Assembly (NCBI GenBank): GCA_037039685.1
Contig: JAWNGF010000002.1
Coordinates: forward strand, 1,302,001 to 1,366,000
From: Ceratobasidium sp. AG-K
Taxonomy: Eukaryota > Basidiomycota > Agaricomycetes > Cantharellales > Ceratobasidiaceae
Direction of reading: 5' to 3'
Length of the DNA: 64,000 bases
Positions 1-64,000 of this stretch are shown here, piece by piece (position 1 is the first letter of the stretch; every line of letters starts with the position of its first letter). The position numbers were made by a program, and so were the translations under genes. The notes beneath the pieces were generated by a model that was given only the letters and a program-made list of their open reading frames with translations, was not told the origin of the DNA and did no database searches.

Positions 1-681
1 TTCTTTATGCATAGGTTGAAAGTGCTCGATTACTCGCATCAAATATTTCGGCTGGGCGGGTTCAGCCTCATCGGGCGTTCCTAAAATATAGGTAGTATGT
101 TGTGTATTCAATCAAGTCTTTGCATCGACGAGACCTAACGAAGGTACCTAGTAAATGTAAAATAGCTTCGGATTATCACGAGCCTGGATTATTGACTTCT
201 GGACTTCTGGCTTGGCTTCTGGGCACAATATCCATCCGACTACCACCGCATGCTCTATTTCTGCCCAGCGATGAAGATTGATCTGGGCCTGGGGTTCCCT
301 GACCGGTGGACTGTCCTGCGGGTGTCCAATCATGTTGCGAGAGGCCATATTGGCCCACACGACGAATCTGATTCCAACCAAAACGCCCACCGGTATCTAC
401 TATGGGCGGTAATATTATCGGTTAGATAACACCTCCAACCAGTAATATCCCCAACCGACCGTCTTTTGCGTGTCTTGGCAGGCCCAGATATCGTATCACA
501 CCTTGTGGAACCTCGTTGAGCACATCGTACCGCGCGTAGCTGTCAGATTTGCACCACGTGAGCTTCGAGAACCAGGAATACGATGATCTCCCCTTTGGTG
601 ACTTGAGGCTAAATGCACTGGTATAAATGCTAAGCTACTAGTGAGTCTGAACTCCGTCGTCGGCCTCCTCTATCGCTAACC
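1..681. other. Left flank, no gene recognised
   Basis: No open reading frame here resembles a known family or shows convincing splice structure. The last 80 bases are pyrimidine-rich and probably hold the promoter and leader of the aminopeptidase gene that starts at 682. It could also contain the 3' flank of a gene lying outside the window. Confidence 0.5.
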
Positions 682-2702
682 ATGGTCCGCCTTGCTCCCC
701 TGGCTGTTGCCACGTCCCTTGCCACTTGCGCGTGTGCTGGTGTAGTTGATGATGTTCTCAACAAACTCAAGCTCCCCCTAACTTCAGATAAGCTGCAAAA
801 GGTAGGTAGGATATCTTGCTGCCGAAGTATTCACTTTTGACGAATTTGCTGTGTCACAGGATATCACACTTCCAGCACTGAAGATTCACGCCAAGTTCCT
901 TCAAGGCTTTGCTGACAAATCAAACGGTACTCGAGTTTTTGGCTCGAAAGGTCACAACTCGTCTGTTGGTGTGTATTTTGCTTGCGTTTCGCCACGATAA
1001 TGGTGCTGATATTTGAGCTAATTAGATTATGTGGCGACCATTGCGAAACTTGCAGGATATGAGGTCACCAGACAGACCTTCCCGTACGAGTATAGCGAGG
1101 TCCTCACTCAGCGATTTGTTGCTGGATCACCCGTCAACATTAGCGCCATGACTGTAAGCGGGATTCTTCATCCATCCGTATATAGACATTAAATTTTGCG
1201 TTAAGTATTCTCCCTCAACTCCCTTGGGAGGTGTCACCGCCCCCCTTGTCCTCATCCCAGATAGCGATGCTGCACCATCCCCGGGATGCACGCCGGCTGA
1301 TTTTGCAGAAGTCGACGTTGTAGGCAAGATCGCGCTCGTGCAGCGCGGTACGTGTTCGTTTGCGATCAAGAATGAAAATGCCAAGAGGGCTGGTGCGGTT
1401 GGAGTCGTCGGTAAGATACGAGTAGATTTGAGAACTGACGTGGTGGATCTGAGCTTTAATTTCAGTTTATAACAACGTGGAAGGGATTGTCAGCGGTACA
1501 CTTGGTGCGCCAAATGCAACAGCTTATGCTCCTATAGGGGGTATTACTCGTGCTGCCGGAGAGGCATTGGTTACACAATTGGCTGCTGGTCCCGTTACTG
1601 CGACACTCGATATCAACATTCATATCGAGCAAAGATACAGCACCAACGTGATTGCGTCCTCCAAAGCGGGCAATGCAAGCAACACTGTTTTCATCGGTGC
1701 TCACTTGGATTCCGTGACGGCTGGGCCAGGCATCAACGACAACGGTTCTGGTATGTTATCCACATAAAATATCAGTATGTATATACTGACTGTGTGATAC
1801 AAGGATCCATCACTGTGCTCGAGCTCGCCGTCCAACTCGCCAAGTACAAGCTGAAGAATGCTGTTCGCTTTGCTTGGTGGACCGCCGAGGAATTTGGACT
1901 AGTTGGCTCTGAGTATTACGTCGAGAAGCTTTCGGAAGCTGAGAGGAAGAAGATCGCTCTGTACATCAAGTATGTTCGTCCGGTCTCCATGGATCGACGT
2001 ATGCTAACTTGACCCCACAGCCTGGACATGGTGGCTAGCCCGAACTACGTCTATGCGATGTATGGCACCTTTCCATTTTTACATTAACCTCAACACTGAC
2101 GGTTGTCACAGCTACGACGGTGATGGCTCTGCTGGGATCAACCCTGGCTCAACGTAAGGTTACCTTGAGTTTCAGAAGGCAAGCAGGCTAACAAGTGTTT
2201 GTTAGTCCTCCCGGTTCTGGCGCAATTGAAAAGGTTTTTACCGACTACTATGCGTCAAAGAATATCCCAACTGTTCCTACCGCATTCGACGGCCGGTCCG
2301 ACTATGGTCCATTCATCGCGGAAGGTGTCAACATCCCTGCAGGAGGGTTGTTCACGGGAGCCGAGGGAATCAAAACGGAAGCGCAAGCCAAACTCTTCGG
2401 TGGAACCGCAGGGGCTGCGTATGATGCCAACTACCACGCCAAGGGAGATACGTACGACAACCTGAACTTCGAGGCATTCTTGGTGAATGCCAAGGTAATT
2501 ACCTCGATTTATGCACAAATAATACCTTGTTAACGTGTTCCAATTTCAGGCTTCCGCCCACGCCGTTGCTACCTTTATCCAATCTACTGCGGCCGTTGAT
2601 GCGGAGAAGGCTGCCGCTGGTATCTCTCGCAAGATTGCTGCTGCACCAAATGACAATTTGGTAGCCGAGGGCAAGCACCTCTGCACAGGAGAGGCGATTT
2701 AA
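682..2702 (+). CDS. Secreted M28-family aminopeptidase with PA domain
   Basis: Zinc aminopeptidase of the leucyl/Y type (MEROPS M28), expected to be secreted and to remove N-terminal residues from peptides. The ATG at 682 opens a signal peptide ([20 protein letters not shown]). A protease-associated domain follows, with the typical [14 protein letters not shown] segment near 1320-1360. The peptidase domain shows all five expected metal ligands: His in GAHLDS, Asp in INDNGSG, the Glu pair in WWTAEEFG, Asp in NLDMVASPN, and His in [10 protein letters not shown]. Exons are joined by short introns, for example the one before GSITVLELA near 1752-1802. The frame is open to TAA at 2700-2702 with no disabling change, giving roughly 500 residues, normal for the family. 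It converges on the eIF3j gene 130 bases away. The family is certain; substrate preference is not visible. Confidence 0.93.
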
Positions 2703-2831
2703 TTTGACGCCTATTCACTATACGATGGTCACGACACACAATAACTGTAACTATTATCAAAAATTCAATGATCATGACATTGCAAGAAAACACAAAACAC
2801 AAATAACGCTGTAAGCTCTAACCTGCCTCTA

Positions 2832-3890
2832 CTACATGAAATCGTCATTTCCAAAGTCATCCAAAGCCTCATCGTATGCGCTCGTGTCGACCCTAGGACC
2901 AGGTTAGCGATCCAGGAGCCAGAACGACCAAAAGCGGTATGACTAACCTGGCATTTGCCTTGGCGGCACCTAGAACAGGCTTCATGGCGGTCTTGGGTTT
3001 CTTCTTGCCACTTAATTTATCGCGCTGCTCCTTTTGCTTCTCGTTGGCTAGGGTGGAGAGCGAAGATGCAGCCTTGCGCACGTCTACATCGCGCAAAGGC
3101 TCAGCGAGAGCCCGAACCTAGAAATCAAAAATTATATATCAAATATGCTGGATAAGCGCATTCACTTACGTGCATGTCGACAAAGGTGGCGAATAGAGGT
3201 TTGGACTGGTGTCGTTGGATGACATGTTCGATTATCATGTTAGAGAGCTTCTGAAAGTCCTCTTTGCTTCGGGGGTTAAACGTAACCAACTCCGCGAGCT
3301 CAGACGGGGCATCTGCATAGCTTAGTTTTTTTTTGTCCACCGACATTAATAACGTCGGGACTCACCCCCCAAAGCTGCAGCACCCAAGAGGTCGGTGGTA
3401 TTCTTCAAATCGCTCTCTAGCTCTCGTGCCCGCTGCTCGGCGACACTCAACCCAGCTCCACCCTCATCATCGCCAACCCGCCACTCGTCCGGGTCGAGTT
3501 CGCCAGCTGCGCCACGGCGCATGTTTGCTGCGGCCGCCTCCTTCTCGGCCATCTTGGCTTTGAAAGTTCCCTTTTTCTTGGGGGCAGCGCCCGCGACCAC
3601 AGGTTTGGGCTTGGACGCCTCCTCATCGGTCGAGGCATCCCAGTCGGACTGTGGCATGTAGATATAGGAGGTGCACTTGGAGTAAAAGTATGGCTTAACT
3701 TACAGCGGGCTTCTCTTCCTCGTCTTCATCGGCCCATTTGGATGGTTTGGGGCGTGCTACGGGTGCAGCCGCCCGTGGCGCGGGGGCTGCAGCGGTTTCG
3801 CTACCAGAGTCATCTAATGGGGTTAGGGTGTTAGTTCCATCTTGACGAGTGTACTACGGGCAGAAAGTTACCCCAGTTATCTTCACCCAT
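2832..3890 (-). CDS. HCR1: Translation initiation factor eIF3 subunit J (Hcr1-like)
   Basis: Small acidic eIF3-associated factor that binds the 40S subunit and helps scanning and recycling. The start MGEDNW (ATG at 3888-3890) and the end AYDEALDDFGNDDFM match the ends expected for fungal eIF3j. Between them are an Ala/Pro/Lys-rich acidic stretch (PSKWADEDEEEKPA-type), the KKKGTFKAKMAEKE basic segment, LKNTTDLLGAAA, and the conserved helical part with FNPRSKEDFQKLSNMIIEH. At least four short introns split it. The start codon lies 144 bases from the divergent methyltransferase start, so the two genes must share a promoter region. Identification rests on layout and motifs; this family is low in sequence identity, so confidence is below that of the enzymes. 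Confidence 0.85.
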
Positions 3891-4034
3891 TGTTTTCGTC
3901 TAGAACGTCGACCGGCGCACACACTTGGGGCTTGATCCTTTGGATATCGTTGTCAAAAAGCAGAGATCAGCTCCAGGGACTGAGTGAATTTGAAATCGGC
4001 TATTGTTTGAACTTGTTCTCGACGGCCGGCTGCT

Positions 4035-7000
4035 ATGATGGATATCGACAACTGGTACGAATTGGCCGACTTGGACAGCTATTTGGATGAGGATGCCGTT
4101 CTAAAGTCTCTCGATGACGTTGACCTAGAGGCAGAGCGCTTTGGAGACGACCGACGGATCTTCCGACTTGAGGAGTTCTTTGTTTGTGACGAAAACGACA
4201 TGCAACGACTGATTCCCCTCGATTTTGGCAACCCCGACGGTCTCTGTATTGCTGGAAAGGCCATTCCTATCTATCCCGACGACACTGATGAGGAAAAGGA
4301 CGAAAACGAGCCCCCGAGTAAAGCAGTCGAGTTCAATGTTCGACTTTCGGCAATCCAAAAGATCGAATACACCTTTTTGGACGTATCAATGGCGGGCTGC
4401 GAGTAGGTCGAAAAATACAAGTAAATTTCAATGCAAAGCTGACTGGACTAATCAGTGGCGTATACGTTCTAACGAGTTTCGGCTGGTTAGTTGTGGCGGG
4501 ATCATTGCTTGGGCTCGGAGCTCTTAATCCCGTATGATAGGTACTTACTCCAAAGACCCGCGCGCTTCTATCTCGATACGTACAAGGAGACCTATCACCA
4601 GTTCCGCCTTGCACTTGCCATTCTCAGGCGTGCCTATGAAGAACCGAGTGAAAAGCTCTCAAACTTTATTATCAAGTTTCGCCGATTTGCCACACGGATA
4701 GACAAGAAATACACCAACGCTCTGGAGTATGGATATCCTGAACTGCGTCCCAGTGATCTCCAGCAATCTGTGAGTCCCTATTACCATTTCGGGCTCGTGG
4801 TAAGCTAACTGTGTGGAACGACCGGTAACAGAGCGCTTCAATCGCTCGGAACATAAACTTTTTTATCCACGACCTCAAAGCTCAGTTAGAAGGCGGCGAG
4901 CTGGATAGCTACCAGCGCAGCAGCATTTCCGACGTTCATGACCGCCTGACGCAAAGCCGGATCGTCCATAAGGTTTTGCAAGGCAATCTAGCTACCATTC
5001 GACGTCGCGAAGATGCCCAGGTCTCCCCTCTCTCACCAGCCGTACCCCCACCGCCTACTATTCCGGAACCCCTTGAAATTACCGACGACGAAACTAGTGA
5101 CGAGGATATGGAGGAAGGAAGCGAGGGCCGCAAAGCTAAACCTGGTCGTCGTACGTGTGTAACTCCACTGATAGAACGCATGGCGCGCCGAGTGTTCATC
5201 CAACCGCTCAACCTTGTCGGAGCTCAACTACCGGATGTCACATGGGAGGAATCAAGGTCGAGAGGGGCACTGGTTGCGGGGAACGGCGTCAGGATAAAAG
5301 TAAGCCACGGGATTGTCTTGTTCGCCTCGTTCTAGTGTGATAACCCTGCTCAGCGAGGTCAGTGTATACTGGTCCCAGCCGGAATCGACGAAGTACTCCA
5401 ACATGAGGTAGGTTTAGCATATCCGACGTCCGCTGTAGAAAGCTAAGGCATACAAGGATTGGACGTTTAACCATGAAAAGGCCAGGTCGGAGAACAGCAC
5501 GGCAAACGAGTATTGGCAAGTTCAATTATCATACATATATAGTCGATATATGCGTGCTAATATCCCCATATTAGGTTCGCACAAGTACTTGCTACTACCG
5601 AGGACGGTGAGCGCTTGCACGTTCGGTGGTTCGACCATAGCTCCAAGACGGTCCTGCTCAAGGATTTTGAGCGACCCATGGAGTTGTTCCTAACCCGACG
5701 GTGCAACTACATTCAGCGTAGCCACGTCAAGCGCACTGTAGAGGTCCAGTGGATTGGTCCTGGCCATGACCCCGTTGACAAAGAGGAGCATTATTATGTC
5801 AGGTATGTGTCATACAGCGTATATGCGTGTCGAATCCGAGCTCTAGAGGTGATGATAGGTTTATTCGTGAACTTGATGGCTCTTTTACTTGGGCAAAGCA
5901 GTCGAACATTCAGTTGAATCCTGCGGAGAAGAGGGATATGGAGGATAACTGCGAGATTTGCACACAAGCGAAAACCGGTGGCGTTTGGTTCCAGGATAAA
6001 ACTCTCAAGCTCAACGGCTTGGACCTCCACAAGGGCGACTTTGTGATTACCCAACCAACCGACTCTTCCCCTTGGTTCGACGGTTCGAGGAACAATCGGA
6101 GCACGGCCCCTGGCCAGATTTTTCAACTCGTCGGCCTCACGCGTTCCAAGGAGGGCGATCGAGTGACCCTGGTAGCATTGTTACTTCAACCACTGGAACG
6201 AGTCAATACATTGTCTGCGCGAGGTTTAGTTGGCCCGGACCATGCAGTATGCCCTGGGCGCCCCAAGCACGACGAGGTAAGCGATTTCAGTTTCGATTTT
6301 TCATATTCAACTATTTTGTAGCGGCGGATATGTTTGATGGATACATGGAACTGCCGGATCGAACTGGCCGAGGTCAAAAGACACCCTTTGCGCAAGTGTT
6401 TTGTTCGACATCCCGACGCTTTTGAAACAATCGAAGACATGAACGAGTGGCTCAGGAAGAGTCCGGTTCATTTCATTGTCGACCTCCGAGCTCGACCTAG
6501 CTTGGACGACGCGCTCGAGGATCCGCTTAACCTCAGGCCGGCTGCGTCTGTTGAGACGCTCAGCTCTGATGTCTTCAGGGAGCTCGCAAGGCCATGTGGA
6601 GGGTGCCAGAACGAAATGAATGACACTCGCGTTACAAAAATGCGGATGCTGGATCTGTTCTGTGGGGCTGGTGGTCTGACTCAGGGCCTTGTAATATCGG
6701 GTATATGCGTTCCAGAATTCGCTCTTGATCATGACAGTGCGGCTCTCCAGACATACAGGCGAGAATAAAATCCAATTGACGTGCCAGACAAACTAACATG
6801 GGTATATTCAGGCGTAACTTCCCGGGTGTTACTACGATCCACCAGGATGCGAACGTCGCGCTGTCCAAAGCTTTGATCGCAGCACTGCAGGGACGGGATA
6901 GGGCGCCGGCTTCAGAGGACCCAGACGATCCATTGCCACTTCCAGGAAAACATGACGTTGATTTCATCTGTGGTGGGCCACCTTGGTAAGTAATGGTACA

Positions 7001-8532
7001 ACCTCACTCCAGATACTTACTTAAGTGTCGCATTTAGCCAGAGCTTTTCGAGCGCTAATCGCTTCAAGCGGGACGATGACCCTCGCACTGCGATGATTGC
7101 GGCGGTGATGTCGGCAATAGGTCACTATCGGCCCAAGTACTTCTTGATTGTGCGTACTTGACGCATTGGAGGAAGTTTAATTATTAATTGCAATCTATCA
7201 AAGGAAAATGTGCCCAGCGCATTTACCGCCCGAATCGCTGGACCTTCTGTGAGAGAAGGAAGTGTCAACTCGGATTCTACGGAAAGCACCGACGGCCCAG
7301 CTAGTTACATCGAACAGGGAGTCTACCGGTTCATTGTTCGAAGCGCGCTTGACCTCGGATATGCTTTCCGCGTCGGAATTCTCCAAGCCGCCGAGTATGG
7401 CGCCCCTCAGTCGAGGCGGCGAGGGTTTATCATCGGCGCTCGAGATGGGCATACTCTTCCTGATTTTCCGCTTGCGACACATTGTGTCCCCAGACCGAAT
7501 ACTGGGCTCCGCCAGCCGAATGGTAGCTATATCGACCCCATTCGTGACAGGTCGGGAAATGCAGTGCACCGTCCGATAAGTATGTGGGATGCTATTGGAG
7601 ACCTAGCACAGTTTGAATGGTAAGTATTGATTTTAATTCATTCTGCGGTTTCTGAGCAAATCCTACAACTCTCCCTCCGATAGGGTCAACCCCCACGTTG
7701 TCATTCGTCAAAATGAAGCTTCACGAGGGGAGGAACAAAAACGGCGAACACGACTCAAGATTCCTCCATATGTTGCCGTGCATGAGGAGCGGACGGCAGT
7801 GGGCCTGGGAGCCAACGGCGCTACCCCATATCGCGACGAAGCGCCGTTTACGACCTATCAACATACAGCTAGAGGTAATTTGGAAACAGTGACAGGTCAT
7901 TATACCTCATCGTTCAAGTCACCGATGTTTATTGAGAGGTAAGCATCGCTCACTCGTTTGCTAGACATGGCGAATAACATGAGTGTCAGGGTTGTTTCGA
8001 TTCCCCTCTCCGCGTATGCGGATCATCGAAGTAAGTACACTATTATTGTGATACAAGCAAACCGCTTAATTCGCATCTAGCTCTCCCCGAGGCCCTTCGA
8101 AAAGGCGATTTTATGTCTAATATCTTTGGCAGCGGCGGCACGAACGACTACTACAAAGGCGGATTCGGGAGATACGCCAAGGAACAGCAATTCCTAACAA
8201 TACTGACTTCTCTCAGGCCCGCCAAGAAGAATGGGTTTTGTATTCACCCAGAGGTGAGAGTTTATGTCGGTTGGGGTACATTGCCGGTTGACATGAAATG
8301 ACCTAGCAAAAGCGCATGCTCACAATCCGTGAACTCGCGCGGGCTCAAGGTTTTCCCGATCGATTCAGATTCTACGGCACCGTAGACCAGGTCAACCGCC
8401 AGGTATGAAATCACTCGCACGGATGATCAAACCACTCATGTGCTGCAGATTGGAAACGCGGTCACGATTCAACTTGCACAAGCCATTGGAAGGGAGATTC
8501 GAAAAGCTATGCTTAATGACAGACAGCTCTGA
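4035..8532 (+). CDS. DNMT1-type DNA (cytosine-5) methyltransferase
   Basis: Nuclear maintenance-type 5-methylcytosine transferase. The N-terminal part (4035 to about 5000) resembles the replication-foci targeting domain, with the phrases LTSFGW and RPARFYLDTYKETYHQFR. Two BAH-like domains follow, around 5350-5810 and 5860-6280. The catalytic domain starts near 6640 and shows motif I (LDLFCGAGGLTQG), motif IV (ICGGPPCQSFSS), motif VI (LIENVPS), motif VIII (QAAEYGAPQSRRR), and motif X (QIGNAVTIQLAQAIG) at the C terminus. The PPC catalytic cysteine codon is split TG/C by the intron 6986-7037. The gene has more than ten introns of about 50 bases and no visible break. The start at 4035 (or 4038, the next Met) is chosen because the eIF3j gene lies just upstream. 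It ends 62 bases from the convergent PWP1 gene. Confidence 0.92.
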
Positions 8533-8594
8533 CCATATTTTTTTACGATTCAAACACATATATCCGTACATATATCCTCAATATACATATCACA

Positions 8595-10541
8595 TTATTC
8601 CTCGTCGTCGCTCTCTTCCCCGTCACTATTCATGCCCACAACACCACCACCGCCACGCGTCCTCTCCCAGCCCCCTGGACGCTGAGGTAGTCGTGCGCCG
8701 AACGCTTTTCGTGCGCCTGAATTCGCTCCCACGTCCCATACTTGAAGCTTAGCCTTGGATCCAGCTGCGGCAAGCGTAAGAGGATCGTCAGGGGAGAACC
8801 CCACTGTAAACACCTTGCCCTGCGCATAGTGTATGGTAATTAGCGACAATACGATCAACAGGGCAAAATACTTACCACTTCGAGGTTCCGACTAATTACC
8901 ATACTTGCATTCACGTTCTCTCCCTCCGTTTCAACATTCCAGACCTTAACTAGTTTGTCAGCACCACCAGTCGCTATGCATCCGCGAATGTGTGGGTTGA
9001 CGTCAAGAGCTGATGCAGCCCCTGTATGCGCCGAGAGAGTGAATGCGGATTTCGTTGGAGCTGGGAGGGAGGTGGGGAGTGTTGAGAGTGTCCGCCGTCG
9101 AAGTAGTGGACATTGCCATTTTCCAGTGCAACCTATGATATAGATGAGTTTTGCCATGTGTATGCGCTGAAATCGACCCACATAGAACGAAGTCGCTTCC
9201 CAAGGATCCCATCTAAGTGCCTCTACATCGGCGCCGACAACCGCGCCAACGAGCTTTCCAGGATCTCTCGAGTCGAATACCCGGACTGTACGGTCATAGC
9301 TTCCGGTCAAGAGTACTTCAGGCTGAGATCCACACCACTGCACACTTTGGACCTTGTCGCCGTGAACGTTGAAGCTCCTTAGCGCTTTGCTTCCTCCGCT
9401 CGCCAAGTCCCATAGCTTCACCGTCGTATCCGCACTCGCACTAGCTAGGATATTCCGGTGCGAACGGTTCCACGATAGCGACAGCACAGCATCGACGTGG
9501 TAGTCCGAAGTAACCTCGCGAGCCTTGGTTTGCTTGCGCTTCTTCTTTCCTGTTCCGAGGGGTACTGGCACATGAGCGGCAGACTTGTCGGGTCGACCGA
9601 GAATGAGGGCTGGGTATATCGCCTCCGTCGTGTCCAGTGACCATATCTCAATTTCAGGTTCAAAGGTCCCAACTGCGATAAAGTTTCCCTGAGAGGTTGG
9701 ATCAGAGCTCGCAGCCGTAGACGAGGCTGGAGGAAAGTCAAGCCATTCGAGGCAGAGGGGGAAGGAGGGGAGGAGAATATCATGGTGAACGTATAGATTT
9801 TCATCATCGTCGTTGTAGATGTATACGTCGAGGTGTGAAACCTCGTCCTCTGTTTTGGCAGTCACAATCATATTGTCTGTCGACTGGACTTGAAGTTCGG
9901 CTCTTTCGGCTTCTTCGTCATCCTAGTGAGAACAAAGTAAGACTCGGACAATAACAGGAAGTCGTCATACAAACTTCTTTTAGCGTGATGTACGGGTCCT
10001 CGTCGTTTGTTCGATAGTAGGTGAGTCCTTTGATGTTACTGAATACACCCGAAGCTACGAGTCGTGAGCAATCTGCGGAGGGAATATGGTATAGTGTGCT
10101 TACCTGCTCCAGTGTGTTCTTCATCATAGTTATCGAGATTGTATTTGGCTAGACCTTCTGGGTCATCTTCACCATCCGTCTTCGTGGCCTTGAACTTTGG
10201 AGGCTTTGTATTGACGTCGTCTTCATCCATTCGATCATCGTCAGATGCACTAGTCGGACTCTTCAGAAAACACCACTCACGGTCAGGTTAATTACTCACT
10301 CCTCCCATTCGCCATCATCGTCTTCGACGTCCTCTACCGCCTCATCACTGTCCTCACTCCGATTCTCCATTTCCTGAGCAGCATCGCTTGCTTTCTGCAG
10401 CTCGAGTTGTGCATCCTCGAGCTCAATGCGAGCTAATTTCTGGACACGTTCGAGCTCCTTCTCGTCCAAGTTGTATTTTTCAGGGTTCTCTGCTGCGGCA
10501 CCCCGTCGGACCCATGCTATGCTGCTGATGAGGGGACTCAT
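8595..10541 (-). CDS. PWP1: WD40-repeat protein PWP1 (periodic tryptophan protein 1)
   Basis: Nucleolar WD40 factor involved in ribosome biogenesis and rDNA chromatin. The N terminus MSPLISSIAWVRRGAA is the typical PWP1 start, followed by an acidic helical stretch rich in Glu/Asp and the segment KYNLDNYDEE. WD repeats are readable: EPEIEIWSLD, VLSLSWNRSHRNILASASAD with TVKLWDLASG, VQSVQWCGSQPEVLLTGSYD with TVRVFDSRD, ATGGADKLVKVWNVE, and VFTVGFSPDDPLTLAAAGSK with LQVWDVG. The C terminus is acidic, ending GEESDDEE. The coding part has several short introns and no disruption. Its start codon is 100 bases from the divergent HTD2-like start, so the promoters overlap. Confidence 0.94.
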
Positions 10542-10641
10542 GGTGAAGGTCGGATGAAGCAGAAATTTTGTTAAGCGCCCAAGAGGGGCGTCTTGAGCTC
10601 AGGGACGATGATCAATCCGAATATTTCAACGACGATCGACC

Positions 10642-11792
10642 ATGACGAGTCTTTGCCTCAGGCGTGCTGCCATAACGAGCCCACTGAGACTATATCAGAC
10701 ACGGACTCTATTTAGTTCTGCCCCTAGACGAGATGCTAGTACAGAGTCGACTGAAACTGTCGAGACGCGAGTACGAGACTGGATCTCAAAAATCATGGTT
10801 AAAACGCATGTTCAAGAGGATCGAATAGACCCATACAAACTTCAGCTGCTGGACCTCACACTTCCCCCATTTGGAGGCCCTAGTAAACTTTCTACTCGTC
10901 CAGAGCCCGGCACAATAATTGTTCCTGGCACTGAGCTTACATTCTTCCCTCCACTTGTCCCAACAGATGCACTTTACCCAGACGGAACCGACCCATCATA
11001 TTCATCCCCGGCGCCGTTCTTCAGACGCATGTGGGCGGGTGGAGAGTTTGCGTTCGACCCACACAACGAGCTCAGAGTGGGACAAGAGTTGCGATGCGTA
11101 ACCACCGTAGAAGATGTCCAACTCAAGGGATGGGAAAAGGCACGAGAAAGTGGGACACTGAGCAACGATACAATGGTGTTTGTCAAACAGCGGAGAGAGG
11201 TAGCCAACGAGCATGGGTTCGCAGTCGTCGAACGACGCACGCATGTGTATCGACCAGAGCTGTCCGGGCTACCGAGCTCTGAAGTAACTGGGAAGAAAAA
11301 AATTAGTCTTCATTCGGGTAAGCAGACCTTTTTTGATGAATGGCTATTTTTGACTGTCCATCGTGTAGAACAACTACCTCCTGACGAACAGTTCACATTT
11401 ACTCCGTCCGCCCACACCCTCTTCCGATTCTCTGCTCTGACCTTCAACTCTCATCGGATACATCTCGACCCAATTTACTCTGCTCAACAAGAAGGCTATG
11501 AAGGTAAGCCAATCACGTCCGCCCAATTGTTTAGTTTCTTCCTGATCGTTGTTTTACAGACCGGCTAGTTCATGGCCCACTTACCGCCCTCTTACTCCTA
11601 CGATTTGCTCATTTCAAAACACCCTCAGAGAAGCATATAGCGGCATTCAAATATCGTGCGACCCATCCCCTCGTGGTGAACCATCCACTAACGTTAAACC
11701 TACGATGGACGAACGAGCGCACAGGTGCAGAGGTATGGGCGACGAGCGATACTGGGGTTGTCGGAATGAAGGGGTCTGTTGTATTCACCTGA
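10642..11792 (+). CDS. HTD2: Mitochondrial 3-hydroxyacyl-thioester dehydratase, HTD2-like
   Basis: MaoC-type hot-dog dehydratase of the fungal HTD2/mesaconyl-CoA hydratase group, predicted to act in mitochondrial (type II) fatty acid synthesis. The N terminus is Arg/Ser/Thr-rich and lacks acidic residues at first, as expected for a mitochondrial presequence. Three exons join to a 347-residue protein: 10642-11317, 11369-11503 and 11560-11792. The 51-base intron at 11318-11368 is in frame and can be misread as coding; removing it restores HSEQLPPDE. The second intron joins to GYEDRLVHGPLTALLLL, a conserved hot-dog segment. FRFSALTFNSHRIHLDP is the expected core active-region motif. It converges with the FAS gene 226 bases away. 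The mesaconyl-C4-CoA hydratase alternative cannot be excluded from sequence alone. Confidence 0.88.
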
Positions 11793-12018
11793 CAAGGTAA
11801 CCTGCCTCTGGGATTTGTACATTATTGTTTATCGACCGATTTTGACTTGGGGTGTATCCCGGCGCTTAGCGCATACAACGCAACTTGAGTGTGATAAAAC
11901 TAGTATTTGTGCATGAAGGTAATCAACAAAACCCAAGAGTGGACGGAAAACATGTGGATGTACAGTGTAAATTCATAAGGAAATCATTAGAAGACAGCAG
12001 AAAATAGCTTCACACGAT

Positions 12019-15000
12019 TCACGACGCTTGAGCAAATGCAATGGCCACGTTCTGGGTAAAGCGAGTCAGCTCTGGCAAATTGCCTTGTGGTAGCGTTTCG
12101 ACTTACCTCGGAGTGGCTCAAGGACAACAACACCTTCTCGATTCCGTTTTCACCGGCAGCCTTCTTCGCATCACCGTGCAGGGTAACCGATGGGACGCCA
12201 TTCTCGTCGGGCAGAATCTCGATATCAGACATCGCAGCTCCGGCACCCTTGGACTTAACACCGAGCGCCTTGAAAACAGCTTCCTTGCCAGCCCAGCGTG
12301 CAGCAAACGATGCTTCGGGGTGGGGTTGTGAGCGGCAGTAGGTGGCCTCGGCGTCAGTAAAATTGCGCTTGACGAATGTCGGGTTGTGCGATGGAACAGC
12401 GGAAATGAGCTCTGTTGGAGGGTTAGAACAAGTGGGGGATTACAGTGAAGCGAACATACCTTGGTCGACACCGACACCCTTGGCATCACCTCCCAAACCC
12501 TTCAATGCGTTCGACAATACATCTTGATTCTCCTTGGCGACCTGAGGGGTGCGGTTGAGCTTCTTGGGGAACGAGAACTCTCCAGTCTTGTCGAGCGTCG
12601 TGCGGGCCAACGGGTTGAGAAGCACTTCACCCTCAATCTCGGGTGCGAATGGCGGATGCTCTTTGATCTTGACGAGGCTGTTGGTGGTCATCATCTCACT
12701 CATCGCCTTGTAGCTTGCCAGAGCACGCGTGCGGTTGCGCTCCACGTAGGACGAGTATTGCGATGCGCCAATTGCGGCAAACAGGAAACGAGGATGAAGA
12801 ATGAGAGCAGAGCCGCCAACTTGGCCGAAACCGAAGGAAGTCATGAGGCCAGCCTTGATGCCATCGGTGTGGATGGACCTCGACGGGAAGACTAGGTATT
12901 CGAAATCGCGAAGTGCAGGATCAACGTTACTGGAGCGCATATTGTCAATCTGGGTCTCTCGGATAGGCGTGGAACACACTTACTCGGCGTTGCGATTGCC
13001 TGGAATGATACCCGAATTGATACTCTGGCAAAGGCCGAGTAGCATCCATGCGGCGGCGGCGCCCTTGGGGTGACCAGTGAGGTTCTTCTGAGCAATGACG
13101 GGAACGGCGTTTCCGGGAGTGCGCTGGATCGCAGTAAAGATGTCATTGTACACATGCGGCTCGTTCAAATCCTGCGGAACCATTAGCAAGCGAACCTCAG
13201 AAGCTTGAGTATAACTTACGTTGGCCTTGGTGCTCGTGCCGTGGATGGAGATTACGCCAATGTCATCCGCGGTCAAACCCCATACAGCCAATGCGCGGCG
13301 AAGTGGAGCGATGCGAGGATCGACGCCTTCCAACATTCCGTAAGTTGCGAGAGCATCCTTCTCCTGTCGTGCTGCTTCGTTCTCAACTTCTGCGACGAGT
13401 TCGGCTGCATCGGGGTCGTCCTTGAGAGTCTCGAGTTCGTTTTCCATCCATTCTGCAATCTGCTTTCGGCGGAACGCGAGTTGACGTGCGCGGTAGTCGA
13501 TGTCGAGCATACGGAGCGGTTGCTTGGGAGTGATTTCGCGGGCGACAGAGAGTACTCCACGACCAGGAGCAGGAATAGAGCGGCCGGCCTTGTCACTGAC
13601 GCCAAGGAGTGAGGGGAAATATCGGGCATCGACCAGAAATAAACTCACGTAGACGTCGAAGTAAATGCGACAATGCTCTGAATTGCACAGCCCATCTCGA
13701 GTGCCGTCTTTGCGCTCATGAGAACCTGGACACCGGTGCCTTGCGCCTCCATGAACTTCATAACACTATTAGTATATATGGCTCGACTGATAGGAAAGGG
13801 CACTTACCCCTGCACGAGTGCTAGTAGTTGGGCGCGAGAACTCATTAGGCTCACGACCCATTGCAAACTCGGTCTCGGTATTGCTTGTAGCCTTCATGTT
13901 GGCAAACTCGAAGGAGCCTTCCTCGCTGAAATCGTCGAATCCTCCAGCGATCATCACCTTGGCCTTACCCGAGAGGATAGTGTCGCAAGCAATTTCGAGG
14001 GATTGAAGAGCGGTCGCGCTGTATGGCAAGTTAGAGTGGGATAGATGGGTTATATGCGAGCTGATCTTACCAAGCGCCGACGGGGATCTTGATCGGACCA
14101 CTGGACGATAGTAGGAGCAAGTTAACCCAGCCAGCGACGGTGTTGATGAAACTATAGGGTTACGAGCAAGTCAACATCTGACGAACGGAAGAGTGCACAA
14201 GAGACCCTTGCTTACGTCTCTTGCAAGATGTCCTTCTGTACGTCCTTCTCCTCACGGCGGTCCTTGAACATGGCGGCCAAGCTTTGCATTCCTCCCATGC
14301 CACTTCCCAAACTGGAGCCAACCTCAGACGGGTGCACATGCTTGTAGAGTTCGTACGGGTCGGTGATGCCAGACATGATAAGCGCTTCAGCGGTGCAGAC
14401 GAGAGCCCAGAGGGCGGTGCGATCGGTTTGGCTGATGATATCTTGAGGAATGCCATACCGTCCAGCGTCCCATCCGGTGGGGATTTGCCCGGCAACGAGG
14501 CGGTCGAATTGGAATGCCTTTGGAACGAGGACACGAGCACCCTTCTTGAGCTTGACAAAGTATTCTCCCGAGTCTTGAGCCCAGATGTCGCATTTCTCTC
14601 CGTGCTCGAGCTTGAACTTGCGTGCCTCCACTTCGGACACTTCAAGCGGCTCCAAGTCGTGGTTGAGTTCGATCTCCTGGTGGAAAACCTTCTTCTTCGG
14701 ATCGTATCCCTTGAAAAGCTCTGGCTCTGTGACATGGTTAGCATATATGCGATAGGTAAACGTACGGATACTCACCGATAAGGCGAATTCCAGAGTGCTC
14801 GAGGATATCTTTCTCGTACTTGCCGCGAACGTCCTTGTCATCAACAGGATCTCCAGACTTCGTGTCGACCCAACCAACGTAGAGGGTTCCATTCTTGAGG
14901 CGTCCGTCAAAGTGCTTGATATAACCCATCATCCACGCCATTTCAATGCATCCTTCGATCGAGAACTGGCCACGCGCTTCCATCTCCCAGCGGGTACGAG

Positions 15001-18000
15001 AGCTACCCCAAGGTCCAACCTCTGCGAAGCCCGTCACGACGATAACCTTGTCGAGATCCACCATGCCCTGGAGCTTGTTCAACTGTTCAAACGCGCTAGG
15101 AGCCTCGAGTTGGGGGAAGCTAAACTTGTGGTTCGCACGCGGCGTCACGGTCACAGTCTGAAGCGCACGCTCGGCCTCGGTTCCGTTGACGGTCTTGAAG
15201 TCTGCGGCATTGTCTCGAGCGATTGCACGGCGAAGTTCACTCTGGTGGTTGATCTCGAGGCGAATCTTGGTAGTAATCTCCGCAAGGTCAGCGAGACGGT
15301 CCATGCCACCGTTAAGATCGGCCCAAATAGGTTCGACTTGTGTGATGCTGAAGAGAAGAGGATGCATGAGGCCGAGGATGTTGAAGGCCATCTCGTTGGC
15401 AGAGAAGGTGCGAACGCCGTAATTCTCGAGTTGCTGGGCGACGGTATTGGTTGCACCCATTAGACCGGTTCCACGAGTCCACCTAAACGTGCGTTAGATC
15501 AGTACGGGACCAGGTCATAAAATGACGACTTACCCAATAACAGCGCCAGCAAGACACAAGTACTCGCCCCAGGATTCAGATGCCCAGCGTTGGAAGAGGG
15601 TCTCCAATGAGATCTTGGACTCGGAGTACAACCCATCGTTTCCGAAGAGACCGTGGTTGGGTGAGAGGGGCAGGATAACTTGCGTAGGACGGGTTACGAT
15701 TTGCCTCGATGCCTTCTTCGTCTTGATGGCGCCGAGTAAGCGAAGCAAGTTGACCAACATGACGCGGTGTGCGAGTTCGGAGCGATCGTCAATACCGTCG
15801 ATTTCGCGGCCGTTCTCTGGGATCGCGGCGAATGGTAGAACGTAGTCGAGATCCATGCCGAGGTTGGAATAGACATAATCGACGAGAGCCTCGACGTCTT
15901 GCTTGGAGCCTTGGTTGAAAGGGACAACCGTGAGAGACGAGCCGCGGCTACCGCACTGGTGGTAGATGCCCTGGTAATACTCGACAGATGCGCGGCTATA
16001 GCGAGAAGTGGTGATAACGACGCGAGCACCACCTTGGAGCAGCCCCTTGAGAATTTCGACACCAATGGAACCCTTTCCGACGCCAGTGAGCAAAGCATTC
16101 TTGTCCTTGAACGAGGTACCAGAGGACGCGATTTCGTTGAGAACGTCGAGATAAACACCCGTGAGATTGTTGCTGTACTCCCAGTTGTTGCCAACCTTGC
16201 GCTTGAGATGGAGCAGAGGGATCTTGTCGGCGGAGAGCGAGGTAGCCTGCGAAACTTGGGGGCGAAGGAACTGGGAAGACGCGCGACGTGTCCTGGCTAC
16301 GGGACGTTCATGTCTAGACTCGGGGCCTTTGCGGAGGGAACGAACGACGCCATCGTAGAGAGCTTTGATGCGGCTCTTCTGCTCCTCACTGATCTCGGAT
16401 TGGGACTTGACGACACCCCAGAGCTTGACAACGTCGTCGTGGACCTTTTGGATGTTGACATTGCCAGGGATATTGTCGCCGCTGGCCATTTCCTCGACAT
16501 AGGCTTCTAGTTTGCGCACACCCTCTCGCACGACCTCGGAGTAAATGATATCGCCCTTCTCGTTGACCTCGGTCTTGGGAGCAGTGGGGAACGTCACTGC
16601 AAAGAATTTCAGACAAACGGATCAATAAACTATGAGCAAACGCAACGTACCATCACGATAGAGAGGCGGCTGTCCGATGACTTCTCGGCAGTTGTCGATG
16701 AGTTGCTGGCCGAACCCTTTGGCGAGCGCGTAGTTCTCCCCCTTCTCCGGGTGGCAGTTGTCGATATAGAATTGCATGTACTTGAGGAGAGCGGGGTCTG
16801 CACGGTTCATGATGGCGATGCAGCGTGAAGTGATTTCGCGGTCGACGGTGGTGAGGCGGCCGAAGATGATGTCGTACCACATGAGGAGTGCGTCCTGTCG
16901 AACCCAGTTCCAGGAAGAGTTGAAATGGCGGGCCTTGAGAGGCTCGAAGACGGGCTGGATTCCTTGGATGTACGCGTCGCCGTGTTCCTTTGCGATATCG
17001 TCGAGCTTGGCCTGGAGTGCGGCAGCGTTCTCCTTCTCTTCGTCGTGTGCACGAGCGCCAGCACGAGAATCACGCTTGAGGTAACGCATGTAGAGCTCGA
17101 CGTGCTGAGCGGCGAATAGCTGTTGCTCGGCCTGGAACTTTAGGAATTCTTCCGAGTTCATAACTGCACCTCCGCTGGCCGCAGCGCCTCCGGCACCACC
17201 TCCTGACGACAACGAGATCCCGGCTTGCTTGGCGTATTCTTGAGCGACAGAGTCGAGCCATGACTTGGCCTCGGCCTCGGAACCTAGACGCTTCGCGGGC
17301 TCCATCGTCACACCGAGTAAGAGCGCGGCATCGGAGCGAGCAGGTCCTAGGCCCCAGGTCTTTCCGAGGTGCCCTTTGGCTACGGTAACGTTGAACCCTC
17401 CAGGCATCTTGCTGCCGATGAGGCGGGAAACCAAGCCGTTTGTATGCTTGCCGAGGGCACCGGTATATCCCACGCTCAAAGCGGCACCGAGTTCGTCTAG
17501 TGGAAGCTCTTCACCCTTTTCAGGCGCGGACGAGAATTCGAGCTGAAGATCGCCCAAGATTTCGTTCTGGAGAGTTGATTTACCGCCGACTAAGTCTTTG
17601 ATGGCCTTGCTAATTGGCACCTCGTCGACCTTCTTCTTGAGTTTCTGTGCAATGATGACACGAAGGGTATCGACAGCCTTGAGGGGCTCATCAGGAATAG
17701 CAGCAGCAGAGCCTCCGGCAGGTGCGGCGGGCGCGGCAACGACTGGAGCGGCAACGACTGGAGCGGGTGTAGCAGTAGCTGGGGTCTCGACAACGGTTTG
17801 CGTAGGGGCATCGACGACCTCGTCCTCAAATTGGTAGTAAATCTCCTTCGGGTTCTTCGCATGACAGAGGATTTGGCGGACGCGACTGACAGAGCCATCG
17901 GCGGCCTCGAACTTGGCCTTGAGGGTACGGGTGGCCATTCCAGTGAGAGTCGGTCCAGGGCCCAGCTCGACGAGGCGCTCGAAGTTGTAATGGGTGAAAA

Positions 18001-21000
18001 GGAGGTCTTGAGTCTGGATCCAGCGCACGGGAGAGGCGAACTGGTATGCAAGCAACTCGACGAGGATGGTATATGCGAGCTTCTGGCGTTGTTCGGGCGA
18101 GTCCCAGTTGTCGCGTTCCCAATTCCTCAGAACCTTGTCGAGACGAGGCGACGACGTCTGGTCGTAGATAATCTGTGCATACTCCTGGGTGACTTCGAAC
18201 GGCTTGGCGATAAGGTTGGGAATGTATTTGCCGATGAGCAGATCAGGATTGAGGTGGAGTGGGTTGATCTTCTTGGAGAGGTCTAAAAACGATGAGCTTC
18301 AAATCTTAGTAGCCCATGACGGTACTTACATGCGCGGAAAGGCATGACACCAGCCCAGAGGTAGCGCGAATGGAACGGTACGTCGATACCAGGCAGAGGT
18401 ATAGTAGCGAACCCTCGCTCGAGCTTGATGTAGCCTTCAGCCTTTTGCTTCTCCTGAGCCTTCTCGAGGCAACTTGTGATAATGTCCTTGAGCATCTCCT
18501 TGACTTGCTCGACGGTGAAATCCTCAGTGAGCTAACCAACGGATTAGTCGAGTTACGCCAGATAGATATATAAAAAACTAGAGCACCTTCTGGATGTCGA
18601 TCTTCTTGATTTTCAGGTAGTTCAGCACGTTCGTCAAAGTTTCGAGCGCCAGAAGTTCTCCAGCGCAGACGTATTGTTGACCCTAGAAACCATGTTACCA
18701 CAAATCGCTTGGGAGTACCGACACAAACATACCTCTACGTTGTAGTTGACAATTTCGAGTAGGAGGCTCGTCTGGTGCGACACGGTGTCGACGACTTCGC
18801 GCAGAGCGGCGTCATTGAAGCTCTTGCCAATGCGACTCGGGTTGACTGCGCACATGGCGTAGTTCGAACGGTTGTGCTCGTCACGCTCTACGGCGCGTTG
18901 CATGGTGATACCGCGGTAGAAGACAACATCGACGAGGGCGGAAATTGCGAGGACGTCGGCGATCGACGCGAGGGCAGAGTATTCTCCAAGAGAGTGCCCC
19001 GCGAACGCACAGTCCTTTTGCACGAGACCCTTGGATTTCATATCTTCGAACGCCGCCTTCTCAGTCACAACAAGCGCGATTTGGGCGAATTGGGTGGCAA
19101 ACAGGAGACCGTTGGGGTGGCTGAATGTGTATTGAGGCGTACGAGCATTGATGTCTGCGAACAGGGGAAGCGTCTTGACGTTGCCGTCCTTGTCGGTGGT
19201 GTCGTAGGACATGGCCATGTAGCGTTGACGAATGGCTTGACCCTTGATACCACCGAAGTGGATCGTCTTTTCCTTGGGGTTATTCTTGACAATGTCAACG
19301 ATCGAGATACCATAGACGGCGAGAAGATGGGCGTCGGCAGCTTCCCAAACGGCGCGAGCAGCGGGCGAGTTGTTGTAGAGTTCCATACCCATACCAGGCT
19401 CTTGCGAACCTTGGCCAGTGAAGACGTAGGCAGTCGGAACCTGAGCGACCTCGGCGGTTCCGCTCAAGACGCGTTCGCCGCGCTGGTTACTAGTCTCGAC
19501 CTTGATCGCCAAGTTTCCATCGCGCATTCCATAGTGAGTGAGCTTGACCGTTAGTTCATCGCCAGGAAGGACCATGCCAACGAAGGAGACATCGTAGCTG
19601 GAAAGGAATTAGCGCTGTATTACATAATTCGGGCGCATAGACTTACTGGAGGACGCGCTCGGGTCGACCTTGCGCGACGACATTCTCAACATGCTTGCGT
19701 GTAGCAGCGCTCGACCAGAGACCGTGGGTGATTGTACCAGGAAGAACGGCGTAGTCGGAGAAGTACGGGTTGATATGGATCGGGTTGAAGTCGCCAGAGA
19801 TCTTGGAGTAGGGCTCGTTCGTGGCCGGGGCAATAAAGGACGAAGAAACGGCAGAAGAAATAAGAGAATAACCGTTGCCCTCGAGCTTCTGGACCTCGCC
19901 TTGGACCTCGCCGTGACGGGAAAGATAGGAGGTTACGGGGTTTCCATGGGCGTGGCCGGTGGAGTAAGAGATAGTCGCAACCTTAGTGAGCTCCTTGAGT
20001 TGATTGCGGATGTATGCGTTTCCCTCGACGGAAACGGAAGAGAACGTCGCCTTGGCCTTGTACTTGTACTCGCTCTTGACCTTGAATATCAACGTGGTAT
20101 CGGGCTTGAGCGGCTCAGAGTCGTTGTCCCACTCGAACCATTCCTTGGAACTCAGCACGCCAACCTTGACGGGCGAATCGATCTTGACGACATACTCGGG
20201 CTCCTCGACGATATCAAACGTATTCTGGTAGTCGGTGAATGCACCGCGATAGAGGAACGAAGAGGTAACCTCGATGACTGGCTTGCCATCGCGCAACACG
20301 AACCCGGTGACCTTGACCGTCTTGCCGCTGTCGCTATTAATCACGGACGCAATGCGCGCCTCGGCCTTGCAGACATCTCCGACGTATAATGGGCTTGCGC
20401 CTTCAACCATCTTGAAACCGTTCGAGAGGTGAACGAGCTTGAGGAGGTCCCCGTCGACCGACTTGGGGAAGATGGCCTTCATGATAGCCTGCCAGCCGGT
20501 AACGATAGCAAAGTCCATTGGCGCTTGCGCGCGCTCGTTCCGAACCGACTTGAATTGCTCGCCCTGGTTTCCGACGACGGTGCAGAATCGCTCGACAGTC
20601 TCAGTGGTGATCGTGACTTCGGGCCCGGTAAATGTATCGCGAATGTCAATCTCGGGGAGGGTCTCGTTGTCGCCGAACCACAGCTTCCAGTAGAACTCCT
20701 TGATGCGCCAGTTACGTCCTTCGCTGACTTCATGGATCGGGGCATAGCCCATGTCAGGCTTGTAGTCGAAAGCGAGCTCGAGGGGGATGCTGGAGCCGGT
20801 ACGCTCTTCGAAGATGGTAAGCGAGATGCGCGACGACTTGGGGTCAAATGTGAGCTCGACGGCCTTGAAATTGGGATCGTGGACGCCGTAGGAACGTGCT
20901 CCGCCAGAGACAGTGATTTGGGAGGGTTGTCCGTCCTTGAGCTGAATCGAAACGACTTGACCCTTACGGGGAGCGAAGATGCGCTTCAGAGGGTTGTCGA

Positions 21001-24000
21001 CGTATGCTCCGCCTTGAACGACGTTTGTCGAGGTAAGCACGGCCCGCAGCCACGAGACCTTGGGGCCAGCGAGGAGCTCCATCCACGCCGAAACGGGAGG
21101 CAAGGACTTTCCGAGAGTAAGCTTCGCACCAGCCTCGGTCTCTTCGATCTGGATATCGTGTTGCTCGACGATACCAATAGGCTCGACAGCAGGAGGGGCG
21201 CCAATGTAGTCGATGGTAGGAACTTTGGACTCGTCGCCGCCATAATATTTGTCGAGGAACTTGGAAACGAGACCGGAGGCAACATTGTCGAGCATGTCCT
21301 TGATTGGCTCGTCCGCGACCTTGGCATGCTTGACGGCAACAGGACCTTGGAGAATGCACACGCGCTGAGGATCTTGGTCGAAAACGGCTTCGATGTCTTC
21401 TGCCGCCCAGAGAGAATCCTAAATAGGGCTATCAGCATACATCTGGCGCCCACCGTCAGTCGATATACCTTCTTGAACCACACCTCAAAGCTTGCATCCA
21501 AAACGGGAATAAATGGTACGGGCTTCTGTCCGGGGCGTTGCGCAATCGCAAGGAAGTACGCCTTGTCCTCGGCCGCAAGGAGCTGCTCACTCGCCAGCGG
21601 GTACGTCTTGAAAAATTCGTCCAGGAAGGACTTGGGCACATCGAGTTCGGTATAGGATTGCAAAATAGACGCCGAACGGCGGACATCGCCACCAGCGAAT
21701 CGCTCTTCGACGCGACGGAGCCAGTCACCAACAAGATTGCGGAGGGAACGGTCGACCCAGCGGGTTTCGTGCTCGACGTACATGAGGCGGACCATCCGGC
21801 GGACGACTTCTTCGTAGGTCATGTCTGCGATATCGCCCACGACGCGACCGTCACCCTTTTGCGCGAACCAGGGCTTGGCGAAATCCTTGTTGAGCTTCTC
21901 GATAACCATATCCTTGTTCTGCGCCAGCCATGCCGCGCGCTTCTCCTTTGCAAGCTTGAACACCGTATCGTCGAATTCCTTCCAGAGCTTGACAGCGCGG
22001 GTCGCGACCTTGTGGATCGGCTCGCCCAACTCGGACTGGACGGTCAGGATACCACCCGTCTCCTTGGAGTAGGTACCTTCCCACTTGGAGTCGTCCACAC
22101 CGGACGCAGCGACGATCAAATCCTTGACGCTCTTGCTCGTATGCGCCTCCTTGGCAACCATGACACGGCTCGCGAACAATACACCGTCAAACGGCATGGG
22201 CTGGGCACCAAACTGGGCACTCCACTCTCCGCTCATGTAAGGCCAGACGTCCTCGGATCCGCCGAATCCAGAGCCAGCAACGAGTGCAATATTGGCCTGC
22301 TGCCTGATCGAACCATATGTCGACAATATGGGCTGATGGAAATCTTCGCACGAGTGATGACCGCCTGCGCGGCCGCCGGTCCACTGGAGGATAATTGGGA
22401 AATCGGGGTGCTGAGATGCAATATTGACGACCTGGCGGATGCCATCGACCGAGCCGGGCTTGAACGCAACGTGACGAATACCAGCCGCGCGGAGCGCATC
22501 GATGATCTCCTTGGCCTTCTCGGTGCTTGGAATGCCCGCAGCGACGCAAAACCCTTCGGCTGGAAGACCTTCGCGGCGCATCTCTTGCCAGAGCGGGAAC
22601 TGGAATCCGAATTGGCGCTGATTGATATAGAGTGCATTGAGAGTGAGGCCAACGCCAGCCGGGATCTGGGCTTGAATTTCGGCGACCTTGGCACGGAGCG
22701 CAGCGGCGTTGTAATGTCCACCTCCCGCGAGCTCGACGTGGTAGCCTGCGCGAAGAACGGCAGAGACGAATCCGGCCTTGACAGTCGTGGGAGTCATGCC
22801 AGCAACCATGATAGGAGGCTTGCCAAGCAGGCGAGAGAACGGAGTATCGAGTTGAACTTTGCCATCGCTAACTCTCGTCTGTTAGTCAAATTCACGGAAC
22901 CGGGAGAGCTAACCCACCTAGTCTTGACGAGTCGAGGCGTCCACTTCTTGGACCACCAGCTTTCGCGCCTCACATTGGTTGCGTCGTAAATTTCCGCGCC
23001 GTTCTTGCCCTTCTCACCAACAACTACAACACGAACGCCACGCCCATCCAATCCACGGGCGGTCAAACTTCCGATTCCACTCAAGCCGCCAGTACCAAAG
23101 TCGATCGCGTGAGTCGCGGTCTCGGGGAATGCAGTTGCCTTGGCCCATTGGATTGGGAGCGAGAAGACCTGTTCGCAAAGCGAGCGAGTGAGCGAAGTCG
23201 AAACTTCCCGCAAGTCGGCGCCTAACAACCGGAATCAATCCCTGATTTGTCCCGAGATAAGATATAGTGCTTACCCGTTTCGGTATGATAAACGGCAATC
23301 CCAAGATCCTTCGCGTTCCACAATTCTTCTCCAAGGTCCGCAAGCGCCTTTTCCGTGGCACCATCCAGGTAGTGCGAGTGATACGGAACACCGACGACCA
23401 GGAATCGAACGTTGAATACTGCCTTGCGCTGCGAAAACGGAATCTTGCTCTGGTCCAACCCGCTTGGCGCGCGAACTTTGCGCAGAGCCGTCGCAAGACC
23501 ATACAACGCACGAGGGGGGCCAGTCACGACAAATGCGCGCGAGCCGTTGTAGAGCGAGATGCCCAGCTGAGAGTTCTTGGGTAGGTGCTTGTTAACGCCG
23601 GCAATGTGCTTTTCAAGTTGGGTGAGCGGGAGGCCCGACACGCTGAGCATGGGCGAAGGGACGCCTTCACCGCCATCGACAGAGTCTTGGACAATGCTCG
23701 GCTCGACAGCGAGGACTGGGAATGCCTCTTGGCCACGAGCACCAACCCAAACAAGCCATCGAAGGGCCTTGGCAGAGTTTTCGGCGAAAGATTCAAGCGA
23801 AGTCGAGGTAGCTGCGACGACGGCAGAGAGGATGCCTTGTGAGTGGCCAGTCGCGCCTTTGATGCGTTCACGAAGACCGCCCGGTGCAAGTGCAGAGACG
23901 GAGCATACGACGAGGTATTGTACGAGTTGGGTGAGTCCGATAACCGGGAACGACACTGGGACCGAAGCGAGATACTCGGTGGGCGGAACGGGGACCGAGC

Positions 24001-24814
24001 CGTCGAGCCAACCAAGAACGTCGAGTCCGTGGATGAAAAAGGTGAGGTTCTTCTCTTCCGCAGACTTGCTAAGAGGAATGAGGACATCGTGGGTCATTTG
24101 CGCGATATACGCATGGACATATGGCTTGTAGATTTCGTAAAGCGACTTGAGCTCATCAAAGTAGACCTCGTTGGTACCTTGACCGCCGAAAAGTGCGTAG
24201 ATTTCGGCTTCGCCAGAGACGGCAGCATCAAGGAGTGCGGATTGGGGCGCTCGGGGCACCTGATCCGGAACATGCGCTTCGAGCGCGCTAAGTGCCAAAA
24301 AATACGCCGAAAGGACTCTTTTGCGAACGTCCGAGTCAAAAGTCGCAGCGAGTGAGTGGATATCGCGCTTGGACAGGAATGTAGAGGTGAAATGGGCGGT
24401 AGCCGCCTGGAGGACTTGAACGCGCGCGTTGATTGACTGGGCGTCGGCACCGATTTTTGATGCAACCGACCCGAGAAAGGCGGTCGCGAGTTCAACCTGG
24501 ATCTCGAGTGCTGCTGCGGGGTTCTCCGCGGGCTCATCCTCGGACTGTTCTGGTTGGGCAATATCGAGGGGAACGTATTCATGCTTAAATTCTTCACGGA
24601 GAACTTCGGCAGCAATCCAAGCGCTGCCAGTCGCGGGGACAGGGAAGGAGATCTATAGATGTATGCGTATCAATAGTTAGACTTGGGTGTAGGGGATGAG
24701 CCTATTAAGGTAGGAAAGTTCGCGTACCCTTGCTGTCCCCGCTTGAATAATAAGTGGTCGAGTAGTAATTGTATCCTCGGCGCCCGCAATGGGCTTGCCG
24801 TTGGGGGGTGACAT
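12019..24814 (-). CDS. FAS: Fused type I fatty acid synthase (beta plus alpha in one polypeptide)
   Basis: Cytosolic multienzyme making long-chain acyl-CoA from acetyl- and malonyl-CoA. Start [14 protein letters not shown]; end [10 protein letters not shown]. Domains in order from 24814 downward: acetyl transferase (TGHSQG, about 23840), enoyl reductase ([25 protein letters not shown]), dehydratase hot-dog ([20 protein letters not shown]), malonyl/palmitoyl transferase ([12 protein letters not shown], about 18990), one acyl carrier domain ([13 protein letters not shown], serine near 17580), ketoreductase, ketosynthase ([30 protein letters not shown]), and phosphopantetheinyl transferase. No stop or intergenic gap separates the beta and alpha parts: the frame runs through [20 protein letters not shown] near 18040, where two-subunit fungi have the break. 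About 19 short introns; near 3,900-4,000 residues. The ketosynthase cysteine codon is split TG/C by the intron 14019-14070. Confidence 0.95.
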
Positions 24815-25487
24815 GGTAGACCTATGCAGGTATAATTTTGTGCCTCCGAACTACGCGCAACTGTCTGTATTTCGATTAACATCGAAATGGCCGCATTGAA
24901 GAGTCAACTTACACTAGGAGAGGACTCTAAGTGCCCTGCAGTCGCAACGTCTAGGAGAGGTCGAATAGGGAACTGGGGCCCGCACATTGGCTATATATCC
25001 GCGTTTTTACCCCAACGCCCCTTGGGGCGGACCCTGAGCACTCTCCGACGCGTGTCCCCAGCTGTAGTATATCCTTACATACTCCCCACTACAAATTATT
25101 TCTCATCATCAGAGGATTTTCGGCCTGCCGTACCCATTTCGATGACAATTAACATTGATACATTTTCCCCAACGGTGATGCGCGGTCTATGTATGCTATC
25201 CGCTCCTGGGGTCTCTGTCTGCCGCCGGCATCTTCACCTCGCGCCTCGAGGAGCTGATGGAGCCAGATGAAATCCCCCTAACAGATTCATCTTGCCCACT
25301 GCCGCGATCTCTTTTCAGCTATGGATAAAAGACAACATGATATATTAATTACCATTTCGACGGCCCCGCGCGGGTTGTCCCGGAGACGAGTCTGGCGCGC
25401 TCCCGCCCCAACCAATGATCGTCCGCCTGGCCCCAATCGGACGAAGGCCTGACTAAGGCCATGTAATTCGTTACTTGTTTTATGGGG
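24815..25487. other. Upstream region of FAS
   Basis: No gene is supported. On the minus strand a TATA-like stretch (GGATATATAG, 24991-25000) lies about 180 bases before the FAS start, with a CCAAT core beside it at 24986-24990. The segment 25010-25030 is rich in runs of C and G. These are pattern matches only; transcription start is not known. Confidence 0.35.
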
Positions 25488-25745
25488 TTACGTTACACCG
25501 TGGCTCTTAGCCACGCTTAAATTGGCAGGTCTTTGTTCGTCGTCCAGCATGATGTCGGGGACGAGATCATGTTCGCCATAGGCGAAGTGGCTGTGAACCA
25601 ACCTGAGCATCAAGAAAACGACTCGGCGAGCATCGGTGCACGGCTTGGGGAATGAGGTGAGCAGCAGGCTGCTGATCTCCTGGCAGCCCAGGGGACGGCG
25701 ACGAGTGGTGAGGACCGGGGTGAACATGGTAGATGTGATTGGCAT
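25488..25745 (-). CDS. Small unrecognised ORF with promoter-like context
   Basis: An 85-codon frame (stop included) starting MPITSTMFTPVLTTRRR. I do not recognise the family. Support comes from context: the ATG sits in TCACAATGC after an A/C-rich leader with repeated CAAAC and TCAAAC words, typical of fungal 5' leaders, and a TATA-like CATATAAACC lies about 120 bases upstream (near 25863-25872 on the plus-strand numbering). The product would be basic at the N terminus and acidic near the C terminus (DLVPDIMLDDEQ), with no clear signal peptide. The same frame is open further upstream to about 25919, but the leader-like composition argues for the inner ATG. It could equally be a non-coding transcript. 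Confidence 0.35.
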   Translation of the reverse strand: MPITSTMFTPVLTTRRRPLGCQEISSLLLTSFPKPCTDARRVVFLMLRLVHSHFAYGEHDLVPDIMLDDEQRPANLSVAKSHGVT

Positions 25746-26808
25746 TGTGATAGATGTTTGAGAGTTTGAACGTTGGGAAGTTTGAGTGCTTGGAAACTGG
25801 AGAGAACCTCGACTCGTAGGGATACGGGTTAAGATTGGGGATCCAACATGGCGACATCGAGGTTTATATGCCTTGTGTTTATCGTGGACGGAGGTGTATG
25901 GTCCGTGAGAGCGTGCCATTCACGGACCCAACGACGGCTTGGCGAAAGCGGATGTTCGTGGAGTGTTTTGTTTACTGTCTCTCCGTTACTCTGCGTGAGC
26001 ATGGCAATATGGGTGCCTGGAGAGAGCCAGCTCGATTCCGAGGGAGCGGGAGAGACAGGTAGTGGCTATGATGTGAGCCACGTGAGGGCGAAGACAAAGA
26101 TCCCAAAGTCGCGGAGTTAGAAATTGGTAATAACAGCTCTGTCTTCTCGGTAAAGTGCGAGACGATTGTTGTTACTCCGAGTCGTAAGCTTGTGAACGTG
26201 CGCTGCTCAACATCTACATCAACGGGGCATGAACCTAACTGCATTAGATAGGTGCCGAGTGAGTTGCCATGGAAATCTTTGCGTCTCTGAAGTCAAAAGC
26301 CAAGGGTTACTACACATATTTTCCTCCCTGCTGGTGGCAGCCCGGTCAAAGCTTGACCGCGCTACCTGTTACAATATTGCGCATCTTGTGACAAGCTTCA
26401 GTACTCCTTAAATAGGCAAGCCTTTGTTCGTCTTTGTTTGCCAGCCGCTACCACATCTCTTCCACATGCTATTTAAGTACACTTTAGAGACGCGCTTCAG
26501 TCTACTGCTTCAGTCCATTTATCTGGCCTCACTACCTGGAGTCCACCCCACTTGGACGGTTGAAGTGAACACGCCATCTTCATCATTTGACTTAAACAGC
26601 CGCGACTTCTACAGTAATTCCCAACGCTTTCCCTACTTTGTTGCCAGTAACTTGCCGCACACCACTCCGGCTTCCATCTTAGAGCACATCTATTTTTGCG
26701 ATCAATGCAAATTTACGGGGTTGCTGGCGACGCACTCCAGTCTGAAAGGCGTGCTACTAACGTCCCTGATTATCTTAATCATGTATCTTAGCCCCGCGGT
26801 TTTTAGAC
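25746..26808. other. Region without a supported gene
   Basis: Contains the putative leader and TATA element of the small ORF at its left end, then about 900 bases in which no reading frame shows a family, splice pattern or domain. A plus-strand frame at 26464-26837 has hydrophobic stretches but no further support, and may be a leader or an upstream exon of the model at 26809. Confidence 0.3.
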
Positions 26809-27516
26809 ATGAAAATCGGCTATTGGTATTCTTATAACCTGACTCGCCCGAAATCCTTTCCGAAAGTCCGCAACGTGATTCTTACTTTCCACGAATCGAC
26901 GCCGGGAGTCAATGCCGAGGCTACCGAGACGATTACATCCTATGATCCCTGGCGTGGTGTTTCCGTCCCTTCCGCTATCCGCTTTCCCAATACTTTAGGC
27001 GGGCGTCCTCCTGTACTTAGGACACGCACAAGTTTCATGCCGGAAGGGTCATCAGAAACTCTCATAGTCATGAGCACAGCTGTCGAACCAGCCGTTAGCT
27101 CCACAAGGACGCGTGAGTTCATATCCAAAATCTGGCTAGAGCATTGGTTAAGTTAGCTTCCTCTTCAGTGTTCTACAAGCCTGCCATATCCGTATGCTCG
27201 CGATTTTATAGACTTTCTCCAACTTGACATTGCTGCGAACAAAGAGAAATACCTCGAGACTGAGTCAAGGGTTTCTGAAGATCGTGTAAATCGAGCCGAC
27301 GCGTCCTTGGCCTCTCTGGAGACCACCAAGCAGGTGTACGAGGAACTTCGAGTGCCTTCATATCGCTTGGCTTTCAGCACTGATATCGAACAAACACTGA
27401 AGGACTTGACGAATTCGTTCCACGATCTGAGTCAAAGTATAGGTTGGATCGAAGAGAAACCTCTCGCAACGGAAGTTAGGGTTGCTTACCTCGAGGCCGA
27501 GAATGAGTACTTGTAG
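26809..27516 (+). CDS. Hypothetical protein with predicted coiled coil, partial model
   Basis: Two frames can be joined by a plausible intron: exon one ends near 27111 (codons for SSTRT, donor GTGAGT) and exon two begins after a TATAG acceptor near 27210, giving SSTRTHFLQLDIAANKEK across the junction. Exon two is rich in Glu, Lys, Leu and Ala with heptad-like spacing (ESRVSEDRVNRADASLASLE) and ends in TAG near 27516, so a coiled coil is likely. I do not recognise the family. The 5' end is uncertain and may lie further upstream. Coding character is better in the second exon than in the first. Confidence 0.3.
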
Positions 27517-28402
27517 CAAGCGTTGAAAAGTGGAGGAGTTTGATTGCATGATTAGCCGCTGGATAAATCCTATTTTGTCAAATTAGTCGAGATCGTCATC
27601 TATAATTACCGTCGGTTATCAATTTGTATCAATGCATTTAGCTTCTTGTATCGTTCGTGAAAACACTCCGACAATAAGCCTCCGCACACTCTCTGCATGT
27701 CAAAGCGGCCAAGTATCAACACAGCTCCAAGGTAATGTGATGAATTCTGCGTCGGGCCTACATTGGTTTATGACACGAGCTTGAAGCGCCGATTTAGAGC
27801 TCAACAATGAGGCACATACCGGCGGCTTCTTGACAGGCTTTTGATTAAGAACTTTATTTCCTGTGGCGATGTTGTGGCGGGGTTCAGTGCATGAAATGGC
27901 ACAAGTGCTCGACTGCCCAAAGTACCAGAAACAAGCAGCGAATCTACGTTTGAAGCGAGCAATAAGGACCGTGCCGTGTGCTCGAGGTAGGCGCTGTTAT
28001 ACACGCCAGGTATTTCATGCGGTGTTGACCTTCTGGAAGTCTTTCATCTCGTCGTTATTCTTTTCTCGAAAAATTATAAACTAATATTCCTTTAAGACAA
28101 TTCATACCAGTATGAAGCCGCAACAGATGTAGTGTAGGTATATGTGTTGCTACGCCCCATTCGCCTGAAAGTGGGGTATTGGGGAGCCATGCACATCAAA
28201 TTTCAAGTCGCGTTGTCACGTGAAGCAAAAAAAAAGCGTCGTCGCGCGATTCAGTGCCTCCGGCAACTTCCGCTCACCCATATAACAGCCTCGTCGTCAT
28301 CACTGCGATACCTGGACTCTATATGAACACCAACTAACCTCAATCAGCCTACGGCGACAACGCTAGCACGCGTTTTAACCCAATCTCCGCGCAGTTACCA
28401 CG
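27517..28402. other. Spacer upstream of the first caspase-like gene
   Basis: No gene recognised. A TATA-like CATATAAC at about 28279-28286 lies 120 bases before the start of copy 1 and is followed by a pyrimidine-rich, CAAC-containing leader, so the right end probably holds its promoter. Confidence 0.35.
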
Positions 28403-30469
28403 ATGTGTCCAATGATTCTTACTTTGTTGACCGCCCTTCCTCTTGTCGCGTCAGAGCCATCACATCACGCGCTCGTCCCGCCCCAGCTTCTCAGTCAGGG
28501 GATTTTTCAAAACCATGGGACCATCATCGTAAACCATTACCCGAACCCTACTTCCCTGCTTGATCGAGAGGCTCCGAACTCCAGCTCAGGACCCGGATGG
28601 GGTGATATCGTGGCATTTGTCGTCTTCATACTCTACGCTGGGAAGCTTTGGCACCAGTCACAATTCCCGGCGAGTCATGATCTCACGCGGCGCGCCTGCC
28701 CTTTGCGCTGCCCGGGTCGCCGTCACACTGTGGAGACTGGCGAACCTAGGACTGGTAGGTGATTGTATCGTCTGTAAGGATGGCTAGTTCATTAGAAATA
28801 CTCCAAACCACTTGACCCTGCCTCCCCGTGACCGCGCCGGTACTCCGCACAGTGGTCATCCGGTGAATCCTCGAGGGCGAACCTCAGCTGCTGCGGTTGC
28901 TTCCGCCGGGCCCACTTCGTACAATGTGCTATATGGTAAGTTGCCTTTACCGACGGCTTGGTGACGGGCTTGGCTAATTTTTTCTCGTTCTCAGATCAGG
29001 CCGTGTTGATCGAGGAGCCGGAGCACGACCTGGCTCACACAATTGACTTGACAAATACACAAAGTATATACAGTTTGGAGGGGATGTCTACACCTGTTTG
29101 CCCAACGCTTATGCACGTTATGTAGGTCCTACGAAACCCGAGTTTCCTCCGTCGTGGGACACGCCCGCCTACGATGAAACCGCACTGTCCCCATCCGAAC
29201 CACCCACTGACCCACCGAATATTTCAACGAATGTGTCTTATATACCCTGGGCGTCTGCAGATAGGAAAACCAACAGTGTGCCCACTCCGGGCAATTCTCC
29301 TGGCAGCAAGGTCATTTTGTACCAACCGCGGCATCTCAGTTTACCCTTCGAGGACGGACGCCAACGTAGCCCGCCCAACGTAAAGAAGAGCACTCCGCTA
29401 CAAACAGCTCTATACACTGGATCAGCGAGTCTTTCGATAGCGTGGTATTTCCTTGTTATTGCGGTGAACTACGATGGGGTTGAGGATCCAGAGAACGACC
29501 TACCGCTATTTCGAGATTTGCTCACACAACCCGGCGCACAGCCCCTAGATATTCATTTCGAGTCGCTCGTTGGGTCCGAAGCTACGATTCTCAGCATAAC
29601 AACCAAGCTGGTCGCGATCTATCTGGAAGCCGCACGCAATACTAGTGACTCTCGGGTCCTGGTGCTGCTCAGCGGCTCGGGTAACGACGATAACCAAATG
29701 TGCCTCTCAAACGGAGAGGTCATTACGGAGAAGATTTTACGCAACTTACTAGTCAAGGTACACATGAAATCGAACGTTACTGACATAGAACCAGCACTTT
29801 TTGTAGTTGATATTTGCCGCCCTAATCGGAGCAAGCTCAGCATCCCCAGCTGCCATGTGGTGAATATGATTTGGGCCTGCTCTCCAGGCCAACGGGGATA
29901 CGGCGTCGGGTTAGGAAATTTGCCCAACTCGGTTTTTCTCTTGGCCCTTTGCTGGGCAGCCTCGGATCTCCCTCAAGGTGTCCCCTCGAACTCCTGCCAA
30001 ACATTCAACTTCGAGCAAGTGTTCAGGCGTCGGGTTAGGCAATTGGACAGGCTTATTCTCAGTTGTCACAACTATTGGCACTATGTTGAACCTTCGTGTG
30101 AGCAGTGCGCGAGCCCAGTCGCGCGATGCGATCCACCTGAGCCACAAGTTCCCGAAGGCGAAAGGCCCGGGGTAAGTCGATTGGCTCCTGCATGGAGTAG
30201 TCTTATCACTAATACTTACTTCCAACCTTGTAGTGGGACACGCTCATGGGTCTAGCCGAGCTGATTATGAAAAGATCACGTGAACGTGTGCTTGAAATCG
30301 TGGATGCGTTGACGGATGCCATTCGGGAATGTAGTGAATGGGAACGGCGCAACGTACGTTTACTTCCAACTGCCCACGCCCACGTCGCTGACACCACCCA
30401 TTCCAGACTATTTCCGCCAAGCAAAACCCTCGAGGTGCTACAATGCCGATGTCCCAAGGCGCTGCCTAG
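28403..30469 (+). CDS. Caspase-like membrane protein, copy 1 (catalytic His replaced by Ser)
   Basis: First of eight related genes. The ATG at 28403 opens a signal peptide (MCPMILTLLTALPLVAS), then a short ectodomain with an NSSS glycosylation site, and a membrane segment (IVAFVVFILYAGKLW). The exons between about 28680 and 29073 are uncertain. The exon from about 29074 carries the C14-like domain: strand YFLVIAVNYDGVEDP, LLSGSGNDDNQMCL where caspases have GHG, VVDICRPNRS with the cysteine, and IWACSPGQRGYG. After it comes the Cys cluster H-x5-C-x2-C-x6-C (WHYVEPSCEQC), then a conserved intron and the helix WDTLMGLAELIMKRSRERV. The last exon ends in TAG at 30467-30469. The fold assignment rests on order and spacing of these motifs. 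Proteolysis is unlikely without the histidine. Confidence 0.75.
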
Positions 30470-31048
30470 ATTTTGCCTTGACGTGAGCCACCATGACCAA
30501 GGCCGTTCTGCTGATTTTTTCCCTAGTATCCGACGTTATGTTTCCCTCACTCGTTATGCAGCGTTACAGCCTGTTTTGAAATCTCACCATATGCGCGCTC
30601 ATGCGTCCGTACTTATAGCAATTTATAAAAGTACATGCCAGCACTGAACCCATCAATGTACCTACATGAGAGTGCTCTCGCTTGAGGCCATATGTGTTCA
30701 AACACGGTGCCTCACGATCCACTATGTTCATACTTTGCCCCCACTCGCTGTTTATGAAATATACGATAAAGTTACATCCCGCGCGCATGATTGACCGGCG
30801 TGTATTCGCAAGTAATTTGTGATATCAAGCCCCAAAGGACACTCACCCGAATAAGCTATATTCATGTCTCAAAAGGGGTTACCCTATGCATTTTCGGCTC
30901 CAGACTTTGAATATAATATTTCATAGATACATGCGCATATGTAGCCGAGACCGTTGATTGTGTGCATAATAGATAATTGATAAACGAAGAGGTGTTATGA
31001 ATAACCAGATGCAAATAGATTTCGGGCGGGTTACGCCCCCAGCGTGCA
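30470..31048. other. Convergent spacer between copies 1 and 2
   Basis: AT-rich in its middle part (30890-31010), no gene recognised. It holds the 3' flanks of two convergent genes. Confidence 0.4.
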
Positions 31049-33116
31049 CTAAACTTTCACGCAGAGCACGGGTTGCGTCGCGCCTCGCTCGATTAGATTA
31101 GTATGCGGGCCAGCAACCTTGCGACGCAGGTCAGAGGGTACGTTAGAAACGCTCTGAGGGTAGGGTTAGTATATTGTACGCAGCGACCTTCAACGAACGT
31201 AACTTACGCTGCTTGTTTCCAAAACACGAAACAGCACCATCTTACGGCTCATTATGCTAACAATTTCTTGCACAGAATCGGGACACGCTACCACAATATC
31301 CTGTCCAAAGATACCGAGAGTATCCCACTGCGTGAAAGTCGTTAAATCAATCAAGAAAATGAATTAACAGGAGATCGCTTACCCCTGCTGACTCCCCCTC
31401 GGGAGTTTGTTCTTTGGGTGGGTCACATTTCTGACCCTGATCTGTGCATTGTTTGCATGTATCGGCGCGCTCGTGTATGCGGTCATGTACGCGCGACACA
31501 AGCCCTCCCAGCTGCTTCATTCGATGCTTGAATGCGGCTTCAAAGTTCATGGGACCAGGAGGAGCCGGGCCGTACAGGTCATATGATGCAAGGAAGAAGG
31601 CTAGGAGGAAACATGACCAGGGTACAGATTCGAATGCAAGGACGTGCGCTAGTTGACCAGGAGAGCAAGACCGAACGAGTTTTGTTTGGTTCGAGCTCAC
31701 ATCCGCAGGTTTGATTAGGCGTTTACCAGGGCGGCAAACGTCAGCAAGGATAAGGGACGAGATATCCGGAGTATTCCATTGCGCGTGTATCTCCGAAATC
31801 CAGGGTTGGAAGTCGTTATCGGAGATAAACTCCTGGTTCAATAAGCACATCTGCTCTGCCTCGTCTCCTAGGCCAGAGAGGAATACCAATATCCTACAGC
31901 TGTTGGAAGCGCATCCAGCCTTCAGGTACAGCGACGTGAATACTGTCTTTATTTTATTACGAGTAGCATCGGACCCGCTGACAGATTCAAGATGAATGGT
32001 TGCGAGTGCTGCACTGGACTGGCGAAGAATTTGCTCGAGAAGGGCAAGGTCGTGTTCTGGGTCCCGCACGTGACCATTATTGACCCCAATGAAAAGAACA
32101 AACCACTTGATCCCGGGCAGCAAGGAGAACCTGCTGAAGGAACCAAATAATGCTGCCTTCAGCGGAACTTGTCGAGCTGAACGCAGGACTCGGCGTTCAT
32201 TGCCATGATCGTTGCACAAACTTTTGTAACGAAGTCGAGTCGGGCTATTTGTGGGTGGAGGTAGAGCATGAATGTGCGCCGTAATAGGGGTTGTACTGCT
32301 TGCGGATAAACAGCGGATTCTGGTTTGGGGGGATGCCTGAACCAAGGCGGACCGGTTCCGAGGTGAGTTGGCCACAGCTTTTTGTCAAAACAAGTATAAG
32401 CAAATTGAGTCGCTTTTCTCTTGTTGACACGCACATTTTGCTTCAGCATGGTCCTGTTCACTTCTAGCACGTCTTGGCGGCAAGGGAGTTCGTGTATTGC
32501 ATACACCTAAATATTTAGTGTAGTATTTGAGATTATGTGGCGATACAACTATTGACTCGATACCCTTACCGGGAAGTGCACTGCGAGGCGAAGGAAAGCT
32601 GTCAGTAGCTATTGCCGTAGCAGAGTTCCGGCCCCGCTCATTCGGCGATTGAATATAATCCTTGTGTCGAACATCAACTACATTGAATGAGAAGAGGGTA
32701 GGATGGAAATCTAACTAAGCCAGACTCAAGCAAACAGGGTGAGAATGGTACTGACCAGCACTCGACGCAGTCTGCAAAGATAAAACTGGCCTATTGCGTT
32801 TCGGTGTAGAGCGTAAAAGACGTGCACTCTTGGTTTGATTCACAGAAGCTCGAGTCGAGAATCCGCGGGATTTGATCAATACATAAATCGGGAGTGCGAC
32901 TGTAATCACAATCCACCAATTGTCGAGTTGGTTATATGCGCGTTGGTAGCCAGAGGAAACGTCTAGCATCTCTCGACCGGGCTTTGTAGGATCGTCGCCA
33001 CCACCGTGAACGGCGAGCCTCTGGCATTCTTCAAGTCCCTGGGAGGAAAGTAAACACGCCGTAGCCGCGATTTCGGGTGGCGCGAAGAGCAGATTCATGG
33101 TAGCAGAAAATGCCAT
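31049..33116 (-). CDS. Caspase-like membrane protein, copy 2 (catalytic His replaced by Leu)
   Basis: Starts at MAFSATMNLLFAPP (33116; the next Met is at 33098). A hydrophobic N-terminal segment is followed by a membrane span (NWWIVITVALPIYVLI), a basic juxtamembrane stretch and several linker exons. The caspase-like domain has KWFVLFIGVNNGHVRDPEHD, VFLSGLGDEAEQMCL, LILADVCRPGKRL and VRSCSPGQLAH. The Cys cluster is HERADTCKQCTDQGQKC. A conserved intron separates it from WDTLGIFGQDIVVACPDS, and the last exon begins SVSNVPSD and ends in TAG at 31049-31051. No break is visible. It forms the minus-strand half of a divergent unit whose plus-strand half survives only as a fragment at 33795. The linker exon borders are approximate. 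Confidence 0.75.
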
Positions 33117-33794
33117 ATGTAGTGGTTTATTGGAGAACAACCGCGGGTGCATCCTAAGGCTTTTGCCCCCGCCTCGAGGCAGGGGGGTGAAGCAACGTGG
33201 TTTACCCCACGTGTGGCCACTGACTAAGCAGAGACAGATGTGTTGTTTAACATGCTTGTTCCAATGTTTGGGCGTATTGTAACGTTTTCGTGTGCTCGAA
33301 CCCTCAAGGACCCGTTCCCCCCGGTCACCGAAAAATGAGGAGGCTGGACGGAGCGCGGACGGTGCACGAGCTGACAAGAGAGTTATAGTAAATAAATTAG
33401 TATAAGAGCGGGCCTTGCTCGAAGAAGTCACCTCCCGCAGAATCCGTCAGTACAGAGCTCGCCTAACTCGAACTCGGAGTTGGCATTGGATGTTAGGGAT
33501 AAGCTAACAGCCAGAAGGGGCGGTTGGTTGCGGGTAAAGGGCGAGAAATCGGCAAGCGCACTAGGGAAAGTACCGAGAAAAGCGGGCGTGTTCCAGTCTG
33601 AGAATGGGCCGAGACCATACTGTTGTAGTCAGCCGAAGCAAGCGTCAAGCATAAGGGATCGAGAGAGATGTGAGGAACTGGGTGGCGGATGGCATGTAAT
33701 GGCAAGTGATTCAGATCCCGTTCGAGCACAACGATGGGTGGTGGTATATGCCATAGCTTGTGAGTTCTCACATCAAGAAGACGGGACAACGCAA
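33117..33794. other. Divergent spacer between copy 2 and fragment 1
   Basis: Holds the copy 2 promoter and the hairpin described separately. The N-terminal and caspase-like exons expected for a plus-strand partner are absent; open frames here (for example around 33480-33810) resemble nothing in the family. Confidence 0.4.
33163..33190. repeat. Perfectly centred hairpin upstream of copy 2
   Basis: The core gcctcgaggc is palindromic and is flanked by complementary runs of C and G (CCCCC on the left, GGGGG on the right), giving an inverted repeat of about 26 bases. It lies 50-75 bases before the copy 2 start codon, in what should be its leader or promoter. A similar gcctcgaggc word occurs at about 38343. 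Confidence 0.5.
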
Positions 33795-34059
33795 CGGCAA
33801 GCTGATTGGTAAAGAGTACGCACGCGAGGTTTCCGAGGCACTTGCCCAGAAGATGGAGCAAAAAGAGGCTTTTCAACCAGAAAGGTGAGTCTGGAACTAG
33901 TGTTGAACGAGTTCAAACTGATAATTCACGACATTTCAGAAGGATTCGCACTTACCCTCCAGCCCGAACCAAGTAGCCTTCGTTCGGGAAGCCCGACCCA
34001 CATGGCGCTTACGTAGTGCGAACCAACGAGCCTCCCAAACGATGCGGCACACGGGCTGA
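33795..34059 (+). pseudogene. Fragment 1: C-terminal exons of a caspase-like copy
   Basis: This piece matches the last two exons of copy 4. LIGKEYAREVSEALAQKM corresponds to copy 4 IKAEYSEYALEVSEALAREM, followed by an intron with near-identical sequence (GTCTGGAACTA...TTTCAG) and a last exon whose reading DSHLPSSPNQVAFVREA parallels NDCHLPSGSKQASSVREA, ending in TGA at 34057-34059. The caspase-like domain and membrane exons are missing upstream. I read it as the residue of the plus-strand partner of copy 2. Confidence 0.75.
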
Positions 34060-34842
34060 CCTAGCAACCTATCTCGTTTTGTTACGTTTCTCTGGGAGCT
34101 TTCAGCAAGATTGCAGTGTGTTACAGTAAACTAGATATAAAAACAAATTTGCTTCCGTTGACTCTAGAAATGAACCCGTTGTGTATTCACAAGCACCAGC
34201 CCGTCCTGCTTGAGTCAGAAACAGCGTCCGCCTCTGCTGTGCGTGTGGGCCCTGATTGGTAGTGAGCAGGAGTGTGTCTCCGGGAGGGCAAGTACGGTAT
34301 TTGCCATGACAGTTAGCATTAGTGACGCTTGAATATCGTCGGGTGGTAAAGGGAGGAATTGCCACCAACGAACTCAGGCTATTTACGTTTGTCAGACGAT
34401 TTCTGGCCGCCGTAACCACACTGGGCCCGCTCCGTTATGTCCGTTTATTTAGCTCGATCGATTCAAATTGGCAGATCGCCCGATGAGGCTGAAAAAGCTC
34501 CCGATATATTGTCCGTTATTTATGTTATTGTAAACGTATCTTAGTCAGGCGTTATCCTCGGTGAGGGTACCTCGGGCTGGCAACGCGTTATTCTCGCTTT
34601 CAGTCGCACCAAGCCGCTTATCTGAGCCTCGTGTATGTTTCCAGCATCTTACGCGTTTATCTCAAACCTCTCACCTACACCTGCATGCACACTGCGTGAA
34701 ATGTCAGAAACATAGGGTGGACAAGTATTGATCTTAAATGCGTTCACTCTGCCCGCAGCAGACTCAGTTTCTAGTCGTCCCTTATACAACCGCATGTCTA
34801 GAAATAGATACATTAAGCTTACCTGGGGACCAAGCCTTCCAC
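34060..34842. repeat. Duplicated 3' flank shared with the spacer after copy 4
   Basis: Collinear with 44601-45560: both contain the words TGTGTTAC-GTAAACTA-ATATAAAAAC, CTTCCGTT, CTCTGCTGTG and, further on, CTTAAATGC and ACTCAGTTTCTAGTC. The right part (about 34570-34840) is also similar to 38690-38930. No gene is recognised. It is cut at its right end by the LINE insertion. Confidence 0.65.
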
Positions 34843-34858
34843 ATCTAGTCGCACGTGA
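34843..34858. repeat. Left target-site duplication of the LINE
   Basis: The 16 bases ATCTAGTCGCACGTGA recur directly after the A tail at 37975-37990, where the leading A is shared with the tail. Confidence 0.85.
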
Positions 34859-35247
34859 GGCCTCGGGTGGTTACTCGGGGCGTTTCGCACATCCTCTACT
34901 GTCGCGATGGAACACGTCGCCGCGATCCCTCCGCTCGCCCTCCACCTTCTCAAGCTTAGCCTCAATGCCAGCACACGTCTGCGTCGTCTCCCGACTCGCT
35001 CTGAGGTTGCTAGGCGATTACCTACGACTTGGGACACCCACGACCCCTCCATCCCATCGCCTAAACCTGCCGGACCTAGGCAACCCGCCCGCTCTCCCAT
35101 TTACTTGCTTGCCGCGCTATCACACCCCGATGCCGAACACACCAACCCGTATCTAACTGCGCCGTGGAAAAATCCCCGCAACCAAGATTACCAGCAGTTA
35201 ATCGTATGCCCAAGTCAATCTGACAATAGGGACGTTCGTCAAGCATA

Positions 35248-36826
35248 CACTGCCACGAAATTTGATTGCACCACGTGATTGCTCAAAAAATCGCCCACTC
35301 GTACCGCGGTCAGACAACGAGATAATGCTCTCATTAGCATGCGAAACGATAGCTACCAGATGTACATAAAGAATGAAAAAATCGAAAGAGAAATCGATAA
35401 GCAGGATGTGGGGGAAGTCGGAAAATGAACACCTGATTTGGTGCAACCATTTTTCTTGCGTAAGCAGCCCGACATATTGCACACAAAGCTCGGCGGATAC
35501 TCACCTCTCAGAAATGAGATAAATTCAGTAGATTGTATGCCCACCCCGGGCTTCTATGATGGCGTGAATTCGATTGGGCATTGAGTCGTAAAGTTTGGCA
35601 ATATACTCGGCAGGAATCTTGTACCACTCTTCCTGCAGGGCGGCCCAGAGCTGATCTCTATTATGAGGAAGTACGAGCCGAGAGTGCACCATCTTGTCGA
35701 GATAGTCCCAGACATGCTCTATGGGGTTCATATCGGGGCTGTTTGAGGGCCAAGGAAGCACTTGAATTCGGTTTTCAATGAGCCATTTCCGGGTACCACG
35801 AGAAGTATGCTTCGGATCATTGTCGTGCTGGAATATAATACTGGATCGATGTAGCCCAAATGTTTGCAAGGAGGGGAGGTATACTTTGGAAAGAATTTGA
35901 GTGTATTTGGCTGTGTTCATTCTGCCCTGAATACGGTGCAATTCACCAACACCCAGCCGCGTGATGTAGCCCCAGACCAGTACATTGCCCCCACCATAGT
36001 TGATGACCTGCCGAACAGTGGATGGCTTTGTCTTAGTGCCACGTTTCTTCCAATAAATCTTTGGCCCGCCAGCACCAAAAACCACATATTTAGACTTGTC
36101 AGAAAATGTGACATGGGCCCAGTCAACTTTGTTGAATGTTGAGAACGCCCTCCCCCACTTCAATCGCCGCCATTTGTGCTTGGAAGAAAGGTAGGGGACC
36201 TTACGTCGTTTGTACGGGCAAAGACCAAGATTCCGCAGCCGGCGTCGGATGGTATCGACGTGAAGATGGGGGAAGAATTGGCGCTGAATATCAGCAGCCG
36301 TGTCTGCAAGCCCCTGAGCTAGCAAGAGACCTGCCCAATGTGCATCAGCAGAGAACTTCCGCCGGCGGCCAGAGCGACACTTTGGTGTGAATATATTGCG
36401 ACCTTTGACGTAGTTTTTGTAGATACAGCCTGCAGTAGTATGATCGATAGTCCCAAGTTTTTCAGCAACTTCTCAATCGGTAAGCCCTTTTTCCTTCAGG
36501 ATAATAACCTTTGCACGTGTGGACGGTGATTTTGGAGCGGTCATCTGGGTCAATTGCTATGTGGTAGCCACGAAAAACGAGGAGCGCGTCCGTGAGGTAC
36601 AGCCGCCTGCTTATGCAAGAAAAATGGTTGCACCAAATCAGGTGTTCATTTTCCGACTTCCCCCACATCCTGCTTATCGATTTCTCTTTCGATTTTTTCA
36701 TTCTTTATGTACATCTGGTAGCTATCGTTTCGCATGCTAATGAGAGCATTATCTCGTTGTCTGACCGCGGTACGAGTGGGCGATTTTTTGAGCAATCACG
36801 TGGTGCAATCAAATTTCGTGGCAGTG
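35248..36826 (-). mobile_element. Tc1/mariner (DD34E) DNA transposon with long inverted repeats
   Basis: Complete element of 1,579 bases flanked by TA on both sides (35246-35247 and 36827-36828). Its ends start CACTGCCACGAAATTTGATT and form terminal inverted repeats of about 220 bases (to roughly 35466 on the left and from roughly 36607 on the right) with very few differences. The transposase lies between them on the minus strand. It inserted into the LINE after the LINE had landed, giving a clear relative order of events. Confidence 0.92.
35525..36544 (-). pseudogene. Tc1-like DD34E transposase with one nonsense codon
   Basis: Starts MTAPKSPSTRAKVIILKEKG at 36542-36544 and is open to the end (HTIY, stop near 35525) except for a TGA at 36473-36475, codon 24, inside the N-terminal helix-turn-helix. 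The DNA-binding part (HVDTIRRRLRNLGLCPYKRR) and the three catalytic acids are present: VTFSDKSKY, FQHDNDPKH and NPIEHVWDYL, with 34 residues between the second Asp and the Glu. The stop is most simply a CGA-to-TGA change. Otherwise the enzyme looks intact, so the insertion is young. Confidence 0.88.
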
Positions 36827-37975
36827 TATATTCGGAACGCCCTCTCCAAGCTGGCCGAGGAAGCAGGTGATGGAACACTAGCTTGCTTTACCGATGGATC
36901 CATGAAGAAGATCAAACGGCGACGCTGTGTCGGCGCTGGATTCACGATACGCAAAGGGGGAGCGGAGCTGGTTGCTGGCCGTGCGGGCCTTGGATGCAAG
37001 GCCAAGGTATATGACGGCAAAATGCTAGCCCTGGCGTTGGCGGCCCGGAAAGTCGTCGCGCTTGCTCTCGAAACTAATACTCAACACATATCCTTCAACT
37101 CAGACAACATTCCGGCCGTGCAAACCATCTCATTGCTTACCCCCCATGCCGGCCAATATTGTTCGCGCATTTTCCATGAGCATGTCGACCGCTTCTTGGC
37201 TGCAAGCCCATCGAACCGGGTCACGATCCGCTGGGTCCCAAGTCACAAAGGCAGCGAAGGAAACGAACGAGCTGACAAACTCGCTAACGAGGCTTGCCAG
37301 GTGGACGCTAAGCCCATCTTCTGACGCACCATCACATGGGCTAGAGCGCACGCTACTCGGACAGTAGCACGACGGTGGCGATCTCTATGGGCCTCGACAC
37401 AGCGCTCTTTACATATCAATACTACCGTACTCAAGATGCCGAGCTTGAAGCTAAGGCCGTTCCATCGGGATCCAGGATTCCCTCGGTGGGTCCACTCCCG
37501 CCTGCTGCAAGTCATTCTAGGGCACTGTAGTGCCGGCGAGTACTTCGCTCGTTTCGTTCCATCGAAAGACCCATCCTGCCCCTGCGGGGAGGCCGATACT
37601 CAAACCATAAGGCACGTCCTGCTGGACTGCCCTTTGCACGACGAGGCCAGGGGACATTTGCGCACGGTCTCCAATCCGCCCAATACTGCCAGACTTTTTG
37701 GCACACATACCGGCCTTAAGGCTTTGGCCAGCTTTATCAAGGTTTCATCGGCATTTGGCTATGCTTAGTTTCTTGTTTGTCTTTTTTGTTCTTTCTGCTC
37801 CTCTTCACGCCTCCCTCCGGGGTTGTTTTCATCTGACCGTGCCTGCCTTACCTCCGTGTGGACATGTACTTTTGTACCTTTGCCTTCTCGATCTTGTGCT
37901 AGTGCGGCACTGAGCGGTTTGACCTCGTGTTCATGTAGCTCGTTAAAGATGTATCCAAAAAAAAAAAAAAAAAAA

Positions 37976-39020
37976 TCTAGTCGCACGTGATTCTGCCTTT
38001 GAGCATTTGAAATTGAGCACTGGCGGAATCACGGCTAGAAGGCTTGGTATAACCTGGCATGCCTCCACCGAAAGCCAAAATTCTCGTTCGGCTTGTAAGG
38101 TCTCGTGATGCCAGGACCTTTCTCCTGGGTCTCCAGAGCACTCGGGGTGGCTCGTAAGCGCTCAGGAGATAAACGAGATTTTCGGCTTTTGGTAGAGTGT
38201 AGAGGGCCGTGCCTCGCGCGGCCCGCGTCACCACGACGAAATAGTAAATACATATCGCTCAATATACAAAGTTTGGATTTTCGACCTCTGTATTTCGGTT
38301 TATTGAGGAAGAGGATTGAAGCTTTCGCTCGCCTTGTCTCCGGCCTCGAGGCAGATAGCAAAACGTGTTTGTCCCACGTTGTGTAACCAAACAGGAACAA
38401 ATTGATACCCCCATGTACTACCTACCTCACCATCCTTCTGGCATTGGCACTCGAACCAGCCGATTGTTCGTTAGATCTGATAGCCTTCTAAGCTCAGCTG
38501 TTGGCAAGTAAAATAGGTTCAAAATGAATGTGCGCGCATGTATGTAGCAATTCTGTTACAGACGTAGCGATCAGCGAATTAGTTTAATTAGCATATCGCG
38601 AGGGGGCCAATGGGGATGGAGCCCCTCGAATATACTGGCACCCATATCTCTGGGTGTATGTGTACGTGAATTAGACAGTGTTGTCAATATGGCCAACTCG
38701 GGCCGGAATAGCTATCTCTCTTGCTTTTCAGCGTCCCCCTGACTATTCACATTAGCCTCGTGCAGCTTCCCGGCACCATCTCACACGTCTGCCTCAAACG
38801 TCTCACCCTGTCCACATGTAAACCGGTGGGCAAGTCTGAAACAGGGATTGGCAAGCACAACTCTTAAATACGTTCGTCTCGCTCGCAGCTCGGCTCGGTT
38901 TCTAGCCCTCCTTGATATATTCGCAGAGATACAACAAGCAGCTTAACAGAACATAGACACAACTACTTCTTGTCCCCAATTTCCCTACCCCTCCGCTTAT
39001 TCAACCGGGTCAACGGCGCT
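37976..39020. other. Spacer between LINE and copy 3
   Basis: Begins with the right target-site duplication (to 37990). The middle part shows no supported gene. From about 38690 to 39020 it matches the 3' flank of copy 5 (45330-45654): shared words include CTCAAACGTCTCAC, CTTAAATACGTTCG against CTTAAATGCTTTCG, ATACAACAAG, GAACATAG and TCAACGGCGC. So this is the downstream part of the duplicated minus-strand gene unit. Confidence 0.6.
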
Positions 39021-41110
39021 TCAGTCTCCAACAATGTTCCTCGGACTCGCGGACTCGGCTTGTGACACGGGTAGTAAAGCACCCCGAGGATGTGATGTCA
39101 CGGCGCTTGCATGATGAACAATAGGAGCCGATTGAGAACTTTGAGGCGCGGACGGAGTGCTCTGCAACATGTTAGTCTTCCCATAGTACCCTCAGTATCA
39201 ACCACCAAACTCACAATGTTATCGACCCAAAGCCCACTCGCTCGCATGTTCTGCATAATGGTGTCGACAATAACGCGCACGGCGCCGGGATTGTTGGTCA
39301 TAATGAACATACCGAGCCGGTAGAGATCGGCGAACTAAACAAACAACAAAAGTGTAAGCACGTTGAATCCAGCTTCGTCAAAGGAATGACACTCACGCCA
39401 GCATACCCTTCAAGTGTTTGGAGCCCAGGGTGATCACATAGTACTCCACTCTCGACGCAATCATCGCATCTCCCGACCACGGCGTGGTCGTAGTCGTAGA
39501 TCCATAATCTGTACTTGCTTACATGACCCAGCCAGCTTCTCATTGAATTCTCAAACTCTGCGGGAGTAGGGGGGCCATCGTTCGCAGCCAGGAAAAAGGC
39601 CAGGTAGAAGCACGATCTGGAAACATGCTTTGACTTGAATTCTATTGCTTGCGCGAACTGGCAAGGCGAACATGATCGGATTAGGTTGACCATATCCCCA
39701 GCGTTAAAGCTTGGTATGTTGCTCTCCCTACAAATATCGATTATGATTGTCGGGGTCTGAGCGCCACGCAGGTTGAACCGTTTGCGAATAGTTGACATCC
39801 ACTTGTGGATATCATCCCCTTCGAGGGATGCTTCCTCCGGTAAGCACATCCGGTTATGTTCATTGCCCCGGCCGGTCAGGAATACGAGCAACCTAGCACG
39901 GTTGAGAAAGGCTAGCAGATAAAGCCAGATAAACCAGCGCCTAATAGTTTCGACCGTCAAGTCATCGTCAGCAAGAGGCGAGAACCGCATGGTGGGATCG
40001 GCGACGGGTCGATGGAGGATGCCCTGAAAGACTCCGAGGTCATGTTTTGGGTCTTTAAGCCCGTCGTCTACGGCCACGAACAAGACGGAGAGATTGCCCG
40101 TGTCCTGTGCGGAAAGATCTTTCGAACCGGTGCTTAGCGACTTATTCAATCCCTCGGTCTCGATCGGGTGTGGTAGAGGTATATCGGTTCCCCAGGCCAA
40201 GGTCTGGGATCGTGGTTGGAGGGTCGTGACGAGGCGGTTTGGATTGGGAAGACTTCTGGAACGCGAGGCTACGGCGGTCGACACGGGACGGCGGGTATGC
40301 GAAGGATTCGATGGTAGATTTCCGGGTGGTTGGATCCAACGGGAGGTTATGCTAGTCAGAAGGTTCTTGAGGAACAGCAGCACTAAGATGACAATCGCTG
40401 GGACTGGACAACGAACAATGAGAAGCTGGGACATTGATAGCACAACCCGTGCACTCGCACCTTCGATGGGTGAAATGCCATCTCCAGGATTGGGGTCGTA
40501 TTCCTCGGTCACCGGGTGTAAAATGGCCTGCTCTGGAGGATTCCGTGAATACCAGTAGGTCGAAATATTCTTCGATAGGACTCACCCTGTAGAGCGCTAC
40601 GACGGGATGGATTGTTGTCGAAAGCTGACGCCGTAGTTGATGACTTTCCCCGATACTTTGCTACATGGGGTGCGTCGTCGATTTCTCCTAGCGGAGGTTG
40701 ACATAGGGGAGCTGAGGGTTTCCTGTTAACTAATGCGTTTGAACGCCAGGAAAATCGCACCTACCATCATCTAGTATTGGTGTGCCGGCCAATACCGAGT
40801 AGCTGCGCCTTGGGGCATGGGGCAAAGGATGGCTCTGTGACGCTCGCCACTCGTGTCCACACCATTTACCAAACGAAAAAACGGCAAGAACGGTCGCGGC
40901 AGGGGTAAAAATCGTCCAGATGTAGATAAGCGTGAGTTGGCGGTCGTGGAGAAGACGTGGTATGTGTAGGACGCATTCTATGTTCGTGTCGACGTAGACG
41001 GACGATGCTGAAATCTTTATAAGGATTTCGGATGGTAGTGCATGGCTAAGGGCGAGTATGAAGATCGTGGTCAAAAGAAACCAAATCTTGACGTGTGTAA
41101 ACGTAGACAT
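39021..41110 (-). CDS. Caspase-like membrane protein, copy 3 (catalytic His replaced by Arg)
   Basis: Start MSTFTHVKIWFLLTTIFILA at 41110 gives a signal peptide ending near HALPS, a 35-residue ectodomain, and a membrane segment (IWTIFTPAATVLAVFSF). The caspase-like domain follows a Pro/Ser/Thr/Arg-rich linker and reads LSVLFVAVDDGLKDPKHD, VFLTGRGNEHNRMCL, IIIDICRESNIPS, IRSCSPCQFAQ. The Cys cluster is HAVVGRCDDCVESGVLC. After a conserved intron comes FADLYRLGMFIMTNNPGA; the final exon (STPSAPQSSQSAPIV) ends in TGA at 39021-39023. A TATA-like CTATAAA lies 90 bases upstream (41201-41207). It is the closest relative of copy 5 in this window and forms a divergent pair with copy 4. No break is visible. 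Confidence 0.78.
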
Positions 41111-42430
41111 CGGGGTTTGGAAACATAACAGTTGGTGGTCACAGATACTGATGTCGTCAAAGGCGGGAGATGAGGCCACCAGCCCTCTCGGTCGCTCTGC
41201 TTTATAGGCCTATTATTCCTTTGCATGCAGGATGGCCTGACGGGAAACTGGGCGGTGCCGGATCGGCCCATCGCTTTTCTCGGACATTTCAGTCAGGTAC
41301 GGTAACGAAAGAAGCTGCAAAAACGGGATCCCACCATAAAATTACGACTTCCCCACCATAACCTTACCCTTACAGAAAGGTTATTCGCCTTCGTATGTAT
41401 GTTAGCCCAACTACGACAAGCTCTCGTCTGCACCCACAACTATTTTTCGACGCGCTTCTCCACGTCACGCTGAGACCGCGTTTGCTTCCGGCCTCGCGAC
41501 GCACTGCATTGATGTGCCTGCCAGACACCCCTAGCTTTTCTATTTTGCCGGTCGGCCCCAGCACCTACGCAAGCACACCGTGCCGAGGCAGTCCCTGCAT
41601 ATACCCTCGTTGATTTGTGGATCATTGTTCCTCACGAAGATCCCAAAGTCAAAAGGTTTTTTCGTGAAGCGGCTGTAGCTGGCGCGCGGCGGACCCGGGC
41701 TCCAACAAGGTCAGTTGGCTTTCCATTTATAGAAGTTGGAGATATCACGTATATTCACTATCGCGTTATTGTACCAATTGCGATCTCTTAGGTGTCATTC
41801 TTCCACGCCCCTCCTCCCTGGATCGAATTCGGAGATGCCCATTGCGCTCTCTGACTGATGACGGAACGGATACATGCGGACCTACGATCATCCACTACGT
41901 TCATTTGCTCATTGCCCCAGCTATTGCCGCGCGTCTCCCTGCGGTATGCTGCGAGTGTGTATTGCTTCCCGCGCGTCACCACATCCCGGCGCGAACAATT
42001 ACTCCGTCGTGTTTCTGCATGGATCTTCTAGAGTCGCCCACGCGGTTGGCAAGGCCTGGAAGCCCCAATCGGTTGAACTCAAGGATACGTCCTTCGTCAG
42101 GCGGAAATTCCCGCAAGAGATTCTGGCCAAATCATGAATACTATAGCCCATTTCGACAAAGACCGAAGCTTCGTGTCTGCAGAGTCGCCCACACCCTATG
42201 AGTCAGCATCCCATGACACGAATCCAGTTGGTCATTCTTTCATCAGCAGACAATGCGGCTATCATATAGGTCTAGTGCTTTTTGACGGGGAGGTGACATC
42301 GGGAGGATAGCCGAGCTACTCAGGCGAGAAGCCCGTGTATCTTAAAATTCGGGGTCGTTTTCATGGAGAACATATAAGGTGAATGCCGCTGCACGGGCTC
42401 TTCGTTCGCTATCCCGCAGTCCCACTCGCA
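41111..42430. other. Divergent spacer of copies 3 and 4, duplicated at copy 5
   Basis: Collinear over about 800-1,000 bases with 48085-48960. Shared words occur in the same order: CGACGC-CTTCTGC/CTCGTCTGC region, TGCGCTCTC, GTGTTTCTGC against GTGCGTTTCTGC, GGTCTTCTA, GCCTGGAA-CCCAATCG, CATTTCGACAAAGAC, ATGAATCCAG. Frames in both copies carry stops, so this may be a dead third gene or a long shared regulatory region. TATA-like ACATATAAGG at 42370-42379 precedes the copy 4 start by about 55 bases. Confidence 0.55.
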
Positions 42431-44600
42431 ATGCCCGCGACCACAGATGTAGTTTCTTCCCTCGCCGGTGCGGATCACGTTACGGAGATCTGCATAACGA
42501 CGTCACTTGCCCTTGACGTGCACCATGTTGCCATGGAGAGCGTCAAGTTAACAGTCAATGTCGTATGCCAACCCTCTACCGGCCTCGGTTCTCGCTTCAA
42601 CCATTTCGTACTCCTCGCCCTCTGGTATGGCTGTTGGATCGGCTTTGCATTCGTGCTTCATATTTTCGTCGGGCGCTATTGGCCCCGATCTCGAAACGGA
42701 GCTGGGAAAAGGCCCCGGAGCTGTCGATATCGGATTCCAACGGGGCAGGGTCGTACAGGAGTGAGTTGCCCGTCCATACAGGGAGAAGGTAGGTGCGATT
42801 CCTACCATTCACCGAAAAGTTGGGCTAACTCGATGCTCTAGATAGCTCACCGTTTCCCTTTGCAAACGTCGACGACGACACCCTCGCTGATGTTTCGAGC
42901 ACACCCAATGGGAGAGGTCGTCGGTCTGCTACCGTCGGTAGCAGCGTTATGCTGTCTCGTTTTAACCCTTTGGCCGGCGAGTTTTTTCACAATAAAGGTT
43001 GACGTTGCGCTGAAGCACGTCTTATCTTGAACAGACCAAGCTGACACCCAGAACTCTTTGACGATCAACGAGAGCGACGCTCCTACTACAAATTCACACG
43101 GTATGTTTGATCGACAGCCCCATCGGCGGAGTAATAAAACTCCGGCCCTTCTTTCCTTCTCCAGGCCATTTGACATCTCAAACTCTATCGAATCGGCCCC
43201 CATCGACTTCTTTGATACAGCCGGGCGATCCTGTAACCCCTCGCCCCGGCGTTGCATCTCCAAACACCGGCAAAAGACGTACATATCTCTCAGGGCCTGT
43301 TCGTTCCCAAAGTCGCCGGCGAGCACACCAGAATGCAATCCTGGACGTTTTCGAGCCTCGATTAGCTGAGCCTATTCCCCTGTTGGCGACGCTCCTCGCC
43401 TGGACCACCCTACCTACACCACCTGCCAGTAGTTCGAGCGTGTTTGAGCCCAGGCCGGCTGATCCAACCAGGAGTACACCATTACTCGCGGCCTTGTATC
43501 CCCGACTTGGCCACCTCACGGTAGCTTCTCGGACCAAGTGGTTTATATTCGTCATCGCAGTGACTTGCAAGGAGCACGAAGTAATAGACCCCAAGTTCGA
43601 TCTCGCTTTTCTCCGAAAGGTGTTCGACCAATCCAAGTCCACGAACGTCCGCTTTGAATGTTTGGCCGAAGGGGACGCTACTCTCGAAAACATCCGGGCC
43701 AAGCTTGAATCCCTCTACTGCGAAGCTCGGGAAACCCACGGTCCATTTCGGTTGTGCATCTACCTTACTGGCATAGGAGACGGCGATAGCAAGATGTGCC
43801 TCCTTGGCGGCGAGGTCGTCAGTGAACAAGAGTTGGGAGGTTGGACACTAGGCCTACAAGATCAATCGACCGGCAGCCGATACTCAAACTCTATAAGCGC
43901 AATATTGGACTTCTGCCGTGAGGCAATGAAGCAACGGGACTTGATGGACGATAGGCTAGGCCTTGTTTGGTCATCTTCGATTGGTGAACCACCGTCTGCA
44001 AATGCTTACTCTCTTGGTGATGGCCTGCCAATGTCTTGCTTTCTTATTGCCCTTTTTTCGGTTGCAAACAATATCACTACTGGCTCCAACGCATTCGGGG
44101 AAGCAATTAAACTACAGCTTGAACAAATCGGGGACTTCTTGCGCTTTTGTTACGGCAAGCAGCATGAAACCAATGGACAATGTGAACGCTGCAAGGCTCA
44201 AGGGGAGAATTGTCTTCTGCTTGCACTGCAGGTGCCCGAGTGGGATTCGGCCGGAGTGAGTGGCTCGTAGTGCATCAACCTTCCAATCCTAACTTGACCC
44301 TTCAGCTCGACATGCTTACCGCCCTAGCAGAGCTTATCAAGGCCGAGTATTCTGAGTATGCACTTGAGGTTTCCGAAGCGCTCGCCCGGGAAATGGGAGA
44401 ACAAGGCTTTCTGGCTAGAAGTGTAGGTCTGGAACTAATGTTGAGCGACTTCAAATTAATAATTCGCAATGTTTCAGAACGACTGTCATTTGCCCTCTGG
44501 CTCGAAGCAAGCATCCTCCGTTCGGGAAGCTCAAGCTTCGACGCCACACTTTCGTGGTGCAAATGAGCGAACCTCCCAAATAGTGGAGCACATGGGTTGA
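42431..44600 (+). CDS. Caspase-like membrane protein, copy 4 (catalytic His replaced by Ile)
   Basis: The ATG at 42431 is preferred over one at 42383 because the latter is only a few bases from a TATA-like element and is missing in the duplicate at 49135, whereas 42431 is conserved. The N-terminal part holds VKLTVNVVCQPS and a membrane span (FVLLALWYGCWIGFAFVLHI). Linker exons join cleanly (NSH to GHLTSQTLS across 43091-43165). Domain: KWFIFVIAVTCKEHEVIDPK, IYLTGIGDGDSKMCL, AILDFCREAMK, LVWSSSIGEPPSA (here the second conserved Cys is Ser). Cys cluster: HETNGQCERCKAQGENC. Then, after the conserved intron, LDMLTALAELIKAEYSEY and a last exon NDCHLPSGSKQASSVREA ending in TGA at 44598-44600. The frame is unbroken. 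Confidence 0.78.
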
Positions 44601-45654
44601 CCTCATAAACTCTCTCGTTTGTTATATTCCTCCAGAGGCCGCCAATAGGATCATAATGTGTTACGGTAAACTAAATATAAAAACGACTTTTGCTTCCGTT
44701 TAGCTAGAAATGTGCGGATGTAAATTTAAATCTGGCGTGCATTCACAAGCGCTAGTCGGTCCTGCTTATGCTGAAAAGAACGCCCGTCTCTGCTGTGTGC
44801 ACGCGGGCTGTGATTTGTGCCAGTGCCGTTCGGGTCCATTTCGGGCCTCTGATTGATGGTAAGTAGGGGTGTAGCTCCTGGGGGGACAACTTGGAGGACG
44901 ATATTCACTATATATGGAAGTCAGTATTGGTGACACCTGGACATCGCTCTCTGACTGGTACTCTTTTGATAGTGGTGGATCCTAGGATGAGGGTCATGGT
45001 GTGGCCTCCTAATTAAAGCGCGATGCTTTTGAATGAAGAGTGTGAGTTGAGGCTCGCAGTAACGGCGTTCGTTATTGTATGCGTGCTAATTCGCGAGATA
45101 AACAGAATAATTGCAACCGGCAAACTAATTATGTTTGTTTATACAAAGTCTGGCCGCCAAGCTCATCCTAAGTCCACTCCGTCATATCCGTTATATTTGG
45201 CTATGCCGCTCAATTAGTTGAAATTGGCAGATCGTCCCAAGGCACAGAGCAGTCTGGAAAGCTCCCAATATATTGTTCGTTATTTACGTTATTGTAAACA
45301 TGGGCTAGTTAGGCGTTCTTGTCGGCGAAGCTACCTCAGGCTGGGAACGGCGTGATCTCGCTTTCCCGCGGCACCCAGTCGCTCAACTTAGCCTCGTGTA
45401 TTTTCAGTATCTCACGCATTGATCTCAAACGTCTCACATAAGTCCGCATGCAAACCACATGTAATGTCAGAAACACGGGGTTGATGAACAAAAGTCTTAA
45501 ATGCTTTCGCTTCACCTGCAGCGCGACTCAGTTTCTAGTCCTCCTCAACACAATCGCGTGTCTGAAGTGCATACAACAAGTGGATTCACGGAACATAGCC
45601 ATCCCCTCCCCAACTTCTTTACCCCTTGGCGTATTTCACAGGATCAACGGCGCC
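44601..45654. repeat. Spacer after copy 4, duplicated at 34060-34842 and 38690-39020
   Basis: No gene recognised. The left part matches 34060-34400 and the right part matches 34570-34840 and the 3' flank of copy 3. Similarity in order and spacing shows that spacer and genes were duplicated together. Confidence 0.6.
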
Positions 45655-47767
45655 TCACGCCTCGACGATGATACTCGGAGACTCGGCCTGTACCATCAAC
45701 GGTGCGGCACCCCGCGAATGCTGTGCTGCCGCGCTTGAATTCTGCACAATAGGGGTTGATTGGGGGGTTTGAGACATGGAGGCCCGCTGCAGAACATAAG
45801 CTTCCAAAAGTGCTCCCGACACTCGCCAGACTTACGTTTCTCCGGCTCCAAAGCTCAATATCCGTCTCCTCTTTGTGAAAGCGATTAACGATATCGCACA
45901 TGGGGCCAGGGTGTTTCGTTGCTATGAACACACCAAGTTCATGGAGGTCGGACCACTAGTTGGTCCAAGGAGCATCAGGATATGGAATCTCGACGTATCA
46001 CAGAAGCAGTACGTACCCCGTCGTCCCCTGGTTCAAGGGTTTGAGGTTCGGGTTGGTCACACGTCGAATCGTTCGTACAGTCCTTACAGTCCCCCGGGTT
46101 GGCGTGCCAAATTTCATGGATCTGCGCTCTGAGCTTGCCTACTTGACCCAACCACTACACGAGCGCCTTCTTGAATGCGTTTGGACTAGGAGGGCGGTCA
46201 TTCGCCGCAAGGAAAAAGGAGAGGTAGAAGCACGACCTGGATATGTTTTTGGGCACAAAACCTATGGCTTGTGCAAGTTCGCCAGGTGAGCACGACCGGA
46301 TCAGGTTAGCCAGGCCCCCAGCGTTGAAACTCGCCAGGACCTGTTGCCTACACACGTCGAGTATAATTGTGGGGATCTGAGCGCCGGGAAGGCGCACGGT
46401 TGATAGCCAGTCGAAAATATCTTTCTCGGCGAGAAACGCATTGCCCGGCAAGCACATTCCGCCCTCGGCGCCTCGACCAGCTAGGAACACCAGCAATCTG
46501 GAGCGGGTAATAAAAGCCAACAAATAGAGCCGAATAAATCGTCGTCTGATGGTGTCAAGCGTCACATCGTTTCCGGCAAGTGAAGAGAAGGGGATAATGG
46601 CGGGGTCGTTGACGGGCTGGTGGAGGATAGTCTGAAAAACACCGAGGTCGTGATCTGGGTCTCCCAGTCCGTCGTCCGCGGCGACGAAAAGGACGGAGAG
46701 GTTGTCGGCAGGCGGAGCGGAAAGGTCTGCTGGGCCGGTGTACAACGACTTGTGCAACGTCAACGGCGTGATTTCGGTTGGATTGGGCGGAGACGGTTCG
46801 GGTTCGACATCATGAAATAACGTGTTGTATCGTGCCTGAAGGCGGGTGGCTACGACGAGGAGCCTCGGATCGGGCACGCTCCGCGATCGTCCGGGTCCAA
46901 CCGTTGCACAAGGGTGGCAGGTTTGCGGCGGATTGGATAGTGGGTTGTCGAGAACCTCGTACCACCGAGTAATAATCAAGGGCAAATCGTCGTTGTGGGA
47001 CAAGGATGGTTCAGCTGCAACTAGCGCCGGATACCGTATCAGTGAGAAGTCAAGGCATGGACACAAAGGGTTATTTACATATCACTTGAGCGGCCAGAGT
47101 GGTATTGCAACATCCGGATTCGAGATATCGATCGGAAGCTGCGATCGATGATGAGCGTGAAACGGCACCTGCTAGGGGAAGCCGATGAATACGGGTGAGC
47201 CGAAAGATATCCGAACGTGACTTACTCTGCAGCACGTTACGACGGGATGAAGCACCGTCGGAAGCCGACGCCATAGCGAGGGACTTTCCCTTATTACTGA
47301 ACGGCTGGGGACAATCATTATGTGCGTCATTGGTCATTTCTGGGCTGGTTGGCGGGAGTCGGCTAAGATTTTTCGATTAACAAGAGCTGGACAGCAGAAA
47401 GATACCACCTACGGTTGACGCAGGCTGGTTCGCCAACCGAGCCGGAGTGGTTGCACCCAGGGCGCGCGATCCATCCCTGCGACACCTGCTCCCCTTGTCT
47501 ACGCCATGTAGCAAACAGAAAAGCGACGAAAAAAACGACCGCAACCAGAATAAGAATGCACCAAGTGCGAAACTGTACGCGTTGACTGTCGGTAGGGGCA
47601 TGTAGTAGTTGTAGGTCATAAGTATTGTCCTTGCCGACGTAACTGGCTGACGTCAGATTCCGTACAGGGAGTCTGGACGGCAGAGCGTGGGCAGGGATGA
47701 GTAGTCTGGTCGTGGTCAAGAGCAACCCAATGGCCAGTCCGACGTGGGCGTTCAAATTTATAAACAT
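45655..47767 (-). pseudogene. Caspase-like membrane protein, copy 5, with one in-frame stop
   Basis: Start MFINLNAHVGLAIGLLLTTT (47767): signal peptide, a short ectodomain with an NLTS glycosylation site, membrane span (CILILVAVVFFVAFLFATW). Domain: LSVLFVAADDGLGDPDHD, VFLAGRGAEGGMCL (His replaced by Arg), IILDVCRQQVLAS, IRSCSPGELAQA. A TAG at 46155-46157 follows NAFKKALV. Beyond it the same frame continues without further stops through WLGQVGKLRAQIHEI and the Cys cluster HANPGDCKDCTNDSTC, then conserved introns, WSDLHELGVFIATKHPGP, and a last exon RASMSQTPQSTPIVQ to TGA at 45655-45657. It is the duplicate of copy 3. The single stop makes it a young pseudogene or, less likely, a truncated or read-through product lacking the Cys cluster. 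Confidence 0.8.
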
Positions 47768-49134
47768 CAAAGATAGAGCCGGGTAGGGGGGCTTCAAAGT
47801 GGTGAGGATGCCGTCACCTCCTGCCGTCGATCCTTATGTGGAATCCCCATCGCAGAGGGATTTCTTTTCGAACGTCAACTGCGGTGCCCGCCAAGCGGTT
47901 TTATTCCTGGCTTTTGAGTCAAATACCCAAGAAACCAAATGTCTTGGGTATCCCACCGATCGCGAGACCGTGACTCTGGACGCGTCACGCTCACCTGCAC
48001 GTGAGTTGCCCGCTCTCTCTCTCTCATGATCAAAAAACTTGGTAAATTAAACTCAAGGTGACGTTGTGTTTATAATATTTTGCTTTACTTCATGCCTTAC
48101 ACTTTGTTATGGGAATCACAGGCTGGCGTATGTATCCCACCCGCCCACGACGAGCTCTTGTCTAGGTCTCAACTACATTTTCGACGCCACGATGTCAACG
48201 CGTTTTGCCTTCTGCACTGTGTTGACGCGCCTGCCAATCCTTACGCCGCCCATCCATCCGTCAGGCCAAAATCTCCGGGCACGTTGGTTCAATGATGGAT
48301 CATCTGTTTCTCAAGGAGATCCAGAAGTCGAAACGCTTTATGACGGAGCCGTGGATGCGCCACAGAACCTGGCTTCGACAAACTCGGTCGGCTTTTCATT
48401 TGCGGAAAGTGCGAGCTGTTTAATAAATATCAATTATCGTGTTGCCTTTACGATTTGCGATATTTCGGACATCATCCTCCACGCTCGACGGTCAATCTCA
48501 ACCAGATGGAATCCGGGCATGCCCTTTGCGCTCTCCTAACGTAGCGCGGGGATGGTACACACGGGGTCATGCGATGCTCGTGGCTCCACCTGGCGGCGGG
48601 TTTCGCGGTGACTGTGTGACTGTGACTGCGAGTGCTATTGCCCTTTACCCATCAGCGCACCTCGGTGCCGGCCGTGTGCGTTTCTGCCTAGGTCTTCTAA
48701 GATCTTTCACTCGGCCAGCGAAGCCTGGAAACGCCAATCGAATGGGGATCAACCCAAAGTTGTGTCTCAGAGGCGGGACTCCCACGACAAATTTTGCCTA
48801 GATTGTGGGTGATCCATTTCGACAAAGACCCAAAGCTCTGTGCCAACGGAGCCGCTGATGCCCCACGAGCTCAGCTTCTCATGAATCCAGCTGTTCTCTC
48901 ATTTCATCCGCAAGCAATGACGCAATCATGCGATGTTCGTATGCTAGGTGCGCAAACTACAGTTATCTGGGATCGTTTCAGCACCTCCGACAAGAGGTAA
49001 CACCTGGGAGCCCAAGTTCTTTAGGCGAGAAGCCAAACTGTCCCAAAAGATCAAGACCGCTTCTGATCGAGTACATATGTGGAGGATTCTATTGCGCCGC
49101 TCTTGTTAGCCATCCTCTGCGGCCCTCCCTTGCC
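47768..49134. other. Divergent spacer between copy 5 and fragment 2
   Basis: Collinear duplicate of 41111-42430 (see there), including the CATTTCGACAAAGAC and ATGAATCCAG words at about 48818-48890. A plus-strand frame at 48157-48539 (MSTRFAFCTVLTRLPIL) is open here but closed in the duplicate, so it is not supported as a gene. Confidence 0.5.
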
Positions 49135-49479
49135 ATGTCCTCGCCGATTAATATTGAAATTTCTTCCCTTGTCGAATTAATGCCCCTCGTCCCCGGCATA
49201 CGCCAACTTATTGTGGAGAAAGTCAAACTAGCTGTCAATGTTGTATGCCAACCTTCCACGCCCGAAGTGATCCAAGGCGACCTGGATTCTCGCTCCAACC
49301 ACCACACCCTACTCATCCTCTGGTATGCTTATTGGGCTGCCGTTGCACTTGGGCTTCATATTCTGGTCAGCCGCTGTTGGCCTCACTCCCGAAACGGAAG
49401 CAGGATCGCATCCCAAAGTTATCCGTACCGGATATCCAATTTGAATAACACGCGGAAGCTCCCTAGTCTTGCATTATAA
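49135..49479 (+). pseudogene. Fragment 2: N-terminal membrane exon of a caspase-like copy
   Basis: MSSPINIEISSLVELMPLVP at 49135 matches the start of copy 4. The shared core VEKVKLAVNVVCQPST is followed by a membrane segment (LLILWYAYWAAVALGLHILV) and RCWPHSRNGS, against copy 4 RYWPRSRNGA. The frame stops at 49477-49479, and the linker, caspase-like and C-terminal exons are absent: the 3' end of copy 6 begins about 150 bases further on. It is the remnant of the plus-strand partner of copy 5. Confidence 0.78.
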
Positions 49480-49632
49480 TCATTGTCATTAGTTACTGTT
49501 ATTATAGTGATGTAGGCTCTAATGTAAAATTCATCTAGGTGCGTCTAGCATAAAGAGTGTGGAATATGAAAGAATGTTGTTTGGTAGAAGCTCTGCCCAA
49601 TTACACCTGGATTATGGGCTGGATAACTGTGT

Positions 49633-51453
49633 CTACGCCTGGAATACGCAATGGCTTGCACCCCGCATATGCCGCGCTGTGTGGCCTGTATGTTGGGCAG
49701 ACGGCGGATCCTGAAAATTAGAATGTCAACAAACTTATGCTCCGCTAACATCGATAGATCAACTCACAGTAGCCACAGCGAACTTGCACCGCTTCATTTC
49801 TTCGAGATACAAAGCATCAATCTTGACGACTGAATCGCAATGGTTTTTCGTAATAAGCATGGCCAACTGGCGAATATCCTCCCACTAGATAACAAAACAA
49901 CATTAGTGGACAAATGCCAACAAACCAAACGACACCCACCCCTGCTCGTGATCCGTCGGGTACCTGCAGCCCGGGTTGAGCGCACCTTCCTTCTGGCTCA
50001 TCGCTACAATAGTCGCAAAGCTCCGATCCTTTGTGCCACACCATGTGGCTGTACAACAAGTACCTCCCCAACTCGTCCAACCGGCGTTGAAACGCTGCTT
50101 CAAATTCTGCAAAGCCAGCCCCGGCACTCTTGCACACTTGAAACAACGCAAGCCAGAAGCACGACATGGGTAGAGCTGGGTCCTTGAGTTCAATTGCATA
50201 AGAACGTTGTCCGAGGGAGCAAGACCAAACCAAGTTAGCTACACCACTGGGGCTCGCACTCGGGGAGTCCTTGCTCTCACGACAGATGTCGGTAACAATC
50301 GTGACGGGTTTGGTGTGTAGCAACCCGAGGCGCGTACGTGTGGTCGACAGCCAATTGCAAAGGTCATCTTCCGAGATGGATACGTTGTTGGAAAGGCACA
50401 TTCGATTAGTGGAGTTGCCTTGACCAGATAAAAATACGAGCATTTTGGATCCTGTCAAAGTCGCCCGCAGGTCCAGCCAGAGCAGCCAGCCTTTGATATT
50501 GCTAAGGGTGACGTCGGCGCCAGTCAGTGACGTGAAGCGAATGGCCACATTCTCAGTGCTAGGCGCTTGGAGCGCAGTCTTGAAGGCCATGGCATCGTGT
50601 TCCGGGTCTTCTTCGCCGTGGTTGACCCCGACAAAAAATACAGATAGTTGTTCCGTGGGTGGTGCAACGGAATCTTCCGGTTCTTCGGTGGACGACGCAA
50701 GCAGATAGGTTTTATCCGATGGTGACAAAAATCCATCGCCCTCGTGCAGTAAACTTTGGTACCGCGATTGAATCCGACTCGCTTTGGTGTCATAGAGCGT
50801 CGGAATGGGGATGCTCTTGCCTCGCTCAACGGCTATGACGCGGCGGGTCCTTGTCGGGATTGGAGGGGCTTCTACTTCAACCCAGCGAGGGAATGTTTGA
50901 ACCAGAGAAAAAAGCGTCCTCTGGCATCGTCCCGAATCATGTACGTGTTCTGCTCCCATCGCATCAAGGCCATCTTCTGGAACCGCAGGTGCCTGAGTGA
51001 CGGCCCAGCCTGCGAAAGCGCCAAATTAACAGGTTGATTCGGGAATGGTACCAATCCCAACTTACTGCACCCGTTCGGACCAAACGTCCCTTGGTTGGAA
51101 ACCGCAGCCAAGGTGAACGTCCTACCCCGAGTGCGGTGCTGCAACGTTGGCATCCCTCGCCCCACCCAAGTTTGGAACGATAGTCGATAGCACTTGATAC
51201 CAATCGCAAACGCAATGATCGTCCACCAAACACACCAGGGAATGAATATGGGCTGGTGCGTAGGGAGTGCTGCTGGGGTTGGATTCCCTGTACAGTTGTC
51301 GGCAAGGAGTGCAGGTTTTGTCGCAAGAGGATTAGACAGAAATGGCTTTCCGGATGTGTACAGCTGACCGGCAGACGAGAAAGAGTGTGATAGTACAACA
51401 ACCCAGAACCAGGCTTGGGGGGGGGCAATGGAACTTGATGCGTTGGCCTCCAT
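49633..51453 (-). CDS. Caspase-like membrane protein, copy 6 (catalytic His replaced by Gln)
   Basis: Start MEANASSSIAPPQAWFWVVV at 51453: signal peptide, ectodomain of about 45 residues with an NCTG glycosylation site, membrane span (WCVWWTIIAFAIGIKCY). Domain: LSVFFVGVNHGEEDPEHD, VFLSGQGNSTNRMCL, VTDICRESKDSPS, VWSCSLGQRSYA. The Cys cluster is HKGSELCDYCSDEPEGRC, with seven residues before the last Cys. The conserved intron is followed by WEDIRQLAMLITKNHC, and the last exon DPPSAQHTGHTARHM ends in TAG at 49633-49635. The caspase-like exon is one long unbroken frame. There is no divergent partner upstream: the next 7 kb contain nothing recognisable. Confidence 0.77.
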
Positions 51454-54400
51454 CTCGGGCAAGCCTCTTTTTAAGCCAAGTTGAAGCCAATGTTGAAGGT
51501 ATGTTCGAGAAACCCAGGGCGGGCGGTGTTAGGGCCTGAAACGCTGGCGGGACCAATATCCAACCAATTTTCCCCGGAAAGGATCAATGAACCTTAATTT
51601 ATTTGGCACGGATTTACGAGCCCAATGTTCCGGTTAGGGATATTCTGTTTGCATTGTTAGCGCTGCGCAGCCCTCCACGTCTGGCGACCCGTTACACTGC
51701 ATCGGGAAAACCCGACCCGGGACTCGCTGTACTAACCAGCATACCATAATACCCACTACCTTGCATGACAGACCCACGCTAAACGCACCGCATAACTCAT
51801 TCGAAGACGTATCCATAAAACAACCGACCCAAAAACTTATACTATAACCTAACTAGTGATTTCGGTAAGGTCGAGCCTCTATAAATTTACGTCATACGCC
51901 ACAATGTGCCTCTAGCCCGAAATGAAATCTCCAGCTGCATGTTCGCTTCATGTTGCCGAGGCCTTCAGATCCCCGGCGGTAAGCTTACATTGCAATAATC
52001 AGTCACCGAGGTTGCAAACGAGTTCGGCTCCGATCCGCGTGGGATAAGCATAATGTATCGGTGCAGAATGTCGGGGTCTCCACTGGATTTTCGTGGAGTG
52101 CTAGTACTGTTCAAGTCGCGACACGTTCCGAGCCTGCGATCGAAGTCAACCCCCGGCCTATATCTACGCTGTTGAACGCGAATCGCGCTTGCTGCAGGAC
52201 TGGGACGGTGTCTCAGACAATGGCCCTGAACACGGCCATATAACTAATATGGCGGGATCCAGGAGAGGCCTGATTTACTTCAGACGCATACACATCTTAG
52301 GGTAATATTTCATCTCATGTAGCTTATCTCGAAACCCACTCAAATGAGTGGGTAATGTATCGATTAATATACCCTCGTATTGTAAAAGAAAACGTACAGC
52401 CGAGCCAATCCTGATATGGGCAAGTGGTGTGCATGGAGCGAAGGCGGGAACTTGGTCAGCTCACATTGTCAGCGACAATATTCAGCGAGACCGGTGGGAC
52501 CCTTGTATGGCCAGGAATTTGCCGTGGTGTACGCACCTTCGATCTACCGAGCATCTAAGTTCGACATCCGTTCTTCACACGGAACGTTGTACTGTATGAT
52601 AACAACTGTCCACTAAACTCTGAGTCCCCAAATGATTACACTATGAGCTCAGGCGAACCCACAAGCATGTAAAACGTACTACCCCTCACAAACTACGAGA
52701 ATGGGAGGATGACATTATCACCACAGCCGGACAAGTTGCTACCACCAAGTACCGCATTGGTACTGTTGAAGCAAAGCCCAAAAGATCGGACGGGACAAAC
52801 AGTACAGTCACCCTCGCTATTATCCTTCCGGCTGCTCGAGGGGACACCACATTTCAAGCCACTCCCGCGAGGCATCAGAAGCACGGGCAACTAGTCTGTG
52901 GTGACTCAAGGTTTACAATAAAAGCTAATGAGCACCCTCAGTATATTCACCGGTTATCAACCTACAAAGGGCATGGTTTGTTGCAATGAAACCTATCTGG
53001 ACCGGCTTGCAAGCGTAAAATGGAATTCGCACGGGCTGAAACTTCATGGCGACCCTAGGGCTTGTTGCCGACGACCCACCTCGTATCCAGGGGGTATTGC
53101 CCCCTCCTTTGTACCAATGCGAAGTGACCCTCTCACGGCAGGCTCCTAACATTACTTTCATTGTAATTCACTGCTTCATTTGCGCTGCTGCATTTCGGCG
53201 ATACTTACTATGAAGGTGGATCTGCGTCATCAGGTGTCTGCGTTTATGGCATTGCAATCCAGATTGAGGCAATCGTCAAATGTAATTAATAACTGTGACT
53301 GCGAGGGTGTGGTTTCTCATCACGTGCAGGTGGCGTAATGATTTCAGACACGCAATCGAGTCTCCGTTCGACAAATCTACATACCAAGCGCAGGATCCGG
53401 ACAACCAGCGCATATATGAGATCAGACGGAGTCATTCAAGGTATTAAATGTATTAAGTCGCCCAAACTGAAAGGATACTATCATGGAAAACCCGCAGTGT
53501 TGCAGGACCTCTTGCGGCATAGCATGGGAACGAACCGATTGGCTAAGACTTGAGGTTCTTGACGCATCGGTGATGTCTTTGCAATAGCTGAACTTGTTTA
53601 AGGTTTGACAGCGTTGCGTTTCCAGCCGCAGCTCGTCTTGGTTCAGGCGCAAAAAATTATGGGGGGACGAAATGACCCGTCCGGATCGCTATTGCTCTCC
53701 CAACGCTATAGCCCACTTCCCGTTTCAAGCTTCAGATCCTGAGCTGCAGGGTACCTAGAGTAGTGCTAACCGACTCGGCGTACTTGGCTTAAGCGATTGG
53801 CCCTTTGGGGGATGACAGTCAACTCCAAATCTACCAACATAATATCTTTGCCCCATGCTAATACATACCTGGCATCCACCCTGCTAAACTATGATTCGCT
53901 TGAAGGAAATTGTATTAAAAGAGCCACGACTCTGGGGTGAATAAGAAATACAGGAAAAAGCGGCACTATCCGTCCCGCCCAAGCTGCATCTCGTTGCTGT
54001 AGCGCATCATCACAGTCGGTGCTTCCATGATAGTTTGTTGTTCGCACCTGCGGTGGTCCGGTAACCAGTTGAGCTGTGAACAGACCAGCATGTTTCAAGT
54101 GCAATTCTGAGAGGAAGTCTGTGTTGGTGAGTGGAAAGGTTCTTGGTGATGCATTCGCGCTTTGCGACCGTGTGGTAAACTAATAGTGGCCCTTCCAACC
54201 CTGGAAAGGGATTTCAAAGCGATCGTTGAGCCTATAAGCATTTAGGCACGACCTTCACTCGGGCTGCTTCGTACGCACGAGTGGGTTAGTACACCATCAA
54301 CTGAGTGTCACGATCGCATGGAAGTGGGGTGGCCTGGACCAGTGACCAACAGTAGGTCCCTTGCTTCTATCAAATCGGGTAGCGTCGGCAGTGACGTGTA

Positions 54401-57400
54401 AATCTCGTCCGCACCGCCCTCAACCCCTCAAACGGATTGAAAATGCAGCACTAGCCGATATTGTATGGCTTCATGCGGCTTTAGGGGACGGGTAGTCCCA
54501 GGTGTTGATATATGCCATAGGGATAACAACAACCCTAGGGTAGACGGCGCGTCGATAGCGCACTAGCCCCATCATCATGGGTTCACAGCTTTACAGAGGG
54601 CGACCTAACGACAAAGTTTGCAGGTCGGAGAGTGTTCAAGTGTTGTGGATGGCCTGGTCTACTGATTTGATAATATATGTAACCTTTATTGATCTGACTG
54701 CGTCGATCGATCCCACCGAGTTAGACTTCCATATCAGAGATATGCACAAAGGGGCTGGTCTCACGATCCGACAAATCGGATGCAGAAGCGACGCAAAACG
54801 GGGTGCAGAACTCGCAAATGTGTGTGTTAATCCATATACGGCAAACCCCAGACTGTGGTATTGGCACATACAACTGTGTTCGCGTCGTTGGCACTTACCG
54901 TATCCACTGAGAGGCCCTCCCCCCTGCCGTCGTTTCAGCACCGCATACAACCCACCCCCCGAGAGTTACTAGGCCCTATGTGGTCTAATGCCCATGGCCA
55001 AACCACCAACTATCAATCCCCCGGTCACTATGTGCCGCGCGAGACTTACCCCAACTACGACAGCTGCCGCCATCTGGTTCAAAACCGTCAATAGGTTCGC
55101 GATGACTATCACCAGCGGTTTGATTATCAATGGCTCAAATCCTTGCCCGCGCGAGCGATCTGCAGCCATAGGCTCATTGTCGAATTGTTTCCTCCTCCCA
55201 CTCTAGACGTGACTGACCAAAGGCATGGCGTTGCCGTACCGCCTTCAATACGTTCATCTCAAGATCCACTAGCCCGTCTCAGTCACGTCTTGCTCGGCAC
55301 TTTGCAACACTTGGTAAACCGACTTATGTACCATAACAAACCAATCATCTTAGCCCTATCTGTGGCTTGGAGTTCAAATCCGAGCGGCGATATACGCCTC
55401 ATCAAGCCCTCCGAGACAAAACAGCGGCAATACTGCAAGCGGCAGTAAAAACAGACGTTATTAGTTAGCCGAGTATAGGTTATTTGGAGGAAGAAGTTGC
55501 GCGATGCTATCCATATTAGGTGTATTACGTGCGTAGTTTCACGTAACAGCCAATGTGTGTACGTATCAAATTTCTGAAAGCGCAACTGTAGCGCTTCGTG
55601 CAGAGCCCTATACCGCACCTGCCTAGTTCTTCCGGTAGACGGCAAAAGCATACGCCGGGTTTGTGAAACCCTTTCATACGGGGTTAACCTTGACATGGTG
55701 GTTTTTCTCCGCAAGCAACAGAGGTCGAAGGCATGGTTGACATATTGGAGCCAATTCAGCGTCCTGGAGGAAGCCCACGTGGCAAATATTAAGCACTTCA
55801 GCCGATCAGGACATAAAAAGGAGCAATAGCAACACTGATGACATGCAGGAACTCCGAAACGTAGATTAAAATGAGCCGGACGGTTGATTGAAATATAGAA
55901 TGCGGAGGTGCACCACTCCAAACCCGGTCCAGCGGCTTTATGTGCCTGTCAGCTTTTGTCCTGGCTGACAAGAGTATTCAAGCTCACGCAGTCCGCTACG
56001 TACTTACGGTGTGATATTCAACCGACGAGAAACGACTTTGTCATAGCAGCGCGTCCCTATGACATCAGGTGGTGACGTTTTAGTAAGGTTACGTTGCGAT
56101 AATGGATTCTATTGGTTCGCAAGCCGCGCCCCAACCGCGGCAATGCAAGGCCAAAATTTGGTGCTGACCCGGCCTATGCTTACAGTAGTTGACGCGCGCG
56201 CGTGTGGCACAAAAGTGCCGAGCCCATCTTGAGAACCCTCGAACCACTTCCTCTGCAACGATTCCTAGGCTAAGCCATAGCACAAAGTATAATCGGGTGT
56301 TACAAAAATTGAAGCGTAGCTAGCCTAACATAGTAATTGCATTGGAGCTCGTTATACGACTGCAAGGCCTAGATTCTGTGTAGAGATAGTTCACGCTTGA
56401 CCCAGCCCCAATCGACACTGACGATGTGGATTGGCGATACAATGCCAGATAAGGTTAGGCCTGGGAAACACTTCATTATGTGACTAATCACCAGACGATC
56501 ACACTCCCCCCGCCTGCGGCGGGCGACCACTATCCGACGTATCATGCCTCATGTTTGTCAAACCCAAACACCAAAACGGGGATCTCTGCCCAGTCGGCGC
56601 AACCTCCGCCCCTGGTGCGTATTTGCTCGGCCAAGGTGATCAAATCCTAGGAGCGAACAACTCTCGTGTGGGTTCAAGTAACTATCTACTTGATCACGCT
56701 GAAGTTCTTGATATCCAAATTCTTGACGCACTCTGGAATTATAGGAACCAGGCGGTGAACTGGTCCGTCCGATCAACGGCGGACCGAGGCTTACGAGGTC
56801 AACTTGCATCCAACCCTCTCTTTCGCACCATTCGGATTCCTCTCCTTGTCATGCTTAGTGACCTTGGGAATGTTCTTTCCCATGATTCCAAAGTGCTATT
56901 GCGCCGCTAGGAGTTCACCTAGGATAACTCCAGAGGTAGCGCTTTCCGGCGTCTAGACGACTGATTATGGTGCCCCGCAGGCGTGGCGATTGTGGCAAGG
57001 CAGGCTGTTGGAAGTGGCACTAACTTGTATGGTCAGCATCCTCCGTCTTCAAAATTTGTCAAGCAGTCCCTAACCTTCGTGATTCATTGACACTACAGTA
57101 GATCACAATCAGGTGTTTGACAGACTTGACCCTAAACTGAGTGAACGTGCTCGACATTGGTGGGTTCGAAAGAGGGAGAGATCGAATCGTCGAATGGCAA
57201 TACGGCTGCGGCTTTATTGCTTCAAAATGCCTCAGGAGTCCTTTCTACCCGGGCAGCTGGAGATGGCTAGGACAAGGTCTAATACTACAAGAGATGAGGT
57301 ATCAACTTCGTTGGGTTTTCATTGAGACTATAGCTTCGCAATAAAGACAGAACACTAGGTTGACCGCCTAAATCCCAACCGTAAATTTCCTTGCCCGCCC

Positions 57401-58628
57401 GGCGCTCGGAGTGTGGATGGCCGAGTTGGTGGCTCATAGTGCCATGCCGGCATTGGTTCAAGTAAGTGCGTATTTGGTTGCAAGGATAGTTGTGCCGCCT
57501 TTAGTGTGTTGAGGTTCTACCCACGTTCTGATAAACACGCCTCGTCCGGGTAGAATAAAATAATATGAGTTGGTTGGAGTGTCAATATGATTTCAATTCC
57601 TATCATGTCCTATCACATAGCCAAGGCTCAATGTTTCCACTCGCAAATTGTGCTCGCCGCGTCATGTCGACATGTGATCGTGCGCTTTGAACCGACTTAC
57701 GAGAAAGTCACAACCTCGTGGCCTCGCCGTGATGCCAATGCTCATCTTGCGTTATCTGTACTCTATTACAACAATACGTCCCGCCGGTTTGCGAATAAGG
57801 TGCACGTTGGCTTCTTGTCAAGCGGCGTTTCTACAGAGCAGGGTTAATATCCACGGATATCGGGATTCGGGGTGCTCATAAGGTTACTTTGTTCTACCCA
57901 CAGGTTCCGTCAGGCTCTGTATATGCTAGGGAGCTTCTGCTCAGTCGTTACAAGAGTAAGCCACTTATTGTGAGAGACCTAGGGGTAACCGGACCGGATC
58001 GTTGACATTGCCGTCGCTCGAGCAAAGAGAGCAAGACGTTATGAAACGCACAGATCCTGCTTAGCCAGGCATCAGGTCCTAACCAATACACAACGCTGGC
58101 CCAGCGGCCTAGGCATGATTCGCCCGGCCACAATAGCCGCGGTTCGGGCAGGCATCGGTTGCGTTCGGCCTGGATGCGCCCTCGATACCTCTGGGTTTAG
58201 GCTTCTGATCGACGTTATGGCGTAGGGTTGTGTGCCCGATTCGCAATGTCCTGCGGCGATTCGGCAAGTGACTGGCGTAGGGTGATTCGCCGTGTTAGCT
58301 CAAGCAGTTTGAGCTACCCTCGACGACGAACAGGCAGACGGTGTGTCCGGCCTTGGTATCGAACAATTCGCCCAAGGGGCCCAAATGTTAGGGTGGAAAG
58401 CGAACCATAGTGTCAGACGAATATGGTGGTGGGTGTTCGTGGTCGGGAATTGACCTATTCCGTTTGTAGGCAAGTTATGCTTGGTATGATGAACCCTATT
58501 TCATATTTCGACCCGGTTCTCCGCACCTGATTTCTGCACCCTGCTCTGATCTCTTGATCAAAATCGACTTGATCTTCTCTTCAACGACGACCTCTAGAGG
58601 GCTTGCGTAAATACGAGGGCAAATCGTC
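51454..58628. other. Seven-kilobase stretch without a recognisable gene
   Basis: Open frames are short and scattered on both strands, none longer than about 210 codons, and I see no domain, splice-joined model, tRNA or transposon end. The longest frame (55283-55921, minus) has a biased Cys/Arg/Leu content without family resemblance. A hydrophobic minus-strand frame (54969-55169: LIIKPLVIVIANLLTVL) is noted but unsupported. A small hairpin AGCTCAA-GCAG-TTTGAGCT lies near 58296. The region could be decayed transposon sequence or contain non-coding transcripts. Confidence 0.45.
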
Positions 58629-60902
58629 ATGATTACCATCAACGACCCGCCCCCCTTTCATGACCATTACTTCCCTCCCTGCCGTGTTCAGTCACTTCGA
58701 GACCTATGGTCTCAAAATACCCTTGTGCGCCAGCGGAGGTCGACCTCTAGGCCGGTATGCGTATCATCTATACTACCAGCAAACGGCAGGCAACGTATCT
58801 TCGCAAGTGAAGTGAGTCTCAACCATCTCGGTACCCACCTGTCTCACTCCCTACCCCTAGGTCGCCGACCTATACTCGCACGCACAGGATCCTTATAATC
58901 ATGACTACCATGCTGGTTATTTTTGCGGCAGTATGCATTCTGGGCGTGATAATGGATCTATTGCCGCTTCGTTCTCCGTTTAACCAACAATCCGTTCCCG
59001 TCGGTTTGTCTCCGTCGCCACCTCCCAAGGCTCCGGCTGGGTGCAAGCTCCGAGGTGACGGACAGGGCACCGTACAGACCTTCGTATCACTCACGATGGA
59101 GGTGCATCATGGTGGTGAGTTTGGTGACGGTCTCGTGGTTATTCGAGCTAACACGTCTATTGTTTCACAGCGAGGGTCTACGCAGCCGCCAATGCGGGCA
59201 GGGGGCGCGTGAATCCACTCATACCAGCGTTGGCGGAAAATGTTGGTGCGACGAAGGTTGACTCTACTAATCGTGGGCGGACCCCAGGTCGGTGGTCATT
59301 AGCTTTTACTTGATTAATGGCGGTCTTATTTGTGTATCTCGATCACCATATTCGTAGGCACCCAAGCCGGCTCTCGCTGCGCGACAGACCCCGTGGCCCA
59401 GAATCCTGCGTCGTCGACTCTTGCCTATAGCCTCTCTGAAGCTTCATTGCCGATCATCGAGGAGGGTGCTTCTAATGAACCGAGTGCTGGGCCTACCTGT
59501 AGGTGTTCTGCCTTGACTCTGATAGCTTAACCGCTTTAACCGTAGTCTCATCCCTTCTTGTAGCCGCAGTTGGGTCTTGTATGCCGCGGGGAAGCGGGCC
59601 GAACCCCGCTCAGCTTGGGCCTTCACCATTTCAACTCACCGGCGCGTCTGGGAACATCAAAAAGTCACTTTATCCGCTTATCCTCGATCCTGTTGGGCTG
59701 ACAAACCACAACGACGCTACATCCTCTTCCCCCGCACGTCTACCTCAAGAATCTCCATGGAACCACCTTGATAGGAACTTGTCTGCCGCCGTGCGGCACT
59801 TGAAGAATTGCTATATGCTCGTTGTCGCTGTTGGTGTTGACGGCCTCAAAGACCCCTCGATTGACCTCAAATTCCTGCGGGGGATCTCCGAATCAGCAGT
59901 CCTCCGGCTCCGATGGCTTTCTAACCGAAAGGTCACCCATAAGCTCGTTCGGCGCAAGTTGCGGAAGCTCTACATCAAAGCCCAGAAAACCGGTAGCTCG
60001 TCATGGGTACTCGTTTATCTCACCGGCATGGGCGACCACCGTGGCAACATGTGTTTGTTTGGGCGGAACACGATTGGAGTACAAGACCTAGAGGGTTGGC
60101 TCGCAGAATTTGACGGGCCTCGGCTGCACGTCGGCGTTGTATTCGACATTTGCAGAAGGACTTGCCTCTCGCTTGCCCCGAGTCGCCACTGCGGGCTTGC
60201 TCCCGTTTGGTCATGTTCGATAGAACAATGGGCCTACGGCCTCGATTTTGGCGAAAATTTGCCGAGCTCGTGCTTCCTCAATTCCCTCTTCTTAGCGGCG
60301 CATGACGTTCTCGTCGGATATGACTCATTTGAAGCCGCATTCAAGCATCGAATGACTCAGCAGGGCAAGCTATTACAATTCATCTATCAGAAGAGGCACG
60401 AAATAAGTGGGCATTGCAAAAAATGCCCCGAGGGAGGCAAATGTGCCCTTCCCGAGCCACAGGTCGCTGAATGGGGATCAGCCGGTGTGAGTGTGGTTTG
60501 TCGCAAAGCATGCACGCGATAATTTTTGACGGCTCAGTTTAATACGTTTCTCATCTTGGGCAAGCTCATTGTCTCCGAATTTCCCCATGTCGCACACCGT
60601 GTCGAGGCCGGGATGACCAAGAAGATGATGGGATGGAAGTTTCTTTGCGATGAGGTGCGTTTTCGGGCATGGCTTTGACGCCTCAAAGAGATATTTATGT
60701 GTTACAGAGCGTCAATGCTGCGGCAACTCCTGTTGCTGCGCCCCTCAGTTCCAAAGCTCATCACTTTCCCATAACTTGTGATACAAGCAGTGCTTGGGAC
60801 AGAAGTGGAGTAATGCTGCAGACTACAGCGCCGAGCGTGGGTTCACAGGTGGGGAGGATGGAATTTGCTTCACCTCGAAACAATGTGTCCATTTTCAGCT
60901 AG
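58629..60902 (+). CDS. Caspase-like membrane protein, copy 7 (catalytic His replaced by Met)
   Basis: The 5' end is uncertain: either ATG 58629 with an upstream exon, or an ATG near 58892-58910 directly before the membrane segment (MLVIFAAVCILGVIMDLLPL). From there exons join in one frame: VHHGARVYAAANAGR, NRGRTPGTQAGSRC, and AGPTAVGSCMPRGSG-type joins at 59115-59575. Domain: YMLVVAVGVDGLKDPSID, VYLTGMGDHRGNMCL, VVFDICRRTCLS, VWSCSIEQWAYG. The Cys cluster is HEISGHCKKCPEGGKC. Then, after the conserved intron, FNTFLILGKLIVSEFP and a long last exon SVNAAATPVAAPLSS ending in TAG at 60900-60902. It is followed 316 bases later by copy 8 on the same strand. No break is seen. Confidence 0.75.
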
Positions 60903-61218
60903 AGTGTGTAATCTCATATAGACGGTCCAGGCTTTACCGTGGCCATCCTTATCACCTTCGAGGGTTGGCGATGCATCCATATGTCACTTCTCGAAACACG
61001 GTGTGAATGTCACCAATACACGTGTATTCCATGATCGCCCATCTATTTCCAGCTTTGGGAGCTTGATTGACTGACTTGGGTGGATCGGCGCGAGCGGTCC
61101 CACTGGCAGCTCGCAACAGCGGTGCATCAAGCGACACCATGGCGAGAGCCCACGACCATAAAACTCGGTCTTGTCGACGTTCCTTTTTTTCCGTACTTTT
61201 GCTGTTAGTCCGGGTCGT

Positions 61219-63421
61219 ATGAACCGAGTAGTCTGTTCTTCCCTTATTTTTGCCGGCCATGCGGCGCTAGCGCTCCCTCACTCCCTTCCAACAACCGCAG
61301 CGTACATCGAGGCCGTCGCGCCGGGTTCTCAGTACACCTTTCCCGAGATTGGCCATTATCATGTCCAGGACACACTGTCATGTCAATTCGAACAACCAGA
61401 TGCTCCTACCTTTAGCCGACCGTGCGTATGACCCCTCGACTCGTGGCGCGCCTAGCTAACCCATGATTGTTAATAGACACCGAGCAAGACTTGCATTTTC
61501 GTGGGGATTCTTATTGGGCGCAGTCGTCGCAGTGTTAGTGCTATTCGCCATTGCTGGGTCCTACTTGGTGATCACGATACGCGTCGGTCAACAAAGGGGT
61601 GAACCGGTGAGCGCCGCACCGCCTCAGTCACTCGGCCCTAGCATGTCGTTAAGCGCTGCTCTCAGCGGTAAGACGATTTATCCATTCGTCCGTACGGACC
61701 TTGTTAAGCTCTTTCTTCGCCAGCAACGCACCAGGCTCCCCCAGCTTGCATATGCCAGAGTCCGGTCATCCAGCCGCAGCCTCACGAATCTAGACCAGCT
61801 GCTGAGCCGTCTATCCCCTGGGTCGTCGGGGAAGTCTCCCGATGTGAATGATTTTATTCCATTTAAGTGAGACTTCTATTGATCACTGCTCCACCAGTCG
61901 TATTGAGTCCCGAGACTAGTCCGAGGTTACGGGTATTGCACGTCCAGGAGAGTCCTGGTCATGGAATACCGACGTTAGGTTAGCTGTCGAACTATTCACA
62001 ATCGGAGCTTGTTGGTTGACAACTTTCCGGTGTAAAGTCTTGGTACAGAAGCTCAGCCTCAATACACAAAACGGTTCGGCTGCCAGCTCGGGCGAGCATC
62101 AGGCACATGGTACTACCTCGCACTCAGTCGAGCCCAACACCAGCTCCCAAACCGCCGATGACGTGCAGCCCGCCGATGCCCCACCCGTCCCTGTTAGACC
62201 ACCGCGATACCTCAGCTGGGCACAGACCCTTCGAGCTGGGTCGGCCCCGCGCCCCATAATTCCAATCCCTCCGCCCTCCCGAGCCCAGACACTTGTTCAG
62301 AGCCTGGCTGGACTGTCTTGGATGGAGCGCAGTTTTGTCGATATTCTGGGGGTTGGCCTGAGCTGGCAACATGATCCGAAAAGAGCACTTCCAGGCCCGG
62401 CGTATGATATGCCTTGGCTCGAGAATCTGTTTGCAGACCAACGAGACGTACGATTTCAGTACTTGCTAGACAACACTGCTACCCGAGATATGATCCACGC
62501 GCGGATGAAGGAGATGCACGAGCGGGCTACCCCCGAAACCCGTCTAGTGTTTTATTTTGCTGGTCATGGGTTGGCAAATGCCTTTCAGCTCTATGATCCA
62601 GATTCCGCACCTCTCGATGAGGTTGCCCTGAACGAATGGATTGTCGAATTTCGCCGAACAACCTGCACGAACGCGCCGGTCTACATCGTGTTCGATTTCT
62701 GCCGCGACAACCCAGTCGAATCCCAGGCAAATTTAGCTGAAGATGTCCACGTTATTTGGGCGTGCTCGCCTGGGCAGTCGGCGCTAGACATACGCTTGCC
62801 TTCAACGGGACCTGATCACCTGCCACGCTCATGTTTTTTGATCGCACTGGTACTTGCTGCTGATGATGCTTCGAAGAATTCGAGTTCGTCGCCTTGGGAA
62901 AACCTCACGATGAGAATGAACGAGCTGGTCAGGGTTGTACGGGGGGTTCGATGCTTTGTCTCAAGATGTCGGCCAGCATGGTTCTTTTGCCGATGTGAAA
63001 CTTGCTCGAGCGGAAATCTCTGTCACCACGATAAACATCCTGAAGAACAACGTTTATTTCAAGATATTGGCATAACTACTCTCGAGGTGCGTTGGGTGCC
63101 TGGTGCGGTCCTCCCTTGGCTGACGGATTCCGCAGCCTGAAGGGGACCCAACTTTTGCAGCCGTCGCGCAATTCCTAGCAACCCGTTTCCCGTTACATAT
63201 TCAGCGAGTCAGTAATCAAGTGGGAAACCACCGCTGGGTTATGTTCTTTGTATGTTTCGATCTAATGCGCCAGCCATTTGAGAATGCTGACGCAGAGCAC
63301 ACAGAACCCGGTTCGCATCGCAGCGAATCGGGGCTCTATCATGCCTCGTGCGCTCCCTCGTGACGGCACACAGGCTACCTCCCGAACCACGTTTCGACAG
63401 CTGACCGTTCCAGTAATGTAA
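61219..63421 (+). CDS. Caspase-like membrane protein, copy 8, with the GHG histidine
   Basis: Start MNRVVCSSLIFAGHAALALP at 61219, 60 bases after a TATA-like CATAAAAC. Exon one holds the signal peptide and a roughly 50-residue ectodomain; exon two begins HRARLAFSWG and carries the membrane span (LLGAVVAVLVLFAIAGSYLV). The join into the long domain exon (open from about 62037) is unresolved. Domain: FVDILGVGLSWQHDPKRA, LVFYFAGHGLANAFQLYD, VYIVFDFCRDNPVES, VIWACSPGQSALD. Both members of the caspase dyad are therefore present, and the MCL motif of the other copies is absent. The Cys cluster is CRCETCSSGNLC and lacks the leading His. The gene continues past an apparent stop at 63140 through an intron (donor after TTLE) to PEGDPTFAAVAQFLATRF, and a last exon STQNPVRIAANRG ending in TAA at 63419-63421. 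Confidence 0.75.
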
Positions 63422-64000
63422 AGATGTGCGAGAGTTGTTTCGAAAGCAATTCTGTACGTATATGCGCCATATTCCCAGTCTTGCAAGGTGATAAGTGCGC
63501 TTTAATGAATGTAATTGATTTAAAGCAACACGAACCCGATAAAATAAGATCTAAATATTGCGTTTTATTACTGTGACGATCGTCCAAACGCTGATAATTC
63601 CGGTTTCCGTCGATAAGCGACAGTGGCAGCGACGTAAAATCACTTATATTGCTAACGTACGCACGGTGTCCGACCCCCCGAATCTATGACTGGGGGGTTG
63701 GCACCCCTTGCGGCAATGACGGATCCCGCCGTCCGCGATAATGCTATGATGCGAAGACATGGCATGACTGCCACGCTGATACAAAACCTTGAAGAAGGTT
63801 CTCTATCCAGAAACTCTACATAGCCATTCTGATGATCGATGAAATCAGCTCCACACACGCTTCAATCCGATGCTGTGAATGGTCCATTTGGGCAATTGAT
63901 CCGCAAACTGCCTAAATATATTAGTGTGGCTTCATTCCTTCCTATCCCGTCATGAGTCTTCAGGCCCACACGGCTGGGGGTATCACTTTAAGAGCCTACG
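63422..64000. other. Right flank, no gene recognised
   Basis: No frame or RNA gene is supported. The left part is the 3' flank of copy 8. Confidence 0.4.

What the first reader, a model, noticed from the sequence alone, without database searches (positions are those of the whole stretch)
28403..63421. Local expansion of caspase-fold proteins in which seven of eight lost the catalytic histidine
Aligning the eight domains by eye, the caspase His position (GHG) reads G-S-G, G-L-G, G-R-G, G-I-G, G-R-G, G-Q-G and G-M-G in copies 1-7; only copy 8 keeps GHG. All eight keep the D-x-C-R cysteine motif. In the caspase/metacaspase families both residues form the catalytic dyad, so copies 1-7 should be pseudo-proteases. 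The flanking Gly residues, hydrophobic strand and downstream motifs are conserved while the His varies freely, which suggests retention for a non-proteolytic role such as binding or sensing. This could be an undescribed pseudo-caspase family linked to self-recognition or cell death.
Basis: partly seen in the sequence, partly recalled or inferred. Interest (0 to 1): 0.92.

Follow-up and report, generated by a model that had tools for sequence, protein, structure and literature searches.

The report
Fungal pseudo-caspase family missing catalytic histidine
A fungus carries a cluster of caspase-like genes in which one branch lost the histidine needed to cut proteins but kept the partner cysteine and is still protected by natural selection, which suggests a working role other than cutting.

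Summary
In detail: in the eight window copies the catalytic-His column reads S, L, R, I, R, Q, M, H, and D-x-C-R is invariant. The family is larger than the window: a ninth copy (GHG) lies just right of it, a near-identical second cluster lies on contig C3, and five more G-x-G sequences lie on C1. Of 14 members (C2 cluster plus C1), 12 are G-x-G and 2 GHG; all keep D-x-C-R. All 20 database relatives of copy 8 (15 named Rhizoctonia solani) keep GHG, as do nine of ten other caspase-like sequences read in this genome; the tenth is G-H-A. The 12 split off with 97.9/99 support and show omega 0.27. Predicted structures match caspases. Most members have an upstream hydrophobic segment and a zinc-knuckle-like H/C motif. 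Best reading: one His loss founded a retained, probably membrane-anchored pseudo-caspase subfamily, perhaps regulating GHG paralogs. Lack of proteolysis and any link to cell death or self-recognition are untested, as is the clade's presence in other species. Copy 5 has an in-frame stop here; its C3 counterpart is open.

The parts
28403..28758 (+). copy 1, N-terminal exon: signal-like start and hydrophobic segment (best 19-mer of the latter 1.41 on the Kyte-Doolittle scale)
   Evidence: mechanical gene model
29126..30171 (+). copy 1 core exon, G-S-G (Ser codon 29677-29679), D-I-C-R (Cys codon 29815-29817), H/C motif
30234..30608 (+). copy 1 C-terminal exon (end uncertain)
   Evidence: mechanical model
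32756..33370 (-). copy 2, N-terminal exon with a weak hydrophobic segment (1.52; not found at the 1.6 cut-off)
31383..32377 (-). copy 2 core exon, G-L-G, D-V-C-R
40765..41196 (-). copy 3, N-terminal exon, signal-like and membrane segments
39397..40532 (-). copy 3 core exon, G-R-G, D-I-C-R
42383..42788 (+). copy 4, N-terminal exon with membrane segment
43075..44255 (+). copy 4 core exon, G-I-G, D-F-C-R
47413..47820 (-). copy 5, N-terminal exon with membrane segment
46155..47066 (-). copy 5 core frame, G-R-G, D-V-C-R, ended by an in-frame TAG before the H/C motif; the C3 counterpart is open
51066..51453 (-). copy 6, N-terminal exon with membrane segment
49940..51009 (-). copy 6 core exon, G-Q-G, D-I-C-R
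58861..59114 (+). copy 7, N-terminal exon with membrane segment
59546..60486 (+). copy 7 core exon, G-M-G, D-I-C-R
61219..61843 (+). copy 8, N-terminal exons (61219-61421, 61477-61843), signal-like start and membrane segment
61920..63086 (+). copy 8 core exon, G-H-G retained, D-F-C-R, C4 motif
48928..49479 (+). orphan frame resembling the N-terminal exon of copy 4, no caspase-like core behind it on this strand
   Evidence: frame; resemblance seen by eye only

Best explanation
Copies 1-7 and five relatives on contig C1 are a clade of pseudo-caspases, probably membrane-anchored. An ancestor shared with the GHG-bearing caspase-like proteins (copies 8 and 9 and Rhizoctonia solani proteins) lost the dyad histidine once; the clade then multiplied, and the vacated position drifted while fold, flanking glycines, cysteine and most of the C-terminal H/C motif were kept by selection. 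Shown: His absence, Cys retention, predicted caspase fold, the clade's separation in one tree, purifying selection. Inferred: no peptide cleavage; membrane anchoring; action as tethered regulators or decoys that pair with GHG paralogs through the caspase fold, as FLIP(L) does with caspase-8; continued use of the old active-site pocket for structure or binding. My odds: retained pseudo-caspase clade about 0.85; regulation of GHG paralogs about 0.45 given that.
Against: No functional data of any kind. Pairing with GHG paralogs rests on gene proximity and on analogy. Strict keeping of the Cys is not what the described pseudo-caspases show and could mean remaining chemistry. Outgroups in the tree are on very long branches, and their attachment has 0/41 support. 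Foldseek TM-scores are modest (TMq 0.40-0.46 in the rows shown) and pLDDT is 71 and 67. Copy 7 haplotypes differ by 13 nonsynonymous and 1 synonymous change (p 0.21), so selection may not be purifying everywhere.
Confidence: 0.5

Rival explanations
1. Still an enzyme. The Cys stays a nucleophile and another residue replaces the His, for instance the His behind the domain that is invariant in the G-x-G clade, or the Cys does other chemistry.
For: D-x-C-R invariant in 12 of 12 G-x-G members, and a His behind the domain is invariant there too.
Against: That His is spaced like a metal ligand: H-x(3-5)-C-x2-C-x(5-7)-C in 11 of 12, while copies 8, 9 and 14 of 20 database relatives have a C4 version without it. 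No distance between His and Cys could be measured, since the tool gives no coordinates.
Confidence: 0.15
2. A receptor-like or scaffold family that works without GHG partners: the variable N-terminal part senses or anchors, the caspase fold serves only as an interaction platform.
For: Hydrophobic segment upstream: 8 of 8 window models reach 1.3, 11 of 14 members have a stretch of 1.6 or more (in copy 1 that stretch is the signal-like start); N-terminal exons look more divergent than the core (by eye). C1 copies have no GHG member found beside them.
Against: The hydrophobicity scan also rings in other frames or stretches upstream of copies 4, 5, 6, 7 and 9, so it is weak alone; gene models are mechanical; no ligand or partner known.
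Confidence: 0.25
3. Decay: dead or dying duplicates of a protease.
For: Copy 5 stop here, copy 8 frame broken on C3; e3 lost a Cys of the H/C motif; orphan frame at 48928-49479; partial hit at C1:3767509-3767634.
Against: Each of the 12 G-x-G members has at least one open core frame over a total tree length of about 7.5 substitutions per site; omega 0.273.
Confidence: 0.08

Closest known systems
Rhizoctonia solani 'Peptidase C14 caspase domain-containing' / 'ICE-like protease (caspase) p20 domain' proteins (P0001-P0020)
   Same: Same family as copies 8 and 9: 40-52% identity to copy 8, GHG and D-F-C-R in 20 of 20, C4 motif in 14 of 20, upstream hydrophobic segment of 1.6 or more in 9 of 20
   Different: The G-x-G clade lacks the His and has an H-C3 motif in place of C4
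Human FLIP(L) (passages of PMC7586951)
   Same: Caspase-fold pseudo-protease encoded near its active paralogs
   Different: FLIP(L) has R and Y at the dyad and tandem DED domains; here the Cys stays and a hydrophobic segment precedes the domain; no partner shown
Trypanosoma brucei TbMC1 and TbMC4, bacterial pseudo-orthocaspases (abstract and passages of PMC6426788)
   Same: Caspase homologs lacking a complete dyad
   Different: TbMC1 is HS, TbMC4 YS, pseudo-orthocaspases most often YS: the Cys is lost there and kept here
Acropora caspase-X (passages of PMC4715348)
   Same: Lineage-specific caspases with an inactive caspase-like region
   Different: Inactive and typical domains in one protein, His and Cys both lost

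Membership tests
Caspase-hemoglobinase fold / Peptidase_C14 | caspase-like fold | tested here: met
   Models of copies 1 and 8 match caspases, copy 1 also metacaspases, MALT1, legumain and CHAT
Caspase-hemoglobinase fold / Peptidase_C14 | Pfam PF00656 above the curated cut-off | tested here: inconclusive
   met by 2 of 8 (copies 1, 8), just below in copies 2 and 6, no match for 3, 4, 5, 7
Active C14 peptidase | His-Cys dyad | tested here: not met
   12 of 12 G-x-G members lack the His; copies 8 and 9 have both
Pseudo-caspase | dyad residue missing, fold retained | tested here: met
Pseudo-caspase | no proteolytic activity | not testable with these tools
   needs an assay
Pseudo-caspase | maintained by selection | tested here: met
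   omega 0.273 for 12 members, omega = 1 rejected
FLIP(L)-type regulator | both dyad residues replaced | tested here: not met
   Cys kept in 14 of 14; so not filed as a FLIP(L) member
FLIP(L)-type regulator | binds and regulates an active paralog | not testable with these tools
   only proximity to GHG copies 8 and 9 is seen

The most novel reading that the evidence does not exclude
A fungal family of membrane-tethered, receptor-like pseudo-caspases in which loss of the His but strict keeping of the Cys turned the protease pocket into a binding or signalling site that controls GHG caspase-like paralogs of the same cluster in self-recognition or cell death.
Probability: 0.2. Interest if true: 0.85.

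Novelty: new variant of a known kind. Interest (0 to 1): 0.57.

Why it matters
The pseudo-caspases in the passages I read are from animals, protists and bacteria, and those whose residues are given lose the Cys, alone or with the His. A fungal clade with the reverse pattern (His lost, Cys fixed), with GHG and G-x-G copies side by side, would give a natural set for asking what a caspase fold does without cutting and whether fungi have FLIP-like control of caspase relatives. Rhizoctonia solani AG8 has been noted for abundant CHAT and C14 genes (passages of PMC4014442), so the question concerns a gene-rich and little understood set.

Tried and rejected
Homolog search with the eight-sequence alignment A1 gave nothing. 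This is not evidence of absence: the same database gave 20 relatives for copy 8 alone; only the 7998 candidates sharing most words were scored. No protein search was left for a G-x-G query; the third went to a fatty acid synthase exon, meant as a check that the database holds fungal proteins.

PDB by sequence: the A1 profile gave six matches with E from 0.1 to 0.77 (four small iron-transport/repressor proteins on the Cys-rich tail, two GPI-anchor transamidases on the core); copy 8 alone gave one, heparanase, E 0.26. NCBIfam: copies 1, 2 and 6 none, copy 8 one domain far below its cut-off (four of eight copies given).

Papers: ten searches and passages of seven papers (PMC4014442, PMC3192844, PMC13304501, PMC7586951, PMC6426788 with abstract, PMC4715348, PMC11596484). 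In listings and passages I saw no fungal caspase clade without the His; the library lacks most subscription papers, so this is weak.

Idea rejected: alignment slip at the His; flanking glycines, the preceding strand and the model's strand 87-97 fix the place. Idea rejected: simple decay (see rivals).

Rows dropped. omega used 12 of 14 members (copies 8, 9 left out), the C3 sequence for copy 5, and 233 columns with letters in at least 11 of 14. Haplotype dN/dS used 8 of 9 pairs (copy 8 left out because its frame is broken on C3; copy 9, GHG, is included). The tree used 11 of 20 database hits and 6 of the 10 outgroup sequences read, and left out two columns rich in His (the dyad column and one before it); L080 joined the GHG clade on a branch of 2.7, which I take for an artefact or a distant true relative. 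In the 14-member tree copy 4 stood next to copies 8 and 9 with support 54. Of the 40 PF00656 matches, four are family members and 10 of the other 36 were read; L006-L008 were printed in the wrong orientation and not judged. Own-genome searches scored 23-25 candidates each, used four of the eight copies as queries, and so give lower bounds. In one search the scan of P0005, P0013 and P0018 stopped at an earlier GHG and covered only part of the upstream region. At the 1.6 cut-off nothing was found upstream of copy 2, d2 and e3.

Full report
OBSERVATION. The column between the two invariant glycines reads S, L, R, I, R, Q, M in copies 1-7 and H in copy 8; D-x-C-R is invariant. Pfam Peptidase_C14 is above its cut-off only in copies 1 and 8, just below in 2 and 6, and absent in 3, 4, 5 and 7.

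EXTENT. The window is C2:1302001-1366000 of a 53.6-Mb assembly in 17 contigs. Four of the eight copies were used as queries in it. They find a ninth copy with GHG just right of the window (C2:1366934-1367920), a second set on C3:2026867-2116550, and five sequences on C1 (22-26 kb and 3770-3783 kb). The C3 set is collinear and 96.5-99.9% identical in 8 of 9 pairs (the ninth, copy 8, 1069 of 1073 positions), so I take it for the other haplotype; that is inference. The C2 cluster plus C1 gives 14 members: 12 G-x-G (S L R I R Q M S L L L L) and 2 GHG; all 14 keep D-x-C-R. The close pair d1/e2 (dS 0.11) differs at this very site, TCG against TTG. Counts are lower bounds, as 23-25 candidates were scored per search.

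CONTROLS. Twenty database relatives of copy 8, 15 of them named Rhizoctonia solani, all keep GHG and D-F-C-R. Ten other C14 sequences of this genome keep the His, nine as G-H-G and one as G-H-A; two pairs among them are near-identical, and 26 of 36 non-family C14 matches were not read. In what I read the loss is confined to one clade. A tree made without the dyad column splits the 12 from GHG members plus outgroups with 97.9/99 (SH-aLRT/bootstrap), which fits one loss; the outgroups sit on very long branches.

SELECTION. For the 12 G-x-G members omega is 0.273; the best of four omega = 1 runs (kappa 2 to 3.5) is 194 log units worse. The six-member subset of copy 7 and the C1 sequences gives 0.306. 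dS is near or beyond saturation for the distant pairs, but haplotype pairs agree: 43 nonsynonymous and 30 synonymous changes over 8 pairs, omega 0.46, p 0.0014. Copy 7 goes the other way (13 to 1, p 0.21). Of 219 gap-free columns 20 are invariant, among them both glycines, D, C and R; the His column is faster than 75% of columns.

ARCHITECTURE. Mechanical gene models put N-terminal exons, then a linker, before the domain. In the N-terminal pieces all 8 have a 19-residue stretch of 1.3 or more on the hydrophobicity scale, copies 1 and 2 below the usual 1.6; at 1.6, 11 of 14 members have one upstream, but the scan also rings in other frames or stretches. Nine of 20 database relatives have one, several of the others being short. 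Membrane anchoring is therefore likely, not shown. Behind the domain lies H-x(3-5)-C-x2-C-x(5-7)-C in 11 of 12 G-x-G members, and C-x-C-x2-C-x(5-6)-C in copies 8, 9 and 14 of 20 relatives: a zinc-knuckle-like motif, metal binding inferred. The models add further exons behind the core in all eight copies.

BROKEN COPIES. Copy 5 stops early in this window and is open on C3; copy 8 is open here and its frame is broken on C3. Intact versions of both exist. An orphan N-terminal-like frame lies at 48928-49479.

MECHANISM. A caspase-type Cys without its His should not cleave peptides (catalysis by the His-Cys dyad: passages of PMC7586951, PMC6426788). Fold and Cys kept under selection point to a non-proteolytic use. 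I favour regulation of the GHG paralogs of the same cluster, by analogy with FLIP(L), whose gene also lies beside those of its active paralogs (PMC7586951). This step is inference. Rivals: an enzyme with a displaced base, a receptor-like role without GHG partners, and decay, which the selection result speaks against.

KNOWN OR NEW. The pseudo-caspases whose residues I could read lose the Cys, alone or with the His: FLIP(L) R/Y, TbMC1 HS, TbMC4 YS, pseudo-orthocaspases most often YS, Acropora caspase-X both (PMC7586951, PMC6426788, PMC4715348; passages). Here only the His is lost. Ten paper searches showed me no fungal equivalent, but the library is partial and the clade could not be searched in other fungi. 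I file it as a new variant of a known kind.

Noticed in passing
window 35525-37324: Transposon remains inside the cluster: a Tc1/mariner-type transposase (HTH_Tnp_Tc3_2, DDE_3) at 35528-36325 (-) and an RNase H domain at 36734-37321 (+).
   Followed up: partly
G000:C3:2045501-2110132 against C2:1352893-1361503: Between copies 6 and 7 the C3 cluster is about 65 kb long against about 9 kb on C2, a large insertion or rearrangement.
   Followed up: no
G000:C15:33764-67687: A second local cluster of five C14 matches; the two read keep G-H-G and read H-C-F-S-G and H-C-Y-S-G at the Cys.
   Followed up: partly
window 59503-60486 (copy 7) and its C3 counterpart: 13 amino-acid against 1 silent difference between the two versions (p 0.21), unlike the other pairs.
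   Followed up: partly
window 49940-50959 (copy 6) and its C3 counterpart: The most diverged pair (96.5%); 19 of 20 amino-acid differences lie in the last 125 of 340 residues, including around the H/C motif.
   Followed up: partly
window 16625-22809: Fungal fatty acid synthase exons left of the cluster.
   Followed up: partly
G000:C1:300-360 kb and C1:6600-6660 kb: Two near-identical sets of C14 matches about 6.3 Mb apart on one contig.
   Followed up: no
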